Shown: positions 1-49,538 of the stretch, piece by piece
Layout: the number at the start of each line of letters is the position of its first letter
How positions within the stretch are numbered: position 1 is the stretch's first letter
IMG/VR virus record: IMGVR_UViG_3300047564_002259
Span: 1 to 49,538 of that record
Source of the DNA: a virus
DNA length: 49,538 nt
Reading direction: 5' to 3' (one strand)
Notes under the pieces: generated by a model
Seen by the model: the letters and a program-made list of their open reading frames with translations, nothing else
Told to the model about the DNA's origin: nothing
The model's database searches: none
Translations under genes and position numbers: made by a program

Positions 1-416
1 GCAGATGCAGCTGCCATATACTTAGAAACCTGATCGGATGCTTTTATTGTTGCTGTTGGTAAAGCAGAAGGTCTCTGTACTTGTGGTTTTTGTACTTGTG
101 GTTTTTGTACTTGTGGTTTTTGTACTTCGGGAGGTTGTACTTGTGGTTTTTGTGTTCCGGAAGTACCAACTCCCTTTAATCTTTGTTTTTCTGCGTCAAT
201 TTGTGCTTGTCTATCTTTATTTCTTTTTTCCGCAGCAGCAAATTTAGCAGGGTCTAAGTATTTTAATGCTTTTTCTGGAACTTCTGCCTTTGGAACCCAA
301 GTATCTGGAATTGGTTTTCCAGTTTTTGGGTCAATCATAACAGCCCCTATTTCACCTTTTCTACGAGCAATTACTGGTTTCGGTTTACTTTGTTCTATTA
401 TATTATCAGAAGCCAT
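1..416 (-). CDS. Late protein with KPQVQ repeats, C-terminus cut by window edge
   Basis: This gene starts at the ATG at 416 and runs off the left edge, so about 138 N-terminal residues are visible. The N-terminus reads MASDNIIEQSKPKPVIARRK and is followed by a Lys/Ala/Gln-rich, probably helical stretch. Residues about 90-114 are a five-residue tandem repeat (KPQVQ, one degenerate copy PPEVQ), encoded by 15-bp DNA repeats. A perfect late promoter TATAAATA lies 20 nt upstream, directly after the terminator of the preceding gene, so it should be expressed late with virion proteins. I do not recognise a family. The low-complexity composition resembles its late neighbours, several of which look like internal head proteins, but no capsid-targeting peptide is visible here. 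Confidence 0.7.
   Translation of the reverse strand, partial: MASDNIIEQSKPKPVIARRKGEIGAVMIDPKTGKPIPDTWVPKAEVPEKALKYLDPAKFAAAEKRNKDRQAQIDAEKQRLKGVGTSGTQKPQVQPPEVQKPQVQKPQVQKPQVQRPSALPTATIKASDQVSKYMAAAS
76..150 (-). repeat. 15-bp tandem repeat within coding sequence
   Basis: Five consecutive 15-bp units, four nearly identical and one diverged, keep the reading frame and encode KPQVQ. They are part of the partial gene at the left edge. Such a repeat can change copy number by slippage. Confidence 0.85.
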
Positions 417-436
417 TTTTACTTTGATTTTTTAGT

Positions 437-444
437 TATTTATA
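437..444 (-). promoter_or_regulatory. T4-type late promoter TATAAATA
   Basis: Exact TATAAATA on the minus strand, 20 nt before the ATG at 416. It is fused to the T-tract of the upstream terminator. Confidence 0.85.
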
Positions 445-470
445 AAAAAAGAGGGTAGTTATACCCTCTT
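444..470 (-). terminator. Rho-independent terminator
   Basis: A 9-bp stem (AAGAGGGTA/TACCCTCTT) with a 4-nt loop is followed by seven T residues. It lies just after the stop codon of the 494-1453 gene. Confidence 0.85.
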
Positions 471-472
471 GA

Positions 473-494
473 GTGACGATTTTGAAAGTAATAT
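473..494 (-). repeat. Diverged copy of a pre-terminator element
   Basis: On the minus strand this reads ATATTACTTTCAAAATCGTC, similar to the elements at 26739-26760 and 29136-29160. All three sit between a stop codon and a terminator hairpin. Confidence 0.4.
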
Positions 495-1453
495 TAAACT
501 CCTTTTACACCAGAAGCATTAGGAAATCCATTTGGGTAAGGCTTTAGTTTATCTAAAGTCTTTCTAGTTTTATTAAGGTCATCTGCCATTCCGTGAGAAC
601 CTTTTCTTTGATCATCTACAACAGAAGCGGCTCTTTGTGCAATAGCACTCTGCTCAATAATACTCTCTCTCCACTCTTCACTCATATTTACCATAATCTT
701 GAGTGCTGCTTCTTCTGTATCGGCATAACCTTCATCAAGAAGATGACCTTTGACTAAATCAAAGAGGTCTACTGATTGCAACTGAGCCCAAGCATTCTTC
801 TTTTCATCTTCTGGTTTAGGTTGGGGGGGTTTTTTAGTTGTTGGTGTTGTCAATGCTTGACCAGCTTTTTGAAGTCTACCAGCAGTTTCCCCAGCAGCTG
901 CACCAGGATCTTGTTTCGCACTCCACCCAAGAAGTTCTGAACCTTTTTGTAAAGCGAATTGTGTTGGACTTTGTGGCAATGCTCTCGAAAGTTCCATACC
1001 AGTCAGAACAAGACCAGCTTTTTTTAATGGTTGTCCTGGTTTGGTTATAACATCTTTTAAAGCACCGGGTATTTTGGGAATATTTTTCACCACTTTACCA
1101 GCAACTTCCGCACCACCACCAATTGCTCTTTTAGTTAATTGGGATGCAATATTAGAACCTGCAGGAAGATTAGCACCTGTTCTGAAACGTTGAGCTACAT
1201 ATGATAAAGCTGGTTGTGCAACTTGCTTTGCTCTCTGCATTCTAGAAAGTAGAGAAGTAACCTGAACCGGATTCTCAGTCAAACAAAATTCATAAAAATC
1301 AACTTGATCATCTTCATTGATATCATACCCCTCTTCAATAAAAACATCCATCAAAATCTGTGCAAGTTTTCTTGCATTTTCTTCAATATTTTTTTCCAAA
1401 TAAATTGAATTATATGCCTCTAATAATTCCGCTGTTACTTTATTGGATATCAT
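494..1453 (-). CDS. Late protein with EGYADT/MSEEWR motif, probably virion-associated
   Basis: A 319-residue protein. I chose the ATG at 1453 (MISNKVTAELLEAYN); the longer frame begins at a TTG with no support. The N-terminus shares an [LR].[ED]AYN..[YI] motif with the late proteins at 29159 and 29887. Residues about 236-268 contain LLDEGYADT followed by MSEEWRESII, a block nearly repeated in the 29159 protein. LLDE|G fits the (L/I)xE cleavage pattern of T4 prohead protease gp21. The middle is Gly/Ala/Pro/Lys-rich. A perfect late promoter lies 28 nt upstream. No enzyme fold is recognised. I infer a virion or internal head protein from its late promoter, composition and paralogues. Confidence 0.75.
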   Translation of the reverse strand: MISNKVTAELLEAYNSIYLEKNIEENARKLAQILMDVFIEEGYDINEDDQVDFYEFCLTENPVQVTSLLSRMQRAKQVAQPALSYVAQRFRTGANLPAGSNIASQLTKRAIGGGAEVAGKVVKNIPKIPGALKDVITKPGQPLKKAGLVLTGMELSRALPQSPTQFALQKGSELLGWSAKQDPGAAAGETAGRLQKAGQALTTPTTKKPPQPKPEDEKKNAWAQLQSVDLFDLVKGHLLDEGYADTEEAALKIMVNMSEEWRESIIEQSAIAQRAASVVDDQRKGSHGMADDLNKTRKTLDKLKPYPNGFPNASGVKGV

Positions 1454-1481
1454 TTTAAAAAACAAAAATCTTATTTAAAAA

Positions 1482-1489
1482 TATTTATA
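1482..1489 (-). promoter_or_regulatory. T4-type late promoter TATAAATA
   Basis: Exact match, 28 nt upstream of the ATG at 1453, in an AT-rich gap. Confidence 0.8.
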
Positions 1490-1525
1490 ATCATTTTATA
1501 TTAAAGGTTTTACTAAAATATATTA

Positions 1526-1867
1526 TCAATTATATCCAGATAAGTATTTTTCCGCAGGATTCATTTTACTAAATTCTTTCTTCGCTCTTTCTTTTCTTTG
1601 TTGAGCAGCCCAATTTGAAAATGGTTGATAAGCAGATGCTCCAATAGTTACAGGGTTATATGGAGCAACGGTTCCCAAAGCACCAGATAATCTGTTTGCT
1701 GGTGTTTCTTTTGGATCTAATGCTTGTGTTGCATAAAGACCCCTAGTAAGTAATCCACCCACTCTTTTCACTATTGGATTTTGAGTTACTTTTTTTACTA
1801 GAGGATTTGAAATTTGAAACTCATTTATCTGATATGCTTCCACACAAAATTGCTTAAAAGTTTTCAT
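1526..1867 (-). CDS. Small late protein with capsid-targeting-like N-terminus
   Basis: A 113-residue protein. The start at 1867 is preferred over the longer frame because AAGGAGG lies 6 nt upstream and the ATG overlaps the preceding stop as ATGA, a coupled start. The N-terminus MKTFKQFCVE|A resembles the T4 internal-protein capsid targeting sequence (MKTYQEFIAE), although Cys replaces the usual Leu/Ile two residues before the Glu. The rest is basic and Pro/Ala/Gly-rich (IVKRVGGLLTRG, YNPVTIGASAYQ) with no recognised domain. It is cotranscribed with the glycine-zipper gene upstream. It is probably packaged in the head, which is inference from the leader peptide. Confidence 0.75.
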   Translation of the reverse strand: MKTFKQFCVEAYQINEFQISNPLVKKVTQNPIVKRVGGLLTRGLYATQALDPKETPANRLSGALGTVAPYNPVTIGASAYQPFSNWAAQQRKERAKKEFSKMNPAEKYLSGYN

Positions 1868-2904
1868 TTGTTTCCTCCTTGTTGAGATTTCTGCCAATTG
1901 CCATAGACTTTACCTGCCTGAGCAACAAAATCTCTATATGATTTCCTAACTTCAGAAGGAATTTGTTTTCTTATTTCATAAGGAACTGTCTTTCTTACAT
2001 TTGAAAGAACATCTTTAGTTGTTAACTTTTTACCATAATCACCTCTAATTGCCTTTGCCGCCGCTTCCCCTGCTTTAGAACCCAGAGTATATCCAGCAAC
2101 ACTACCACCAATCGCCCCAGGAATACCAAGAACACCCCCCACAGCGCCCCCCAGAGCGCCACCAGCAAGTGCTCCAGCAGATTTAAGAGCAGCAACACCA
2201 GCAGCAGTCTTTTTGCTTGCCCCTGCTGATCTTGCTGTATCATATCCAGTCTTTGCTTCTAATCCAGCACCAATAATTCCTGCAGTTTTACCAAGATTGC
2301 CTAAGGTTTTTTTAGCACTTGAAGCAAATGCTGCTCGTTGTGCAGATTTTGCTGCTTGATTAGTTTTTAATATATCCTTTAATGCATCGGCAGACGATTG
2401 AGTTCTTGATGCTGCTGATACTTTTTCTACACTGGTGGAAAGTTTTGTAGGTCCTTGCCATGCTTGAGTTCTATTGGAGGATGTTACTTTTGGTTTAGAT
2501 AATGTAGAAACAGGTGCTGGTAATGATTTTGGAGTAGTAGAAGTAGATTGAGATATAGAAGTTGTTTGGGTTTTTACAGGAGTTTTTACAATCCTAGTTT
2601 TAATTGACTTTTTAGGTTTACTTTTAATCTCTAATCTAGAAATTATTTCCTCCGGAGTTGTGGATCCTTTTGGCATATTAGTTATAATTATTGACTCTGG
2701 AGTCTTAATTGCTTTTACTTTTGCTTTTTTTCTAGCAACTTCTTTTTCATAAGCAGCAGTTGCTTCAGGATTTTGTGCTCTCATTTCATCATCAGAAAGC
2801 ACGGGGGTTTGTGCAAGTTTTTTTCTTGCTGCTTCTACATCTATCTTTTGCTTCTCCAAAAACTCTTTTCTACCTTCGTTTATAAATTTCCTAAAACTTT
2901 TCAT
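1864..2904 (-). CDS. Late protein with capsid-targeting-like leader and glycine zipper
   Basis: A 346-residue protein beginning MKSFRKFINE|GRKEF, matching the T4 capsid-targeting pattern with an (L/I)xE cleavage site (INE). Residues 20-220 are Lys/Ser/Thr/Ala-rich and probably disordered. Residues 243-290 form a glycine-zipper hydrophobic stretch (AGALAGGALGGAVGGVLG, then GAIGGSVAGY), a pattern that packs membrane helices in pore-forming and channel proteins. The C-terminal 56 residues are basic. A late promoter lies 17 nt upstream and the stop overlaps the next start (ATGA). No known family is recognised. I infer a protein packaged in the head that may act at the host membrane during DNA ejection; a purely structural role is equally possible. 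Confidence 0.8.
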   Translation of the reverse strand: MKSFRKFINEGRKEFLEKQKIDVEAARKKLAQTPVLSDDEMRAQNPEATAAYEKEVARKKAKVKAIKTPESIIITNMPKGSTTPEEIISRLEIKSKPKKSIKTRIVKTPVKTQTTSISQSTSTTPKSLPAPVSTLSKPKVTSSNRTQAWQGPTKLSTSVEKVSAASRTQSSADALKDILKTNQAAKSAQRAAFASSAKKTLGNLGKTAGIIGAGLEAKTGYDTARSAGASKKTAAGVAALKSAGALAGGALGGAVGGVLGIPGAIGGSVAGYTLGSKAGEAAAKAIRGDYGKKLTTKDVLSNVRKTVPYEIRKQIPSEVRKSYRDFVAQAGKVYGNWQKSQQGGNK

Positions 2905-2921
2905 CTTACAGATTTTTTAGG

Positions 2922-2929
2922 TATTTATA
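2922..2929 (-). promoter_or_regulatory. T4-type late promoter TATAAATA
   Basis: Exact match fused to the T-tract of the nrdB-operon terminator, 17 nt before the ATG at 2904. Confidence 0.85.
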
Positions 2930-2954
2930 AAAAAAGAGGGGATCAAGTCCCCTC
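2929..2954 (-). terminator. Terminator of the gp61-nrdA-nrdB operon
   Basis: Stem GAGGGGA/TCCCCTC with a 5-nt loop is followed by seven T residues. The stop codon of the 2943-3095 gene lies in the loop. Confidence 0.85.
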
Positions 2955-3095
2955 ATTACCTAACCATTCTTTTTTATAATCATAATCACCAAACAGAAAT
3001 TCATCACTTTCTGCTGCTTCTTTGTATGCGTTCAGGATTTCCTGTTCGCACCATTCATCATAGTTGGAATCCTGAGAAAGTATCTTTGGTAACAT
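2943..3095 (-). CDS. Small acidic protein overlapping the nrdB 3' end
   Basis: A 50-residue protein (MLPKILSQDSNYDEWCEQEI, ending WLGNEGT) in a different frame from nrdB and overlapping its last 38 nt. It is acidic and aromatic-rich with one Cys and no recognised motif. The codons look used (few rare patterns, a dense run of acidic and Tyr residues), and the frame ends exactly inside the operon terminator, as expected for the last gene of the operon. Translation is probably coupled to nrdB. Position suggests a role near ribonucleotide reduction, but the sequence does not show one. Confidence 0.6.
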   Translation of the reverse strand: MLPKILSQDSNYDEWCEQEILNAYKEAAESDEFLFGDYDYKKEWLGNEGT

Positions 3096-4239
3096 CTTGC
3101 TTAATCCCACCTACTATGTAGGACTCAACTTCCGTTTCCTGGGGTGCCACTTGAAGTCCTTTAGAAGAAATCCAATGATCCGTCCAAGGAAGTGGATTAT
3201 TCTTCGCAGGAATATCATAAAGTGGGCGAAGACCAATTGCCTTCATTCTACGATTTGCAATCCATTCAACATATTGCTGAAGAAGTTTATCATTCAGTCC
3301 AATCATTGATCCATCTTTAAATAGATACTCTGCCCAAAGTTTTTCCTGATTGACTGCAGTTTCAAAAGTCTTGTAAACCCATTGCTCTTCTTCTTTAGAA
3401 ATCTTTGCCATCTCAGGGTCATCACCTTCTTTCCACTTATTCAGGATATTTTGAGTGATGACCAAGTGCTGATTCTCATCTCTAGCAATCAGAGAGATGA
3501 TTTTTGCACTTCCTTCCATAAGTTTGAGTTCGCCAAAAGCAAAACTGCAAGCGAAACTGACATAAAAGCGAATACCTTCAAGAATATTAACGTTTGCAAC
3601 TGCTCGGAACAGTTTACGTTTGAGTTCATATCTTGCCTCTTGTGCATAAGGGACTTGTTCTAATGCATGAACCCACTCATTTGAATTGTCATAACGATGA
3701 GCACTATTGATGAAGTCGTTGTATGCCTGAGTTACACTCACGGCACGTTCTAAAATACGGTCATCTCTGAGAATAGTATCAAAAACTTCAGATGGGTCTG
3801 AATAAACGTTTTTGATGATATATGTGTATGAGCGACTATGAATCATCTCCATAAATTCCCATACCTTCATACACGCTTCCAGTTCGGGAAGGGAGCAGTA
3901 TGGAGAAAATGCCATACCGGGACCTCTTCCCTGAACAGAATCCAACATAACCTGATATTTTAGGTTGCTGGTAAAGATATGTTTTTGCTCTGGGCGTAGC
4001 ATATGATAGTCGCTACGATCTTTTTGAAGAGAAACCTCTTCTGGTCTCCAGAAATAACCAAGTTGCTGTGTTGTTAGTTTATCGAAGATTGGATATTTGT
4101 AAGAATCATATCTTTGAATTCCTAATGGTTGTCCAAAAAACATTGGTTGCTTTTTAGTGTCTACTTCTTTGGAATTAAAAACGGTCATAGAATCAACCAT
4201 TTTCTTATCCTGTGAATTGGTTTTGAAACTAAATGTCAT
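3058..4239 (-). CDS. nrdB: Ribonucleotide reductase class I, small (beta) subunit
   Basis: This 393-residue subunit holds the diiron-tyrosyl radical cofactor of class Ia ribonucleotide reductase. With NrdA it makes dNTPs for phage DNA synthesis in the host cytoplasm. Visible R2 features are WRPEEVSL near residues 64-71, the metal-ligand helix ELEACMKVWEFMEMIHSRSY at 119-138 with E..H ligands and the likely radical Tyr at 138, and the second ligand helix with RDENQHL. The length is normal for a T4-type R2. It follows nrdA after a 42-nt gap and is overlapped at its 3' end by a 50-residue ORF. No glutaredoxin or thioredoxin gene is adjacent, so the reductant must come from elsewhere in the phage or host. 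Confidence 0.97.
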   Translation of the reverse strand: MTFSFKTNSQDKKMVDSMTVFNSKEVDTKKQPMFFGQPLGIQRYDSYKYPIFDKLTTQQLGYFWRPEEVSLQKDRSDYHMLRPEQKHIFTSNLKYQVMLDSVQGRGPGMAFSPYCSLPELEACMKVWEFMEMIHSRSYTYIIKNVYSDPSEVFDTILRDDRILERAVSVTQAYNDFINSAHRYDNSNEWVHALEQVPYAQEARYELKRKLFRAVANVNILEGIRFYVSFACSFAFGELKLMEGSAKIISLIARDENQHLVITQNILNKWKEGDDPEMAKISKEEEQWVYKTFETAVNQEKLWAEYLFKDGSMIGLNDKLLQQYVEWIANRRMKAIGLRPLYDIPAKNNPLPWTDHWISSKGLQVAPQETEVESYIVGGIKQDVTKDTFSGFQL

Positions 4240-4281
4240 AATTTTTCTACTAAACTATCTCAACTGTTATATTTAACGGGA

Positions 4282-6582
4282 TTAGATTTTGCAACTTTCA
4301 CAGTCGTCCTCTTCGGCACTCATAATATCATCAAGAAGAGATTCAAGTTTTTGCTTTTTCTCTTCAACGACTTCATCAGTTTTATTATCATAAGTATTTT
4401 GATAGTATGCTGTTTTCCATCCCATCTTCCAGCACATAAGAAGGTCCTGCGCCATTACTGAAGTCGGGACTTCATTATCTGGATAATTTTCTGGATTATA
4501 AGACCAGTTTCCAGAAATTGCTTGGTCAAAGAACTTTTGCATTACAGCAACCACATTGATATAACCACGATTGCTAGGCATATCCCACAGAAGCGTATAA
4601 TTGTTCTTAAGTGTTTGATACTGGGGAACAATCTGCTTAAGTGGTCCTTTCTTCGATTTTTTAATGGACAAGTATCCTCTAGGTGGTTCGATTCCATTAG
4701 TTGCATTTGACACAACGGAACTGCTCTCCGAAGGCATCTGTGCGGACAGTGTTGAGTTCCTAACTCCGTACTGTTTAACCAATACTCTAAGTGCTTCCCA
4801 ATCATACTTCAATTCGTTTGGTACAATTTCATCAACATCCTTTTTGTATGTATCGATTGGGAGAATACCCTGAGCATACTTAGTGCGATGCGAATATTCA
4901 CAGGCACCTTTCTCTTTCGCAAGATTTACGGTTGCTTGAATCAGGTAATATTGAAATGCCTCAGTAAGATTATGGACTAGTTTCCAAGCACCAGGATCAT
5001 CATAATGCTCACCATGCTTAGCAAGATAGTGAGCAAGACCAATATAACCTACACCAAGCGAACGGCGTGCTCTGGTGGCAATTTCTGCTGCTTTAACTGG
5101 GTATCCTTGAAAATCAATGAGTTCATCAAGAGAGCGAACAGAAAGATCGCAGAGAACTTCAAGATCTTCAAGGTCTCTGAGTTTTCCGACATTAATTGCA
5201 CTAAGGATGCACAAAGCGATTTCACCATCAGTATCATCAATGTGCTGAAGTGGTTTAGTTGGCAAAGTAATCTCTTGGCAGAGGTTACTCATTTCAACCT
5301 TATCAAGGAATGATGAGTGAGAATTGCAGTGGTCGATATTCATAATATAAAGACGACCAGTTTCTGCTCGTTCTTTCAGGAGATCCAGAAAGAGTTCTTG
5401 AGCACCGATAGTTTTTCTTGGAATAGACTCATCTCGTTCATAACGAACATATAAGTCGTCAAATCCATCAGTGCCAAAAGCATCATACAGACCAGGAACG
5501 GAGTGGGGAGAGAAGAGAGAAATTTCTTCGTTACGGATGAATCGTTCATAGAAGAGTTTAGAGATTTGGATAGAATAGTCTAACTTACGAACGCGATTAT
5601 CTTCGGTTCCTTTGTTGTTTTTTAATACTAGGATATCTTCTATTTCTTGGTGCCAGATTGGGAAGTGGACTGTCGCGGATCCACCTCGTATGCCATTTTG
5701 CGTGCAACATCTGACAGTTGCTTCAAACTTCTTGAGAAATGGTACAACACCCGTGTGTTGAACTTCTCCACCTCTGATTTTGCTGTTGATGCCACGGATT
5801 CGACCAGCGTTGATGCCGATTCCCGCCCTCTGTGCAACGTATCTGCCAATAGCCATATCACTAGTAAAGATACTATCGAGGGTGTCATCAACATCAACAA
5901 GAACACAACTAGCATATTGTCTAAGCGGTGTTCGCACTCCTGCCATGATTGGTGTTGGAATGTTGATTTTGTGTTTGGAGATTGCGTCATAATACCTCTT
6001 AACGTAATCTAGGCGTGTTTCCTTTGGATATTTTGAGAAAATAGTTGCAGCAATCAATAAGTACATGAACTGTGGTGTTTCATAAAGTTCTCCAGTACTT
6101 CTATCTTGCACTAGGTACTTATCAACGACTTGACGTAGACCTGCATAAGTGAACATATAATCACGACTATGATCAATGAACGACTCAAGTTTATCAAACT
6201 CTTCGTCAGTATACATGTCAAGAATTTCTGAATCATAGACACCTCTACCAACGGCAAGAAGTACATGCTGCTTAACAGTAGGACAATCGTGCATACGACC
6301 AAACAACTGCTTGCGAAGAGCGAAAAGAAGCAAGCGAGCAGCGACGAACTGATAGTTGGGATGCTCCAAATCAATAAGATCAGAAGCAGAACGAATTAAA
6401 ATCTCCTGAATTTCTGCAGTTGTAATACCATCATAAAATTGGATACCTGATTGCATCTCTACTTGAGATGCCGATACACCTGCCAAGTCTTTGCAGGATT
6501 CTTCCACCATAACGTGGAGTTTATTTAGATCGAGGGGTTCAGTTTTACCATTTCGTTTAATAACTTTTGTTCCGTTACTCAT
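4282..6582 (-). CDS. nrdA: Ribonucleotide reductase class I, large (alpha) subunit
   Basis: A 766-residue subunit that reduces ribonucleoside diphosphates. The ATG at 6582 is chosen because it overlaps the gp61 stop (ATGA) and has GGAA upstream; the longer frame starts at TTG. An ATP-cone region lies at the N-terminus (VIKRNGKTEPLDLNKL). Cys226 (YASCVLVDVDD), Cys435 with Glu437 (NLCQEITLPTKPL) and Cys458 (ALCILSAINVG) correspond to the substrate-site redox pair and the thiyl-radical Cys of the family. The C-terminal tail ends CESCKI, the Cys pair that passes electrons from the external reductant. All catalytic residues are present. It lies in one operon with gp61 and nrdB. Confidence 0.97.
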   Translation of the reverse strand: MSNGTKVIKRNGKTEPLDLNKLHVMVEESCKDLAGVSASQVEMQSGIQFYDGITTAEIQEILIRSASDLIDLEHPNYQFVAARLLLFALRKQLFGRMHDCPTVKQHVLLAVGRGVYDSEILDMYTDEEFDKLESFIDHSRDYMFTYAGLRQVVDKYLVQDRSTGELYETPQFMYLLIAATIFSKYPKETRLDYVKRYYDAISKHKINIPTPIMAGVRTPLRQYASCVLVDVDDTLDSIFTSDMAIGRYVAQRAGIGINAGRIRGINSKIRGGEVQHTGVVPFLKKFEATVRCCTQNGIRGGSATVHFPIWHQEIEDILVLKNNKGTEDNRVRKLDYSIQISKLFYERFIRNEEISLFSPHSVPGLYDAFGTDGFDDLYVRYERDESIPRKTIGAQELFLDLLKERAETGRLYIMNIDHCNSHSSFLDKVEMSNLCQEITLPTKPLQHIDDTDGEIALCILSAINVGKLRDLEDLEVLCDLSVRSLDELIDFQGYPVKAAEIATRARRSLGVGYIGLAHYLAKHGEHYDDPGAWKLVHNLTEAFQYYLIQATVNLAKEKGACEYSHRTKYAQGILPIDTYKKDVDEIVPNELKYDWEALRVLVKQYGVRNSTLSAQMPSESSSVVSNATNGIEPPRGYLSIKKSKKGPLKQIVPQYQTLKNNYTLLWDMPSNRGYINVVAVMQKFFDQAISGNWSYNPENYPDNEVPTSVMAQDLLMCWKMGWKTAYYQNTYDNKTDEVVEEKKQKLESLLDDIMSAEEDDCESCKI

Positions 6583-7550
6583 ACTTTTTTCCAATTGTTA
6601 AACTTAATTTTTGCTTTTAAACCTGAATAGATATTTGATTGTAACACATCCATAACATTAAGTCCAGAGAGCACCATATCATTAATATCTTTTTGCTCAA
6701 TGAATGATGGCCAAATAATCACCTTATCACCTCTGTTGATTGTTTTTGATATTCGATTGACGATTTCTCGATTACGTGGTTCGTTATCAAAAACGTAAAT
6801 ATAATCGCTCCAACCAAACGACCTAATATCAACATCGGACCCACACATAGCAACAGCATTTTGTACAAACGTGGAGTCGAAGGGTCCTTCAACGATGTAA
6901 ATGGATTTCGAAGTATCGATTTGGTCCAACCCATAAATCTTCGGTGCGTCATCAGAAAGCATCACAGTAATATATTTAACAGAATTTGGACCTAATGCTC
7001 TTCCTTGAAACCCGATTAAGTTTGAGTCAGTATCGTACATTGGTATAATAATGCGACTCTCATCTCTATCAATATTATCAAAAGTGTGTTTTTGAGTATT
7101 AGTCCACTCTTTAAATTTATCAGCAAAGTAAAACTTTTCTGGATTCAGTTTCCTTTTTTCCAGGTATTCTCTAGCAGCAGGATTTTTAGATGCCTTTACC
7201 AAATCTAACTTCCTCTTGAAAGTTGGTTTGGTAAATTCAAACTTCGGTTCTTCCACTACAAAGTTTTTACCTGTATGTCCTTCCTTAAATTTCTCCAGAG
7301 TATATTGCTTATGAAGAACTGGATCTAATTCTTTAAGGAAGTTATTGAAAGATAAACTAGCACCACAGTTATGACACTTGAAGTTGGTGTTATTCTTGAC
7401 AGGATAGATATATCCTCTTGTTTTATTTTTATTTTTTTGAGAGTCACCACATAGTGGACATCGGAAGTTGTAGAGATCTGCCTTGACTCTCTTGAATTTT
7501 TGTAGTCGTGATGAAACGAGTCCAATATACTTGGAGTCAATCAAATCCAT
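6579..7550 (-). CDS. gp61: DNA primase, T4 gp61-like
   Basis: This 323-residue primase makes RNA primers for lagging-strand synthesis together with the gp41 helicase. A zinc-binding motif sits at the N-terminus: CPLC at 31-34 and CHNC at 59-62. A TOPRIM-like core follows: IIIPMYDTDSNLIGFQGR, then SIYIVEGPFDS and YVFDNEPRN, giving the acidic metal-binding residues of bacterial and phage primases. Its stop overlaps the nrdA start. It is separated from gp41 (at 14192) by a late-gene block, so the primosome genes are not contiguous here. Confidence 0.93.
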   Translation of the reverse strand: MDLIDSKYIGLVSSRLQKFKRVKADLYNFRCPLCGDSQKNKNKTRGYIYPVKNNTNFKCHNCGASLSFNNFLKELDPVLHKQYTLEKFKEGHTGKNFVVEEPKFEFTKPTFKRKLDLVKASKNPAAREYLEKRKLNPEKFYFADKFKEWTNTQKHTFDNIDRDESRIIIPMYDTDSNLIGFQGRALGPNSVKYITVMLSDDAPKIYGLDQIDTSKSIYIVEGPFDSTFVQNAVAMCGSDVDIRSFGWSDYIYVFDNEPRNREIVNRISKTINRGDKVIIWPSFIEQKDINDMVLSGLNVMDVLQSNIYSGLKAKIKFNNWKKV

Positions 7551-7563
7551 TCTAAAGAGTTTA

Positions 7564-7920
7564 TTAGTTCGTTCTCTCTATTGTAGCAGGAGTTGGAGAT
7601 GGAGTCAATAACCTTGGAACAAATGCGTTTATGATACCAATTAAAGCGACTATGACAGCAAGAACTCCACCTGCTTGCCAACGAAACTTATATAATCCAT
7701 CAACCTTTAATTCAATATTATCAACTTTTTTACAAATATCTTCATCTGCTTTCGCTTGAACACTTATTCTTTCATCATGAACAGCAAGCATTTTGCAAAT
7801 ATTTTGGTTTGTTTCACTCAAAGTTTGAATAGCAGTATCAACTTTATCAATAATTTGTTCGTGTGCTTTAAATCGTTCTTGGAGTACAGCTAATTGAATT
7901 TGAGAATTATTGCCAAACAT
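7564..7920 (-). CDS. Coiled-coil protein with one C-terminal membrane segment
   Basis: A 118-residue protein starting MFGNNSQIQLAVLQERF. The start at 7920 lies 2 nt after the preceding stop and is preferred to the upstream ATG at 7950. Residues 10-78 are a heptad-like helix (AHEQIIDKVDTAIQTLSE). Residues 82-101 (QAGGVLAVIVALIGIINAF) form a clear membrane segment, followed by a short Pro/Thr tail. This arrangement, a soluble coiled coil then a C-terminal anchor, is like the XhlA family of phage lysis-associated membrane proteins. That is analogy only. It sits in a tight group of small genes just before primase gp61. Confidence 0.7.
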   Translation of the reverse strand: MFGNNSQIQLAVLQERFKAHEQIIDKVDTAIQTLSETNQNICKMLAVHDERISVQAKADEDICKKVDNIELKVDGLYKFRWQAGGVLAVIVALIGIINAFVPRLLTPSPTPATIERTN

Positions 7921-7922
7921 CT

Positions 7923-8159
7923 TTATATCTGCGGAGGGTTTCTCATCCAACGTTTTCTAGATCCTATACCAAGATATATATTTTTTTTCTTTTTCTTAAA
8001 AACTGGTGGTGTTTCGGTTTGCGGATCAAACCCCAATCCTGCAGCATTTGCAACATTAATTGGTCCAGAAGAAATAACACCTTCTTCTTTCAAATTCCGA
8101 ATAAGTTGAATTAATTTATCTAATTTATCCATTAAATTGATTGCAACTGCATTAGGCAT
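7923..8159 (-). CDS. Small basic protein, unknown
   Basis: A 78-residue protein (MPNAVAINLMDKLDKLIQLI...). An amphipathic N-terminal helix is followed by a Gly/Pro/Thr linker and a basic tail with five consecutive lysines and RKRW. It overlaps the end of the 8132 gene by 28 nt and ends 2 nt before the membrane-protein gene, so the three are probably translated together. I recognise no family. The helix plus polybasic tail would suit binding to nucleic acid or membrane. Confidence 0.6.
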   Translation of the reverse strand: MPNAVAINLMDKLDKLIQLIRNLKEEGVISSGPINVANAAGLGFDPQTETPPVFKKKKKNIYLGIGSRKRWMRNPPQI

Positions 8160-8503
8160 TGTTTATCTTCCAAAATATCATGAATTTGAGTTTTTGGATA
8201 TTCTGGAAGACGATTTAAAAATATTAAAAAACTTTTTACAGATGGCCACAAATCCTTTTCAAGATTGTAAAAAAGTAAAGGAACTGTGGCATCATTAAAA
8301 ACATTAAAGAGTATAATTAAATGATTTAAAATTAAATGGGTTTTCAGTTCACCTGTATTTTTATATCTTTTTAATAATTTTTTAACATAACGAATTCTTT
8401 TCAAATCAACCTCAAAGTCATCCATTGTCAATGCTTGAGGATTATCATAGAATTTTATAGCAAATAACAAATAGTTATCTTCATTCAACTCATCAAATCT
8501 CAT
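8132..8503 (-). CDS. Small helical protein, unknown
   Basis: A 123-residue, mostly alpha-helical protein (MRFDELNEDNYLLFAIKFYD; HLILNHLIILFNVF; FLIFLNRLPEY). The aliphatic and aromatic pattern suggests a compact helical bundle rather than membrane segments, because charged residues recur every few positions. It is the first gene of the tight cluster leading into gp61 and lies 10 nt after the late gene at 8513. Its neighbours are small phage proteins of unknown role. I do not recognise the family. Confidence 0.65.
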   Translation of the reverse strand: MRFDELNEDNYLLFAIKFYDNPQALTMDDFEVDLKRIRYVKKLLKRYKNTGELKTHLILNHLIILFNVFNDATVPLLFYNLEKDLWPSVKSFLIFLNRLPEYPKTQIHDILEDKQCLMQLQSI

Positions 8504-8512
8504 ATCATATTA

Positions 8513-9283
8513 TCAGCTATCTGGGAATCTTGCGTCGTCACTAGCATCGGTTGTTGTTGAAATTCCACCGGCAACCAATACTTCACTCTTTACTCTCAGA
8601 TTTCCATGAGTATCAATATAAGTCATAATTCCTACCCATCCACTGTGAGCGACAGCATATTTAGTTGTTCTAGCAACACCAACTTCAATTTGGTCTACAC
8701 CAAAAACATCTCTAAAATACCCATCTGTCCTTCTTGTAAATTGAACAGTATCTCCAGTAGCAATACCGACAGAAATTGTTGAGGCAAGACTTACGGTAGT
8801 TGCACCAATTGTCGAAATAACAAGATTGCTTCCACCATTTACAATTGCATCTCCTACAATTACATCTTTAGTTCCAATAACAACTGGAATAATATTAGTA
8901 CCAATACCAGCATTAGTGGTAGCAGTTCCAGTTACTCCCAAATTAGCAAATGATGAACTAACATCATTTCTATTATTAAAAGTACTATCAAATAAAGTGT
9001 AAATTGGTTGTTGATTGATATTATATACTGCTGCAGGAATGGTAGAGATTGCAACAAATGTTTCAGTACTAGCAATTGAAATTGTAGTAGATGTGAATCC
9101 AGTAATAACAGCCTGACCGTAAGTTCCACCAGTTCCTACAGTTATAATATCTCCAGTTTTAATTCCAGCACTGGTAAAATTTGCAGAAATTGGACCTGGA
9201 TCGGCAGTTACTGTCTTAGTTCCCAGATTAACGGAAACTAATCCCATTGAATAAACCGAATCGTTATTGCCCCAAAGAGCCAT
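8513..9283 (-). CDS. Beta-rich virion structural protein, probable
   Basis: A 256-residue protein (MALWGNNDSVYSMG...). It is almost entirely short beta-strand repeats rich in Gly, Thr, Ile and Val (TGDIITVGTGGTYGQAVI, TSTTISIASTETF, IGATTVSLAST). The C-terminal part (GWVGIMTYIDTHGNLRVKSE, VLVAGGISTTTDAS) is more distinctive. A perfect late promoter lies 31 nt upstream. The composition is typical of phage head- or tail-surface proteins. A similar GD..T......T....I.IA pattern occurs in the 42304 protein between gp20 and gp21. The exact virion location cannot be read from sequence. Confidence 0.7.
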   Translation of the reverse strand: MALWGNNDSVYSMGLVSVNLGTKTVTADPGPISANFTSAGIKTGDIITVGTGGTYGQAVITGFTSTTISIASTETFVAISTIPAAVYNINQQPIYTLFDSTFNNRNDVSSSFANLGVTGTATTNAGIGTNIIPVVIGTKDVIVGDAIVNGGSNLVISTIGATTVSLASTISVGIATGDTVQFTRRTDGYFRDVFGVDQIEVGVARTTKYAVAHSGWVGIMTYIDTHGNLRVKSEVLVAGGISTTTDASDDARFPDS

Positions 9284-9314
9284 GTTCCCTTACCTATAAA
9301 TTCTTTTCTAGAGA

Positions 9315-9322
9315 TATTTATA
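9315..9322 (-). promoter_or_regulatory. T4-type late promoter TATAAATA
   Basis: Exact match, 31 nt before the ATG at 9283, fused to the preceding terminator's T-tract. Confidence 0.85.
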
Positions 9323-9352
9323 AAAAAAAGAGACCTTTACTTTTTAGTCTCC
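9322..9352 (-). terminator. Rho-independent terminator
   Basis: A 5-bp GC-rich stem (GAGAC/GTCTC, extendable with wobble pairs) is followed by eight T residues. The stop codon of the 9337 gene lies in the loop. Confidence 0.65.
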
Positions 9353-9501
9353 TTTCGTAACACAATTTTTAGAAAATGTGTAATGAGGTCAAGCAATCCA
9401 TTCTCTTCAAATCTTTTTGTTTTTGCTAACCACTCAGATGCAGTTAGTAATAGACCAAGAGCAATGGTTACTCCCCAGTTAGTTGCAAAACACGTAATCA
9501 T
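9337..9501 (-). CDS. Small protein with N-terminal membrane segment
   Basis: A 54-residue protein (MITCFATNWGVTIALGLLLT...). A hydrophobic stretch at residues about 8-22 is followed by a charged helix (SEWLAKTKRFEENG) and a basic C-terminus. The ATG overlaps the stop of the preceding small gene (ATGA), which supports translation. It could be a small inner-membrane protein. A holin-like role is possible but not shown. Confidence 0.6.
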   Translation of the reverse strand: MITCFATNWGVTIALGLLLTASEWLAKTKRFEENGLLDLITHFLKIVLRKETKK

Positions 9502-9671
9502 ACTTGTGGTTTAAAGAGAAGTTCTTTAACAACCTTAAGAATTTCATTATCAATACTGTTATCTGTAGAATCTACATACTTCTCAAGAAGAGAAATAACA
9601 AGATTCTTAACTGCTGGATGTGTAGCAATATGTAGAAGAATTGGCTTTACAACTGTTACTACTGCTCCCAT
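9498..9671 (-). CDS. Small helical protein, unknown
   Basis: A 57-residue protein (MGAVVTVVKPILLHIATHPA...). GGAGG lies 6 nt before the ATG. It is predicted helical, with a hydrophobic N-terminal half and an acidic C-terminal half (KYVDSTDNSIDNEIL). It is translationally coupled to the next small gene. A late promoter variant ACTAAATA lies 30 nt upstream. No family is recognised; the pair may form a small two-component membrane unit. Confidence 0.6.
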   Translation of the reverse strand: MGAVVTVVKPILLHIATHPAVKNLVISLLEKYVDSTDNSIDNEILKVVKELLFKPQV

Positions 9672-9701
9672 GATGTCCTCCGTGTGAAGAGTATCCTGGG
9701 A

Positions 9702-9709
9702 TATTTAGT
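9702..9709 (-). promoter_or_regulatory. Late promoter variant ACTAAATA
   Basis: Lies 30 nt before the ATG at 9671. The same variant precedes portal gene gp20 (44752-44759). Confidence 0.5.
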
Positions 9710-9710
9710 G

Positions 9711-11189
9711 TCAGTCAAACCTTGAACTTTGCATATCCTGCGATCTTTGAGCAGCAGCACGTCGAGCAGCAACTTTTTGAGCAGGGGATCTTGGTCCACC
9801 ATATTCACCAGCAGTGGGTGGTTTTTTGCCAGGAACTTTTTTACGCTGCCCTTCTGGTTTACCTTGCATTCCACGAATGGTTTTCTTTACTGCACGATAT
9901 GCTAAATCCGAACTTCCACCACTTTCTTTACCCTGCTCCCTTTCAAGACGATTTAACTCGTCAAGTTGGTCGCCATCTGGTTCATAAGAAGATGCCATAA
10001 CAATAGGATTTTTAGCACCCATTGCCCTTAATTTATTCTTCACTAAATTTATTTTAGCATAATCGCCACGAGTGTCTCTTTCATTTTCTTTATCACTACC
10101 TTTATCATCACAACCACATTCTGCTGCCTCTCCCACATTTTCAGGAAGACCTTTGTGCTTTGTTTTAGCAAATTTCTTTGCTTCTTTTTTAGTTATACCC
10201 TTTGCAGCTGCTGCCACCTCAGGAGATGCTGGATCTTCACCTTTCTTAGCAGCATAAACCATTCCCATAAAACGTTGCTGAGCCTTACTTACCGCCTTTT
10301 CAACAATAACTTTACCTTCCAATTCAGTATGTGCTACCTGAAGACCTGGATATCTTTTTGAACTTCCACTACCAGGAATTTCGGGAGCAATAACTATTTT
10401 ATTTTTTCCCTTCATAGGTTTAATTTGAGAATTATTTGAATCCTCCGTTTTGACCTCACCAATAAATTCCTCACCTAATCCTTTTCTTTTTGCAATTTCA
10501 GAACCACGAACCTTTCTACGATTTAATAGATACTTATCAGTTTTATCATGATCACCATCATTATCAATATCCTTATCTTCTTTTCCTACTGGGTCTAATG
10601 ATTTTCCTGCCTTTGCTCTTGCAGTCATTTCACCCTTGTTTTTTTCACCTTCATAAGGTTCGCCATATCCAGTCATTTCAACAGACTCAATGTTTGGATT
10701 TGCACGAAGAGAGCTAATTTTATCACGGGTTGCATATCTTACATATGATCTACCACTCTTATCAACGACCTTAACTTTATACTTTCTATGCTCTGCAGTT
10801 TCTAACTTTTCCATATAAGTTAGACGGATTGGTTCTTCAACCTTAATATTTTCTACAAAAACTTTATATAATGCATTTGCTAAATTATCAGAAGCAAAAT
10901 CTCCAATATTAAAATCTTCCGCTTGCATTCCACCCTTACCAAAAAGTTTTGCCTTTACCATTGTTTTTTCCTGTCCACTCATACTACTGTTTTGCATATA
11001 TTGAGAATACGCTTGGCGAAGAGGGATTTCTTCTCTTCTTGCCCTATAACGAATGTCATAAATTGCTTGCTTTACTCTTTTTTCGGGAGACTTCCCACCT
11101 TCTTCATGACCAAGTTTTCCACCTTTAGAAGCATCTGCAGCTTGTGGGAACTTTCTTGCAGGAAGTTCCTCAGCAATATGTTTTTTCAT
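9711..11189 (-). CDS. Large late protein with a DxDxDGD acidic loop, probably virion-associated
   Basis: A 492-residue charged protein (MKKHIAEELPARKFPQAADA). Residues about 136-180 look like a small beta domain (KYKVKVVDKSGRSYVRYATR, then MTGYGEPYEGE). Residues 207-216 read DIDNDGDHDK, a calcium-loop-like motif of the dockerin/EF-hand type. A C/D/E-rich segment (ECGCDDKGSDKENERDTRGD) and a basic C-terminus follow. HIAE and FIGE match the gp21 cleavage pattern. A late promoter variant lies upstream, inside the end of the NMNAT-like gene. I recognise no function; a head or tail accessory protein is the best inference from context. Confidence 0.7.
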   Translation of the reverse strand: MKKHIAEELPARKFPQAADASKGGKLGHEEGGKSPEKRVKQAIYDIRYRARREEIPLRQAYSQYMQNSSMSGQEKTMVKAKLFGKGGMQAEDFNIGDFASDNLANALYKVFVENIKVEEPIRLTYMEKLETAEHRKYKVKVVDKSGRSYVRYATRDKISSLRANPNIESVEMTGYGEPYEGEKNKGEMTARAKAGKSLDPVGKEDKDIDNDGDHDKTDKYLLNRRKVRGSEIAKRKGLGEEFIGEVKTEDSNNSQIKPMKGKNKIVIAPEIPGSGSSKRYPGLQVAHTELEGKVIVEKAVSKAQQRFMGMVYAAKKGEDPASPEVAAAAKGITKKEAKKFAKTKHKGLPENVGEAAECGCDDKGSDKENERDTRGDYAKINLVKNKLRAMGAKNPIVMASSYEPDGDQLDELNRLEREQGKESGGSSDLAYRAVKKTIRGMQGKPEGQRKKVPGKKPPTAGEYGGPRSPAQKVAARRAAAQRSQDMQSSRFD

Positions 11190-11197
11190 GAGAAAAT

Positions 11198-12505
11198 TTA
11201 CTTTTTACTCTTTTTTCTATACTTATTTATGAATTTTATACCATACGCTATAGCGCCTGGTTGAAGATTTTTACTACCAACACCAATTGCTCCAGGAGTC
11301 ATGTCTGAAAAATGTTTAAATGCCCCTAAAGTTCCCACTAAAGTATTTGGATGAATAGCATCTCGCATTCTTCTATCCATTCTAACTTCACTATATTCTC
11401 TCAAATCTTTAATCCAAGATTTAAACATTTGCCCAGACTCAGTTACACATATAAGATAATTTGTTCCTCTACGAATAATATTACCAACCAATCCGGTATT
11501 TAAATTTTCAACTTTTTCACCAATTCTAAAAATTGATTCTGCAAGATAATTTTCTCGAAGATTTTGATAATCAAATTTGGGAGCAATTTCCCATAAATTC
11601 CAACCTTCTTTAATACTCATCGAACCACGAAGAATATCAAATAATTCTTTTGCTTCTGAACGTTTTACTTCTGGAGGAAGACCAGATCTAAAAGTTTTAA
11701 AGTCATTCTCTGCTGCAGCAAGCCTCATTCTTGAAGCAGACATTCCTTCTACGCCAGTCGCATCAGGGTCTCTGTCTCCTGCAGAAACTACTTCAATATT
11801 ATCAAACTGATACAACTTTCCATTATAGTTGTTAGAAAGTTTTTCAAACTCTTTAACTCTGTCAGCACCGCCAATAATTCTTACATTTGTATATCCATCA
11901 TTGTGTGCCATTCTTAAGACATCAAAGATGGTTTTAGTATTAGGATCATTTACAATATTACCAGAGTGAGAGGGATAAAACCTCTGCATATATGCAATCT
12001 TAGTATCAGGGTCTAATGGATTCTTTTTCTTATCTTGACTTCTTGATGGGAATATTAAATATTGACCATCCTCATCTTGTGATGCTGATTGTGCAGCAAC
12101 ATCCATCAGTTGCTGGTGTCCAATTGTAGGTGGATTAAATCTACCAAAAGCAATAGTCAATGTGCCTTTAGTTTTTTCAACAGGTGGAGGTCCTACTTGT
12201 TGAGGAGGTTCTTGTGCTGCTGCTTGCTGCTCTGGTGCAGGTGCCTGTTGTTGTGTCGCTTGCTGTTTTAACTCTGGATCATTATATCCAGGAGAAGCGA
12301 TAGTTTTTTCCTTTTCAGTCTGCTTTGGATCTTTTGCACCAACTCTTTGACGCTTATTGTAAAACTTTAATTTCCCACCTTCCGTTTTAGCAACAAACTC
12401 ACCTTGACGATCATACCAACCACCGTGCCCATCACCAACGAGTCCAAGACGCTGTGCTTGTTGGGATGCAGACGCTTCTGTTAGGAATTGGAAAAAACTT
12501 TTCAT
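11198..12505 (-). CDS. NMNAT-like nucleotidyltransferase with capsid-targeting-like leader
   Basis: A 435-residue late protein. It starts MKSFFQFLTE|ASAS, matching the T4 capsid targeting pattern with an LxE cleavage site. Residues 60-110 are a Gln/Pro/Ala linker. Residues 114-260 are a HIGH-superfamily nucleotidyltransferase: AFGRFNPPTIGHQQLM at 119-134 carries the (T/H)xGH motif, and MSASRMRLA near 258 is the C-terminal (S/T)xxR-type motif. IIGGADRVKEF fits the middle of the fold. Residues about 320-370 are a KOW/SH3-like barrel (EKVENLNTGLVGNIIRRG). The family joins adenylyl or cytidylyl groups to small phosphorylated molecules (NMN, phosphopantetheine, glycerol-phosphate); the substrate is not readable. 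The leader suggests the enzyme rides in the capsid. Confidence 0.8.
   Translation of the reverse strand: MKSFFQFLTEASASQQAQRLGLVGDGHGGWYDRQGEFVAKTEGGKLKFYNKRQRVGAKDPKQTEKEKTIASPGYNDPELKQQATQQQAPAPEQQAAAQEPPQQVGPPPVEKTKGTLTIAFGRFNPPTIGHQQLMDVAAQSASQDEDGQYLIFPSRSQDKKKNPLDPDTKIAYMQRFYPSHSGNIVNDPNTKTIFDVLRMAHNDGYTNVRIIGGADRVKEFEKLSNNYNGKLYQFDNIEVVSAGDRDPDATGVEGMSASRMRLAAAENDFKTFRSGLPPEVKRSEAKELFDILRGSMSIKEGWNLWEIAPKFDYQNLRENYLAESIFRIGEKVENLNTGLVGNIIRRGTNYLICVTESGQMFKSWIKDLREYSEVRMDRRMRDAIHPNTLVGTLGAFKHFSDMTPGAIGVGSKNLQPGAIAYGIKFINKYRKKSKK
11224..11231 (-). promoter_or_regulatory. Late promoter variant CATAAATA
   Basis: Lies inside the 3' end of the NMNAT-like gene, 34 nt before the ATG at 11189. 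One mismatch from TATAAATA. Confidence 0.5.
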
Positions 12506-12546
12506 TATTTACTTTAAATTATTTCGCTTAATGCTCTTATATAATG

Positions 12547-12554
12547 TATTTATT
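12547..12554 (-). promoter_or_regulatory. Late promoter variant AATAAATA
   Basis: One mismatch from TATAAATA. It lies 41 nt before the ATG at 12505, right at the end of the previous gene. Confidence 0.55.
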
Positions 12555-13478
12555 CTAAACAAATCTTGAGACAGTTCTTCCTCCAATAGGATTGATTGTA
12601 ATCCTAGCACCCTTTATTCCATGATCACTCCTATCTCCTTTATATACTGCTAAAAAAATAGGTTCATAAGATCCAGTTATCCTATCACCATTATAGAGTT
12701 TGTGTCCAGAAGAAGTTAATTCATAATATGTCCCCCTTGACTGTATATCTAAAATTCCTTGCATAGTGACATCTACATTGTTTTCACTATAAGGACCACC
12801 ATAGTCCTTACCATAAACTGCTAGTTTTTTTAGATTTTCATCTTGAATTTTTCTCCCAACTGTTGTTGTTGGTGGCATACCATTAGGAAACATATCCCTT
12901 AGAGTGTTTATAAATGCTTGAGTTTCTGGATGTTCATATATTGTAGGCTCTACTCTTTGAGAAGTTCCAGACCATTGCTGAAATCCTCGTGGACCTTGTC
13001 CAGCTTTATGAGAAACGTGACCAACATAACCTCCCATACCCAAAAAATGAAAATCACATTTTGGGGTTCCTGGCGTACTCTCACAAAGACCAGTTTGATA
13101 TGTATTTTTTCCCACTTTTAATGGTATAAAATCTTTACCCAACTTATCCATTATTTTTTTTAATTTCTCATTTATTCTTATAACTTCAGCATCTTCTTTT
13201 GCAGTAGTTGCTTGCGTCCTTCCGGAAAACTCAGAGTCTTTATACAATTCAGTCAATCTTATATTTTGCCCATTTTCGGTCAATAAAATTATCGACTGCC
13301 CCTGTTTAAATTTATTAAAATTCGATATAGAAGTTAAATCTTTTAAAATATTTTTATTTAATTTAACACCTTGCCCGTTACCATTGTCTATCTTAAATTC
13401 TTTACCATTACGAATTCTAGATATAAAAATATTAAAATTATTCCTCTTCGCAAGTTCAGATATTGATAGAGAAGCCAT
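12555..13478 (-). CDS. Late protein with possible nuclease-like core
   Basis: A 307-residue protein (MASLSISELAKRNNFNIFIS). Residues 20-85 look like a small beta domain ending IRLTELYKDSEFSGR. Residues 140-170 contain CDFHFLGMGGYVGHVSHKAG followed by FQQWSG. The spacing Asp142...Ser156-His-Lys158 resembles the D-x(n)-(E/x)-x-K core of PD-(D/E)xK nucleases, with Ser in the usual Glu position. As I recall, similar 'DF..........SHK.G.....QQW.G' proteins are widespread in marine phages, but I cannot verify this here. It follows the tRNA gene and has a late promoter variant only 10 nt upstream. Catalysis is uncertain; it may be a structural protein using a nuclease fold. Confidence 0.65.
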   Translation of the reverse strand: MASLSISELAKRNNFNIFISRIRNGKEFKIDNGNGQGVKLNKNILKDLTSISNFNKFKQGQSIILLTENGQNIRLTELYKDSEFSGRTQATTAKEDAEVIRINEKLKKIMDKLGKDFIPLKVGKNTYQTGLCESTPGTPKCDFHFLGMGGYVGHVSHKAGQGPRGFQQWSGTSQRVEPTIYEHPETQAFINTLRDMFPNGMPPTTTVGRKIQDENLKKLAVYGKDYGGPYSENNVDVTMQGILDIQSRGTYYELTSSGHKLYNGDRITGSYEPIFLAVYKGDRSDHGIKGARITINPIGGRTVSRFV

Positions 13479-13488
13479 TTTTTATTTT

Positions 13489-13496
13489 TATTTAGA
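13489..13496 (-). promoter_or_regulatory. Late promoter variant TCTAAATA
   Basis: Placed between the 3' end of the tRNA and the ATG at 13478. It leaves only 10 nt to the start codon, so the mRNA would have a very short leader. Confidence 0.45.
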
Positions 13497-13497
13497 A

Positions 13498-13570
13498 TGG
13501 AAGCATCGAGTCTCGAACTCGAAACCTCTTGAATGCAAATCAAGTGCTCTACCAATTGAGCTATGCCCCA
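13498..13570 (-). tRNA. tRNA-Ala (anticodon UGC)
   Basis: A 73-nt cloverleaf. The acceptor arm TGGGGCA pairs with TGCTTCC in six of seven positions (T1:C72 is mismatched), then TA. The D arm is GCTC/GAGC. The anticodon stem CTTGA/TCAAG has loop TTTGCAT, anticodon TGC. The variable region is AGGTT, the T arm is TCGAG/CTCGA with loop TTCGAGA, and the discriminator is A73. G3:U70, the alanine identity pair, is present. CCA is not encoded. It lies between the mazG operon terminator and a late gene. The wobble U34 would read GCA and GCU codons, which are common in this AT-rich phage. Confidence 0.88.
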
Positions 13571-13588
13571 AAAACCCCCGAAGGGTTT
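13571..13588 (-). terminator. Terminator of the mazG operon, abutting the tRNA
   Basis: Stem AAACCC/GGGTTT with a TTCGG loop and trailing T residues. The T-tract ends exactly at the tRNA 5' end. Confidence 0.75.
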
Positions 13589-13590
13589 AA

Positions 13591-13598
13591 TATTTAGA
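13591..13598 (-). promoter_or_regulatory. Late promoter variant TCTAAATA upstream of tRNA-Ala
   Basis: Overlaps the stop codon of the 13594 gene and lies 20 nt before the tRNA. A transcript from it would begin within the terminator stem and so could escape termination. Confidence 0.45.
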
Positions 13599-13779
13599 CT
13601 CCAAATACTGTAGCGATGTTATCATCGATATCTTGAATTACATTTCGAATATCAGTAATACGAGGAGGCACACTCACTTCATCATAAGTGTATCCTTTCT
13701 GCGATTCGAAAAGAATTTGACGCACTGCTGCGGCACAGCGAGCATCCATTTTTATTGTTACTTGTTTTTCTTTAGTCAT
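13594..13779 (-). CDS. Small protein downstream of mazG, unknown
   Basis: A 61-residue protein (MTKEKQVTIKMDARCAAAVR...). The start overlaps the mazG stop (ATGA) and it is the last gene of the replication operon. The pattern of a short beta-strand then a helix (VTIKMDARCAAAVRQILFES) resembles small regulatory proteins, but I do not recognise a family. The C-terminal part (TDIRNVIQDIDDNIATVF) is an acidic helix. Confidence 0.65.
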   Translation of the reverse strand: MTKEKQVTIKMDARCAAAVRQILFESQKGYTYDEVSVPPRITDIRNVIQDIDDNIATVFGV

Positions 13780-14192
13780 CGGTCATCAGCAGCACGGTTT
13801 TCGGAGAAGTAAACATCAAAAGCACCTTCAGGATAACGCTTCAAGAGTTTTTGAACGTTACGAGCAACGACATCATCCAGAGTTACATCAAGTGCCATAC
13901 ATGCTTGAGCAACATACCACATAATATCTCCTAATTCAATGATCAGGTGCTCACGATTATCTTCATTATAAGGTTTTCCTTGAAATACCATTTTCTTAAC
14001 AATTTCCATAAACTCACCACCTTCGGCATTGATACCAACAGCGGCAGTCAGAAGACGTTCAATGTTTGCACCCTTTTCATCAAGAGCAACCAAACGATCA
14101 GAAAGAGCAAGAAAGTCTTTGGATGCATCAGAAGTTACGGCATCCACAAACTCGGCATACTTATCAAAATTAACGTGTTTTGCAGTTTCCAT
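13776..14192 (-). CDS. mazG: MazG-type nucleoside triphosphate pyrophosphohydrolase
   Basis: A 138-residue all-alpha NTP pyrophosphatase. The metal-binding acids are visible as EGGEFMEIV (E57, E60, E63) and ELGDIMWYV (E86, D89), the E..E...ExxD pattern of the MazG/dUTPase-like superfamily. Such enzymes cleave NTPs or dNTPs to monophosphate and pyrophosphate. Cyanophages commonly carry mazG, discussed in relation to (p)ppGpp and to nucleotide recycling; the substrate cannot be read here. It sits in the replication operon after gp41, overlapping it by one base (TAATG type), which supports a nucleotide-pool role. Confidence 0.9.
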   Translation of the reverse strand: METAKHVNFDKYAEFVDAVTSDASKDFLALSDRLVALDEKGANIERLLTAAVGINAEGGEFMEIVKKMVFQGKPYNEDNREHLIIELGDIMWYVAQACMALDVTLDDVVARNVQKLLKRYPEGAFDVYFSENRAADDR

Positions 14193-15571
14193 TAAAATTT
14201 AAATCCTTCAAACGACTTTTTGGGTTTTTTGTCTTCATTATCATTATACTCATCATCCTGCCCACTGTCAAGTATGTCATTCTGGGCAGTCTGCTCACAA
14301 TCATAAAGACGCATTTTAGCACGGTCAATCCCAACAATAAATCTCTTGTAAATTGTTGGGTCATTATAACGGTTTTTCAATTGCTTTACCATAATTTGAC
14401 CAAGTTGCTCTAACTCTTCCGTGCTAATCAGAGCAAACATAAGGTCGGCAGTAGCAGGCAAACCAAATGATTCGGAAGTATCAGTCAATTCCACATCAGA
14501 AGACCCAAAACCACTTCTTGTAGTTTGTGTCGCACTAACAATAGGCACATTGAATTCTACTGCCAAACCACGAAGTTCTTCGGCAATTGCCTTGATATAA
14601 GAATAAGAATTCACGGAAAGGTTTGACTTATACCTACTGGAAGCACATATATTAAGGTAATCAATGAAAATAATATCAGGTCTAAATGACTTCTTGAGAG
14701 AAAGTTCATTAAGAAGTGCCTTAAAGTGTCCTGAATGTGCAGAAGCAGTTGGATATTCTTTGATGACCAAAGAACCTTGTGTCTTCTTTGCAATATTATT
14801 TACTTTGTTCTCAAACGTTGATCGTGGAAGATCAACCAGTTGCTGAATTGGGATATTGAGAAGATTTGCATCAATTCTTTCTGCAATTCGCTCTTCCGCC
14901 ATTTCAAGAGTGATGTAGAGAACGTTCCTGCCTTGCAGTAAGACTGAAGAAGCAACATGGCACATAAAGAGACTTTTTCCAACACCCGTACCAGCAAGAG
15001 CGATATTGAGAGTCTTGCTAGGGAGACCACCTTTAGTGATTTTGTTGAAATATTCCAGATCAAATTCTATCTTATCTTCTTTTCTGTGATAAAACTCATA
15101 ACGCTCTTCATAATTTTGTAAGTAATCGTGACCAATATTATTATCAAAACTTACAGAAAGAGCATCAGATAGAATACTAGGAATCGCATCACGATTCTTA
15201 TTTTCATTATTGCCGTCTGCAATATGGATTGATTCCATAAGTGCCAAATAGATAGCACGATCTCTACACCACTTTTCAGTCGTATCAAGTAACCATTGCT
15301 TTTCTATAGGCGAATCATCCAGAGACTTATTGATTTCTCTGACTTCTTTTACTTGCTCTTCAGTTAAATCTGTGCGATTTTCTACCTCAATATTGAGTGC
15401 TTCGATGGTGATTGCTGAACCATATTTGACAATGAATTGAACAATCTCCTCAAAAATGACCTTCTCGGATTTGCTCTCAAAATAATCTGGTTGAATGAAA
15501 GGAATGACTTTGCGGGAATAATCTTCATTGTATATTAAGTTTCTGAGAATTGTAGTCTCAATTCGTTCCAT
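14192..15571 (-). CDS. gp41: Replicative DNA helicase, T4 gp41-like (DnaB family)
   Basis: A 459-residue replicative helicase that unwinds DNA at the fork and recruits primase gp61. Walker A AGTGVGKS lies at 193-200 and Walker B in IIFIDYLNICASS. The DnaB-family region SATQTTRSGFGSSDVELTDTSESFGLP is split between the arginine-finger and sensor segments. The start at 15571 (MERIETTILRNLIYNEDYSRKV) aligns with the T4 N-terminus; upstream alternatives are TTG or ATG codons inside uvsX. It overlaps the uvsX 3' end by 14 nt. Confidence 0.94.
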   Translation of the reverse strand: MERIETTILRNLIYNEDYSRKVIPFIQPDYFESKSEKVIFEEIVQFIVKYGSAITIEALNIEVENRTDLTEEQVKEVREINKSLDDSPIEKQWLLDTTEKWCRDRAIYLALMESIHIADGNNENKNRDAIPSILSDALSVSFDNNIGHDYLQNYEERYEFYHRKEDKIEFDLEYFNKITKGGLPSKTLNIALAGTGVGKSLFMCHVASSVLLQGRNVLYITLEMAEERIAERIDANLLNIPIQQLVDLPRSTFENKVNNIAKKTQGSLVIKEYPTASAHSGHFKALLNELSLKKSFRPDIIFIDYLNICASSRYKSNLSVNSYSYIKAIAEELRGLAVEFNVPIVSATQTTRSGFGSSDVELTDTSESFGLPATADLMFALISTEELEQLGQIMVKQLKNRYNDPTIYKRFIVGIDRAKMRLYDCEQTAQNDILDSGQDDEYNDNEDKKPKKSFEGFKF

Positions 15572-16565
15572 AAGAGAATTGTTGTTTTGCGGCAGCATCA
15601 AGTTGCTGCATTACTTCTTCCGTAAAATACTGCTCTGGGTTTTTGAGAATTTCCTTACCGTAAATTTTCTTCCCATTGATTTCATATCGACCAGCGACAT
15701 TCTTCCACATTCCTGCCTCTTCACCAAGTTCAAGAAGACCATAATACCGATCAAGTCCTCTTTCATCATAGAAAAGACGAATTTCCACATCTTGGTTTTC
15801 TTTACTCAAACGAGACTTGGCAGTCTTTGCTTTAATAATATTTCCAACAATTTCAGTGCCGTCCTTTTCCTTTTTCTTTGAAAGGTGAATGATTGTAGAA
15901 GCAGCATACTTGAGTCCACTACCACCACCCATTTCTTTTGTGGGTACATAAGCACCAATAACATCATAAGTATGATTTGTCACAATCATTGGAATATTTG
16001 CTTGACCCAACTTAAGAGTAAGCATACGGAAAGCACCCTTAATCAATTGAGATTTAGTCATATCCCTAACTTCTTTATCATTCAAAGCATCATTAATCTC
16101 CTTACTTGTAGAAAGCATTCCTAGAGAATCTAACACAAACATACAAGGATTGCGTTCTCCTTCAGGTTTCTTCATATACAAATCAACTGCTTTTAGTGCC
16201 TTACCACGAAACTCTTCAACAGTAACTACATTAACAACAACTAAACGAGATGTATCAACACCACGACTTTCTAGAAGAGATTTAGTGATAGCAGCCTCAG
16301 TGTCAAAGTAGAGACAGTAACCATTGGGATTAGAATCAAGAAAGTTCTTAACCACGGCGAGAGAGAAAAAAGTCTTTCCAGTAGAAGACTCTCCAGCAAT
16401 AGCAGTAATCTTATTCCCAGATACACCGCCAAATACACTACCTGAAACCAGTGCATTAAGAATGTACGAACCTGTGTCAACATAACTCTCAGTCTCATCA
16501 ATATCCGATGCTATTTTAGTATAGTCATCACCAATTTCTTTTACAATATCTTTAAGAAAGTCCAT
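15558..16565 (-). CDS. uvsX: RecA-like recombinase UvsX
   Basis: A 335-residue RecA/UvsX strand-exchange protein for recombination-dependent replication and repair. Walker A GESSTGKT is at 58-65 and Walker B in CMFVLDSLGML. The NHTYDVIGAYVPTKEMGGGS segment includes the L2-type DNA-binding loop (GGGSGLKYAAST). The C-terminal half is typical of T4-type UvsX. The gene lies between two tiny paralogues and gp41 and overlaps both neighbours, so the operon is tightly coupled. Partners in this window are UvsY (36751) and UvsW (35254). Confidence 0.95.
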   Translation of the reverse strand: MDFLKDIVKEIGDDYTKIASDIDETESYVDTGSYILNALVSGSVFGGVSGNKITAIAGESSTGKTFFSLAVVKNFLDSNPNGYCLYFDTEAAITKSLLESRGVDTSRLVVVNVVTVEEFRGKALKAVDLYMKKPEGERNPCMFVLDSLGMLSTSKEINDALNDKEVRDMTKSQLIKGAFRMLTLKLGQANIPMIVTNHTYDVIGAYVPTKEMGGGSGLKYAASTIIHLSKKKEKDGTEIVGNIIKAKTAKSRLSKENQDVEIRLFYDERGLDRYYGLLELGEEAGMWKNVAGRYEINGKKIYGKEILKNPEQYFTEEVMQQLDAAAKQQFSYGTN

Positions 16566-16692
16566 TATTTTTTTCCTTATTCAAGTAATTTAATTTATAT
16601 GCCCAAAGTTTGGCGTGTAAACTAGGATTAGAATTCTTTAATAATAAAATAATTGATTCCAATTCTTGATCATTTATAGGAAGTTTTATCAT
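16552..16692 (-). CDS. Tiny protein, paralogue of the 16689 gene
   Basis: A 46-residue protein (MIKLPINDQELESIILLLKN). Its start overlaps the preceding stop (ATGA) and its end overlaps uvsX by 14 nt. The first 12 residues match the upstream neighbour's (LPIND[EQ]EL), and both continue with an amphipathic helix and a short basic helix. This suggests a tandem duplication between gp43 and uvsX. The function is unknown; coupling to polymerase and recombinase suggests a replication-associated role. Confidence 0.65.
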   Translation of the reverse strand: MIKLPINDQELESIILLLKNSNPSLHAKLWAYKLNYLNKEKNNGLS

Positions 16693-16853
16693 GCCACCAT
16701 CCCATATTCTTCACGGAGAATTTTTTTATAGGGTAAATTTTTTTCCCTAAGTTCTTTTACAAGCTTAAGTTTTTGATAAAGTGCAGTATCTCCTCCCAAA
16801 TACATGGCATTGACAATTGTTTTCAGTTCTTCATCATTAATAGGCAAATCCAT
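16689..16853 (-). CDS. Tiny protein, paralogue of the 16552 gene
   Basis: A 54-residue protein (MDLPINDEELKTIVNAMYLG). It starts on the last base of the gp43 stop (TAATG) and ends in an ATGA overlap. It is helical, with a Lys-rich second half (YQKLKLVKELREKNL). The shared LPIND motif with the next gene marks the two as duplicates. No known domain. Confidence 0.65.
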   Translation of the reverse strand: MDLPINDEELKTIVNAMYLGGDTALYQKLKLVKELREKNLPYKKILREEYGMVA

Positions 16854-19360
16854 TATGAAAAAAATGATTCAAGGTTTACAGTATGGTGAGTTTTCCATCC
16901 AATGGCATCAAGAATAGATTTCAAAGGTTCCACGAAACTCTTTTCAAATTGTAATTCATAGTCAATGTATTTGTCAAGACCAAGTTCTTTTGGAAAATCT
17001 TGAATGAATGAGATAATATTCTCTTGAATGATATTTGGTTTTTTCAAGTATATAAACTTAATTTTTTCACCATTACCAATCAAAGAATACTTATTAGTGA
17101 GTTTTTTCTCCTTTATATAATGATTAAAAAGAAGTGCTCCACGAATATGAATCGGAGTTTTATGAGCATAGATTGTAGAGGATGATTGATACTTACGCAC
17201 ATCAGAAGCAGTTCTTGGGAAAGCAATTTGCTCTGGTGGAAGTTTTTTGAATTCTTTCCGACATTTATCGATGAAGTTAATCACATCTTCTTCAGTGCTA
17301 CTCATCATCAACTTCAAACCATCTTTAATCATTTGGCGGCAAGGTGCTGGAGTAGAAGATTTAACTGCTTCAATACCCATCATTTTCAGTTTAGGTTCTT
17401 CATATCGAACACCCTCACTGTCCCACACATTAAGAATGTATCGTTTCTTTGCGGTCCAAATTCCACGCTCAGCAATGTTCTCACGCTTCATTTGCATCTT
17501 TTGATCATAGGCATTCACATACTCAGCCAATTCTTTGTAGCAACCTTCAATATACTTTTCAAGTTCCACCTTACAGACCTTATCAAGGAACGAAACAATG
17601 CCTTCAGTAGTTTTCTCTCTTCCTTTGTATATACATTCAACCAAAGGGCCCATATTAAGATAAACAGAATCAGTATCTGAAGCAATAACATAATCTTTAC
17701 CATCCGTTTTTAGAATTTTGTTAAGATATTGATTGAGTTTATTTTCAATCCAGCGAATTGCAACCTGTCCTGAAAGTGTAATTGCTTCAGCATTTGCTAA
17801 TTTGTAATAACGAAAATACTGATTACCAATGGCACCATAAGCAGAGTTAAGTTGAATCTTTCTTGCCATCTGAATATTATTACATCTGGCAATCTCTTTT
17901 TCTAATTCCTTAGTTTTTTTCTTTTCATATTCTTGCTTAGCAGCAAGCATTTTCTTTTTGTAAATTGTACGATCTTTATAGATCTTATCCATCAATTCTG
18001 GAAGAAATCCACGCACATCCTTACGAAACATTGCCCCATTGGCACAGACAGAATAATCTTTGTAAAGTTCAAATGTAATTTCCTGATTGAGAATTTTATC
18101 AACAGTTACCGTTGGATGTTTTTCTTCGACAAGAGTTTCTGGACTTACATTAAACTGCATAATCAAATGAGGATACAGAGAGTTTAAGTCAAAGTTGACA
18201 ACCCAATCATACATTCCAGGAACAGGTTCTTTAACATAAGCACCCGCATATTTTGAATCCTTTTCAGACTTTTCTTTGGGAGGAATTACAATGTTTCTCT
18301 TTTTGAGATAATTGTAAATAATAGTATCCCACATTCTAACCTGAGAAAATACATCAACATAGTTTACCTTAGCATCATATGCCATCGTAATTGCCAACTC
18401 AATTAGTTTCATCTTGTCTTCCAAACGGTCAACAAGTTCCACGTCAATGATGTTATATTCTACAAACTTTTGCCAACCCCTTGTGTAGAAGTCTTTAAAG
18501 GTATCAAACTCAGAGTGGTCTAGTTTTTTCTGTCCTAACTCTACACTTGCGATGTAATCAAGTCGATAAGATTCTTGTGCTTTATAGGTAAATTTCTTGT
18601 AGAGATTAAGATAATCGAGTTGAGTAATTCCGCCCACATCATATGAAATATGTTTGCGCCCAGCAATATATGTTTCCCTTTCAGTCACAAGACCCCAAGG
18701 AGACAACCGCTTCATCAACTTTTCACCAAGAATTCTATCAATCCTACGTACAAGATATGGAATATCGTAAAGTTCACTATTCCATCCAGTCACAACTTCT
18801 GGAGTATTTGTTTCAATCATCCACCAGTTAATAAAGTCATCAAGTAATTCACGCTCTGTCCGGAATCCTTTGTATATGACATTATTCTGTTTATTTGTGA
18901 ATGGTCCTTTACCCCAAGTGCGAATTTGTTTTGTAGAATAATCCTGAATAGTAATCAACAATACTTCCTCTGATGCAGATTCTACATCAGGGAATCCATT
19001 TTCTGATGCAACCTCAATGTCCAAAGTCGAAATTTTAACCTTACTAGTGTCAAATTTAATTTCTTCTTCAGGATAGTTTTCTGAAATATATTGGTAAATA
19101 TACCCAGTGTTTCCATAGATTTTAAAGTTTTCTACACCCTCATACCTTTTAATGAATTCACGACAGTCTCTAACACACCCTGGTTGAACTGCTTCAACAT
19201 ATTCACCTTCTAGAGTTTGATATTTGGTTTTTTTATTAGAGGGAACAAAAAGAGTCGGGTCAAACTTCTCACGAGTCATGAAATGATTTCCATTTTCATA
19301 ACCACGAACCAAGAAGTGGTCCCCGACCATTTGCACATTTGTGTAAAATCTTTGAGACAT
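16853..19360 (-). CDS. gp43: Family B DNA polymerase, T4 gp43-like
   Basis: The 835-residue replicative polymerase with proofreading exonuclease. The Exo I motif STLDIEVAS has D114 and E116. The polymerase palm motifs are DLNSLYPHLIM (Asp near 390), KIQLNSAYGAIGNQ (fingers Lys and Asn) and ASDTDSVYLN (catalytic Asp pair near 562-564). It is somewhat shorter than T4 gp43 (about 900). It is intact, without an intein or intron. It is coupled to the preceding Sm-like gene (TGATG) and the following tiny gene. It works with clamp gp45 and loader gp44/gp62, which lie upstream in the same region. Confidence 0.96.
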   Translation of the reverse strand: MSQRFYTNVQMVGDHFLVRGYENGNHFMTREKFDPTLFVPSNKKTKYQTLEGEYVEAVQPGCVRDCREFIKRYEGVENFKIYGNTGYIYQYISENYPEEEIKFDTSKVKISTLDIEVASENGFPDVESASEEVLLITIQDYSTKQIRTWGKGPFTNKQNNVIYKGFRTERELLDDFINWWMIETNTPEVVTGWNSELYDIPYLVRRIDRILGEKLMKRLSPWGLVTERETYIAGRKHISYDVGGITQLDYLNLYKKFTYKAQESYRLDYIASVELGQKKLDHSEFDTFKDFYTRGWQKFVEYNIIDVELVDRLEDKMKLIELAITMAYDAKVNYVDVFSQVRMWDTIIYNYLKKRNIVIPPKEKSEKDSKYAGAYVKEPVPGMYDWVVNFDLNSLYPHLIMQFNVSPETLVEEKHPTVTVDKILNQEITFELYKDYSVCANGAMFRKDVRGFLPELMDKIYKDRTIYKKKMLAAKQEYEKKKTKELEKEIARCNNIQMARKIQLNSAYGAIGNQYFRYYKLANAEAITLSGQVAIRWIENKLNQYLNKILKTDGKDYVIASDTDSVYLNMGPLVECIYKGREKTTEGIVSFLDKVCKVELEKYIEGCYKELAEYVNAYDQKMQMKRENIAERGIWTAKKRYILNVWDSEGVRYEEPKLKMMGIEAVKSSTPAPCRQMIKDGLKLMMSSTEEDVINFIDKCRKEFKKLPPEQIAFPRTASDVRKYQSSSTIYAHKTPIHIRGALLFNHYIKEKKLTNKYSLIGNGEKIKFIYLKKPNIIQENIISFIQDFPKELGLDKYIDYELQFEKSFVEPLKSILDAIGWKTHHTVNLESFFS

Positions 19361-19614
19361 CAGGCAGTTAATTCAAAATACTTTTCAATAATTTCTTCTT
19401 TAGGATCTACGATAGTAAGTATACTATCAGAATGAATCATCATTTCTCTTTGATCAGTAACATCTGGCCAAGGAGTTAGATTTCCTTCAACATCGATTTT
19501 GAATGGATTAATCAGTTTGCAGTCTGGTTCTCCAAGTTCTGATCCAATTTCAATAATCTCAGTAACAATTACATTATTAACTTTCAATAATAGACATTTG
19601 ATTGCTTTGTCCAT
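19360..19614 (-). CDS. Sm-like small beta-barrel protein, probable
   Basis: An 84-residue protein (MDKAIKCLLLKVNNVIVTEI...). The layout of a strand pair, then NPF, then LTPWPDVTDQ, then SILTIVDP is shared with the 19577 gene and with 34847-35254, so I treat the three as one family. An Sm-like protein of presumed cyanophage origin has been described structurally, and the NP..PW..D...VDP layout fits a small barrel; this assignment is by pattern only. It overlaps its paralogue by 38 nt and gp43 by one base. A role in RNA binding or regulation is possible but not shown. Confidence 0.6.
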   Translation of the reverse strand: MDKAIKCLLLKVNNVIVTEIIEIGSELGEPDCKLINPFKIDVEGNLTPWPDVTDQREMMIHSDSILTIVDPKEEIIEKYFELTA

Positions 19615-19906
19615 TTATTTTTTCCTCATACATTTGTTTAAGAGAACTAATTGGGTCTACTAAAGTTATAACCCAATCCATTGTTACTAACATTTGCTTG
19701 TCTTCTGTAAGGAGAATCCAAGGGGTTAACGAAACCTCTACTTTTCCATCATATTCTGGTTCTTCAGATAGAAGAATGCCTTTTTCAGTTAATACTCTGT
19801 ATGGGTTTTCAAAGATATATCCACAAACTTTTTCTTCTGAAATTAGTTCCTTTATATTAGAAAGAACTGTTTCTCCAGATTTTAATAGTGCAAGTTTAAT
19901 TGACAT
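19577..19906 (-). CDS. Sm-like small beta-barrel protein, probable
   Basis: A 109-residue protein (MSIKLALLKSGETVLSNIKE...). LKSGE.V, ENPYRVL, LTPWILL..D and VITLVDP are the family landmarks shared with the 19360 and 34847 proteins. GGAG lies 9 nt before the ATG. It is the first gene after the terminator at 19938-19979, so it starts the gp43 transcription segment unless read-through occurs. The function is unknown; a small-barrel RNA-binding protein is the leading idea. Confidence 0.6.
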   Translation of the reverse strand: MSIKLALLKSGETVLSNIKELISEEKVCGYIFENPYRVLTEKGILLSEEPEYDGKVEVSLTPWILLTEDKQMLVTMDWVITLVDPISSLKQMYEEKINGQSNQMSIIES

Positions 19907-19937
19907 TTTTTAGTTTCTCCTTCAACTCATTATACCC

Positions 19938-19979
19938 AAAAAAAGAGGAGGTGTCAACTGGATTGTGCCAGTTACCTCC
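19938..19979 (-). terminator. Terminator downstream of hsp20
   Basis: A long hairpin, GGAGGT plus AACTGG pairing with CCAGTT plus ACCTCC with a 3-nt bulge, is followed by a T-rich tract of seven. A smaller CGTC/GACG hairpin lies just upstream. The region 19980-20052 holds no other feature I can support. Confidence 0.75.
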
Positions 19980-20052
19980 CCGTCTGCGCCGACGATACAA
20001 ACTATATAGACAATTCTTTCTGATAGATTGCGGTCAAATTAGGTATTATTAT

Positions 20053-20493
20053 TTAGAGATAATCCTTACGAGCATGATGCTCTGGAACTATTTTCCCAAG
20101 TACGATCCGTAAAAGTCCGTCTTCGAATACAACCTCCCTGACTTCTGTGTCGTCGGATAAAGTCCACGCTCGTTTAAAACTTCTGCTAGCCACTCCCTTG
20201 TGGATAAACGTCCTATCCGATTCGGTATCTGCTTTTTGTCCTTCGACAAAAAGTTTTCCATACTCTGTGTATACATTTACTTCTCCTTTTTTGAATCCTG
20301 CAAGTGCAAGTTCCAGATGGGATTCAACATTATTTATTTGAATAAGATTATATGGTGGATAATTTGTTGTAGTTTCGTGAAGATTGAATAGACGATCAAA
20401 ATATTCATCCATTCCAATGCTATTGCGGGTGATTCGTTCCATCAGTGCAGGAAGATCAGACGCAGTAAACCGTGATGTTGCAAGGTTAGTCAT
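20053..20493 (-). CDS. hsp20: Small heat-shock protein (Hsp20/alpha-crystallin)
   Basis: A 146-residue small chaperone. The alpha-crystallin core runs from about residue 45 (PPYNLIQINNVESHLELALA) through VYTEYGKLFVEGQK to the closing strand VVFEDGLLRIVL, which carries the conserved G-L-L/R-I pattern. The basic VASRSFKRAWTLSDD is the usual F.R...L segment. AAAGGAG lies upstream of the ATG. Hsp20 genes are common in T4-like cyanophages and probably help virion assembly or protect host proteins during infection. It has its own TATAAT box and terminator, so it is a single-gene unit. Confidence 0.92.
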   Translation of the reverse strand: MTNLATSRFTASDLPALMERITRNSIGMDEYFDRLFNLHETTTNYPPYNLIQINNVESHLELALAGFKKGEVNVYTEYGKLFVEGQKADTESDRTFIHKGVASRSFKRAWTLSDDTEVREVVFEDGLLRIVLGKIVPEHHARKDYL

Positions 20494-20552
20494 TATGGTA
20501 TCTCCTTTAAAAGCGAGTTATTTTTTGTGGACCCTTAGGGCATCCGTATATA

Positions 20553-20558
20553 ATTATA
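20553..20558 (-). promoter_or_regulatory. TATAAT box upstream of hsp20
   Basis: Lies 59 nt before the ATG at 20493 and just after the regA terminator. No good -35 box is visible at normal spacing. Confidence 0.5.
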
Positions 20559-20569
20559 ATACTTCTTAC

Positions 20570-20595
20570 AAAAAAAAGCGGGTGTAAAACCCGCT
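20570..20595 (-). terminator. Terminator of the clamp-loader/regA operon
   Basis: Stem AGCGGGT/ACCCGCT with a 5-nt loop followed by eight T residues, just after the regA stop. Confidence 0.9.
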
Positions 20596-20600
20596 CTTTA

Positions 20601-21041
20601 TCATTCGGCATCCTCTACTCTTTTTTTCTTAGATCCAATATTATATTTACTTTCAAGAATCCAATCACCCTTATCTTTATAAGCAAGAACTTTAATTTGA
20701 TTCAGAGGAGCGATGTCTTGAATTTTTTTAACATCCACAATCTCAATCAGACCCCAGTCTGCAAGAAGTTGGGCAATACGATTACGACGCTGAACATCAT
20801 TCACGGTCAGGTTTGCGTGTTTGCCATCTAGAGCAAACAGTTCCTTAAAGTGAACGAGATAATACCTACCTTGCTTGTGCAGAATATGGCAAGACTGATA
20901 GATTTTCTTTTCCTTTCTTGAAGCAACTCCGATACGGGTCAAAGTCTCACGAACCTTCAAAAAATCGTCGGGTTCGTTGAGAATCACTTCCACCATTTGA
21001 TCGGGCGTCCACTTCACTTCAGGTTCTTGAACGACACTCAT
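20601..21041 (-). CDS. regA: RegA-like translational repressor of early genes
   Basis: A 146-residue protein. The core CHILHKQGRYYLVHFKELFA matches the conserved RegA region that binds early mRNAs around start codons and represses translation. It is about 20 residues longer than T4 RegA, with extra residues at both ends and a basic C-terminal tail (GSKKKRVEDAE). It follows gp62 as in T4 (45-44-62-regA), and its start overlaps the gp62 stop. In T4 the order continues to gp43; here a terminator, hsp20 and two Sm-like genes intervene. Confidence 0.92.
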   Translation of the reverse strand: MSVVQEPEVKWTPDQMVEVILNEPDDFLKVRETLTRIGVASRKEKKIYQSCHILHKQGRYYLVHFKELFALDGKHANLTVNDVQRRNRIAQLLADWGLIEIVDVKKIQDIAPLNQIKVLAYKDKGDWILESKYNIGSKKKRVEDAE

Positions 21042-21418
21042 TTTGTTCCTCCAGTTTCAAATTTCGATTTTATAAAATTAAGTTGTTCTTTTGTAAGAAT
21101 CCTCAAAGCTTGTTTTGCCTTTTCATTACTATAACCATAATAACGTTTGACATAATCAAGGTCTTTGATTTTATCTTGACGGAGCCAGGGAGAATATCTC
21201 TTCTTTTTCCTCAGACTATTTATAAAAAAGTCATATTGCATCTTTTTTGGGAGGAAATGATATTGATTCATTTCATTCGCAAACATAATACAATCAATGT
21301 GCCCAGAGAGGCAACGATTGATAATGTAAGGTGCATATTCCTTCTCAAGTGAAGGATCTTCGTCAATCAGATGTTGCTTCGTCTGATTGATCGAGTTTAA
21401 CCAGTCCTTCAATTCCAT
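21038..21418 (-). CDS. gp62: Clamp loader small subunit, T4 gp62-like
   Basis: A 126-residue protein (MELKDWLNSINQTKQHLIDE). The ATG at 21418 is chosen because it gives the typical N-terminus; upstream codons in the frame lie within the Dam gene. KRYYGYSNEKAKQALRIL is the recognisable C-terminal helix. It is shorter than T4 gp62 (187). It forms the loader with gp44 and loads gp45. Its 5' end overlaps the Dam gene by 56 nt, and its order after gp44 is interrupted by three inserted genes. Confidence 0.85.
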   Translation of the reverse strand: MELKDWLNSINQTKQHLIDEDPSLEKEYAPYIINRCLSGHIDCIMFANEMNQYHFLPKKMQYDFFINSLRKKKRYSPWLRQDKIKDLDYVKRYYGYSNEKAKQALRILTKEQLNFIKSKFETGGTK

Positions 21419-22241
21419 AATTAAAAAGCAGTAGTTCTTTACGTTGTTTTTGCTCACGCATATATTCACCAACGGAACGCATTGTATAAGTCAGATCAAA
21501 CTCAGCAGCATTCCAGTTCTTAAACCGATCCTTTACAAGTTGATCAGAATTATAACTCACTAACTGATCCATATCGTTAGAATCGCAATCAGCAGCAAAC
21601 TTATCGTGATCAAATCCTTTGTGCATTGATCCCTTGTTCCCATAGAGATTATCCTTAATATCATAAGGAGGATCGAGATACACAAAGGCACCCATATTTC
21701 CATCCAACAAATAGTCGTAGGAATAATTAGTTATACGCCAATTTTTAATTAACGCAGAATATTCAGGCAACTTTTCAATCCCACGCATTGAGAAGTTGGA
21801 GACGGATGCCTGTTGCGAAAATGAAGAACTCTCTGTGAGACCACTGAAAGAACACTTATTGACAATATAGAAAGCCACAGCACGATCAATGCTTGGCAAA
21901 TTTTTGTCATTGATATGCTCCTTTGACTTGAGAAACAATTCTTTTGCCAAATCGGGAGTATTGTTTGCTGTCTTTAATTCTACCAGTTTATCTTTAAAAT
22001 CAGTACCAAACATCTGGAGTTGTTGCCAGAAATTTACCAGTGGTTCGTATAAATCATTTACCCAAATATTTAACGATGGATACTTCTTAGTGATATAAAT
22101 CGCAACACTTCCTCCACCAATAAATGGTTCACGGAATTCATCATAGTTGCGAAGATCTGGAAAGTAGGGGTCCATTTTAGTAACCGCTCTACTCTTGCCA
22201 CCAGGATATCTTAAACAGGTTTTCAGGGACTTTGTGCTCAT
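21363..22241 (-). CDS. dam: DNA adenine-N6 methyltransferase (D12/Dam class)
   Basis: A 292-residue methyltransferase. RYPGGKSR at 11-18 is the adenosylmethionine-binding motif region of D12-class enzymes, FREPFIGGGSVA at 36-47 is motif I, and YLDPPYDIK with DPPY at 190-193 is the catalytic motif. The CSFSGLTES segment fits the family. Dam-class enzymes usually modify GATC; the true site cannot be read. The start overlaps the upstream PD-(D/E)xK-like gene by 4 nt (ATGA), so the two are coupled as in compact restriction-modification pairs. The C-terminal 19 codons overlap gp62. It may protect phage DNA from host or phage endonucleases. Confidence 0.93.
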   Translation of the reverse strand: MSTKSLKTCLRYPGGKSRAVTKMDPYFPDLRNYDEFREPFIGGGSVAIYITKKYPSLNIWVNDLYEPLVNFWQQLQMFGTDFKDKLVELKTANNTPDLAKELFLKSKEHINDKNLPSIDRAVAFYIVNKCSFSGLTESSSFSQQASVSNFSMRGIEKLPEYSALIKNWRITNYSYDYLLDGNMGAFVYLDPPYDIKDNLYGNKGSMHKGFDHDKFAADCDSNDMDQLVSYNSDQLVKDRFKNWNAAEFDLTYTMRSVGEYMREQKQRKELLLFNYGIEGLVKLDQSDEATSD

Positions 22242-22756
22242 ACCAATTCCTCAATCAATTCATAAAGTCTAACAGAAAAATCTTGCTTCTCTGTAGGAAT
22301 AACATCTTTTGCCAAGAAAGTAATATCAGAATAGTCAACTCTAAAAGAAACGGTTGCATCCTTCATTACAGTATGCTTCATACAAGCATCCCAACTACAA
22401 ATTCCAACTGTATAATTTTTAGTATCCCAAAGAAACATATAATCAAAAGTTTTTTGAGGAAGACCTAAATTCTTACCTTGAAAATTTTTTAGTGTAATTT
22501 CTTTTGTATATGGGACAGTTTTTTGAAACAATCCATCCATTCCTTTCGACTCATAAAAAAGATTATCAGTTAAACCATAAAAATCTTTACCATTTTCTTT
22601 ATCTCCAATATATTTCAATTGCCCCCCACTATACTTGGCAATGGCAATTTCCTGTACTTCTGCTCGCAAAGGGCGAGTTTGATTTCTTTTAAGTCCTTCA
22701 GTAGATTTTATTACACCAAAAATAGAAGGAAAGTCAAATAGTTCAGGATTGATCAT
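22238..22756 (-). CDS. Candidate PD-(D/E)xK restriction endonuclease partner of Dam
   Basis: A 172-residue protein (MINPELFDFPSIFGVIKSTE). The region around 33-75 fits a PD-(D/E)xK nuclease: a helix with conserved-type Glu (AEVQEIAIAKY), then KDFYG with D58, then LFYESKG with E69-S-K71, spaced as in many type II restriction enzymes. The C-terminal half alternates strands and helices (YMFLWDTKNYTVGICSWDA, FRVDYSDITFLAKD), as expected of the rest of such a fold. It is translationally coupled to the Dam-type methylase. This is inference from motif spacing and gene pairing; it could instead be an inactive or unrelated protein. Confidence 0.55.
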   Translation of the reverse strand: MINPELFDFPSIFGVIKSTEGLKRNQTRPLRAEVQEIAIAKYSGGQLKYIGDKENGKDFYGLTDNLFYESKGMDGLFQKTVPYTKEITLKNFQGKNLGLPQKTFDYMFLWDTKNYTVGICSWDACMKHTVMKDATVSFRVDYSDITFLAKDVIPTEKQDFSVRLYELIEELV

Positions 22757-22952
22757 AATTAATAGGATGATACTTCAAATATTCTCTAAAAGTGAGTTTC
22801 ATTTCTTTCTGCGTCATACCACAATGCTTTGCGGCAGCAGGAAGAGTCATTTTAGCACGAAAGAGACCTTCATTTGCCTCTTTCACATTCTGTGGTGTTG
22901 TTTTGACTGGATACTCTACCAGTAACGCCTTGTTGATTTTATATGGATTCAT
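22743..22952 (-). CDS. Small helix-turn-helix-like protein
   Basis: A 69-residue protein (MNPYKINKALLVEYPVKTTP). LPAAAKHCGMTQKEMKLTF looks like a helix-turn-helix. It is coupled at both ends: its start overlaps the gp44 stop (ATGA), and its end overlaps the nuclease-like gene by 14 nt. It could be a replication-operon regulator, or, given its position before a nuclease/methylase pair, a controller-like protein. Neither is shown. Confidence 0.6.
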   Translation of the reverse strand: MNPYKINKALLVEYPVKTTPQNVKEANEGLFRAKMTLPAAAKHCGMTQKEMKLTFREYLKYHPINYDQS

Positions 22953-23893
22953 TGAAATTCACACTCACACATAATTTCAGTTAAACAGGCAAGTATATTG
23001 ATTTCTTGATCTGCTACAAATGCTGACTGATACTGATACTTAGCAAGAACAAGCACAGCAGCAGGAATGCTATTGTTTTCAAGGGCATTATAAAGAGCAT
23101 CGTAAATACGACGCAGAAGTACAGTGACATCATTATCAAGATTAGATACCACCCACTTACGGACTTCAGAAAAGTTCTTTTCCCTAAGGTTTTTGATAAG
23201 TTCATTTACAGATACATCAGAGAAAGTTGCAAGGATACCAGAGTCAATTTTACCACCCGTAGAATACCTCTGAATTTCGTTTAGAACTCTTCGGAAATCA
23301 GGGAAATGTTTTGATACCAGTTCCGCAACGACTTTTTGATCATACTCAATCTTTTCCGCATCCAAGATTTGCTGGAGTCGTTTGAAGAAACTTCCTGCAA
23401 GTTGTGCTTTTTGCTTTCCCTTAATTGTGAAGTCGATGACGGCACATCGTGAGTGGAGGGGTTCGATGATCTTGTTCTTGTAGTTGCAGGTGAAGATGAA
23501 TCGGCAGTTGTTATAAAATGCCTCAATATTCGCCCGTAGTAGGAGTTGAACGTCGTTGCCTGTGTTATCTGCCTCATCGATGATGATGACTTTGTGTTTA
23601 GAAGATCCCGTAAGTGAGACGGTCGAAGCGAAGTTCTTCGCTTGGTTCCGTACAGTATCCAAGAAACGTCCTTCGTCGGATCCGTTGATGACATAATAAT
23701 CTGCTCCTAATTCGTTACATAGTGCCTTTGCAATTGTAGTTTTACCAATACCAGGAGGTCCAGCAAGAAGAAGGTTTGGAATCTCCCCCTTCTCCACAAA
23801 CTCCTTAAATGTTTTTTTAGTTTCATCAGGAAGAATACAATCGTCAATTACTTGAGGACGGTATTTTTCCGTGAGAAGAAATTCACTTGCCAT
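22949..23893 (-). CDS. gp44: Clamp loader large subunit, T4 gp44-like (AAA+)
   Basis: A 314-residue AAA+ ATPase that, with gp62, opens and loads the gp45 clamp. Walker A GPPGIGKT is at 45-52 and Walker B VIIIDEAD at 102-109. LHSRCAVIDF carries the SRC motif with the arginine finger, and FPDFRRVLNEIQRYS is the sensor 2 region. The length matches T4 gp44 (319). It lies downstream of gp45 with one unknown gene between. Confidence 0.95.
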   Translation of the reverse strand: MASEFLLTEKYRPQVIDDCILPDETKKTFKEFVEKGEIPNLLLAGPPGIGKTTIAKALCNELGADYYVINGSDEGRFLDTVRNQAKNFASTVSLTGSSKHKVIIIDEADNTGNDVQLLLRANIEAFYNNCRFIFTCNYKNKIIEPLHSRCAVIDFTIKGKQKAQLAGSFFKRLQQILDAEKIEYDQKVVAELVSKHFPDFRRVLNEIQRYSTGGKIDSGILATFSDVSVNELIKNLREKNFSEVRKWVVSNLDNDVTVLLRRIYDALYNALENNSIPAAVLVLAKYQYQSAFVADQEINILACLTEIMCECEFQ

Positions 23894-23896
23894 AAT

Positions 23897-24412
23897 TTAA
23901 TTTACCCATTCTGGTTTGCGTTGTGGCATACGAAGATAGTTATCAGACACCCAAGGTTTGGATGCAATGTACCTTTTGTATGCTTCAAATGTGTCAATAG
24001 TTTTGTCAAACTTCCACTCCTCGGGCATAGCACGAGCAAATGGAGTCACTTCTGTAATCTTACCCTTGGGAAACAAATAGTATGCATCCACAAGAGTTTT
24101 ATAACAGGAGTGAGTTTTATTATACCTCAGGCAGTATTCATCGGACAAGTTTAATCCCCACTTGATTAACCAGTAGGCATTATGGATACTCTCCATTGCC
24201 CACTTGGTGCAGGGATGATTGCGGAATGCTCCTTTGTCTGTCTTGTAGGGGGTCCCATCTGCCTTAGGGAGAGTGCCGTACCCGTGTCCCCACTTCTCTG
24301 ATGCCACGATAGAGAGCATTTGGCACGTTTCAACTGGCATCTTCACTATTAATTTGTCCGGAAGTACTATTGCACTTTCTGCCGGAAATTGATTTGTCAC
24401 AAAAATGTTCAT
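23897..24412 (-). CDS. Conserved phage protein between gp45 and gp44, unknown function
   Basis: A 171-residue protein (MNIFVTNQFPAESAIVLPDK). The N-terminal pattern MNIF..[ND]..P..AA..L.DK...KM..E..QML is one I associate with an uncharacterised family in phages and bacteria. Several conserved His, Trp and Cys (NHPCTKWAMESIHNAYWL) suggest an enzyme or metal-binding site. Some databases associate similar sequences with DNA glycosylases, but I cannot confirm that. The gene ends 4 nt before gp44. Confidence 0.7.
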   Translation of the reverse strand: MNIFVTNQFPAESAIVLPDKLIVKMPVETCQMLSIVASEKWGHGYGTLPKADGTPYKTDKGAFRNHPCTKWAMESIHNAYWLIKWGLNLSDEYCLRYNKTHSCYKTLVDAYYLFPKGKITEVTPFARAMPEEWKFDKTIDTFEAYKRYIASKPWVSDNYLRMPQRKPEWVN

Positions 24413-24437
24413 AATAAAAAAATTAAAGTTTAATTCA

Positions 24438-24443
24438 ATTATA
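24438..24443 (-). promoter_or_regulatory. Possible TATAAT box upstream of the 23897 gene
   Basis: A TATAAT lies in the AT-rich gap after gp45, 25 nt before the ATG at 24412. There is no clear -35 box, so support is weak. Confidence 0.3.
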
Positions 24444-24462
24444 TAATAGAATACTTTGGAAA

Positions 24463-25128
24463 TTATCCAAATTGACTATCTGGTTCTAATGCAATCCAAT
24501 AGCACAAATCGTGGTTCTTAGATTGGAATCGTGACAGTAGTTTTTCTGACACAACCACGTCGTAAGAACCAGGAATAATCTTGATGTTTTCTACCTTGAA
24601 GTTGAAGGTAAATTCAGAATCAGTTTCACCAACAACGATGGCATACTCATTAGAAGTATCATTCTTCTTATCACGAACCACTAGTTTGATGACACCATTC
24701 TCACCAACAGCAGAGAGGTCGGGAAGTTGATACACTGCTGCTGCCTTGACCAGTTTTTCTAGAGAAGTACTGTCCAATTGGAAGCAAACATCTTGTGAAG
24801 GAAGTTGAATGTTCTTATCGGGAGGAGAGATAATCACATTGGGGTCGGCAAAGAAATATTTTACACGACGCTTACCTTCTTTAATACTGAGATGCGATTC
24901 TTCAGTAAAGTCAAGGTCGGGGTCTTGGTGAAGACTCAGACCATTGAGAAACTGATTGAGGTCATAAATCGCAAAGTCACGAGGAAATTCTTCACTAATT
25001 TCTGCTTCAGCTAGTATATTTTTTGCCACAGAAATGGTACGAAGACGATTACCCTGCTTTACAAGAATGGAATTGTTAATGCCAGCAAAGTTCTTGAGAA
25101 GAGCAAGAGTATTATCAGAGAGTTTCAT
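24463..25128 (-). CDS. gp45: Sliding clamp, T4 gp45-like
   Basis: A 221-residue trimeric processivity clamp, which also activates late transcription with gp55 in T4. The start at 25128 (MKLSDNTLALLKNFAGINNS) aligns with the T4 N-terminus; ATG 25149 and TTG 25155 are in frame upstream. FAIYDLNQFLNGLSL and FNFKVENIKIIPGSYDVVVS are typical clamp strands, and the end (WIALEPDSQFG) matches T4 (ALEADSTHDF). It is close to the T4 length (228). It overlaps or nearly abuts the preceding gene. Confidence 0.94.
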   Translation of the reverse strand: MKLSDNTLALLKNFAGINNSILVKQGNRLRTISVAKNILAEAEISEEFPRDFAIYDLNQFLNGLSLHQDPDLDFTEESHLSIKEGKRRVKYFFADPNVIISPPDKNIQLPSQDVCFQLDSTSLEKLVKAAAVYQLPDLSAVGENGVIKLVVRDKKNDTSNEYAIVVGETDSEFTFNFKVENIKIIPGSYDVVVSEKLLSRFQSKNHDLCYWIALEPDSQFG

Positions 25129-25151
25129 AGTTTTATCTTGGAGTTTCATAA

Positions 25152-25505
25152 TCAACGAAATTCAGAGAGACCATTATCTTTGCGGGAATAATGTTTGTCA
25201 AAGTGAAGCAATAGCATAGCATAGTGAATGACTTTCATCAAATCACGCTTATTACGTCCATCCTTGTCTCCATAACGAGAACCATACTTTAGGATGTTTG
25301 CTTGACAAAAACCTGCTGCCAGTTTCTTTGCTGCCATCAGATCAATTGTTTGGATATCAGCATAATCTTCTTCATCACCACAATAGTGACCGTGATAGGT
25401 GCTGGTTACATAATCCTCAACATCTTTGAGGATTTTATCTTCGTTATATTTCCAAAGATGATTTGTTGTTTCACTCATAGTAATATTAAAAGTTGTTTCA
25501 GTCAT
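25152..25505 (-). CDS. Small conserved protein, DUF3310-like, probable
   Basis: A 117-residue protein from ATG 25505 (MTETTFNITMSETTNHLWKY). Two alternatives exist: GTG 25520, which has GGAGG 6 nt upstream but lies in a terminator hairpin, and ATG 25478, which repeats the MxETT sequence. The C-terminal half (AAGFCQANILKYGSRYG, KRDLMKVIHYAMLLLHF) resembles DUF3310-type proteins often called nucleotide-kinase related in phages, but no kinase motif is present. It is placed between cobS and gp45. The function is unknown. Confidence 0.65.
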   Translation of the reverse strand: MTETTFNITMSETTNHLWKYNEDKILKDVEDYVTSTYHGHYCGDEEDYADIQTIDLMAAKKLAAGFCQANILKYGSRYGDKDGRNKRDLMKVIHYAMLLLHFDKHYSRKDNGLSEFR

Positions 25506-25533
25506 AAAAAGAGGAGGCACTTTTTACCTCCTT
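25506..25533 (-). terminator. Terminator downstream of cobS
   Basis: Stem AGGAGG/CCTCCT with a 9-nt loop is followed by CTTTTT. The same stem contains a Shine-Dalgarno-like sequence for a possible GTG start at 25520. Confidence 0.65.
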
Positions 25534-25541
25534 ATATTCTA

Positions 25542-26669
25542 TCAGTTTGCTTGCTGCTCGTCAAGGTTATAAGTTACATGTTCGCCTTCTGGCATTTGGA
25601 AATCAGCATCCACTTTATCATACAATTCGAGGAATGCTTGCTTGGTTTCATCATCAAAGCGGTTTACACACACTTGGATTGCCTTTGCCTTATCTTGGAA
25701 AATGCTATAGGCACGGATGATGTGAACCAGACGGCGGGTGCTGATGATTTCTTCAATACCACCATCATAAAATGTTTTACGAATAATATCACTCCAATCA
25801 ACCAAACTCTTGCAGAAATCACGATCCTCAACACCAAGATCCAGAGCAACGCCTTCAAGGATCTTCTGCTCGGTTGCAGGGGCAGGATACTGCTGCTCAA
25901 ATGTCACAGGGAAACGCTCCAGGAACGCCTCATTGAGCACGTTGGTGCCGATGAACCTACCGTCATCAGAACCCTTACCTTTAGTGTTTGCAGTGGCAAT
26001 CACGTTGAAACCTTCATCAGGTTTTACAAACTTACCAATCTTTTTCAAGAATACACCCTTACCCTCTAGCACGGATTGTAGGCAAAGGATTTTGTTGGAG
26101 GCAAGGTCAATCTCGTCAAGGAGCAGGATTGCTCCACGCTGGAGTGCTTCGATGACTGGACCATTGTGCCAGACAGTAGCACCATCCACAAGACGGAAAC
26201 CGCCGATAAGATCATCTTCATCAGTTTCAATCGTAATGTTTACACGAATTAGTTCACGCTTAAGTTGAGCACACGCTTGCTCCACCGAGAACGTTTTACC
26301 GTTACCCGAAAGACCCGTAATGAACGTAGGGTAAAAGAGACGGGACTGAATAATTTTTTTAATATCGTTAAAGTTACCAAACTTGACGAAGGTATCATCT
26401 TTTTCGGGGATAAGATTTTGCTCAACTGCAGGGAGAACAGAAGGTGCTTGATAAGAACGCTCAATCTCTTCAACACGTTCTTGAGTCACTTCCAGATTCC
26501 AACGCCCACGAGCGGTCTTAAAAGATTCCAAGCGACGGGTCACGGTCTGATAGTTGAGACTACGAGAAGCACAGAAACCTTTCAGGTCACCAGAAGTAAT
26601 TTTAGAACCGTACAGTTCTTTGATAGATTCGATCAATTGAGCGTCGTTCACAGAAGATTTGCGAGACAT
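25542..26669 (-). CDS. cobS: CobS-like AAA+ ATPase (MoxR/CobS type)
   Basis: A 375-residue AAA+ ATPase. Residues 1-60 form a helical, HTH-like N-terminal region (VNDAQLIESIKELYG). Walker A GLSGNGKT is at 119-126 and Walker B ILLLDEID at 181-188. NVIATANTKGKGSDDGRF is the sensor 1 region, and FLERFPVTF is typical of CobS and MoxR. CobS partners CobT in the aerobic cobaltochelatase, and 'cobS' is common in cyanophages. Here the CobT-like VWA gene lies upstream, while no CobN-like subunit is present. The pair may instead act as a MoxR-VWA chaperone-like module. It has its own TATAAT box. Confidence 0.9.
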   Translation of the reverse strand: MSRKSSVNDAQLIESIKELYGSKITSGDLKGFCASRSLNYQTVTRRLESFKTARGRWNLEVTQERVEEIERSYQAPSVLPAVEQNLIPEKDDTFVKFGNFNDIKKIIQSRLFYPTFITGLSGNGKTFSVEQACAQLKRELIRVNITIETDEDDLIGGFRLVDGATVWHNGPVIEALQRGAILLLDEIDLASNKILCLQSVLEGKGVFLKKIGKFVKPDEGFNVIATANTKGKGSDDGRFIGTNVLNEAFLERFPVTFEQQYPAPATEQKILEGVALDLGVEDRDFCKSLVDWSDIIRKTFYDGGIEEIISTRRLVHIIRAYSIFQDKAKAIQVCVNRFDDETKQAFLELYDKVDADFQMPEGEHVTYNLDEQQAN

Positions 26670-26701
26670 AATGTAGTTAGGTGGTTTGTTTCAACAGACT
26701 T

Positions 26702-26707
26702 ATTATA
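26702..26707 (-). promoter_or_regulatory. TATAAT box upstream of cobS
   Basis: Lies 32 nt before the ATG at 26669, directly after the upstream terminator. No -35 box at 17-nt spacing. Confidence 0.5.
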
Positions 26708-26712
26708 CACAC

Positions 26713-26738
26713 AAAAAAGGGGCAACCGAGTGCCCCTT
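26713..26738 (-). terminator. Terminator between the small linker gene and cobS
   Basis: Stem AAGGGGCA/TGCCCCTT with a 6-nt loop, followed by T residues. Confidence 0.88.
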
Positions 26739-26760
26739 GTGACGGTTTGGAAAGTGGTTC
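26739..26760 (-). repeat. Pre-terminator repeat element
   Basis: On the minus strand GAACCACTTTCCAAACCGTC sits between the stop codon of the 26759 gene and the terminator. It is nearly identical to 29136-29160. Confidence 0.65.
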
Positions 26761-26899
26761 AGGAGGACTTTTTCTTCTTGACTACTTTTACTGGTTTTTC
26801 ATCAAAAACTTTCTCAACCTTGTCTGGTTGTGGTGCTACTTGTGGGACTGGTGCTACTTCAGGTGCAGTTTCCTGAAATAAATTGGTAAATCTACTCAT
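26759..26899 (-). CDS. Tiny Pro/Lys-rich protein between CobT-like and CobS genes
   Basis: A 46-residue protein (MSRFTNLFQETAPEVAPVPQ). It has a short helix, then a Pro/Val/Ala linker, then a basic tail (KPVKVVKKKKSS). A late-type GATAAATA lies 24 nt upstream and a strong terminator follows, which supports it as a gene. No family is recognised; the extended linker and basic end suggest a tether or adaptor. Confidence 0.6.
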   Translation of the reverse strand: MSRFTNLFQETAPEVAPVPQVAPQPDKVEKVFDEKPVKVVKKKKSS

Positions 26900-26923
26900 T
26901 AGACCTAGTATAACTCTTTGAAG

Positions 26924-26931
26924 TATTTATC
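26924..26931 (-). promoter_or_regulatory. Late promoter variant GATAAATA
   Basis: Overlaps the stop of the CobT-like gene, 24 nt before the ATG at 26899. One mismatch from TATAAATA. Confidence 0.4.
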
Positions 26932-29080
26932 AGGCAACCAATTCCACAAACTCACCCAGAATTTTCTTGTTCATTTTTTTAGTTTTAAGGCTCTTCACAA
27001 AGGCAGATTTGATTTGCGCCTTTGTTGCATCGTCAGCAACAGAAAACTCAGAATCCTGAGAAAGAGTGGTAGAAGACAGACCAAAATAGGAATGATACCC
27101 AGAGTTCTTGAGAGTAAATGCCTTCTGTTTCTTCCAAGCACCCATCACCTTATCATACTCAGAACCATAGAATCCACAATAACGGCGAATGAATTGACCG
27201 GCATCACGGGATTCAAGAACACGAATACCAATAAAATTGATATCAGTAAACTTGTCCCTCAGATTGTGAAGAAGAACCTCAGTAAATTCCTGCTTCTCAG
27301 AGTCACAAGAATAAGTCATTCCAGTCTTACGGTCACGGAGGAAGGCATTAAAACCAATGTGAGCGGTACCCATATATGGTTCATCTTCCCAACGACGCTG
27401 AACCTCATGATGATATTTCACAAGGCATCCCTCACCATCAGTCAGAACCACACACTGAACTTTCTGAAGTTTGTTCTCCTTCTTGAACTTAGGCAAAATC
27501 TGATGAAGAGAAATCAGTGCCTCATTTAAGGGAGTTCCTGAAAGACCCATTCCAAGAGGAGCAGAATAATAGCAGTGAGAATTGTAACAGAAAGACTTAG
27601 CAAGACGGAAAATATTCTTCATATGCTCCTCCAGAGTGTTCACATTCACTTTGCTGGTGAGAAGATTCATCATAGAGAACCATTCACCAACCTGAACAAG
27701 ACCATCTTTCTTCTTATAGGCAAGTTCACGAATGTTTGCCTTACCATCTTCACCATATTTCACCAGAGGATAATCAGTGGTGAAAGCATAAACCTCAAAC
27801 GGAATTGAAACTTTCTTACAGAACCAAATCAGGTTGAAGAGTTGCTTGACCGTATCCAGCATCACATTAGACATAGAACCAGACCAGTCCAGAACAAATA
27901 CCAGACCGTGATTTTTACCATCAGCAAAAGTCGTAACCTTCCTGAAGATATCTTCATTATACTTGTAGGTATGAAGTTTAGAACAATCCAATACACCAGT
28001 GCGGGAAGTTGTGGCACGAGCATAGGAATCTGCTGCCTTGCGACATTCAAACTCTTTCACCAGATAGTTGACTTCCTTCTGAGCAGAACGCTTGAATTCC
28101 ACATACTGCTTATCAACTTCACCAAAGATATCCTCTTGCTTATATTCACGCTCGGAAAGAAAAAGTTCCCAACTGATTTTACACTTGGAATGAATCTCCG
28201 AATTAGGAACAATCACCTTATCCAAGTCAAGTTGAGGCAGTTCAAGATAAACATTCTCAGAAGAATCATTACCTACAAGTTCTTTCAGTGCCTCTTCCAG
28301 AGACTCCATCGTCTTGACTTCAGGTTCTTCATCATTCTCACCACCTTCATTTGTAGGTTGCTGTTGCTGCTGAGAATTTTCATCAGAAGTAGCAGCACCA
28401 TCAGAACCTTCAGATTCAGGTTGCTCACTCTCACCTTGCTCCTGGTCAGTAAAATCAGAAGCGGGTTGATTATCATCACCACTCTGCTGCGACTCAAGAT
28501 TGTCCAGAGAAGTCTTGGTTTCTTCCTGTTGCTTCTGCTTACAATACTTATAGAGTGCCTCTGCGGCAATCAGAACATCGGCAAAGGTCTCAGTATCGGC
28601 AATCAGATTGATGATTTCAGTCTCTTCACCAGGTTCAACAGGAATATCTACATAATTACCAACCTTGAACCACAGGTTTGCACGGTCGGCAAGATTATAA
28701 GTTTCTACATTATCATCTTTGATTTGAAAGAAGTCATCATCAACAAGTTCCTTATAACCGTTATAGAAGGTCTTGGCGAGACCAGCATAACGACGCTTCA
28801 TCAGTTTCTCAATACGAGCATCCTCAACCACATTCACAAACTGCGGCGGGATCTTGTGTTGCTTCAACCAGTCCTCATCAGGCGTATAGAGAGCGTGACC
28901 GACCTCGTGACCCACCAGAAGGTCATACACAGTGTTGCTTGCCTTCTCCCACATAGGAAGCGTGAGCACACGGGTATGAACGTTAAAGCAGGCAGTCTCC
29001 ACTTTCTTGTGCTCAACTACAAGGTCTTCGGTAGCAAGAAGTTTGGCGAGTTGAGACTTGATTTCGTGGCGGACGGGCAT
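26930..29080 (-). CDS. CobT-like protein: HExxH metallopeptidase-like domain plus VWA domain
   Basis: A 716-residue protein from ATG 29080 (MPVRHEIKSQLAKLLATEDL); the longer frame starts at TTG. The N-terminal part contains HEVGH at 58-62 and VVEDARIEK near 84-92, the pattern of a zinc metallopeptidase (HExxH with a downstream Glu). Residues 185-260 are an acidic Gln/Ser/Glu-rich linker. FVLDWSGSM at 395-403 is a MIDAS motif (DxSxS) of a von Willebrand A domain. CobT and similar VWA proteins partner MoxR/CobS-type AAA+ ATPases, and the cobS gene is downstream. The substrate is unknown. It could remodel or process a host protein, as inferred from architecture. Confidence 0.85.
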   Translation of the reverse strand: MPVRHEIKSQLAKLLATEDLVVEHKKVETACFNVHTRVLTLPMWEKASNTVYDLLVGHEVGHALYTPDEDWLKQHKIPPQFVNVVEDARIEKLMKRRYAGLAKTFYNGYKELVDDDFFQIKDDNVETYNLADRANLWFKVGNYVDIPVEPGEETEIINLIADTETFADVLIAAEALYKYCKQKQQEETKTSLDNLESQQSGDDNQPASDFTDQEQGESEQPESEGSDGAATSDENSQQQQQPTNEGGENDEEPEVKTMESLEEALKELVGNDSSENVYLELPQLDLDKVIVPNSEIHSKCKISWELFLSEREYKQEDIFGEVDKQYVEFKRSAQKEVNYLVKEFECRKAADSYARATTSRTGVLDCSKLHTYKYNEDIFRKVTTFADGKNHGLVFVLDWSGSMSNVMLDTVKQLFNLIWFCKKVSIPFEVYAFTTDYPLVKYGEDGKANIRELAYKKKDGLVQVGEWFSMMNLLTSKVNVNTLEEHMKNIFRLAKSFCYNSHCYYSAPLGMGLSGTPLNEALISLHQILPKFKKENKLQKVQCVVLTDGEGCLVKYHHEVQRRWEDEPYMGTAHIGFNAFLRDRKTGMTYSCDSEKQEFTEVLLHNLRDKFTDINFIGIRVLESRDAGQFIRRYCGFYGSEYDKVMGAWKKQKAFTLKNSGYHSYFGLSSTTLSQDSEFSVADDATKAQIKSAFVKSLKTKKMNKKILGEFVELVA

Positions 29081-29101
29081 AGATTTGTTGCGTATGAAGT
29101 C

Positions 29102-29107
29102 ATTATA
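29102..29107 (-). promoter_or_regulatory. TATAAT box upstream of the CobT-like gene
   Basis: Lies 21 nt before the ATG at 29080, immediately after the terminator T-tract. Confidence 0.5.
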
Positions 29108-29108
29108 C

Positions 29109-29134
29109 AAAAAAAGGAGGTCTTGCGACCTCCC
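29109..29134 (-). terminator. Terminator downstream of the 29159 gene
   Basis: Stem GGAGGTC/GACCTCC with a GCAA tetraloop, followed by seven T residues. Confidence 0.92.
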
Positions 29135-29135
29135 A

Positions 29136-29160
29136 GTGGACAGTTTGGAAAGTGGTTTCT
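29136..29160 (-). repeat. Pre-terminator repeat element
   Basis: On the minus strand AGAAACCACTTTCCAAACTG, then TCCAC, lies between stop codon and terminator. It shares a 15-nt identical core (AACCACTTTCCAAAC) with 26739-26760. Confidence 0.65.
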
Positions 29161-29860
29161 AGTCGTGCTCACCCATTGCTTTTTGCTTACGGAGTTTCTT
29201 AGGATTCTTGGTTACACCACCAGAACCCTCTGAAGGATAATCGTGGTCTTGACGAGTACCTACACCATGAGCAGCACCTGCTCTTGCTCTTTCTCTATCG
29301 TCAGCAGTCAAACCCTTTCTTGGTGAATCATCTGGAGTTCTATTAGCAGGATTAGTTCTACTCTTCATTGCCTTAAGAAAAGGCTTTCTCTTTGCAGTCA
29401 TCTTGGTTTTTGATGCTGCACTGTATGCCTTCGGTGTAGCACCATATGAACCTTCTGCTTCATCTAGAACTTCTTCAACAATACTCTGCTTCCACTCTTC
29501 ACTCATATTCGCCATAATAGCAAGAGCTGCCTTATTGGTGTCTGCGTAACCTTCGGCAACTAGGTGCTCCAAAATATGCTCAAACATATCTTTTCCACCC
29601 TTTTGCGGAACTTTTCCCCTATCTCTGAGTCTTTCACGACCACCTTCGGATCTCTCTTCTTTAGAAGCACTTGGACTAAACTTACCTAGCATTAATCTGC
29701 CATGTGTTTCAGCCTTAGTTTCTGGTCTTCCTCTTTTCTTATCCGCTTCACGCTGTTGAGATTCCCGAGAAAGAGCACTCAAACTAGTTCTTCTACCTTC
29801 ATCAAGTTGATAAACCTGATTATATGCTTCTTGTAAATTGCGAATTTCTTTTGCGTCCAT
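29159..29860 (-). CDS. Late protein with EGYADT/MSEEWK motif, probably virion-associated
   Basis: A 233-residue protein (MDAKEIRNLQEAYNQVYQLD). The N-terminal QEAYNQVY motif matches the 494 and 29887 proteins. QLDE|G near residue 21 and LVAE|G near residue 100 fit (L/I)xE prohead-protease sites. The block LVAEGYADTNKAALAIM followed by MSEEWKQSIVEE is nearly the same as in the 494-1453 protein. The rest is highly basic and Gly/Arg-rich (disordered, ending RKQKAMGEHD). A late promoter variant lies upstream. It looks like a small basic internal head protein; no enzyme domain is present. Confidence 0.72.
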   Translation of the reverse strand: MDAKEIRNLQEAYNQVYQLDEGRRTSLSALSRESQQREADKKRGRPETKAETHGRLMLGKFSPSASKEERSEGGRERLRDRGKVPQKGGKDMFEHILEHLVAEGYADTNKAALAIMANMSEEWKQSIVEEVLDEAEGSYGATPKAYSAASKTKMTAKRKPFLKAMKSRTNPANRTPDDSPRKGLTADDRERARAGAAHGVGTRQDHDYPSEGSGGVTKNPKKLRKQKAMGEHD

Positions 29861-29883
29861 TTTTATGAATACTTTTTTTTATT

Positions 29884-29891
29884 TATTTATG
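29884..29891 (-). promoter_or_regulatory. Late promoter variant CATAAATA
   Basis: Overlaps the stop of the 29887 gene and lies 23 nt before the ATG at 29860. An AATAAATA register overlaps it. Confidence 0.5.
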
Positions 29892-30897
29892 CATAATCCC
29901 CCTCTGTTGGAGATCCATATTTCTTCAACCAGATCTTATTTCCAAGTTCTTTTGCTTTTGCAGGATCCTTAGTTCTTAGTTCTTGATATCTTTTAATATC
30001 AGGATCAACTGATTTAGTTTTTGTTGCAACTGTTTTTGAAGTATCTTTTATAACTGGATTTGGTTTAACTTTTTTTACAGTATCTTTTGTAACTGTATTT
30101 TGTGTAGGTTTTTTCGCTTTTTGAGGGGTTGGAAGTTTAGGTGCAGGTAAAGCAACGTCTCCACGCTTCATTGCAGCAGTTAAAGTTCCATCAGCAGTTG
30201 GTCTTGGTGCCATAACAGCAGCTGCAGCGCCAGCAGGAGTAAGATTTCTTAGAGTAGCGATAGTAGATGCAGTCTTGGCAACAGGTTCTGCAATTTTTCT
30301 TCCTTGGTCAGCAAATCTTGCAAGTTCTGGAAATTTATCAAGATTCGGACCAGTTGCTCTAAGTGTAGCACCAGGTCTATATGGATTTGGTTTAGTTGTA
30401 GTTGGTTTTGCTGCTGGAGAAGAAACTTTTGTAACTTTTGGTGTTGGTGGTTTTGGTGCCTTTACTTCTACTGGTTTATTGGGATAAAGCATTTTTCTCA
30501 AACCCTGTGCAAATACTTGCGTGGGATGTGGTTTATCAAGACCAAGAATATTAGCAATACCACGAGCAACAACTTCTTGCGGATGCATTCCTTGCTCCAC
30601 AACATAAGTCATAATGTAATTTGACTCTTCTACTGTACATCCCTCATTTAAAAGAAAATTAAAAACTTCATCATAAACATCTTCAATAACAACTTCACCC
30701 TCTGGTTCATAATGTGCTTTTTGAATATTTGCACTTTTAGTTGGTTTTAAAGGAACTACTTTTCCCCCACCATACTTCGGATTACTGTCTATTATTTTTT
30801 GAAGGGTTTCATCAGGATTATCAGTAGGAACTCCCATTCTTTGTTCCAAAATTATATTATATGCATCTCGTAACGATTTATATTCTTTAAAATTCAT
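29887..30897 (-). CDS. Late Pro/Lys/Ala-rich protein, probably virion-associated
   Basis: A 336-residue protein (MNFKEYKSLRDAYNIILEQR). It shares the RDAYN..L N-terminal motif with the 29159 and 494 proteins. Residues about 75-130 form an ordered region with LLNE|GCTVEESNYIMTYVV, a diverged version of the EGYADT block. The remainder is Pro/Lys/Thr/Ala-rich and probably disordered. A perfect late promoter lies 21 nt upstream. No catalytic motif. It is inferred to be an internal or surface virion component from promoter, composition and paralogues. Confidence 0.7.
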   Translation of the reverse strand: MNFKEYKSLRDAYNIILEQRMGVPTDNPDETLQKIIDSNPKYGGGKVVPLKPTKSANIQKAHYEPEGEVVIEDVYDEVFNFLLNEGCTVEESNYIMTYVVEQGMHPQEVVARGIANILGLDKPHPTQVFAQGLRKMLYPNKPVEVKAPKPPTPKVTKVSSPAAKPTTTKPNPYRPGATLRATGPNLDKFPELARFADQGRKIAEPVAKTASTIATLRNLTPAGAAAAVMAPRPTADGTLTAAMKRGDVALPAPKLPTPQKAKKPTQNTVTKDTVKKVKPNPVIKDTSKTVATKTKSVDPDIKRYQELRTKDPAKAKELGNKIWLKKYGSPTEGDYA

Positions 30898-30913
30898 TTC
30901 TAAAAAAATCTTT

Positions 30914-31057
30914 TTAGGTATTTATAAAAAAAGAAGCACCTCCAGAGAGGCGCTTCTTGAGTGCTTGGCGACGTGCCTTTGCTTGTCGGAGTGCTTGCGG
31001 TTTTAGTTTCCGCTTCTGCTCCTTTTTAGAGTGGTGTTGCCAATTTGGAAGTTTCAT
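30914..31057 (-). CDS. Small very basic protein read through a terminator
   Basis: A 47-residue protein (MKLPNWQHHSKKEQKRKLKP), about one third Lys/Arg. The start overlaps the preceding stop (TAATG). The last 14 codons run through the terminator hairpin and the next gene's late promoter, and the stop is at 30914. Such a basic protein probably binds nucleic acid. No family is recognised with certainty. Confidence 0.6.
   Translation of the reverse strand: MKLPNWQHHSKKEQKRKLKPQALRQAKARRQALKKRLSGGASFFINT
30919..30926 (-). promoter_or_regulatory. T4-type late promoter TATAAATA
   Basis: Exact match, 21 nt before the ATG at 30897. It lies inside the coding sequence of the small basic gene. Confidence 0.85.
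30924..30958 (-). terminator. Terminator inside the small basic gene
   Basis: An 11-bp stem with one internal mismatch (AAGAAGC.CCTC/GAGG.GCTTCTT), followed by seven T residues. Confidence 0.85.
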
Positions 31058-31149
31058 TAGTCTTGTGTTGATGGGGACAGATTACTATCTATATTTGCAG
31101 AAGTCAAGGAGTCCAGTTGAGAAAGTGTCCCTGTTCTTATTTTTTTCAT
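31057..31149 (-). CDS. Tiny ORF between gp46 and the small basic gene
   Basis: A 30-residue frame (MKKIRTGTLSQLDSLTSANI) ending in a TAATG overlap with the next start. The open frame extends upstream without ATG to about 31212, so a TTG start near 31182 would give about 41 residues. A weak AGAAG precedes the ATG. A perfect late promoter lies at 31217-31224. It is short, so I am unsure that it is translated; it may act as a leader for the basic protein. Confidence 0.4.
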   Translation of the reverse strand: MKKIRTGTLSQLDSLTSANIDSNLSPSTQD

Positions 31150-31216
31150 AATATCACTTCTTCTTTTTCTTTCATTATCACTTATATTCAATTTTGTTCC
31201 AACTTCTAGTCTAAAC

Positions 31217-31224
31217 TATTTATA
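31217..31224 (-). promoter_or_regulatory. T4-type late promoter TATAAATA
   Basis: Exact match overlapping the gp46 stop codon. It serves the two small genes downstream. Confidence 0.75.
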
Positions 31225-32935
31225 TCGGTTTAATTCTAGAAAATCCTTTTATTTTTTCAAATGAAATAACATTATCAAATTTATCCTGTAAGTCTGTTTT
31301 ATGAGAAATTACAAAAACATTTGTGTCTTTTACAACATACTTAATAATTTTTAAAAACTCATCAGCACCAAATCCATCAAGAGAAGAGTCAAAAACTTCA
31401 TCAAATAAAAGAATATTACAATTTACAGAATTTTTGACTCTTGCCACTTCACGCCAGGCAAACAACAGGGCAAGGTCAATTCTTGCCTTTTCACCTTCAG
31501 AAAATGAAGAGTATGAGAAATCTTCGTGAATAGGTGATTTAACATTCTCATTGAATTCAGAATCCAATTCAAAATTGATATAAAAGTCCATCATCTGAAG
31601 ATAACGATTCACCTGCTGATTTATGAAAGGAAGATACTTTTTAATAATCTTCGTTTTTACACCATCATCCTTGAGTAATGAATAGGCAAAATCATAATAA
31701 ACGATTTCTTCTTTTTTCTTTGAAAGGTCTTCAAATGTTTTTTGGAGATTTTCTTTAAATTCTTCTAGTTTCTCATGCTCAGTATTTCTGTTTTTAAGTT
31801 TCTCGGTAATTGTTTGAATTTCAGTTTCAAGATCTCGGATTTGTCTCTGGTTGAGGGAAATCCTAGTATTGTTTTGAGAAATCTCATGGTTGAGTTTTGT
31901 AATCTCCTTAGATAGAGCAATGAATTGACGCTCTCGTTCTTGTTCTATCTTTATAGTCTCTTCCAGGTCTTCATAACCCTTCTTGAGTTCCTTTGCTTTA
32001 TTTTGAGCGTCTGTAATTCTATTTAACCGAAACTCTTCCTCAATTGTCTGAGTACAAGTAGGGCACACCGTATTTTCAGTGAAAAACTTATGCTCTTTCG
32101 TAATGACAGATACTTTCTGGGAGATTTTACCTCTGAGATTGTTTAGTTTTACTAACTTTTCACTGGCACCAACAACTTCTTCCTGCTCCTTTGTATATTG
32201 AACAATACCCTCTTCAGTCTTAGCATTTTCAATCATATAAATGCCAACTTCTTTGTCTAAATTGGCAATCTTTTCTTTATTGGCATTTATATTGGCATTT
32301 CCACGATTCTCAAGTTCTTCGATGAAGTTTTTCTGCATCTTCATCTTCTCTTTCAAATTCTCCTTACGCAACTCAAGAGATTTCACTTGGTCTTTCTGTG
32401 TGCGAATTCTATCCTTGATGAGATTATTCATCGCAGAGAAAATACGAATATCCAAAAGATCTTCAATAACTTCCCGACGATGTGCCGTTGGAAGTTGCAT
32501 AAAAGGCACAAAGGTACTACTACCCAGAATAACAATCTGAGTAAAAGACTTATAATTTACCTTGAGAATGTTCTCCTCTAGAATTCTCTGATTGGCACGG
32601 TCGTCTGCTTCCTTATGCAGAGGACTGCCATTTACCTCAATATCAAATACATTTGGTTTAATTCCACGACGGACAAGATAATCTCTACTATTCGTTGAGA
32701 ATTCAATTTCAACTAAACAATCTTTTTCGTTTGTAGTATTGACTAATTGTGGTTTATTGATTTTCCGAAACGGTTTATTGAAAAGAGCAAAGGTAAGAGC
32801 ATCCAATACCGTTGACTTTCCAGCACCGTTTGTACCGATGATTAGATTGGTATGATTTTTTTCAAAGTCAATCTCAGTAAATTGATTCCCCGATGAAAGG
32901 AAATTCTTGTATCTAATCTTGTGAAATACTAGCAT
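31220..32935 (-). CDS. gp46: Recombination nuclease ATPase subunit, T4 gp46-like (Rad50/SbcC)
   Basis: A 571-residue SMC-like ATPase. With gp47 it resects DNA ends for recombination-dependent replication and host DNA breakdown. Walker A GTNGAGKS is at 34-41, followed by long coiled coils with a CPTC zinc hook near residue 291. The ABC signature FSEGEKARIDLAL and Walker B NILLFDEVFDSSLDG lie near the C-terminus. The length is close to T4 gp46 (560). It overlaps the DUF3110-like gene by 23 nt. Confidence 0.95.
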   Translation of the reverse strand: MLVFHKIRYKNFLSSGNQFTEIDFEKNHTNLIIGTNGAGKSTVLDALTFALFNKPFRKINKPQLVNTTNEKDCLVEIEFSTNSRDYLVRRGIKPNVFDIEVNGSPLHKEADDRANQRILEENILKVNYKSFTQIVILGSSTFVPFMQLPTAHRREVIEDLLDIRIFSAMNNLIKDRIRTQKDQVKSLELRKENLKEKMKMQKNFIEELENRGNANINANKEKIANLDKEVGIYMIENAKTEEGIVQYTKEQEEVVGASEKLVKLNNLRGKISQKVSVITKEHKFFTENTVCPTCTQTIEEEFRLNRITDAQNKAKELKKGYEDLEETIKIEQERERQFIALSKEITKLNHEISQNNTRISLNQRQIRDLETEIQTITEKLKNRNTEHEKLEEFKENLQKTFEDLSKKKEEIVYYDFAYSLLKDDGVKTKIIKKYLPFINQQVNRYLQMMDFYINFELDSEFNENVKSPIHEDFSYSSFSEGEKARIDLALLFAWREVARVKNSVNCNILLFDEVFDSSLDGFGADEFLKIIKYVVKDTNVFVISHKTDLQDKFDNVISFEKIKGFSRIKPI

Positions 32936-33188
32936 TTTTAGGAGGAATTACGATATCGTCAGGAGTGATCACAGCATACTTGTAATTATACAATTTACAA
33001 GTCTTTATGGCAAGGTCGTCGTCAACTTCAACAACATCCATTTCTTGGTCTTCTTGGTCTTCAAGCATCAAAGCATATCGAGTAGCATCATCTTCTTCTT
33101 CAAAGAGAAATAAAACTTTATGTCCATATTGGTCTTGGACAGCATAAGCACCATCGTCTTTTCTATCTTTGAGCGTGAGAAGAAACAT
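32913..33188 (-). CDS. DUF3110-like small acidic protein
   Basis: A 91-residue protein (MFLLTLKDRKDDGAYAVQDQ). VLFLFEEEDDATRYALMLED resembles DUF3110, a small family I know mainly from cyanobacteria. It sits between gp47 and gp46 in the recombination operon and overlaps gp46. The position may indicate a modulator of the nuclease, or a host-acquired gene kept for another reason. The family match is from memory and unverified. Confidence 0.55.
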   Translation of the reverse strand: MFLLTLKDRKDDGAYAVQDQYGHKVLFLFEEEDDATRYALMLEDQEDQEMDVVEVDDDLAIKTCKLYNYKYAVITPDDIVIPPKNASISQD

Positions 33189-34223
33189 TTACTCTACCTC
33201 GCAAGCTTGTCGATAAAGATCTTGAAAAATACCTTTGATGATGTTTTTATCAAATTCAAACTCTGCTTCGTCAATATAACGATTTAGAATTGACATTGTA
33301 TTTTCTTCTTCATCAATCTCAAAATCTTCGTTTTCCTGAATATCAAAGTTTTCTACAATCTTGAGATCTTGGATTCCTGCCGTGTAAAGTTTGTCGATAA
33401 ACTTCTCAAAATCTTTTTGTTTAGATTTTTTACGAACGATTACTTTGACAATCTTGTTTTCATATTCGGTAGTGTCGAATAGTTGGTAAGGAGTATCCTC
33501 ATAATAAATGTTATAGAATAATTTATAAGGATTGTTGATTGGAGTATGCTCTAATGTTTCCGTATCAAAAATATGAAATCCCCGAGTATCGTTCACATCA
33601 GTCCAATACATCTCATAAGGATTACCTAGATAGAAAACTTTTCCGTTATTTGATCGAGTGTGATAGTGTCCCGAGTAGACCCTATCGAACTTCTCAAATA
33701 GTTTGCTCTCCAAACCATGCTCCATGATGAGTTGTCGATTAACTCTAAATCCTTGGAGTTCAAGATGCCCCATCGCACATTTGCTAGTCGTCTTTTCAAT
33801 AATTTTAAGAGTTTTTGTTTCATTTTCTTGATTAATCCATGGTAAAAATAAAATCTTTAATCCACCAATATTAACTTCAGTCGGGTCACTATAAGTCTTT
33901 ATATTAGAATACGTCTGAAGGAGAAGTTCTGGAGAATTTACACTATTGGTATTCTTATAGTAAGTATCGTGATTACCAATAATCATATGGACTTCATACT
34001 TTTTAAGAGGGTCAAATACAACCCTCTTTGCCCATTCAAGACTTTGATAGTCAATCGACTTCCGACTATCAAAGGCATCTCCCATATGAATCACTGCCTC
34101 TACATTATTTTCTTCAAGGGCAGGAAAAAATACATTCTTGTAAAAAAGTTCGAAATAATCGTGGAGATGTTTAGACCCTTTTTTGGCACCATAGTGACTA
34201 TCGGTGATAATTGCTACCTTCAT
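33189..34223 (-). CDS. gp47: Recombination nuclease subunit, T4 gp47-like (Mre11/SbcD)
   Basis: A 344-residue calcineurin-like metallophosphoesterase, the nuclease partner of gp46. Metal-site motifs in order are TDSHYG (D8, H10), GDAFD at 48-52, GNHD at 83-86, GHLELQG and SGHYHTRS. The length matches T4 gp47 (339). Its start overlaps the gp55 stop (ATGA). Confidence 0.95.
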   Translation of the reverse strand: MKVAIITDSHYGAKKGSKHLHDYFELFYKNVFFPALEENNVEAVIHMGDAFDSRKSIDYQSLEWAKRVVFDPLKKYEVHMIIGNHDTYYKNTNSVNSPELLLQTYSNIKTYSDPTEVNIGGLKILFLPWINQENETKTLKIIEKTTSKCAMGHLELQGFRVNRQLIMEHGLESKLFEKFDRVYSGHYHTRSNNGKVFYLGNPYEMYWTDVNDTRGFHIFDTETLEHTPINNPYKLFYNIYYEDTPYQLFDTTEYENKIVKVIVRKKSKQKDFEKFIDKLYTAGIQDLKIVENFDIQENEDFEIDEEENTMSILNRYIDEAEFEFDKNIIKGIFQDLYRQACEVE

Positions 34224-34735
34224 TTGTTGCGGTATTGAATAGCATCTTTAATCCCATTATACTCTGAACTGTGCCCAGAAAGCAAGCTATCATCAACAAC
34301 CATAACCTCATCAAACCCAGTGCGTTCAATGATCTTGGTCTTAATATCCAGTTGCTTCTTTTCCTTTTGAATTCTTCTCAGGAATGCGTAGTGAATAATC
34401 TGAGTGAAATAAGCGAAAGGATTCTTAGACTTTTCTGGATCAAAGTTATGAATGTACTGAACACAGTTTTCAATGCCATCAGAAATCATATCCTCACGGA
34501 ACATATAATTCACAAAGTTTGGTTTATATGAAAGGTGAGTGGCAATCTTCAGAAAACACTCTCCAAGATAATTCGGAATGGGTGGTTTACCTTCCCAATG
34601 CTTGCCTCTATCTTCTTTAGTGGGGTTTCTATCGAACTTCTCATTGAATGACTTTTCGACCTTGGATCGATACACAATCATTGCTTCTAGAAGTTCTTTG
34701 TTGTTTACATAATGTTCTGTCTTTTTCTTAGGCAT
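34220..34735 (-). CDS. gp55: Late-transcription sigma factor, T4 gp55-like
   Basis: A 171-residue divergent sigma factor that directs RNA polymerase to TATAAATA late promoters, with clamp gp45 as activator in T4. DMISDGIENCVQYIHNFDPE and NPFAYFTQIIHYAFLRRIQKE are the sigma region 2-like segment for core binding and -10 recognition. It is close to the T4 length (185). A near-consensus bacterial promoter with extended -10 lies upstream, so host sigma can express it early. The many late boxes in this window are its targets. Confidence 0.93.
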   Translation of the reverse strand: MPKKKTEHYVNNKELLEAMIVYRSKVEKSFNEKFDRNPTKEDRGKHWEGKPPIPNYLGECFLKIATHLSYKPNFVNYMFREDMISDGIENCVQYIHNFDPEKSKNPFAYFTQIIHYAFLRRIQKEKKQLDIKTKIIERTGFDEVMVVDDSLLSGHSSEYNGIKDAIQYRNK

Positions 34736-34767
34736 AGCATTGGACTTATATAATATAGGTTATGCTT

Positions 34768-34797
34768 ATTATACCACAACATAGGGGGGCTTGACAA
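34768..34797 (-). promoter_or_regulatory. Sigma-70-type promoter of gp55
   Basis: On the minus strand TTGTCA, an 18-nt spacer, then TATAAT preceded by TGG (extended -10). It lies 33 nt before the ATG at 34735. Confidence 0.75.
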
Positions 34798-34846
34798 GTT
34801 ATAATATTGTGTGTAGAATACCTTTGTTCTGGTTGAAGATGAGAGT

Positions 34847-35254
34847 TTAGCTTTCTTTAAGACCTTTGAATATTCTTTCAAGTCTTTTGCGGGCATCTTC
34901 AACGGAAGAGAGATATCCCATCTTAGGAGACGGTTTTACTTGACCTGAAGGATTGTAAACATCAATACTATCATCATCTTCAATGTAGTTATTGTAAATA
35001 TCAATCATTCTTTTATCTGTAGTTTCAGTCATAGTAATAATCTTATCAAGTTTTATAATAAAGAAATCATCATTAGATAATTCTATCCAAGGTTTAACCT
35101 TAAGGTAAGTTCCATGTTGATTACTATAAGATTTCATAGTTACTGGATTTTGAAGCACTAAGACTGGATCTCCATCATTCTCATCAATTAAGACTAACGA
35201 TAGAATTTCTTCACCAGATATTAGTTTTATAATTGCGTAAAATTCATCTCCCAT
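34847..35254 (-). CDS. Sm-like small beta-barrel protein with C-terminal extension, probable
   Basis: A 135-residue protein (MGDEFYAIIKLISGEEILSL). KLISGEE, LQNPVTM, LKVKPWIELS.DDFF and LDKIITM are the landmarks shared with the 19577 and 19360 proteins. Residues 85-135 add an acidic then basic tail (VEDARKRLERIFKGL). Its start overlaps the uvsW stop (TAATG). It directly precedes the gp55 promoter. Possible RNA-binding or regulatory protein; not shown. Confidence 0.6.
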   Translation of the reverse strand: MGDEFYAIIKLISGEEILSLVLIDENDGDPVLVLQNPVTMKSYSNQHGTYLKVKPWIELSNDDFFIIKLDKIITMTETTDKRMIDIYNNYIEDDDSIDVYNPSGQVKPSPKMGYLSSVEDARKRLERIFKGLKES

Positions 35255-36717
35255 TAGTTTTTAAACGGTATATTTACAATATCATAATTAAAGTTTTCTT
35301 CATTATAGACTTTGATCCTTTCAATTAAGTGATTGAGGGTATAGTTCTTTCTTGACTTATAGCTGATATCATCGGCAATGTCATATAGAGTTGCTTTTGT
35401 CTTATTATTTCCTTTTCTTAAAACTCTACCAATTGACTGGAGATTACGGATTCTAGATTTCGAAGGTGATGCAAAAATAACATTATGTAAATTCTTAATG
35501 TTAATTCCTGTACTAAACGTTCCATAGGATGCCACAATAATTGCATTATTTTCTTTTTCAGTAATTTCACGTACTTTTTCTCTATCTTCAGTATCAACAC
35601 CACCATGCACAAAGAATACATGGCGATCATCACTGATACTTTTATTTATTAATTCGTATAAGGGTTGTCCGTGACCTTCAACACGGGCAAAGAGAATTAG
35701 AGTGTTTCCTTTTAAATCGAGAGCAAGATTCTTAATAAATTTATTTCTTTTTTCATGATTAATAATATATTGAACTTCATCTTCAAATGTTTCAAAACGG
35801 TTGGGTGGGTGTTTCAATAGAAGAATGTTAATGTCTAATGTAGCAACATGACCTTTCTTCATTAACTCATCAGTTTTAATAATCTTATAAGAAGGACCAA
35901 ATAATCCCTCTAAAACCCATTTATGAGTTTGTGATCCATCTAAAGTTCCAGTAAATCCAAATCTATATTTGCAGTCAGAAAGTTTTGTCATTATAGATAC
36001 TAATGACTTTGATTTAAACTGGTGTGCTTCATCTCCTACTACCACATTAAATCGTGAGAAATATTGTCGGGGAAGTTTGTAGATGGACTGCCAGGTAGTG
36101 ATAATTACCTGAGAGTTTGTTTCTCTTTCTTTTCCAGCATATATTTTGTGGCAGTATGATCCCACATCAAACCCATAATCTTCAAAATCTTTATACATCT
36201 GTTCTACAAGGGATGTCGTTGGGACAACTACGAGAATACTTTGTCCTTTCTCAACGTAATATCTCACAATTGAATATATCATCAACGACTTTCCAGAGGC
36301 AGTTGGAGATATCAACAACTTTCGATTATGTTTTAAAGCGTCGTATACTCCCTCAACTTGGTACTCACGGGGAGCGTACTTGCAAATAGAAGTCATATAG
36401 TCTTTCACACCTTCCTTTGAGATGTGCTCATTTACCTCAAAAGGAAGACCATAATACTTATTGTTTCGAAACTCATAAGTGTATTCGTGCTGCTCACAGA
36501 ATCTTATGAGTTTATCTAATAGACCAACGTATATTTCTCTCGTATTAACGTTAAACAAATAAATGTAACCATCCCACCACTTATTTTTGTAGGCTGGTGC
36601 AAATTTAGCATTTGGAACTTCAAATTGAAATGCGTCTCTTAACTCATAGTAGACGTGTGGATCTGCTTCAACTTGAAGAAATACCTCGTTCTTCTTTGAA
36701 ATAATCAAATGTGACAT
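35254..36717 (-). CDS. uvsW: UvsW-like SF2 helicase
   Basis: A 487-residue RNA-DNA helicase and branch-migration enzyme. In T4 it removes R-loops and shifts replication from origin to recombination mode late in infection. Walker A SPTASGKS ends at residue 144 and the DEAH box VGDEAHQF is at 229-232. FGFTGTLDGSQTHKW is motif III, and QSIGRVLRKGNN is motif VI with arginine fingers. An N-terminal DNA-binding region (1-110) precedes the helicase core. A late promoter variant upstream agrees with late expression of T4 uvsW. Confidence 0.94.
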   Translation of the reverse strand: MSHLIISKKNEVFLQVEADPHVYYELRDAFQFEVPNAKFAPAYKNKWWDGYIYLFNVNTREIYVGLLDKLIRFCEQHEYTYEFRNNKYYGLPFEVNEHISKEGVKDYMTSICKYAPREYQVEGVYDALKHNRKLLISPTASGKSLMIYSIVRYYVEKGQSILVVVPTTSLVEQMYKDFEDYGFDVGSYCHKIYAGKERETNSQVIITTWQSIYKLPRQYFSRFNVVVGDEAHQFKSKSLVSIMTKLSDCKYRFGFTGTLDGSQTHKWVLEGLFGPSYKIIKTDELMKKGHVATLDINILLLKHPPNRFETFEDEVQYIINHEKRNKFIKNLALDLKGNTLILFARVEGHGQPLYELINKSISDDRHVFFVHGGVDTEDREKVREITEKENNAIIVASYGTFSTGINIKNLHNVIFASPSKSRIRNLQSIGRVLRKGNNKTKATLYDIADDISYKSRKNYTLNHLIERIKVYNEENFNYDIVNIPFKN

Positions 36718-36738
36718 TCATAACATATCAGTTATGAT

Positions 36739-36746
36739 TATTTATT
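36739..36746 (-). promoter_or_regulatory. Late promoter variant AATAAATA
   Basis: Lies 21 nt before the uvsW ATG, just after the uvsY stop. One mismatch from TATAAATA. Confidence 0.5.
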
Positions 36747-36750
36747 TCTG

Positions 36751-37188
36751 TTAATTAAACCCTGCTTGGAAACGGTTCCATTCAATTGCGTTCTTGATTT
36801 GAAAAGTTCTATTAGAAACTGTCTTGATAATCTCCTCAAGAAACTTCAACATAATGTCATAGTATCTGATTTTAAGATCTATTTTATTCAGTCTCTCATC
36901 AGCATCCAGATGCCTCTGTAACGCCTCTTTGTCTCTAACTTTATATGGGAATGGTTCTTCAACATAAACCTCTGCTGGTGCCTTTCCTGTGTAGTAGTTG
37001 TATCTTTCTAATTTGGCCCTACTATAAGTTTCTCTTGCCTTTTCTCTCAGGAGAGTGATTGTATTGTATATGGTATAATATTTGGAATGAAGTTGTGGAA
37101 TTTTTAAAGATTCATCGTGCAAGTTATCAGGATCAATGACAGAATCTTTCTGCCACATTTCCTGAAGTTTTTCCAAATCAATTGACAT
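36751..37188 (-). CDS. uvsY: Recombination mediator UvsY
   Basis: A 145-residue helical protein that loads UvsX onto ssDNA covered by gp32. The N-terminus MSIDLEKLQEMWQKDSVID and LHSKYYTIYNTI are typical of UvsY, and the C-terminus (IIKTVSNRTFQIKNAIEWN) carries the oligomerisation helix. The length is close to T4 (137). Its 5' end overlaps the homing endonuclease gene by 11 nt. It precedes uvsW. Confidence 0.92.
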   Translation of the reverse strand: MSIDLEKLQEMWQKDSVIDPDNLHDESLKIPQLHSKYYTIYNTITLLREKARETYSRAKLERYNYYTGKAPAEVYVEEPFPYKVRDKEALQRHLDADERLNKIDLKIRYYDIMLKFLEEIIKTVSNRTFQIKNAIEWNRFQAGFN

Positions 37189-37858
37189 TTAATAATTTCC
37201 CCAAACACCATTCTTCTCCTGGACATTCTACATTTCTTTTGTTTATTTGTCCATTATTCCACCATTTTGTTCCTTTTTGTGAGGGTGGATAATGTTTTTT
37301 ATCTTTATGTGCTCTACTTATTTTATCTTTGGTTTTTTGACTGCAAGTACCTTTTTTAATACCTATGTGAGATTCAGTTAATTTTTTCTTATGTTCTTCT
37401 GTGAGTTTTTTTCCTTTATGTGCTTTACTTATTTTATCTTTAGTTTCTTGTGTGTGAGGTTTTCCTCTTTTATTACCTCTCATAATTTGGGATAATTTTT
37501 TCCTACCCTCTTCACTTATTACAGGACCATTTCTTCCCTTCATTTTTTCACTTTGTTTCTTTTTTTGATTTTCTGTTGCTATTCTTCCAGAAGATCCATC
37601 CCCACCATTAGTTCTGTTATGAAGAATACCTGTTTCTAAATCTTTTCTACCAAAAACAGCAATCATATAGATCTCGTGTTTGAATGCTTGTTCTTCTGTA
37701 AGATTTTTCTTTAAAAATAAAATTCTATTTTTTGGTGGGACATATACATTATTATGGTTTTTATTATATGCTCTAGATTTCTCACCTTTTCCAACATAGT
37801 ACGGAGTACCGTTTTTACGCAAATATGCGTAGGTATAGAACCTTTTTTGGTCTTTCAT
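37178..37858 (-). CDS. GIY-YIG homing endonuclease with NUMOD3 repeats
   Basis: A 226-residue free-standing homing endonuclease like T4 Seg proteins. FYTYAYLRKNGTPYYVGKG at 7-25 is the GIY-YIG motif pair, and HEIYMIAVFG with TNGGDGSSG continues the nuclease domain. From about residue 105, four NUMOD3-type DNA-binding repeats occur (ISEEGRKKLSQIMRG, TQETKDKISKAHKGK, TEEHKKKLTESHIG, SQKTKDKISRAHKDK). It has its own late promoter and terminator-like hairpin upstream and overlaps the uvsY start by 11 nt, so it sits as an insertion before uvsY. No intron is visible. Confidence 0.93.
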   Translation of the reverse strand: MKDQKRFYTYAYLRKNGTPYYVGKGEKSRAYNKNHNNVYVPPKNRILFLKKNLTEEQAFKHEIYMIAVFGRKDLETGILHNRTNGGDGSSGRIATENQKKKQSEKMKGRNGPVISEEGRKKLSQIMRGNKRGKPHTQETKDKISKAHKGKKLTEEHKKKLTESHIGIKKGTCSQKTKDKISRAHKDKKHYPPSQKGTKWWNNGQINKRNVECPGEEWCLGKLLNVN

Positions 37859-37883
37859 CTGCTTCTATTTTGGTTGGCATTAC

Positions 37884-37891
37884 TATTTATA
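37884..37891 (-). promoter_or_regulatory. T4-type late promoter TATAAATA
   Basis: Exact match, 25 nt before the homing endonuclease ATG at 37858. Confidence 0.8.
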
Positions 37892-37917
37892 ATAAAATAG
37901 GGTAGATTTCTCTACCC
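37891..37917 (-). terminator. Terminator upstream of the homing endonuclease
   Basis: Stem GGGTAGA/TCTACCC with a 4-nt loop and an interrupted T-tract (TATTTTATT). Confidence 0.65.
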
Positions 37918-37951
37918 ATCTCTAAAAAGCGCCAACCAATTAGAGCAAAAT

Positions 37952-37959
37952 TATTTATA
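37952..37959 (-). promoter_or_regulatory. T4-type late promoter TATAAATA with no own gene
   Basis: Exact match just after the stop of the gp3-like gene. Between it and the hairpin at 37891-37917 there is no credible ORF. Confidence 0.6.
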
Positions 37960-37964
37960 AAGAT

Positions 37965-38510
37965 TCATAAAGGATTTCCATCAGTTCCTAGAATATTATA
38001 TACAGTATACTTGAAAGTTACCTCTGCTGTAAAGTATTGAATGTCAGTTTGTGTTGCATCAAATTCTAAAGATGATAAAGAAAAGGGAAATAAATCTTTA
38101 AATTTTATAATTGATATTGTATTGAAATTACTATTTAAAATGTAAAGACTTCCGTCACTAAATGCTTCTTTTGAATCTTGAACTCCATTTTCTGTAATTA
38201 AATCTCTATATTGCTGTGTTGTTTCTGGGAAACCCAAACCAGTAATCCAATTATGTATTGACACATAATTTTCCATATTTTCATCAACTAAAAATCTAAT
38301 GTTCAAATCACCATAAGTTGGTTTTGTTCCTGGAACATCAAGATCCTTAAGGTATGATGGTTGAATAACAGATGTTAAAGAAATCTCTGGAATTCTAGCT
38401 GAATTGCAAAAAAATCCAACCTTAGGATATTTTGCAATGGTAAGTTTAAATCCTACAGGAGAAAGAAAATTTCTATTTGCAATTTGATTTGGAAAATTAC
38501 AATTCGCCAT
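37965..38510 (-). CDS. gp3: Tail completion/tube-end protein, gp3-like, probable
   Basis: A 181-residue protein (MANCNFPNQIANRNFLSPVG). The fold pattern, with FKLTIAKYPKVGFF, IPEISL, LRFL/IRFLVDENM and the late strand FTAEVTFKYTVYNI, resembles the gp3/gp19 tail-tube family, and its length matches T4 gp3 (176), which caps the tail and stabilises the sheath. I recall that cyanophages often carry gp3 next to uvsY, which fits. It starts on the last base of the RlpA-like stop (TAATG). A second tail-tube-like protein is possible. Confidence 0.6.
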   Translation of the reverse strand: MANCNFPNQIANRNFLSPVGFKLTIAKYPKVGFFCNSARIPEISLTSVIQPSYLKDLDVPGTKPTYGDLNIRFLVDENMENYVSIHNWITGLGFPETTQQYRDLITENGVQDSKEAFSDGSLYILNSNFNTISIIKFKDLFPFSLSSLEFDATQTDIQYFTAEVTFKYTVYNILGTDGNPL

Positions 38511-38932
38511 TATTTTTTCTTAGTTGGAACTATTTTTGGAATATTCATATTCACTTTAACTCCTAAATCAGGAATTTTTGGTTTTGGTTTTTCTTTTGGT
38601 ATTGGTGTAACATCAAGATCTCTTACACCAAACTGTTTATAATCTTTATATCCAAGATCTTTTGTTGTTTGTGTAGTTAAGTCAAATTTACGATCTCCGT
38701 GATATGGACCCCTATCAACAACAGGTGCAACAACAGATCTGCCGCTTTTAGGATCGGTAATTTTTACTTTGCTTCCCAATGGCAATGTTTTATGAGCAAC
38801 TCCCCTAGTTGTGGGTGATAATTTTATACCAGAAGCAGTTGGATTTCCATATAATCCTGGACCATAAGAACTTGTTGATACTATTGCACCAAAAGGAATT
38901 GCTTCTTTTAAAAATTCCTTAAAAGTTTTCAT
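38510..38932 (-). CDS. RlpA-like double-psi beta-barrel protein with capsid-targeting-like leader
   Basis: A 140-residue late protein. It begins MKTFKEFLKE|AIPFG, the closest match in this window to the T4 capsid targeting sequence with an LxE site. Residues 17-110 are an RlpA-type barrel: SSYGPGLYGNPTASG, HKTLPLGSKVKI (His47) and VVDRGPYHGD (Asp73). RlpA proteins bind or cleave denuded peptidoglycan. Two catalytic-region acids are missing: where the family has GE.(F)D, this protein has G-I-K-L-S. It may bind or loosen peptidoglycan rather than cut it. A Lys/Pro tail ends the protein. It follows gp23 and a terminator and has a late promoter variant. Confidence 0.82.
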   Translation of the reverse strand: MKTFKEFLKEAIPFGAIVSTSSYGPGLYGNPTASGIKLSPTTRGVAHKTLPLGSKVKITDPKSGRSVVAPVVDRGPYHGDRKFDLTTQTTKDLGYKDYKQFGVRDLDVTPIPKEKPKPKIPDLGVKVNMNIPKIVPTKKK

Positions 38933-38945
38933 TCTTTTTTATTTC

Positions 38946-38953
38946 TATTTAGA
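38946..38953 (-). promoter_or_regulatory. Late promoter variant TCTAAATA
   Basis: Lies 13 nt before the ATG at 38932 and immediately after the gp23 terminator. Confidence 0.6.
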
Positions 38954-38982
38954 TAAAAAAAGACCCTCCCAAAGGAGGGTCT
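38954..38982 (-). terminator. Terminator of the gp22-gp23 operon
   Basis: A 9-bp stem AGACCCTCC/GGAGGGTCT with a 4-nt loop, followed by seven T residues. It lies 20 nt after the gp23 stop. Confidence 0.92.
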
Positions 38983-39002
38983 GATGAGTGTGTGAATTTA
39001 AA

Positions 39003-40388
39003 TCACATAAGGTTAGCAACCTTAACTCTTCTGTAGTAAACGTTAGCGTTGGTGGTAAGAGCACCTACACCAGCGTCAATACCCTGAGCGAATGGGTTAG
39101 CAACCATACCATAACGAGTCTTAAATCCGATCTTGGGCTGGAAGGTGTTCTCTCCAACTGCACGAACCATCTGCAGAGGAACATATGGGCAGTAGAAAAT
39201 ACCTGCATCATATGGGCTAGAACCCTTATATCCAACAACGTAGAACTGGTTAGCAGCAACGTTTGCAGAATATGGATCAATATAAACGCGATACTTACCT
39301 TGGAGAACACCAGCAAAGGTGTTACCAGTGTCATCAACGTTCAGGTTAGCGTTGAGAGCTGGGGTGTAATCGAGAACACCAGCCATTGCAAGTGCTGAAG
39401 CAACGTCAGCAGAGCAAAGGATAGTGTTGCCCTTTCCTCTACGAGTTTGCTGTGCAATTGCGTTTGCATCACGCTCGATTTGGAAAATAAGACCCTTGAA
39501 CTTCTCAACAGACCAACGACCGTTAGAGTCAACGTCGAGGTCAAAAGTTCCTGCGGTAGCAGTATTTACTTGAGCACCAGGCTTAGCAACCTTATAGATT
39601 GTTCTGATAACTTCACGGTTAATTTCAGCAAGAATTTCAGTGCTGAGGATGTTAGCAAGCTCAGCTTCTGCATTCAGACCATGAATTGCTTTCAGATCCT
39701 GAGCAAGCTCAAGGCTGTATTCTGCTTTCAGAGCACGACTCTTAGCAGTAACAGTAACCTTCTCGATTGAGAAAGCCATCTGGTTGAACTGATCAGATTC
39801 GCCAAGCGATTCTGCATTGTCAGTTCTCATACCCTGACCAACATTATATGCTTGTTGGTTGGCGTTGGTAGCATCAAGGATTGAAGGGTTGCTGCCAGCT
39901 TGTGCAGTAGTACCCATACCAACAGTGCCATTTGTCCATCCTTCGGTTTGATCGAACGATGCACTCTGACCAGAGAATGCCGAATCTACTTCATTGTAGA
40001 AGGTTTCGGTTCCAGACTGGTTGGTATAACGTGAACGCATTGCGAAGATCAGTCCGGTAGGACCGTTCATTGGTTGAACGCCACAAAGATCGTAAGCGAT
40101 CAGATTGGGCATTGAGCGGCGAATTAAGGAAATTAGAACAGGGTCGAAACCTTGCATTGCGCCAGTTGAAGCACCACTTAGACCTGTACCAGATCCAGTT
40201 GAAGTACTGGTGAAGTTGGTTGGTGCCTCGTAAAGAAACTCACGCTCTTCGCGGAGTGCTCTCTCTTGGTTTTCGAGCAGAATAGCGGTTACAGCTCTAC
40301 GATGAGAATCTTTGATTGAATCAAGACCTTCATAGTCAAGGAGCGGTGCCCACTTCTCCTGCAGTTGTTCGGTATTGAACATTTGCAT
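39003..40388 (-). CDS. gp23: Major capsid protein, T4 gp23-like
   Basis: The 461-residue precursor of the head lattice protein. The ATG at 40388 has AGAGGT 8 nt upstream. The N-terminal 54 residues (MQMFNTEQLQEKWAPLLDYE...) are the scaffold-facing propeptide. EFLYE|APTNF fits cleavage by gp21 after Glu54 (LxE), somewhat shorter than the T4 propeptide (65). The HK97-type body includes LIAYDLCGVQPMNGPTGL and VEKVTVTAKSRALKAEYSLE, which are gp23 hallmarks. It lies after scaffold gp22. Confidence 0.97.
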   Translation of the reverse strand: MQMFNTEQLQEKWAPLLDYEGLDSIKDSHRRAVTAILLENQERALREEREFLYEAPTNFTSTSTGSGTGLSGASTGAMQGFDPVLISLIRRSMPNLIAYDLCGVQPMNGPTGLIFAMRSRYTNQSGTETFYNEVDSAFSGQSASFDQTEGWTNGTVGMGTTAQAGSNPSILDATNANQQAYNVGQGMRTDNAESLGESDQFNQMAFSIEKVTVTAKSRALKAEYSLELAQDLKAIHGLNAEAELANILSTEILAEINREVIRTIYKVAKPGAQVNTATAGTFDLDVDSNGRWSVEKFKGLIFQIERDANAIAQQTRRGKGNTILCSADVASALAMAGVLDYTPALNANLNVDDTGNTFAGVLQGKYRVYIDPYSANVAANQFYVVGYKGSSPYDAGIFYCPYVPLQMVRAVGENTFQPKIGFKTRYGMVANPFAQGIDAGVGALTTNANVYYRRVKVANLM

Positions 40389-40435
40389 TTGATTTTACCT
40401 CTTTAAAAATTTAAGTTTGACCTATGATTTAAAAA

Positions 40436-41608
40436 TCACTTTTTAGAAGCTCTGCTGAGAACTGATAGATATGCCCCCATTGAACCCTCAATTGGTTGAG
40501 GATTTAATGTAGTTTCCTCAGAAAGATTTTCAGCAGTATTTCTTTGAGTACCAGCAGTTCTGGTTGGGAAATATGATTCCCTTAGAGTTACTAGTTTCTC
40601 ACGATAGTTCTCTTCACCATCAAACTCAACATTTTCAGCAAGAGAAGCGAGTTTGTCCTTCTGAGAAAGTGCAAGACCCTCAGCGACATCTGCAAAGATT
40701 ACATCAGCAACAGACTCTGCTAATCTTCTATTTAGAGCAACGTTTCTTTCGATTTGCTCGTTGAGTTTTTCTTCCATTTCATCAAGTTTATCTACCATAC
40801 TCTCGATTACATCATATCTATCTTCAGGGATTGTTACATAATGATCTTCAAAAAGTTGCTTCATTCCATTGAGGAATGACTCAGTCATTTCAGTCTTAAG
40901 ACCGTGCTCAACTGCAAGTGCATTCTCTTGAATCCACTCATCAGCAACATACTCAAGGTATGCATCAACACGATCAGTTAAACTTTCTTTAATATCTTGT
41001 AGTTCTTCTACAAGAGCAACAGCATATGATTCTTCAAGTTGCTCTTTGATTTCCGAAACTTTTGAGCGAATTGCTGCTTCAAAAATAGTGCGTGCTTTCT
41101 CTTGGAATTCCTCGGAAAGATCTTCACCGGCAAGAAGAGCATTTACATCTTCTTCGATGTCAAAGTTTTCTTTAACTTCTTTCTCATCCTCTTCATCCTC
41201 ATCCTCTTCCTCCTCATCCTCTTCCTCTTCTTCTTTCTTTTTAGCTTCTGCTACAACCTCTTCCCCATCCTCAGAAACTTCATCTTCAGAAACTTCGTCT
41301 TCGACAAGTTCATCTTCGTCTTCGACTTCTTCTTTAGCAAGAGTATGCATTGGTTCAGCAGCAGATGCCTTAGCATTAACAACATCTCTTACTTGAGCAA
41401 GAGTTGCTCCAGGAGTTTTTAATTCTGCTGAAGAATCATCTGGACGATAATTTTCTGGAGTAGGACCACCTAAATCTTCCCAACCACCAGTTTGTCCTGG
41501 AGTAGCAACTCCAGAAGCATTTTGGGCAATGTTATGCATTGGTTCGGCAGGTGCAGCCCCTTTGGTTACTACGTTTTCCATTTCTTGTAAATTTCTACCA
41601 ACGGACAT
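40436..41608 (-). CDS. gp22: Prohead scaffolding core protein, T4 gp22-like
   Basis: A 390-residue scaffold protein, longer than T4 gp22 (269). Residues 1-92 contain two copies of AEPMH[NT][IL]A (residues 21-28 and 84-91). Residues 93-148 are an extremely acidic run (EEEEEDEEEEDEDEEDEKE). The C-terminal two thirds is helical coiled coil (EIKEQLEESYAVALVEEL, MVDKLDEMEEKLNEQIERN), which forms the prohead core and is degraded by gp21. It lies between gp21 and gp23 as in T4, with a late promoter upstream. Confidence 0.9.
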   Translation of the reverse strand: MSVGRNLQEMENVVTKGAAPAEPMHNIAQNASGVATPGQTGGWEDLGGPTPENYRPDDSSAELKTPGATLAQVRDVVNAKASAAEPMHTLAKEEVEDEDELVEDEVSEDEVSEDGEEVVAEAKKKEEEEEDEEEEDEDEEDEKEVKENFDIEEDVNALLAGEDLSEEFQEKARTIFEAAIRSKVSEIKEQLEESYAVALVEELQDIKESLTDRVDAYLEYVADEWIQENALAVEHGLKTEMTESFLNGMKQLFEDHYVTIPEDRYDVIESMVDKLDEMEEKLNEQIERNVALNRRLAESVADVIFADVAEGLALSQKDKLASLAENVEFDGEENYREKLVTLRESYFPTRTAGTQRNTAENLSEETTLNPQPIEGSMGAYLSVLSRASKK

Positions 41609-41640
41609 TTGTTTTAGATTGTGAATATTTAATCTATATT

Positions 41641-41648
41641 TATTTATA
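41641..41648 (-). promoter_or_regulatory. T4-type late promoter TATAAATA
   Basis: Exact match just after the gp21 stop, 32 nt before the gp22 ATG. It probably drives gp22 and gp23. Confidence 0.85.
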
Positions 41649-41650
41649 AA

Positions 41651-42301
41651 TTATAGATTTGAAAGAAATTCTTGGAACAATTGAACTTTATGTTCTTGAA
41701 GAATTCTTTCATCAACTAGAGTATTAATTCTACGCTTTGTTGACTCTACAAATTGCTCACGGAGAATTCCGCCATCCCAAATCCATTCCTTTCCTTCCAT
41801 AATTCCCTGAACAAATGCATCAGGAGCAGAAGGATCGGCAACAATATCAGCAGCAGTTGCTAACATAAAATCTTCACCAACGATCTTATGACCTTCATTG
41901 GTTATTTTAAGTGAGCCTACACCACGAGAAGAAACACCAAGACAAACTCCTTCACTGATAAGAGATTTTGCAATCTTACCCATTGGTGTTTCAAGAAGTT
42001 TTGCTTTTCCAATAAAGTTGTTACCATCTCTATAAAGCTCACAAATTTTATGTGAAACACGATCAAGATTTACGGTAGGTCCATCAGGGTGTCCAAGTTC
42101 TCCAAGAGCACGACCTTTTACAACAAAATTTTCATTATAACGATTTACTTCTCTTTCCATAACAGAAAGAGGATACATTCTACCATTTCTGTTAACTTGT
42201 TCTGCTTGCAAGAAAATGCCTTTGATATAGCACTGTTTATTAGTGCCTTTACCTTCGGTAATAAATTCTACTTTTTGAATTTCTTCTGTGATGAGTTTCA
42301 T
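41651..42301 (-). CDS. gp21: Prohead core protease, T4 gp21-like
   Basis: The 216-residue serine protease that matures the prohead by cutting after (L/I)xE. The family motif GELGHPDGPTVNLDRVSHK carries His71 and Asp residues, and LGVSSRGVGS at 121-130 holds the likely nucleophile Ser. It is close to the T4 length (212). It is central to the idea that several late proteins here carry cleavable leaders. It overlaps no neighbour but is 2 nt from the 42304 gene. Confidence 0.95.
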   Translation of the reverse strand: MKLITEEIQKVEFITEGKGTNKQCYIKGIFLQAEQVNRNGRMYPLSVMEREVNRYNENFVVKGRALGELGHPDGPTVNLDRVSHKICELYRDGNNFIGKAKLLETPMGKIAKSLISEGVCLGVSSRGVGSLKITNEGHKIVGEDFMLATAADIVADPSAPDAFVQGIMEGKEWIWDGGILREQFVESTKRRINTLVDERILQEHKVQLFQEFLSNL

Positions 42302-42303
42302 TT

Positions 42304-42831
42304 TTATTCGGAAACTAATTGAACTACTTCTGATATACTTATACTTGTTGCAGTGCTTGCTGCAAGTGCAGCAACTTTTACACTTCTAGATACTGTTGCA
42401 CCAGTTACTGTAATGACACCAACTACCGATGAGGTATTTGCTGCGATTGTTATTGAAGAATCAGTTGCGGATGTAATTTCTTGGTGAACTGTATTAATTC
42501 CAGAAGGTTGTGCATTTTCAATGGTAACATAATCACCAATCAAGAAAGGATTTCCTGCATTGTTTGAAAAAGTAATTACTGTGCTTGTTCCAGTTGTAAT
42601 TCCAGAAATTTGTTGCCTAGCAATTCTTTCTTTTATAACTTCAGCATTATATGGCGGTATATGAAAAGAATCTGATGTTACTGTAGGATTTGAACCAATA
42701 TCTACATAAACTGATGTTAATCCTGTAGAAACTCTAATATATCCACTTTTTAATGCAATAGGATTACTAGTCGCAGCTACAGATACTGTGGGAGAAATTG
42801 CACCTACATTTTGAACTATTTTAATTGCCAT
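42304..42831 (-). CDS. Beta-rich protein between gp20 and gp21, structural, probable
   Basis: A 175-residue Ser/Thr/Val/Ile-rich protein (MAIKIVQNVGAISPTVSVAA). It has two beta modules: SGYIRVSTGLTSVYVDIGSN and TVITFSNNAGNPFLIGDYVT. The latter pattern, ending SSITIAANTSS, resembles the repeats in the 8513 protein. Its ATG overlaps the stop of the small prohead core gene. Its place among head-assembly genes suggests a head decoration or accessory protein. Not recognised beyond that. Confidence 0.65.
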   Translation of the reverse strand: MAIKIVQNVGAISPTVSVAATSNPIALKSGYIRVSTGLTSVYVDIGSNPTVTSDSFHIPPYNAEVIKERIARQQISGITTGTSTVITFSNNAGNPFLIGDYVTIENAQPSGINTVHQEITSATDSSITIAANTSSVVGVITVTGATVSRSVKVAALAASTATSISISEVVQLVSE

Positions 42832-42998
42832 TATTCAGCATCTCCTTCGTTTGAATTATCTCCAAACATAATATTTGCAACCTCTGGACGAAGATAATTA
42901 ATTCTATCTGCCGCTTTAGCAAATAAAATATTTTTAATGCCGTCAGAAATTTCTGAGGCACTACTGTCAGTTGCAATCAAATCGATAAGATCTTCCAT
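42831..42998 (-). CDS. Small prohead core protein, gp67/gp68-like, probable
   Basis: A 55-residue protein (MEDLIDLIATDSSASEISDG), helical and acidic, with DRINYLRPEVANIMFG near the end. It has the position (just after portal gp20) and character of the T4 small prohead core proteins gp67 and gp68, but it is shorter than both. It is coupled to the next gene (TAATG). A late promoter lies 24 nt upstream. Confidence 0.6.
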   Translation of the reverse strand: MEDLIDLIATDSSASEISDGIKNILFAKAADRINYLRPEVANIMFGDNSNEGDAE

Positions 42999-43022
42999 AA
43001 ATTATTTTTACAAATATGAAAC

Positions 43023-43030
43023 TATTTATA
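43023..43030 (-). promoter_or_regulatory. T4-type late promoter TATAAATA
   Basis: Exact match overlapping the gp20 stop, 24 nt before the ATG at 42998. It drives the prohead core and protease genes. Confidence 0.85.
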
Positions 43031-44723
43031 TTTTGCCACCTTTAGGTTCTGGCAACTCTACTTGAGATACATCTACAGATGGTTCTATAGGAACTTCTCC
43101 ACCAGCACCTTGCTCTATTGCTTGACCTGCACCTTCTCCACCACCGGGAGGTAATGGATTACCCATTTCATCTACTGGGGCATTTGGATCTGGAAGTATT
43201 CCTTTTGAAATTTCATCTTCAATTTGCCCATCAATGTCAATGATTTCAGAGTCAGTTTGGCGAAGAATTTTCTTACGAACGTATTCAGTTGAAAAATATT
43301 TTCCAATGTATGGTTCAGCAGTTGTCAAAAGCGTCAATCGGTTTGTAAGAATTTCTGCTTCTTTAAGTTCAGAAAAATGATTATCATACAGAAAATCATA
43401 TTGAATATGATCTTCCATTTTTTCCCAATCATCTGGAGAAACAATATTCTTCAAAATAAGTTGAGTTCTTAACATATCGTTAAACATCAACGCAAATCTT
43501 TTTCTAAGTCTCCCAACAAATTTGGAAAATTTTAATTCATCTCTTAGAATTTCTGACGATCTTCCAAGATTAAATCCATCTCCACCACCAGCAATTCTTG
43601 TTTCAGGAACACCTAATGCACGATATAATTTTTTTTGAAAATATTCAATATCAGCAAGTTCTCCTAGATTTTGACCTCCTGGGAGAGTTGTGATCTCTGT
43701 TCCTCTACCACCCTCTCTTCTGGGCAGCCAAAAATCTTCAAGCATAGACATATATTTTCTATCATCACGAATTTCTCCAGTATTTGCGTCATAAACTAAT
43801 TTGTTACGATAACGACTCATAACTTCTTTCAAATATTGTTCTGCCTTTACTTTAGGTAGATTTCCAACATCAATGTAAAAAATACGACGCTCTGGTGCTC
43901 TAGATAATCTATAAATTACAAGAGAGTCTTCAATCATTCTTAATTGATTGAGAGCTTTAATTGCCTTGTGGAGATATGAAAGGACCGTTCCTTTATTTCT
44001 ATCAACTAATCCGGAAGTGCAATATGTTATAGAGTCTTTAGCAATCTTAATGGAACCTTTTGAAGAACCACTCAAAGAACCCATTGGATAATTTGGTGCT
44101 GGTGAGTAAATAAAATACTCTTCAATTTCCGAATAAGATAAATCTGTATTTGTCGAATTAATATTATTTGGTAGTTTACTTCCAATGATATTATTACCCT
44201 TATCGTTCGACCTAATTTCTTGTCGAACGTGTTTCATTTTCATTGGATCAATATATCTCAACTCCTTTATCCCTTCTTCAGGTTTTTTAGTGTCAATTAC
44301 CTTTAGATAGTATAACCTTCCATCAATATACCAATTTCTAAAAATTTCGTGCGATTTTCTATCAAAGTCTAACATTTCTTTGATAGATCTAAACTCATTT
44401 CTAATAATTGTTTTGAGTTTTTCACTAGCATTTAAATTAGTTAATTCAATTTCAACAGGAGAGTCATATAAGTCACTTACAATTGCTTCATTTACAACGT
44501 CTTCAATTGCACCATCACACTCTGGGTGTAAAGCCATTTCACGGTAGCGGCGCATTAAATCAAACTCAGTTCTATAGACACCTTCAATATCTACATATTG
44601 TCCATAAAATCCAGATTGAATATAATAATCAACCCCGTCCTCATCTGATGGTGGAACGGGGGAAATTATAGATTTGGATTTTTCTTCTTTATTTTCAATC
44701 GAAAAACCAAAGAGTCTCGCCAT
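43026..44723 (-). CDS. gp20: Portal vertex protein, T4 gp20-like
   Basis: The 565-residue portal, a ring at the head-tail vertex through which DNA is packaged and which starts prohead assembly. MRRYREMALHPECDGAIEDVVNEAIV and DFWLPRREGGRGTEITTLPGG contain conserved gp20 blocks used in cyanophage surveys, as does PETRIAGGGDGFNLGRSSEI. It is longer than T4 (524), with a Pro/Gly/Glu-rich C-terminal tail (about 40 residues). A late promoter variant lies upstream. Confidence 0.96.
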   Translation of the reverse strand: MARLFGFSIENKEEKSKSIISPVPPSDEDGVDYYIQSGFYGQYVDIEGVYRTEFDLMRRYREMALHPECDGAIEDVVNEAIVSDLYDSPVEIELTNLNASEKLKTIIRNEFRSIKEMLDFDRKSHEIFRNWYIDGRLYYLKVIDTKKPEEGIKELRYIDPMKMKHVRQEIRSNDKGNNIIGSKLPNNINSTNTDLSYSEIEEYFIYSPAPNYPMGSLSGSSKGSIKIAKDSITYCTSGLVDRNKGTVLSYLHKAIKALNQLRMIEDSLVIYRLSRAPERRIFYIDVGNLPKVKAEQYLKEVMSRYRNKLVYDANTGEIRDDRKYMSMLEDFWLPRREGGRGTEITTLPGGQNLGELADIEYFQKKLYRALGVPETRIAGGGDGFNLGRSSEILRDELKFSKFVGRLRKRFALMFNDMLRTQLILKNIVSPDDWEKMEDHIQYDFLYDNHFSELKEAEILTNRLTLLTTAEPYIGKYFSTEYVRKKILRQTDSEIIDIDGQIEDEISKGILPDPNAPVDEMGNPLPPGGGEGAGQAIEQGAGGEVPIEPSVDVSQVELPEPKGGKI

Positions 44724-44751
44724 TTTATAATTCTAGTTTGTTATGATATAT

Positions 44752-44759
44752 TATTTAGT
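44752..44759 (-). promoter_or_regulatory. Late promoter variant ACTAAATA
   Basis: Overlaps the gp19 stop and lies 28 nt before the gp20 ATG. Confidence 0.5.
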
Positions 44760-45345
44760 TAATGTCTGCACCACCAGCATTTGCAGCATTACCTTTAATC
44801 GCTTCCCACCAGTGAACTTGTAGTTCAACAGGAAACTCTTGAATACTTTCATTTCCATAATCAAGAGGAATACTTCCAACACTAGTTGGAAAAACATCAT
44901 AGAAATGATATGCTCTTAGAGTTTCTCCAGTACGATCTAATTGATAAACAAAAGCATCTGCTTGGTAAGCGGCTGGATCCGTAACACCTGTATTATCGGA
45001 AAGGCGATTAATTTTATTCATCCAATTTTCAAAAGCAGAACGAATTGAAAAATCGGTGTCATTAATGATTGTAATAGTCCAAGTTTCAAAAGTTCTATCT
45101 CCAGCAACTTTAAGAGTTCTACCTCTAAATGCAACTTCAATTGAAGATACATTTGATGCTGGAAGAGCAGCTGCTTTGACTAGAAATCTTGATTTGTCAA
45201 GAATTTCGGAATCAACTTTTGCAATGTCTGGAAATGAGAGAACAACTTCAAAAAGATTGCTTCTTGTACCTCCACCAGTTAGCTTACTTTTGAAGTCAGT
45301 AATCTTTCTTAAAGGTGGTGGATTGATTTGATTTCTGGTTGCCAT
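44755..45345 (-). CDS. gp19: Tail tube protein, T4 gp19-like
   Basis: A 196-residue protein forming the inner tail tube through which DNA passes. RSNLFEVVLSFPDI, VAFRGRTLKVAGDRTFETW and IINDTDFSIRSAFENWM are family hallmarks. It is longer than T4 gp19 (163), with a disordered N-terminal extension of about 25 residues. AGAGG lies upstream of the ATG. It follows gp18 by 19 nt and has no promoter of its own, so it is cotranscribed. Confidence 0.95.
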   Translation of the reverse strand: MATRNQINPPPLRKITDFKSKLTGGGTRSNLFEVVLSFPDIAKVDSEILDKSRFLVKAAALPASNVSSIEVAFRGRTLKVAGDRTFETWTITIINDTDFSIRSAFENWMNKINRLSDNTGVTDPAAYQADAFVYQLDRTGETLRAYHFYDVFPTSVGSIPLDYGNESIQEFPVELQVHWWEAIKGNAANAGGADIN

Positions 45346-45364
45346 AGTTCTTTAAACCTCTAAA

Positions 45365-47527
45365 TTAAAAGTTGCCGATTACTTCTTGGAAATCAACACC
45401 AGTCTTAGTGGCGATGAAGGTTAGACCGATAAAGTTAATCGATCTGGATGGTTTAATATAAATGTCAGCAACAAACTCATTAGCATCAATAACTGCTGCA
45501 GTGTTGTTTGTTTCGTCGCAAACCACAACATAATCAAAAATTCCTCTCTTTGCCTGAACATCACGAAGGAAAGGTTCAATTGTGTTTACAAAATTAGTTC
45601 TAGTAATCTCATCATTAAATTCGAAGAGTTGATCTTTTGCTGCTTGTGAAATTGCTTCCTCAAGGTATAAGAACAAACGACGAACATTAATTCGGTCAAA
45701 CGCCGATGATTTTCCATAACCTGTTCTATCACCAAATAGAATAATTCCAGCGCCAGGTGAGAAGATAACTGGATTAATTCTATTTGTATATAAACGATCT
45801 CTTTGAGATTTGGAAGGATTGTATGGAAGTTTTACTGCGTTTAAGATTGCTCCTCTTGCAGTTCCGGCTGGGGAGAACCAGGGGAAATTATTAATGTCGG
45901 TTCTAGCGCAAAGACCCGCAATATCACCATTCAATGGAACATATCTGAAGGTATTGCTAAATCTATCATACATATACTTATAACCGGAGTCAAATACTGC
46001 ATAAGTAGTTGATGCAACGGAAGCAAAGAAACTTAAAACATTCGTTGTTGTAGTTTCTGCAGAATTAATATTTACTGCTGTTTGTGATGATGTATCTGTC
46101 AATGCAGAACCTCTATAAGGTGAAATAAATGCAACTGCATCTTTCCTCAACTCCGCTACAGAAATAATTTTATTCGCAAGTTCTTGAGCAGTTTCTTTTG
46201 TATATGCTGCAGAACCCATTAATAAGAAATCAATCTGGAAGTTTTCAGTATTCTCGAATAAATCATATCCAGACTTCAGTGAAGTAAGAGTAGCAGTTAA
46301 TGCTCCAGTTGAAGTAATTCCAGTTTTTCCACCATAATTTAGACCATCATTTAATTTGTAGGTAGGAGCGCCTACAGAACCAAATATAATTCCTTCAGTT
46401 GCTTGATCCCACCCATTATCAGTTGTTAAATCAAACTCCCCAGCATCAAATCCAGTTGTCGTTAATCCTGTTGGAGCACCTCCACCAAATACATAAAGCG
46501 AATTCTCTGCCAGATACTTTCTCCAATAAGATGTAGAACCTACTGAATATTCTGCATCAGTTCCTTTAGAAAGATTTAGATGCTTTTCTAAAATTGTTCC
46601 AGCATTTCCTGTAACTGTTCCTAAGTCATCAATTACAACAACATGAACTTCATCAAATCTTGAACCTCTTGATTCTGCAAATGCTGAGGTTACTGGTTTT
46701 GGAGCGAGATTATTCCAATTAATAGTAGAATTTGTTAACGTAATTGTTTGTTGGTCAAACCAATCAGTTTCTGATGTGTAACTAGTTACTCCATAGGAAA
46801 CTGATTGTCCACTAGTATGAATTGCTACACTTCCAGTTTCAGTGAAACAATATACACCATTCTTCTGATAGTCAACATTAACTTCTGTTCCTTCTGCAGA
46901 AACTCTACTTAAAATCTTTACATCAATTAAACTTACACCAATTCCTGTAACAACTCCTTTTAAGAAATAATCTGTAAGTGCTAATCCAACTCCAGTAGTA
47001 GAGTCTATTTTTCCACTTAAAGATTGAGTTACTCCATATCCAACATAAATTCCTGTTGTAGTAATTCCACCAATAGTTTGATCTGCTTTACCATCAATGA
47101 TTGCAACCTTTATACCATTTGCCCAAGTTCCAGGATTTCTTGCAACAAAAGTTACATCAGGAATAATGTTTTCATCATAACCTAACTGATTATAATGATC
47201 TAAACTCTTTATTTTTACACTTGAAGCTGCTCCAACAAAAGCATTTTTTAGATCAGAGTCATCCGATCTAATTACTCTTAAATTTCCACCATAAGCAAGG
47301 TATGATGATGCAGTCAACCAAGTTTCATACTGCTTATCTGTTGTATAAGATTGTCCGAAAACTTGCAGTAAATCATTTTCATTTTCTACTAAGGTTGGCG
47401 AATCTACAGGGCCCTTAGCAAAAGGACCAACAATTGCTCCAGTAATATTTGCAGAGGGTCCAACTCTACCAATAGTTAGGTCAATTTCCTTTACTACAAT
47501 TCCAGGAGATGCTAAATTTAGCGGCAT
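45365..47527 (-). CDS. gp18: Contractile tail sheath protein, T4 gp18-like
   Basis: A 720-residue sheath subunit. The N-terminus MPLNLASPGIVVKEIDLTIG and the C-terminal core are typical, including FRYVPLNGDIAGLCARTD, NPVIFSPGAGIILFGDRTG and NVRRLFLYLEEAI, which form the tube-contacting and handshake regions. The central part (residues 150-300) is a variable beta-rich insertion with KIDSTTGVGLALTDYFLKG-like strands. It is somewhat longer than T4 (659). A late promoter variant and GGAG lie upstream. Confidence 0.96.
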   Translation of the reverse strand: MPLNLASPGIVVKEIDLTIGRVGPSANITGAIVGPFAKGPVDSPTLVENENDLLQVFGQSYTTDKQYETWLTASSYLAYGGNLRVIRSDDSDLKNAFVGAASSVKIKSLDHYNQLGYDENIIPDVTFVARNPGTWANGIKVAIIDGKADQTIGGITTTGIYVGYGVTQSLSGKIDSTTGVGLALTDYFLKGVVTGIGVSLIDVKILSRVSAEGTEVNVDYQKNGVYCFTETGSVAIHTSGQSVSYGVTSYTSETDWFDQQTITLTNSTINWNNLAPKPVTSAFAESRGSRFDEVHVVVIDDLGTVTGNAGTILEKHLNLSKGTDAEYSVGSTSYWRKYLAENSLYVFGGGAPTGLTTTGFDAGEFDLTTDNGWDQATEGIIFGSVGAPTYKLNDGLNYGGKTGITSTGALTATLTSLKSGYDLFENTENFQIDFLLMGSAAYTKETAQELANKIISVAELRKDAVAFISPYRGSALTDTSSQTAVNINSAETTTTNVLSFFASVASTTYAVFDSGYKYMYDRFSNTFRYVPLNGDIAGLCARTDINNFPWFSPAGTARGAILNAVKLPYNPSKSQRDRLYTNRINPVIFSPGAGIILFGDRTGYGKSSAFDRINVRRLFLYLEEAISQAAKDQLFEFNDEITRTNFVNTIEPFLRDVQAKRGIFDYVVVCDETNNTAAVIDANEFVADIYIKPSRSINFIGLTFIATKTGVDFQEVIGNF

Positions 47528-47561
47528 CTTTACTCTCCGTTATCCCGAATTATTCTAAAAG

Positions 47562-47569
47562 TATTTATT
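47562..47569 (-). promoter_or_regulatory. Late promoter variant AATAAATA
   Basis: Lies 34 nt before the gp18 ATG at 47527. One mismatch from TATAAATA. Confidence 0.5.
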
Positions 47570-47610
47570 AAAATGATTATTTTAAACGGGGAAACAATAC
47601 GTGAACAAAT

Positions 47611-47847
47611 TTACCAATCCGGATATTGCCATTCTGAAATAACTACACCCTTCTTGTTAGATCTATTTCTTATAATTCTTTTCATAGTACACTGTTTACA
47701 TTCATATGAATATGATGATGGATATCCTTTTCTATCCTTGTGAGTCAAATAGAAGTCATTAATAAGATCTTTAGTTTTTCCACAAACCCTACATTTTCTT
47801 TCAGTGAATAGTAAATGCTCCAGATCTATCTGATCTTCAAAGTCCAT
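47611..47847 (-). CDS. Small zinc-binding protein between gp17 and gp18
   Basis: A 78-residue protein (MDFEDQIDLEHLLFTERKCR). CRVC and CKQC pairs, about 30 residues apart, form a probable zinc ribbon, with KDRKGYPSSYSYECKQCTMK between and around them. This matches the zinc-binding part of endonuclease VII/HNH-type proteins, but no His-Asn-His catalytic core follows. The start at 47847 overlaps the gp17 stop (TAATG). It may be a remnant of a mobile endonuclease or a small DNA-binding protein. Confidence 0.65.
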   Translation of the reverse strand: MDFEDQIDLEHLLFTERKCRVCGKTKDLINDFYLTHKDRKGYPSSYSYECKQCTMKRIIRNRSNKKGVVISEWQYPDW

Positions 47848-49538
47848 TACATATAATCCCACATGTAGGAACGGTCACCATATTCATCTAAATTCCAAAC
47901 CTCTAGAGGGTTATTTTGATTTTTTAAGTCTGCAGACAACCATCTATCTCCGGTTTTATGTTCAAAAAATGTATCAATATCATCAAAACCATCTGAAACA
48001 AATCCAAAAGGTGCCATATCCTGTTCAATTTGGTTTTTTTGCTCTTCATATATTCTTTTACGGACATCATTGTCCGTCATTTCTTTAAAGTATGGTTGTG
48101 CTACTAACCAAGAAAAAATAACCAAGCACATTGCCAAATCATCGTTACAACCCTCTTCAGCCTCAAAAGAATTGTGCCTTTGTGAAAATGTTGTAAGTTC
48201 TGATATAATGTCATAATCGACAGTTAGTAACTTATCATCTTCCAATAAAGTTTTTAGATTAGAACATCCTAATTTTTTAACTGCGGCAGTCATTCTAACT
48301 CCAAGTTGAGATTTCTTTCCACTAAACCCAGAACCAACTAACTGACCAGCACGACCACGCATAGCACACATTAAAACATTGTCATACTCTAAATCAAAGT
48401 GAAGAATATTTGCTACCTGGTCCCCAATATCATTAACTTCAATCAATAACCAAGAGTTATTGTATCCTCTTGCCACTTCGTTAATTATATTTGGAAATAA
48501 CATTGGTTTTATTTCATTATTTTTATATTTTGCTACAATCCTATAAGGAAAATTAGTTATGTCGAAAACAACAAATGCAGAATAATCATTGCCAAGTCCC
48601 CTTGCAACGTCGACAGTCATTAAGTAATTGTGATCTTCTTTGGGATGTTCGTAAACATCTAATCCAGCGTTCCTCTTTATTGGATCATCATATACAAGAT
48701 TTTTAAGTTTTGCTGGATTAATAAGAGTGTTAATGGATCCTAAAAATTCACAATTAAACTCCACATTAAACTGCTGTTCGGAAGTATTAGCAATAGTCTG
48801 TGCCTTCCAATTTTCATCTCTACCTGGAACTTCAGACCAATGAACATCAGTGGGAATATATTCATTTCTACCACGCTCAGCATCGTGCCACATACGGTAG
48901 AAGTGGTTCATACCACGTGGGGTAGAAACAATAATTACTTTCGTGCTTTGTCCAGAAGAAATAGTAGGATAAACAGAGGCAAAGAAGTCATCAGCAATGT
49001 GATTCGGGATGAAAGCGAACTCGTCAAGAAAGATAACATTATAGGATCCGCCTCGGACAGCAGATGAAGAAGTAGAGTTAGATGAAATCTTGGAGCCATT
49101 TTCTAATTCTAGACTACCTTTATTCCAGGATATAATACCCTGTTGCATCCATTTAGGCAAGTTTTCGTAAGCAAGTTGCAATCTTCCAAGAAGGTCTCTT
49201 GCAGTAGATGCTTTGTTTGCCAGAATAGCGATATTTACATTATCGTTGAATACCGCATAATGTAAAAGATATGAAACAACAGTTGTAGACTTACCCGTCT
49301 GGCGGGGCATCTTACAAATGTTGAAACGATTGTCATGGAAGTTTTGAATTAACCTTTCTTGGAATGGATACATCTCGAAAGGAACTAGACCATGATCAAG
49401 AGAAACAATCTTAATGTAGTTTCTAGCAAAATAAACAGGATCTTCTTTACACCTTAAAAACTCAATAATTTGTTCTTCTGTAAACTCAATTTGCGTATTC
49501 GCTTTTTTGAGTAGAGGATTGCCAAGATATACATCACT
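47847..49538 (-). CDS. gp17: Terminase large subunit, T4 gp17-like (N-terminus beyond window)
   Basis: The packaging motor ATPase and nuclease. 563 residues are visible; the open frame continues through the right edge, so the start lies outside and the internal Met at 49373 is not the start. Walker A MPRQTGKST is at visible residues 77-85, and Walker B NVIFLDEFAF with catalytic Glu is typical. The nuclease domain has TVDVARGLGNDYSAF, with the first catalytic Asp, and later CNDDLAMCLVIFSW. EDPVYFARNYIKIVSLDHGL at the visible N-terminus is conserved. No intron or intein is seen in this part. Confidence 0.96.
   Translation of the reverse strand, partial: SDVYLGNPLLKKANTQIEFTEEQIIEFLRCKEDPVYFARNYIKIVSLDHGLVPFEMYPFQERLIQNFHDNRFNICKMPRQTGKSTTVVSYLLHYAVFNDNVNIAILANKASTARDLLGRLQLAYENLPKWMQQGIISWNKGSLELENGSKISSNSTSSSAVRGGSYNVIFLDEFAFIPNHIADDFFASVYPTISSGQSTKVIIVSTPRGMNHFYRMWHDAERGRNEYIPTDVHWSEVPGRDENWKAQTIANTSEQQFNVEFNCEFLGSINTLINPAKLKNLVYDDPIKRNAGLDVYEHPKEDHNYLMTVDVARGLGNDYSAFVVFDITNFPYRIVAKYKNNEIKPMLFPNIINEVARGYNNSWLLIEVNDIGDQVANILHFDLEYDNVLMCAMRGRAGQLVGSGFSGKKSQLGVRMTAAVKKLGCSNLKTLLEDDKLLTVDYDIISELTTFSQRHNSFEAEEGCNDDLAMCLVIFSWLVAQPYFKEMTDNDVRKRIYEEQKNQIEQDMAPFGFVSDGFDDIDTFFEHKTGDRWLSADLKNQNNPLEVWNLDEYGDRSYMWDYM

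Follow-up and report, generated by a model that had tools for sequence, protein, structure and literature searches.

A candidate T4-type capsid-targeting leader on unrelated cargo proteins of an IMG/VR virus and its relatives

Introduction

The closest described systems are those of T4 and the T-even phages. The capsid-targeting sequence of T4 is credited to Mullaney and Black 1996 (as cited in the accessible part of PMC9391042), and the sections of PMC9026906 consulted state that residues 4 and 7 of the leader target the protein, that residues 8 and 10 allow cutting, and that gp21 cuts after L/I-X-E. The same sections describe Alt of T4 as an injected ADP-ribosyltransferase with a propeptide of seven residues. 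A T-even ip collection was found by means of the signal sequence (Repoila 1994, as cited in the accessible part of PMC12373910), and three T4 bodies from it that were tested inhibit GmrSD restriction. In cyanophages, an orthologue of the T4-GC190 nucleotidyltransferase is reported in the virions of S-SM1, S-SCSM1, and S-CREM2 (PMC3037559, PMC9602691, and PMC10665884), and a nicotinamide mononucleotide adenylyltransferase (NMNAT)-like protein, a kinase, and a SAM hydrolase occur in purified particles, the choice between cargo and carry-over being left undecided in the accessible text of PMC10665884 and PMC9602691. A leader is not mentioned for the T4-GC190 protein in the accessible parts of these three papers.

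The stretch of DNA analyzed here (the window; 49,538 nt of IMG/VR record IMGVR_UViG_3300047564_002259) encodes proteins that resemble T4 IPI, IPII, and IPIII in having a ten-residue peptide of the form MK[ST][FY]..F[IL].E, a gp21-type cut site, and unrelated basic bodies, together with T4-type head genes. In contrast to the T4 internal proteins, position 4 is F instead of Y in the four genes of the window and in the 11 nucleotidyltransferases read, the cargo includes large enzymes, several cargo proteins carry an extra module of about 40 residues behind the leader, leader genes occupy a slot between gp23 and gp3, and the named relatives infect cyanobacteria.

The leader and the head genes of the window

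The preliminary description had reported nearly the same N-terminal peptide on four genes, and all four were recovered on the minus strand: MKTFKEFLKE (38903..38932) on an RlpA-like protein, MKSFFQFLTE (12476..12505) on a nucleotidyltransferase, MKSFRKFINE (2875..2904) on a Gly-zipper protein, and MKTFKQFCVE (1838..1867) on a 113-aa protein. The gp21 cut is predicted before A11, A11, G11, and A11, respectively; processing of the last protein is less sure because position 8 is C instead of L/I. Within the window, MK[ST]F..F..E stands at the start of these four genes only, no further start codon of an ORF of at least 40 aa fits the leader in a six-frame scan, and the DNA form of the motif matches these four places and nowhere else, with no match of the reversed pattern. 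The likeness to T4 that had been noted extends to the residues mapped by mutation: the aromatic targeting positions F4 and F7 and the glutamate E10 are present in all four leaders, and L/I is found at position 8 in three. The mature proteins have predicted pI values of 9.3–10.3.

The gp21 prohead protease (Peptidase_S77), whose presence had also been claimed, was identified at 41651..42301 (minus strand; PF03420, E 3.5e-40; phrog_207, 9e-82) and is the expected leader-cutting enzyme. Likewise, the gp23 propeptide was said to end in LYE/A (the slash marking the cut), and FLYE/A is read at gp23 residues 51–55 (40224..40238, minus strand), which is taken as the propeptide end and follows the same P3–P1' pattern as the leaders. 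The gp22 scaffold (40436..41608, minus strand), expected to be the core partner of the leaders, was assigned by sequence and position; a gene at the same place in S-SRM01 is annotated as a prohead core scaffold protein.

Late promoters or operons had been proposed for all four genes, which was confirmed in part. A T4-type late promoter box, TATAAATA, lies at 2922..2929 (minus strand), 17 bp before the Gly-zipper gene; this box is enriched in the window (11 found versus 3.8 expected), with every one of the 11 copies lying on the coding strand, and the start of the 113-aa gene overlaps the end of the Gly-zipper gene. The RlpA-like gene has a CTAAATA box 13 bp upstream, a sequence without enrichment in the window (9 found versus 10.9 expected), and neither box occurs in exact form at the nucleotidyltransferase gene.

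Bodies behind the four leaders

The bodies differ completely, as previously described. The RlpA-like double-psi beta-barrel (DPBB) protein (140 aa; 38510..38932, minus strand; PF03330, E 7e-11; mature pI 10.0) sits in the gp23–gp3 slot, and its DRGP motif (D73, R74, G75, and P76) is conserved without exception in the 21 sequences aligned. Its N-terminus shows no secretion signal or lipobox, the capsid-type leader standing in that place; the homologues in five named phages begin, as judged by eye, with signal-peptide-like stretches rather than the leader, and leader-bearing RlpA was found between gp23 and gp3 in uncultured relatives of the window.

The cytidylyltransferase/NMNAT-like protein (435 aa; 11198..12505, minus strand; PF01467, 1.8e-6; phrog_395, 3e-100; mature pI 9.3) belongs to the T4-GC190 family, being the orthologue of P-SSM2 T4-GC 190 and of the cyanophage virion protein described above, and carries the HxGH-type motif GRFNPPTIGH. 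CoaD/NMNAT matches were among the best in a fold search (TM to target about 0.4–0.7), in which CoaD-type chains rank level with NMNAT, so that the fold cannot tell the substrate. All 11 orthologues whose starts were read in named phages keep K/R2, F4, F7, and E10; nine of these were found by similarity or annotation and two (Syn9 and S-CRM01) by a loosened leader pattern. Behind the leader, a second module at about residues 13–48 (12362..12469, minus strand) is predicted to consist of a helix end and a small beta sheet, followed by a modeled low-confidence linker (residues 56–103).

The Gly-zipper protein (346 aa; 1864..2904, minus strand; mature pI 10.3) gave weak matches only, the best of which (phrog_1047, 1e-8, over an Ala/Lys/Gly-rich stretch) is probably compositional; its relatives in loci L086 and L087 begin with MKSFQNFTNTIVE/A. 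The 113-aa basic protein (1526..1867, minus strand; mature pI 9.9), preceded by an AAGGAGG ribosome site, has no match in Pfam or PHROG. No relatives of these last two proteins were found in the named phages searched.

Specificity and spread of the leader

A search for the motif in relatives, as suggested at the outset, showed that the leader recurs. Its DNA pattern gave 47 matches in 22 of 31 whole records and none when reversed, in a set of 15 IMG/VR records taken from loci already fetched, some for holding leaders, and 16 named records picked before the scan, several for a nucleotidyltransferase or RlpA homologue, except that S-SRM01 was added after its leaders had been seen. In the T4 genome, the pattern matches the three genes ipII, ipIII, and 61.1 and misses IPI and Alt, so that even T4 is not fully covered by it. 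Among 5452 distinct ATG starts in 124 loci, 41 carry the motif. The 1000 permuted motifs average 0.24 and all stay below 41; the top count, 26, belongs to a permutation nearly identical to the motif. These loci were fetched by gp21, Gly-zipper protein, or RlpA queries, the RlpA leader itself being among the six words used for RlpA. Chance origin is ruled out by the permuted-motif test together with the lack of reversed matches; two isolated matches, MKHYPLYLID in HTVC008M (a loose match) and an antisense GTG start of 51 aa in S-SM1 (two stretches scanned), were taken as chance.

At least 68 body clusters were found among the 221 distinct leader proteins listed (310 loci), by single-linkage clustering that may split distant relatives and with short ORFs not checked individually. 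The 68 clusters do not align with one another at E 1e-3, which rejects common descent of the whole proteins. The leader pattern itself served to fetch at least 119 of the 310 loci, and the residue frequencies at positions 2, 4, 6, 7, 8, 10, and 11, like the leader invariance in alignment A1, are conditioned by the fetch and are not used as evidence. D replaces E at position 10 in 8 of the 221 proteins. Of the 61 complete cluster representatives among the matches listed, 53 have a mature pI above 8, versus 8 of 34 other genes, the latter being a selection of window genes.

The leader was also compared with the occurrence of gp21. The gp21 family is present in 16 of 19 named genomes, and the leader in 13 of these 16 (KVP40 being counted on one loose match) versus none of the three without gp21 (Fisher P 0.02), which are small (45–139 kb) and in which, unlike in ACG-2014f, nucleotidyltransferases, if present, were not read individually. 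In three gp21-bearing genomes (S-PM2, phiM12, and HTVC008M), the scan found no convincing leader.

Recognizable domains were found on part of the cargo. Of 30 proteins compared with Pfam (29 with an N-terminal leader plus S-CREM2 ORF12), nine, including a kinase, matched at E ≤0.01 and five above the curated cut-off; the domains in relatives include SAM lyase (PF23780, 2e-19), Glucosaminidase (4e-13), and ADP-ribosyltransferase (PF03496, 2e-22). A PDB sequence search with two cargo bodies returned nothing below E 0.1, and a suspicion that the proteins of L159 and L161 are ADP-ribosyltransferases was unsupported. Like T4 Alt, the protein of L288 has an Alt-like domain (phrog_802, 1.6e-15; PF03496, 1.8e-22), here behind the leader-like MKFEDFISE; unlike T4 Alt, which the leader pattern misses, it adds the second module. 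This module of about 40 residues was seen on the nucleotidyltransferase, the kinase-like protein, and the ADP-ribosyltransferase. The gp23–gp3 slot holds a leader gene in 13 of 44 gp21-fetched loci, and the leader genes differ. Both the second module and this slot with its differing leader genes are new here. Another recurrent N-terminus of the window, LxEAYNxxY (32 matches, none reversed), formed a single homologue cluster, so that a role as a second swappable leader is unsupported.

Leader proteins in published virion proteomes

The published virion list of S-CREM2 holds 52 of 219 ORFs and includes all five leader-like ORFs found with a loose regular expression (P 6.5e-4), which is partly post hoc, having been widened after the S-CREM2 starts were seen. 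The mass spectrometry list of S-SM1 includes its one nucleotidyltransferase, and that of S-SCSM1 one of two leader proteins; S-SCSM1 gp030 (MKTFKQFMSES, 106 aa) is not labeled a virion protein in the source as accessed, and both its neighbors are. Across the three lists, a pattern fixed beforehand gives four of five (P 0.005). Of these four, three are nucleotidyltransferases whose presence in virions was known before the test; with them set aside, the pattern gives one of two (P 0.36). The loose expression without nucleotidyltransferases, with gp030 counted, gives four of five (P 0.009). For the pooled P values, S-SM1 was entered with 230 genes (rounded) in the loose-expression test and with 240 annotated features in later tests. 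Virion lists do not separate internal from external proteins or from carry-over, as the S-CREM2 authors state in the accessible text of PMC10665884. The presence of leader proteins in virions is supported by published proteomes of relatives rather than of the virus of the window.

Discussion

Sequence evidence, namely the fit to T4, the specificity in controls, the body clusters listed, and the co-occurrence with gp21, strongly supports what was first proposed for this virus, a modular leader that targets unrelated cargo to the capsid. The full account, in which a cyanophage T4-type leader would be loaded with the core and cut by gp21, and the cargo would leave with the DNA, is considered highly probable. 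Many bodies are short basic proteins with no recognizable domain, the gp23–gp3 slot lies within the head gene block, and loss of IPIII slows head assembly in T4 (PMC9026906, sections consulted), which would also suit proteins that are targeted to the prohead core but serve head assembly as scaffold or core parts instead of acting in the next cell. This has a small probability, since SAM lyase, Glucosaminidase, and ADP-ribosyltransferase bodies have no obvious assembly role, and bodies that vary and a slot that is often empty are unlike essential core parts.

It is quite improbable that the leader sorts proteins elsewhere, for example, to the tail, the baseplate, or a membrane. The published proteomes attest presence in a particle preparation only, and a role at the tail tip or in the periplasm would fit the RlpA-like and Glucosaminidase bodies; however, the peptide is like the ipII/ipIII leader, ten residues that direct proteins into the T4 head (PMC9026906, sections consulted), it closes with a cut site of the gp21 type, as the FLYE/A of gp23 is, and it was not found in the three genomes without gp21. 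Marginally less probable still is that the detected proteins are abundant late proteins carried over and that their common peptide reflects something else. Carry-over is raised by the authors of PMC10665884 and PMC9602691 in the text accessed, but it would not select one N-terminal motif, as seen in the five of five of S-CREM2 with the partly post hoc expression and in the four of five retained when nucleotidyltransferases are set aside and gp030 is included.

For the preferred targeting mechanism, we infer core binding, a capsid-internal location, cleavage, ejection, and effector roles. Residues around F4 and F7 may bind the scaffold core (gp22 and partners) as the prohead forms; since the leader would bind the core at this stage, any protein behind it would be enclosed. 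Then, gp21 may cut after E10 and so release the mature, basic cargo amid the DNA, with which it could pass into the next cell. The leader would be a swappable module, fitted in the window to the RlpA-like enzyme, the nucleotidyltransferase, the Gly-zipper protein, and the small basic protein, and in relatives to dozens more, including a SAM lyase, an Alt-like ADP-ribosyltransferase, and a kinase-like protein. As in the T-even ip collection, many different bodies would stand behind one leader that can be used for finding injected proteins; T-even bodies have been assayed, whereas the clusters reported here are known from sequence.

The mechanism itself is that of T4, and the advance lies in cyanophage cargo that includes enzymes. 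For the T4-GC190 virion protein, the leader offers a means of packaging that had been missing. We give about even odds to the broader proposal that T4-like cyanophages possess a general effector-delivery system, in which the leader, often with a second small adaptor module behind it, would bring a varying set of enzymes for host takeover and counter-defense (SAM lyase, Alt-like ADP-ribosyltransferase, kinase, NMNAT-like protein, and wall hydrolases) into the head. In this proposal, genes would be exchanged at fixed slots, of which gp23–gp3 is one, and a swap of the N-terminus would switch one enzyme family between export by a signal peptide and loading into the capsid. In a widespread group of aquatic viruses, the leader would both explain packaging and allow packaged proteins to be predicted by sequence alone, and such leaders may be natural loading tags for cyanobacteria. 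It points to a general route by which these aquatic viruses may supply infected cells with preformed proteins, enzymes among them, and it opens to direct testing what these phages deliver at the very start of infection.

Leader genes and specificity of the leader

Four genes of the window, which encode an RlpA-like protein (38932 (-)), a nucleotidyltransferase (12505 (-)), a glycine-zipper protein (2904 (-)) and a 113-residue basic protein (1867 (-)), had been described as starting with a nearly identical leader, MK[ST]F..F..E, and all four were found at these positions, with no further leader gene in the window. The accompanying claim of unrelated bodies behind the leader also held, DPBB and nucleotidyltransferase domains being recognised. 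Comparison with Synechococcus phage S-SRM01, the nearest named relative by gp21 (81%), identified the T4-type head genes gp20, gp21, gp22, gp23 and gp3 in the 49.5-kb window. A 96-kb IMG/VR record with 100% identity to the window in both fetched matches possesses the same four leaders plus a fifth, MKSFQQFISE.

The motif search proposed in the preliminary description was performed with the DNA pattern ATGAARWSNTWY(N6)TWY(N6)GAR over 31 whole records, and gave 47 matches spread over 22 of them versus 0 for the reversed pattern in the same records. In T4, the pattern matched ipII and ipIII, which encode known internal proteins, and gene 61.1, and missed IPI and Alt. Similarity searches retrieved 124 loci, in which the motif occurred at 41 of 5452 distinct ATG starts, versus a mean of 0.24 and a maximum of 26 for 1000 permuted motifs. 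The gp21 family was present in 16 of 19 named genomes; a leader gene, scored by a strict scan, a loosened scan or reading of the nucleotidyltransferase start, occurred in 13 of these 16 versus none of the three without gp21 (Fisher P 0.02), with KVP40 counted on a single loose match and ACG-2014f from its nucleotidyltransferase start, MRSFLTFLTE. S-PM2, phiM12 and HTVC008M possess gp21, and no convincing leader was found in their scans. K/R2, F4, F7 and E10 were kept in 11/11 nucleotidyltransferase starts read in named phages, a set that excludes S-PM2 and includes two starts located via the leader pattern itself.

Diversity of the cargo

Leader ORFs in 310 loci encode 221 distinct proteins, which after trimming of the leader form 68 clusters, 51 of them singletons. 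Besides the DPBB of the window RlpA-like cargo and the nucleotidyltransferase of the window, the bodies include SAM lyase (PF23780, S-CREM2 ORF6) and, in other fetched loci, glucosaminidase (PF01832, L303), DUF5661 (L202), DUF5662 (L245), DUF6267 (L239), a 5'-3' deoxyribonucleotidase-like protein (phrog_2643, L209) and an Alt-like ADP-ribosyltransferase with the leader-like start MKFEDFISE (L288), together with GNAT (S-CRM01, L151) and kinase (S-CREM2 ORF14) matches below cut-off. L245 has five leader genes inside a stretch of 3.5 kb, and the 16-kb record L126 also has five. The mature cargo is basic, with pI >8 in 53 of 61 complete representatives versus 8 of 34 other window genes. A late-type box lies <=60 bp upstream of 86 of the 221 leader genes, many of which are related to each other, versus 8 after one shuffle per upstream stretch.

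By eye, the leader MKTYKEFIQD of P-TIM68 (NC_028955 118770, L331) precedes a body like the S-CREM2 SAM lyase, and MKQFCNFLAE of KVP40 (NC_005083 39187, L333) a methyltransferase-like body. T4 gene 61.1 (NC_000866 18966-19130 (-), L146) encodes 54 residues with the leader MKTFKEFIKE, after which it resembles, by eye, T4 gp23 beyond its SFLTE|A (the bar marks the predicted gp21 cut site); it may perhaps be a further T4 internal protein.

Virion evidence from related phages

In the accessible parts of the published virion data, the 41 proteins of S-SM1 include the nucleotidyltransferase family T4-GC190 (PMC3037559), the leader-bearing NMNAT gp281 of S-SCSM1 is given as a virion protein (PMC9602691), as labelled in its record, and the S-CREM2 list comprises 52 of 219 ORFs (PMC10665884 Table 3). 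All five leader-like S-CREM2 ORFs from a six-frame scan appear in that list (P 6.5e-4), with a loose regex partly widened after the S-CREM2 starts were known: ORF6 (SAM hydrolase, MKDFDSFLEE), ORF13 (MKDLHSFLTE), ORF14 (kinase, KRFDAFLTE after a GTG start), ORF136 (MQTFSMFFSE) and ORF154 (nucleotidyltransferase, MKNFSSFLTE). ORF12, with LRFASFMAE|A within its first 25 residues, is also listed. With the leader pattern fixed beforehand, 4/5 proteins from three phages were listed or labelled as virion proteins (P 0.005). Leaving out the nucleotidyltransferases, whose virion status was already known before scoring, gave 1/2 for the fixed pattern (P 0.36) and 4/5 for the loose regex (P 0.009). S-SCSM1 gp030, a second leader protein, is without the virion protein label that both flanking genes carry.

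An LxEAYNxxY-like N-terminal motif recurs in three window genes (1453 (-), 29860 (-) and 30897 (-)), of which the first two have an EGYADT..NMSEEW segment in common as well; among the labelled virion proteins of S-SCSM1, gp089 starts in a similar way. Behind the window nucleotidyltransferase lies a gene for a 492-residue protein with DUF3008 (9711-11189 (-)); S-SCSM1 gp280, in the same place, and its neighbour gp279, DUF3008-like by eye, are both labelled virion proteins.

The gp23-gp3 slot and RlpA-like proteins

The window RlpA-like gene occupies the gp23-gp3 gap. This gap was readable in 44 gp21-fetched loci; the slot holds a leader gene in 13 of them, with bodies in four clusters (RlpA and proteins of 56, 57 and 78 residues), and the remaining 31 gaps are <130 bp (21) or longer with no leader gene inside (10). 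The slot of S-SRM01 holds the gene for the 56-residue protein. In the RlpA cluster, a 140-residue form is joined by sequence similarity with a 192-222-residue form, the latter giving no Pfam match. K2, F7, E10 and A11 are invariant and residue 4 is F or Y in an alignment of 21 RlpA sequences including that of the window, for which the leader was one of the six words used in fetching. A match over 80% of the window protein was found in no named phage (0 of 54 records). The RlpA homologues of S-PM2, S-CRM01, S-CBS4, S-CBWM1 and phiM12 have, by eye, hydrophobic, signal-peptide-like or lipobox-like starts. The N-terminal sequences suggest two addresses for the RlpA-type enzyme, the leader or a signal-peptide-like start. 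By eye, the product of the gene adjoining gp3 (37178-37858 (-)) resembles GIY-YIG proteins at its start and repeats NUMOD-like segments; it is probably a homing endonuclease.

A second module behind the leader

In many nucleotidyltransferases, the leader is immediately followed by a module of ~40 residues (QAKxLGLxGDGHGGWYDxxGEFVAKTEGGKLKF). Its profile over all fetched loci gave 73 rows. The enzyme motif is present in 46, and the remaining 27 include five insignificant rows and many cut or variant nucleotidyltransferases. The clear non-nucleotidyltransferase carriers are S-CREM2 ORF12, the kinase-like S-CREM2 ORF14, which has the module in duplicate, and a pair of ADP-ribosyltransferases, of which that in L288 has the leader and that in L234 (E 4e-5) lacks a canonical one. 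Because the module occurs on these other proteins and locus L235 encodes a nucleotidyltransferase with leader and without module, leader, module and enzyme seem to recombine independently. In AlphaFold models, the module comprises the end of a helix plus a small sheet (pLDDT about 80), and a low-confidence linker separates it from the enzyme part; our guess is that it could bind scaffold or DNA.

In S-SKS1 (NC_020851 73234 (-), L148), the nucleotidyltransferase frame stops after 111 residues, which in this record leaves leader and module apart from the enzyme. The window nucleotidyltransferase (11198-12505 (-)) has a small C-terminal beta domain (residues about 329-370), which may perhaps be KOW-like; one fold match of the protein, to an RNA polymerase II elongation complex chain, is a 53-column alignment (26% identity, rmsd 1.4) given without the residues covered. 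S-CREM2 ORF12 (L180:7704-10313) is annotated as a CRISPR-associated Cas9 endonuclease, a doubtful name because no Pfam match was obtained at E 0.01 and phrog_3561 (function unknown) alone matched.

Comparison with T4 and proposed mode of action

According to the accessible part of a T4 review (PMC9026906), residues 4 and 7 of IPIII are important in targeting and 8 and 10 in processing, gp21 cuts after L/I-X-E, and D10 stops cutting while packaging still occurs. At the same positions, F4, F7 and E10 occur in 4/4 window leaders and L/I8 in 3/4; residues 51-55 of window gp23 read FLYE|A. D10 occurs in some leaders of relatives, such as MKSFQQFQED of S-SRM01, and since D10 in IPIII blocks cutting only, this cargo is predicted by analogy to be packaged but uncut. 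The two relatives of the glycine-zipper protein (L086 and L087) diverge in the initial portion of the body and start with MKSFQNFTNTIVE|A, in which F..F and I-X-E|A are kept with three additional residues between them.

For T4, the leader mechanism itself is already known, and earlier work identified T-even ip genes by the leader signal, as stated in the accessible part of PMC12373910. No literature on a cyanophage leader was found in a search whose scope was without most subscription journals, and there the T4 review PMC9026906 alone combined capsid targeting sequence and cyanophage. The most likely mode of action is loading by the leader, of which the steps in the sequence alone are observed: the prohead core would bind the leader, gp21 would then remove it by cutting, and the basic body would remain with the DNA and subsequently be ejected. 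We would guess that the window nucleotidyltransferase could bring about an early change of the host nucleotide or NAD pool, that the RlpA-like protein could act locally on the wall or its barrel could have a non-wall role, and that the glycine-zipper and small proteins may perhaps bind membrane or DNA.

Follow-up and report, generated by a model that had tools for sequence, protein, structure and literature searches.

Phage T4 carries internal head proteins (IPI, IPII, IPIII and Alt) that are made late, reside in the head and are ejected into the host (PMC9026906). Targeting of IPIII to the prohead core depends on its residues 4 and 7, and its processing on residues 8 and 10 (PMC9026906). In marine T4-like cyanophages, which are among the most abundant phages of the sea, the product of core gene cluster T4-GC190 was detected in S-SM1 virions by mass spectrometry (PMC3037559). 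By the same method, orthologues were also found in purified virions of S-SCSM1 (ORF91, annotated as NMNAT, within five consecutive virion-protein genes, ORF89-93), S-SZBM1 (S-SZBM1_140, with its neighbor _139) and S-CREM2 (ORF154). The authors of the S-SCSM1 and S-CREM2 studies proposed that an NMNAT is injected and alters NAD levels, while allowing for co-purification of an abundant protein. The idea of an injected NMNAT is not new: the location in virions has been in print since 2010, and the hypothesis that an injected NMNAT affects NAD since 2022-2023. Phage enzymes that rebuild NAD are also known (NARP1 Adps/Namat; NMNAT with NAPRTase in Vibrio phages). Unlike the T4-GC190 enzyme, these are made after infection from paired genes, although they would serve the same end if the T4-GC190 substrate were NMN, in which case NAD would stay available against NAD-depleting defense.

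The window analyzed here is a 49,538-base fragment from an uncultivated virus record. Its gene order was that of a T4-like cyanophage: nrdB, nrdA, primase, the NMNAT-like gene, mazG, DnaB-like helicase and UvsW-type helicase, followed by tail tube, major head protein, scaffold, prohead protease, portal, sheath and terminase. The gene under study (11198-12505, minus strand; ATG at 12505, stop at 11198) was genuine, with correct boundaries, and encodes 435 aa. The protein matched PHROG_395 (E = 2.7e-100) and scored 28.6 bits against the Pfam CTP_transf_like model (cut-off 21), which places it in the HIGH superfamily. It is an orthologue of T4-GC190, annotated ‘cytitidyltransferase’ in P-SSM2 (PSSM2_194), and the gene lies between helicase/mazG and primase/nrdA, as in P-SSM2 and S-SRM01. 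Identity was 65% to S-SRM01 (gp258), 59% to P-SSM2 and 49% to S-SCSM1. Leader, core, barrel and neighborhood were all alike in these orthologues, and the window copy, which comes from an uncultivated cyanophage, showed no essential difference and is one more member of the orthologue group. Matches to the 435-aa protein were found in 560 phage records (at least 80% coverage in 311), mainly marine Synechococcus and Prochlorococcus phages; the core alone was also present in Escherichia, Cronobacter, Pseudomonas, Vibrio and Serratia jumbo phages. The family, its virion location and the NAD hypothesis were thus already known. The present analysis adds the leader and late promoter, the wide conservation of the active site and a negative result on a paired NAPRTase.

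The protein begins with the leader MKSFFQFLTE (residues 1-10; 12476-12505, minus strand), with a prohead-protease cut predicted after LTE. MKSFFQFLTEA aligned column for column with MKTYQEFIAEA, the start of both IPII and IPIII in the T4 record, and the two leaders agree at every functional position. Across 132 homologues, the residues equivalent to those that govern targeting and processing in T4 were nearly fixed (F4 in 131, F7 in 132, I/L8 in 125, E10 in 130), and positions 3, 5, 6 and 9 were variable. The capsid-targeting-like leader described in the first-pass annotation was thereby borne out. The cargo is unrelated to that of T4, being a HIGH-family nucleotidyltransferase here and an ADP-ribosyltransferase or restriction inhibitor there. 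The window also encodes scaffold, major head protein and a prohead protease (41651-42301; PHROG_207 head maturation protease, E = 9.2e-82). A strict leader pattern was found at 3 gene starts in the window (12505, 2904 and 38932) against 0.0005 expected from composition, and at 0 of 278 internal Met positions. Among the annotated genes of the complete S-SCSM1 genome, the leader occurred in just two, including the orthologue of the enzyme. Most other S-SCSM1 virion proteins were without it, so the leader is no general detector of virion proteins. The stand-alone cores of P-HM2, S-H9-1 and the jumbo phages had no leader; since a few cyanophages carry such a leaderless core, packaging is not universal. 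The link to capsid targeting may be unreported in cyanophages: in a partial literature search, only a T4 review joined both subjects.

The described late promoter of S-PM2 is NATAAATA, and ATAAATA is the core of the cyanophage late promoter (PMC2984593). A late-promoter-like ATAAATA was located 42 bp upstream of the start codon (12547-12553, minus strand). Of 131 distinct homologous genes, 109 had the motif in the 120 bp before the start codon; dinucleotide shuffling of the 131 regions gave 18.2 ± 4.3, and the antisense strand gave 0. Because these regions share ancestry, they cannot be counted as independent events, yet the excess over shuffles and antisense is large. All 21 exact ATAAATA sites in the window had the orientation of the coding (minus) strand, with 13 lying 5-90 bp upstream of a gene start, an interval comprising 8% of the window (binomial P ~1e-9). 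The 21 sites provide a usable late-promoter map of the window. That a gene lying with the replication genes has a late promoter is consistent with a product destined for the virion.

Taken with the published virion mass spectrometry, which was performed on the orthologues in S-SM1, S-SCSM1, S-SZBM1 and S-CREM2, the leader and late promoter support packaging well, and the protein is very likely packaged in the head. Absence from virions, one ground on which the first-pass annotation would have given up the idea, does not hold for these orthologues. Given packaging, ejection into the host is likely by analogy, as T4 ejects proteins with such a leader (PMC9026906). A loose speculation about an NMNAT in the virion becomes, with a conserved leader and a late promoter, a concrete and testable claim of head packaging and delivery.

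The catalytic core (residues 113-299; 11609-12169, minus strand) was modeled with pLDDT mostly >90. Four motifs were identified on the minus strand, and invariance was counted over 75 distinct homologues that included stand-alone copies. In the HIGH motif GRFNPPTIGH (residues 121-130; 12116-12145), G121, R122, P125, G129 and H130 were invariant and N124 was kept in 74. KNPLDPDTK (residues 161-169; 11999-12025) had P163 and K169 invariant, and GGADR (residues 212-216; 11858-11872) had G213 and R216 invariant with D215 in 74. In SASRMR, the SxxxxR signature (residues 256-261; 11723-11740), S256 and R261 were invariant. The most distant homologues, the jumbo-phage copies, had ~30-37% identity to the window core. 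The HIGH-type nucleotidyltransferase named in the first-pass annotation is therefore present, with both [HT]xGH and SxxxxR signatures and a Pfam match above cut-off, and loss of catalytic His or Arg, looked for in the 75 homologues, was not seen. This invariance argues for a working enzyme, and from its sequence the protein is predicted, with good confidence, to be an active adenylyltransferase. The comparison with T4 Alt stands for the delivery route but not for the chemistry, as the enzyme is not an ADP-ribosyltransferase and has no ART domain; an Alt-like ADP-ribosyltransferase was rejected, CTP_transf_like being the only Pfam match at E up to 1.

The best PDB folds of the core (Foldseek) were PPAT and NMNAT (E = 2.6e-6 and weaker; TM by target 0.5-0.72), with PPAT folds ranking as well as NMNAT, and with PanC and FAD synthetase as weak further matches. 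After the generic model, NCBIfam matches among 22 core sequences were to TIGR00482 (19), PRK08887 (16), NadR (15) and CoaD (8). Scores were 19.2 bits for TIGR00482 (cut-off 112.45) and 17.5 bits for TIGR01526 (cut-off 341.15), TIGR01527 did not match the protein, and family scores overall were ~17-21 bits against curated cut-offs of 112-341. By sequence, the protein is therefore outside every characterized NMNAT family, and the sequence profile did not separate NMNAT from PPAT. A profile search against solved structures (E = 0.003-0.3) returned a mixture of UPF0348, NMNAT, NadR, FAD synthetase and PPAT, together with spurious S-layer matches; a single-sequence search of the PDB found nothing.

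Compared with archaeal NadM and NadR-type NMNATs (MJ0541, NadR), the core is alike in GRFxPxxxGH, in NPxxxxx[KR] at equal spacing, in SxxxxR and in fold class; in the MJ0541 alignment, GRFNP paired with GRFQP and KNPLDPDTK with ENPFTAGER (NPFTAGER). It differs from them in lying far under the family cut-offs, and the fold search did not set it apart from PPAT. Bacterial phosphopantetheine adenylyltransferase (CoaD) provided the best Foldseek matches to the window core, but with only 14-18% identity over the alignment, and the CoaD model matched fewer of the 22 sequences than the NaMN/NMN adenylyltransferase model (8 vs. 19). The core has the TxGH form of the motif, as in CoaD. An NMNAT-like enzyme, as proposed from the sequence, is thus plausible by fold and motif, although the low scores and the unseparated PPAT weigh against a firm assignment; structure comparison likewise returned PPAT and NMNAT folds that were inseparable, and no glycerol-phosphate transferase among the 50 best. 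Fold and family searches together point to the ATP-using NMNAT/PPAT branch rather than to cytidylyltransferases. Within it, NMN or NaMN is our leading guess for the substrate, held tentatively; some other small molecule as acceptor is only somewhat less likely. PF04095 (nicotinamide phosphoribosyltransferase/NAPRTase) was not found in 8 related phage records, including the complete S-SRM01, P-SSM2, S-SCSM1 and P-SSM4, and the NAPRTase/NAMPT plus NMNAT pair of phage NAD salvage was thus not present in them. A phage-encoded supply of NMN is therefore not evident in these records, and host supply would have to serve.

Three further modules surround the core. A small beta module (LGLVGDGHGGWYD...KLKFYNKRQRV, residues 20-55; 12341-12448, minus strand) was kept by most full-length copies and is also found in phrog_3561. 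A low-complexity Q/P-rich linker (residues 56-112; 12170-12340, minus strand) was poorly conserved, with pLDDT mostly <60. As the linker limits confidence in the whole model (pTM 0.51), only core and barrel were interpreted. The barrel (residues 326-370; 11396-11530, minus strand), followed by a basic tail, was a C-terminal KOW/SH3-like small beta barrel in AlphaFold and Foldseek, with matches to SPT5 KOW, MutS2 KOW, Tudor and Hfq-like folds. As the best E-value was 3e-3, the KOW/SH3-like assignment made in the first-pass annotation is upheld by the model as suggestive rather than strong; such a barrel may bind nucleic acid or a host complex. The modules were separable across phages, the core being a bare gene of 183-185 aa in P-HM2 and S-H9-1 and the barrel a gene of its own in S-PM2, S-H9-1 and Sf-FR1. 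Stand-alone barrel genes were named ribonucleotide reductase alpha or NrdB (phrog_4808; L087, 5297-5569; L091, 3546-3797; L096, 2965-3186), which looks like a propagated error. In S-CRM01, the small beta module (LGLQSDGHGSYLD...FYD) was on a separate protein upstream of the enzyme, g128 (L089, 2378-2926), which has a leader-like stretch of its own (VKLSLDSFIKEA); the S-CRM01 enzyme keeps its leader.

Four other explanations were weighed against packaged small-molecule adenylyltransferase activity. An abundant, non-packaged enzyme could have adhered to purified virions, a caveat stated by the S-SCSM1 and S-CREM2 authors and in keeping with an enzyme encoded among replication genes. We consider this improbable: the leader, with its protease site, is fixed at functional positions and only one other S-SCSM1 gene has one, the gene has a late promoter, the S-SCSM1 virion-protein genes are contiguous, and detection was repeated in independent phages. 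Leader and late promoter thus argue against mere co-purification. A published list enters the protein as a virion structural protein, and loss of enzymatic function with retention of the fold would make it one, but G121, R122, P125, G129, H130, K169, R216, S256 and R261 were invariant in 75 sequences that included stand-alone, non-packaged copies. The simplest account of this is that the active site is under selection, leaving a purely structural role very improbable.

The chemistry could also differ. A cytidylyltransferase activating glycerol-phosphate or sugar-phosphate for envelope or glycan synthesis is implied by the database names ‘cytitidyltransferase’ and ‘glycerol-3-phosphate cytidylyltransferase’, and the S-SZBM1 paper suggested it, as did a jumbo-phage survey with regard to related HIGH enzymes of phages. 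The name, however, goes back to a broad Pfam model, and no glycerol- or sugar-phosphate model was among the 25 listed NCBIfam families (22 members) or the 50 best PDB folds. In ATP-using NMNAT/PPAT enzymes, SxSxxR precedes a helix and xLP, and the window protein has this arrangement too. Cytidylyl transfer is accordingly given little probability, and glycerol-phosphate cytidylyltransferase was rejected as the lead reading, having neither family nor fold support. A head-internal enzyme that adenylylates or otherwise alters a macromolecule held by the barrel, be it tRNA, an RNA end, protein or DNA, is unlikely but has more in its favor. The barrel resembles nucleic-acid, ribosome- and RNAP-associated KOW and Tudor folds, and a DUF6267 protein with a KWDG motif is the upstream neighbor in several phages. 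MJ0951 (UPF0348) was alone among PDB sequences in matching the profile at its HIGH as well as its SxxxxR region, although its score was weak (E = 0.003). TmcAL enzymes, related to UPF0348, act on tRNA. Against a macromolecular target, the jumbo-phage copies are bare cores without a barrel, and the fold search gives small-molecule enzymes. We see only a slim chance that the packaged enzyme acts on a host macromolecule in the first minutes of infection, for example by adenylylating tRNA, RNA ends or a factor of transcription or translation held by the barrel; if true, this would be a new class of injected phage nucleotidyltransferase and a functional parallel to T4 Alt.

The reading we prefer as a whole, a late-made, head-packaged adenylyltransferase ejected into the host, is on balance probable. 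The gene would be transcribed late from its T4-type promoter despite its place among replication genes, and the first ten residues would bind the protein to the prohead core. The prohead protease probably cuts after LTE-10, and the protein would remain in the mature head and leave with the DNA at ejection. In the new host, the HIGH-family core may use ATP to adenylylate a phosphorylated acceptor, for which NMN and NaMN are the leading candidates and NAD or its deamido form would be the product; dinucleotide synthesis would then be ready ahead of all phage gene expression. Anchoring of the enzyme to nucleic acid or a host complex is the probable role of the KOW-like barrel.

With this leader as a guide, head-delivered proteins could be enumerated from sequence; cyanophages seem to maintain a small repertoire of them, and the window holds four candidates. 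One (38510-38932, minus strand; 140 aa) has the leader MKTFKEFLKEA followed by a DPBB_1/RlpA-like lytic transglycosylase domain (Pfam E = 7.4e-11), and adjoins the tail-tube gene; by its sequence, it is a candidate head-packaged cell-wall enzyme. Two overlapping leader genes were found at 1526-1867 and 1864-2904 (minus strand). The latter starts with MKSFRKFINEG and has a late-promoter motif at 2922-2928; the former starts from an internal ATG with MKTFKQFCVEA, a fourth, relaxed match inside an ORF listed as 1526-1897. The other leader gene of S-SCSM1, ORF30 (L179, 44215-44535; MKTFKQFMSES), encodes a hypothetical protein of 106 aa outside the virion-protein list.

Downstream of the enzyme gene, a DUF3008-containing protein of 492 aa is encoded at 9711-11189 (minus strand), with its own late-promoter-like motif at 11224-11230. 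This neighbor was conserved beside the enzyme gene in S-SRM01 and P-SSM2, and the gene at this position, matched by place only, encodes a virion protein in S-SCSM1 and S-SZBM1. The 492-aa protein is likely co-packaged with the enzyme. The upstream neighbor (12555-13478, minus strand; 307 aa) matched phrog_13937 (E = 1.1e-92), with a sub-threshold match to the SPP1_Dit tail component. In several cyanophages, the gene directly upstream of the enzyme is instead T4-GC71, a DUF6267 gene (L086, 1769-2986; L091, 1763-2992; L098, 7481-8671; L085, 2088-3011), which is not at that place in the window. The three DUF6267 proteins inspected carried KWDG[AS]PA, which resembles the KxDG lysine motif found in covalent nucleotidyltransferases and ligases.

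A cellular copy of the gene, as expected from host-gene capture, was not found in a scan of genome contigs, which returned 27 loci (L185-L211). Nearly all were in marine metagenome bins of unrelated phyla, spanning diverse bacteria and archaea, and many are probably viral contigs within bins. A Nonlabens isolate contig (L189) also carried a relative, which may be in a prophage.
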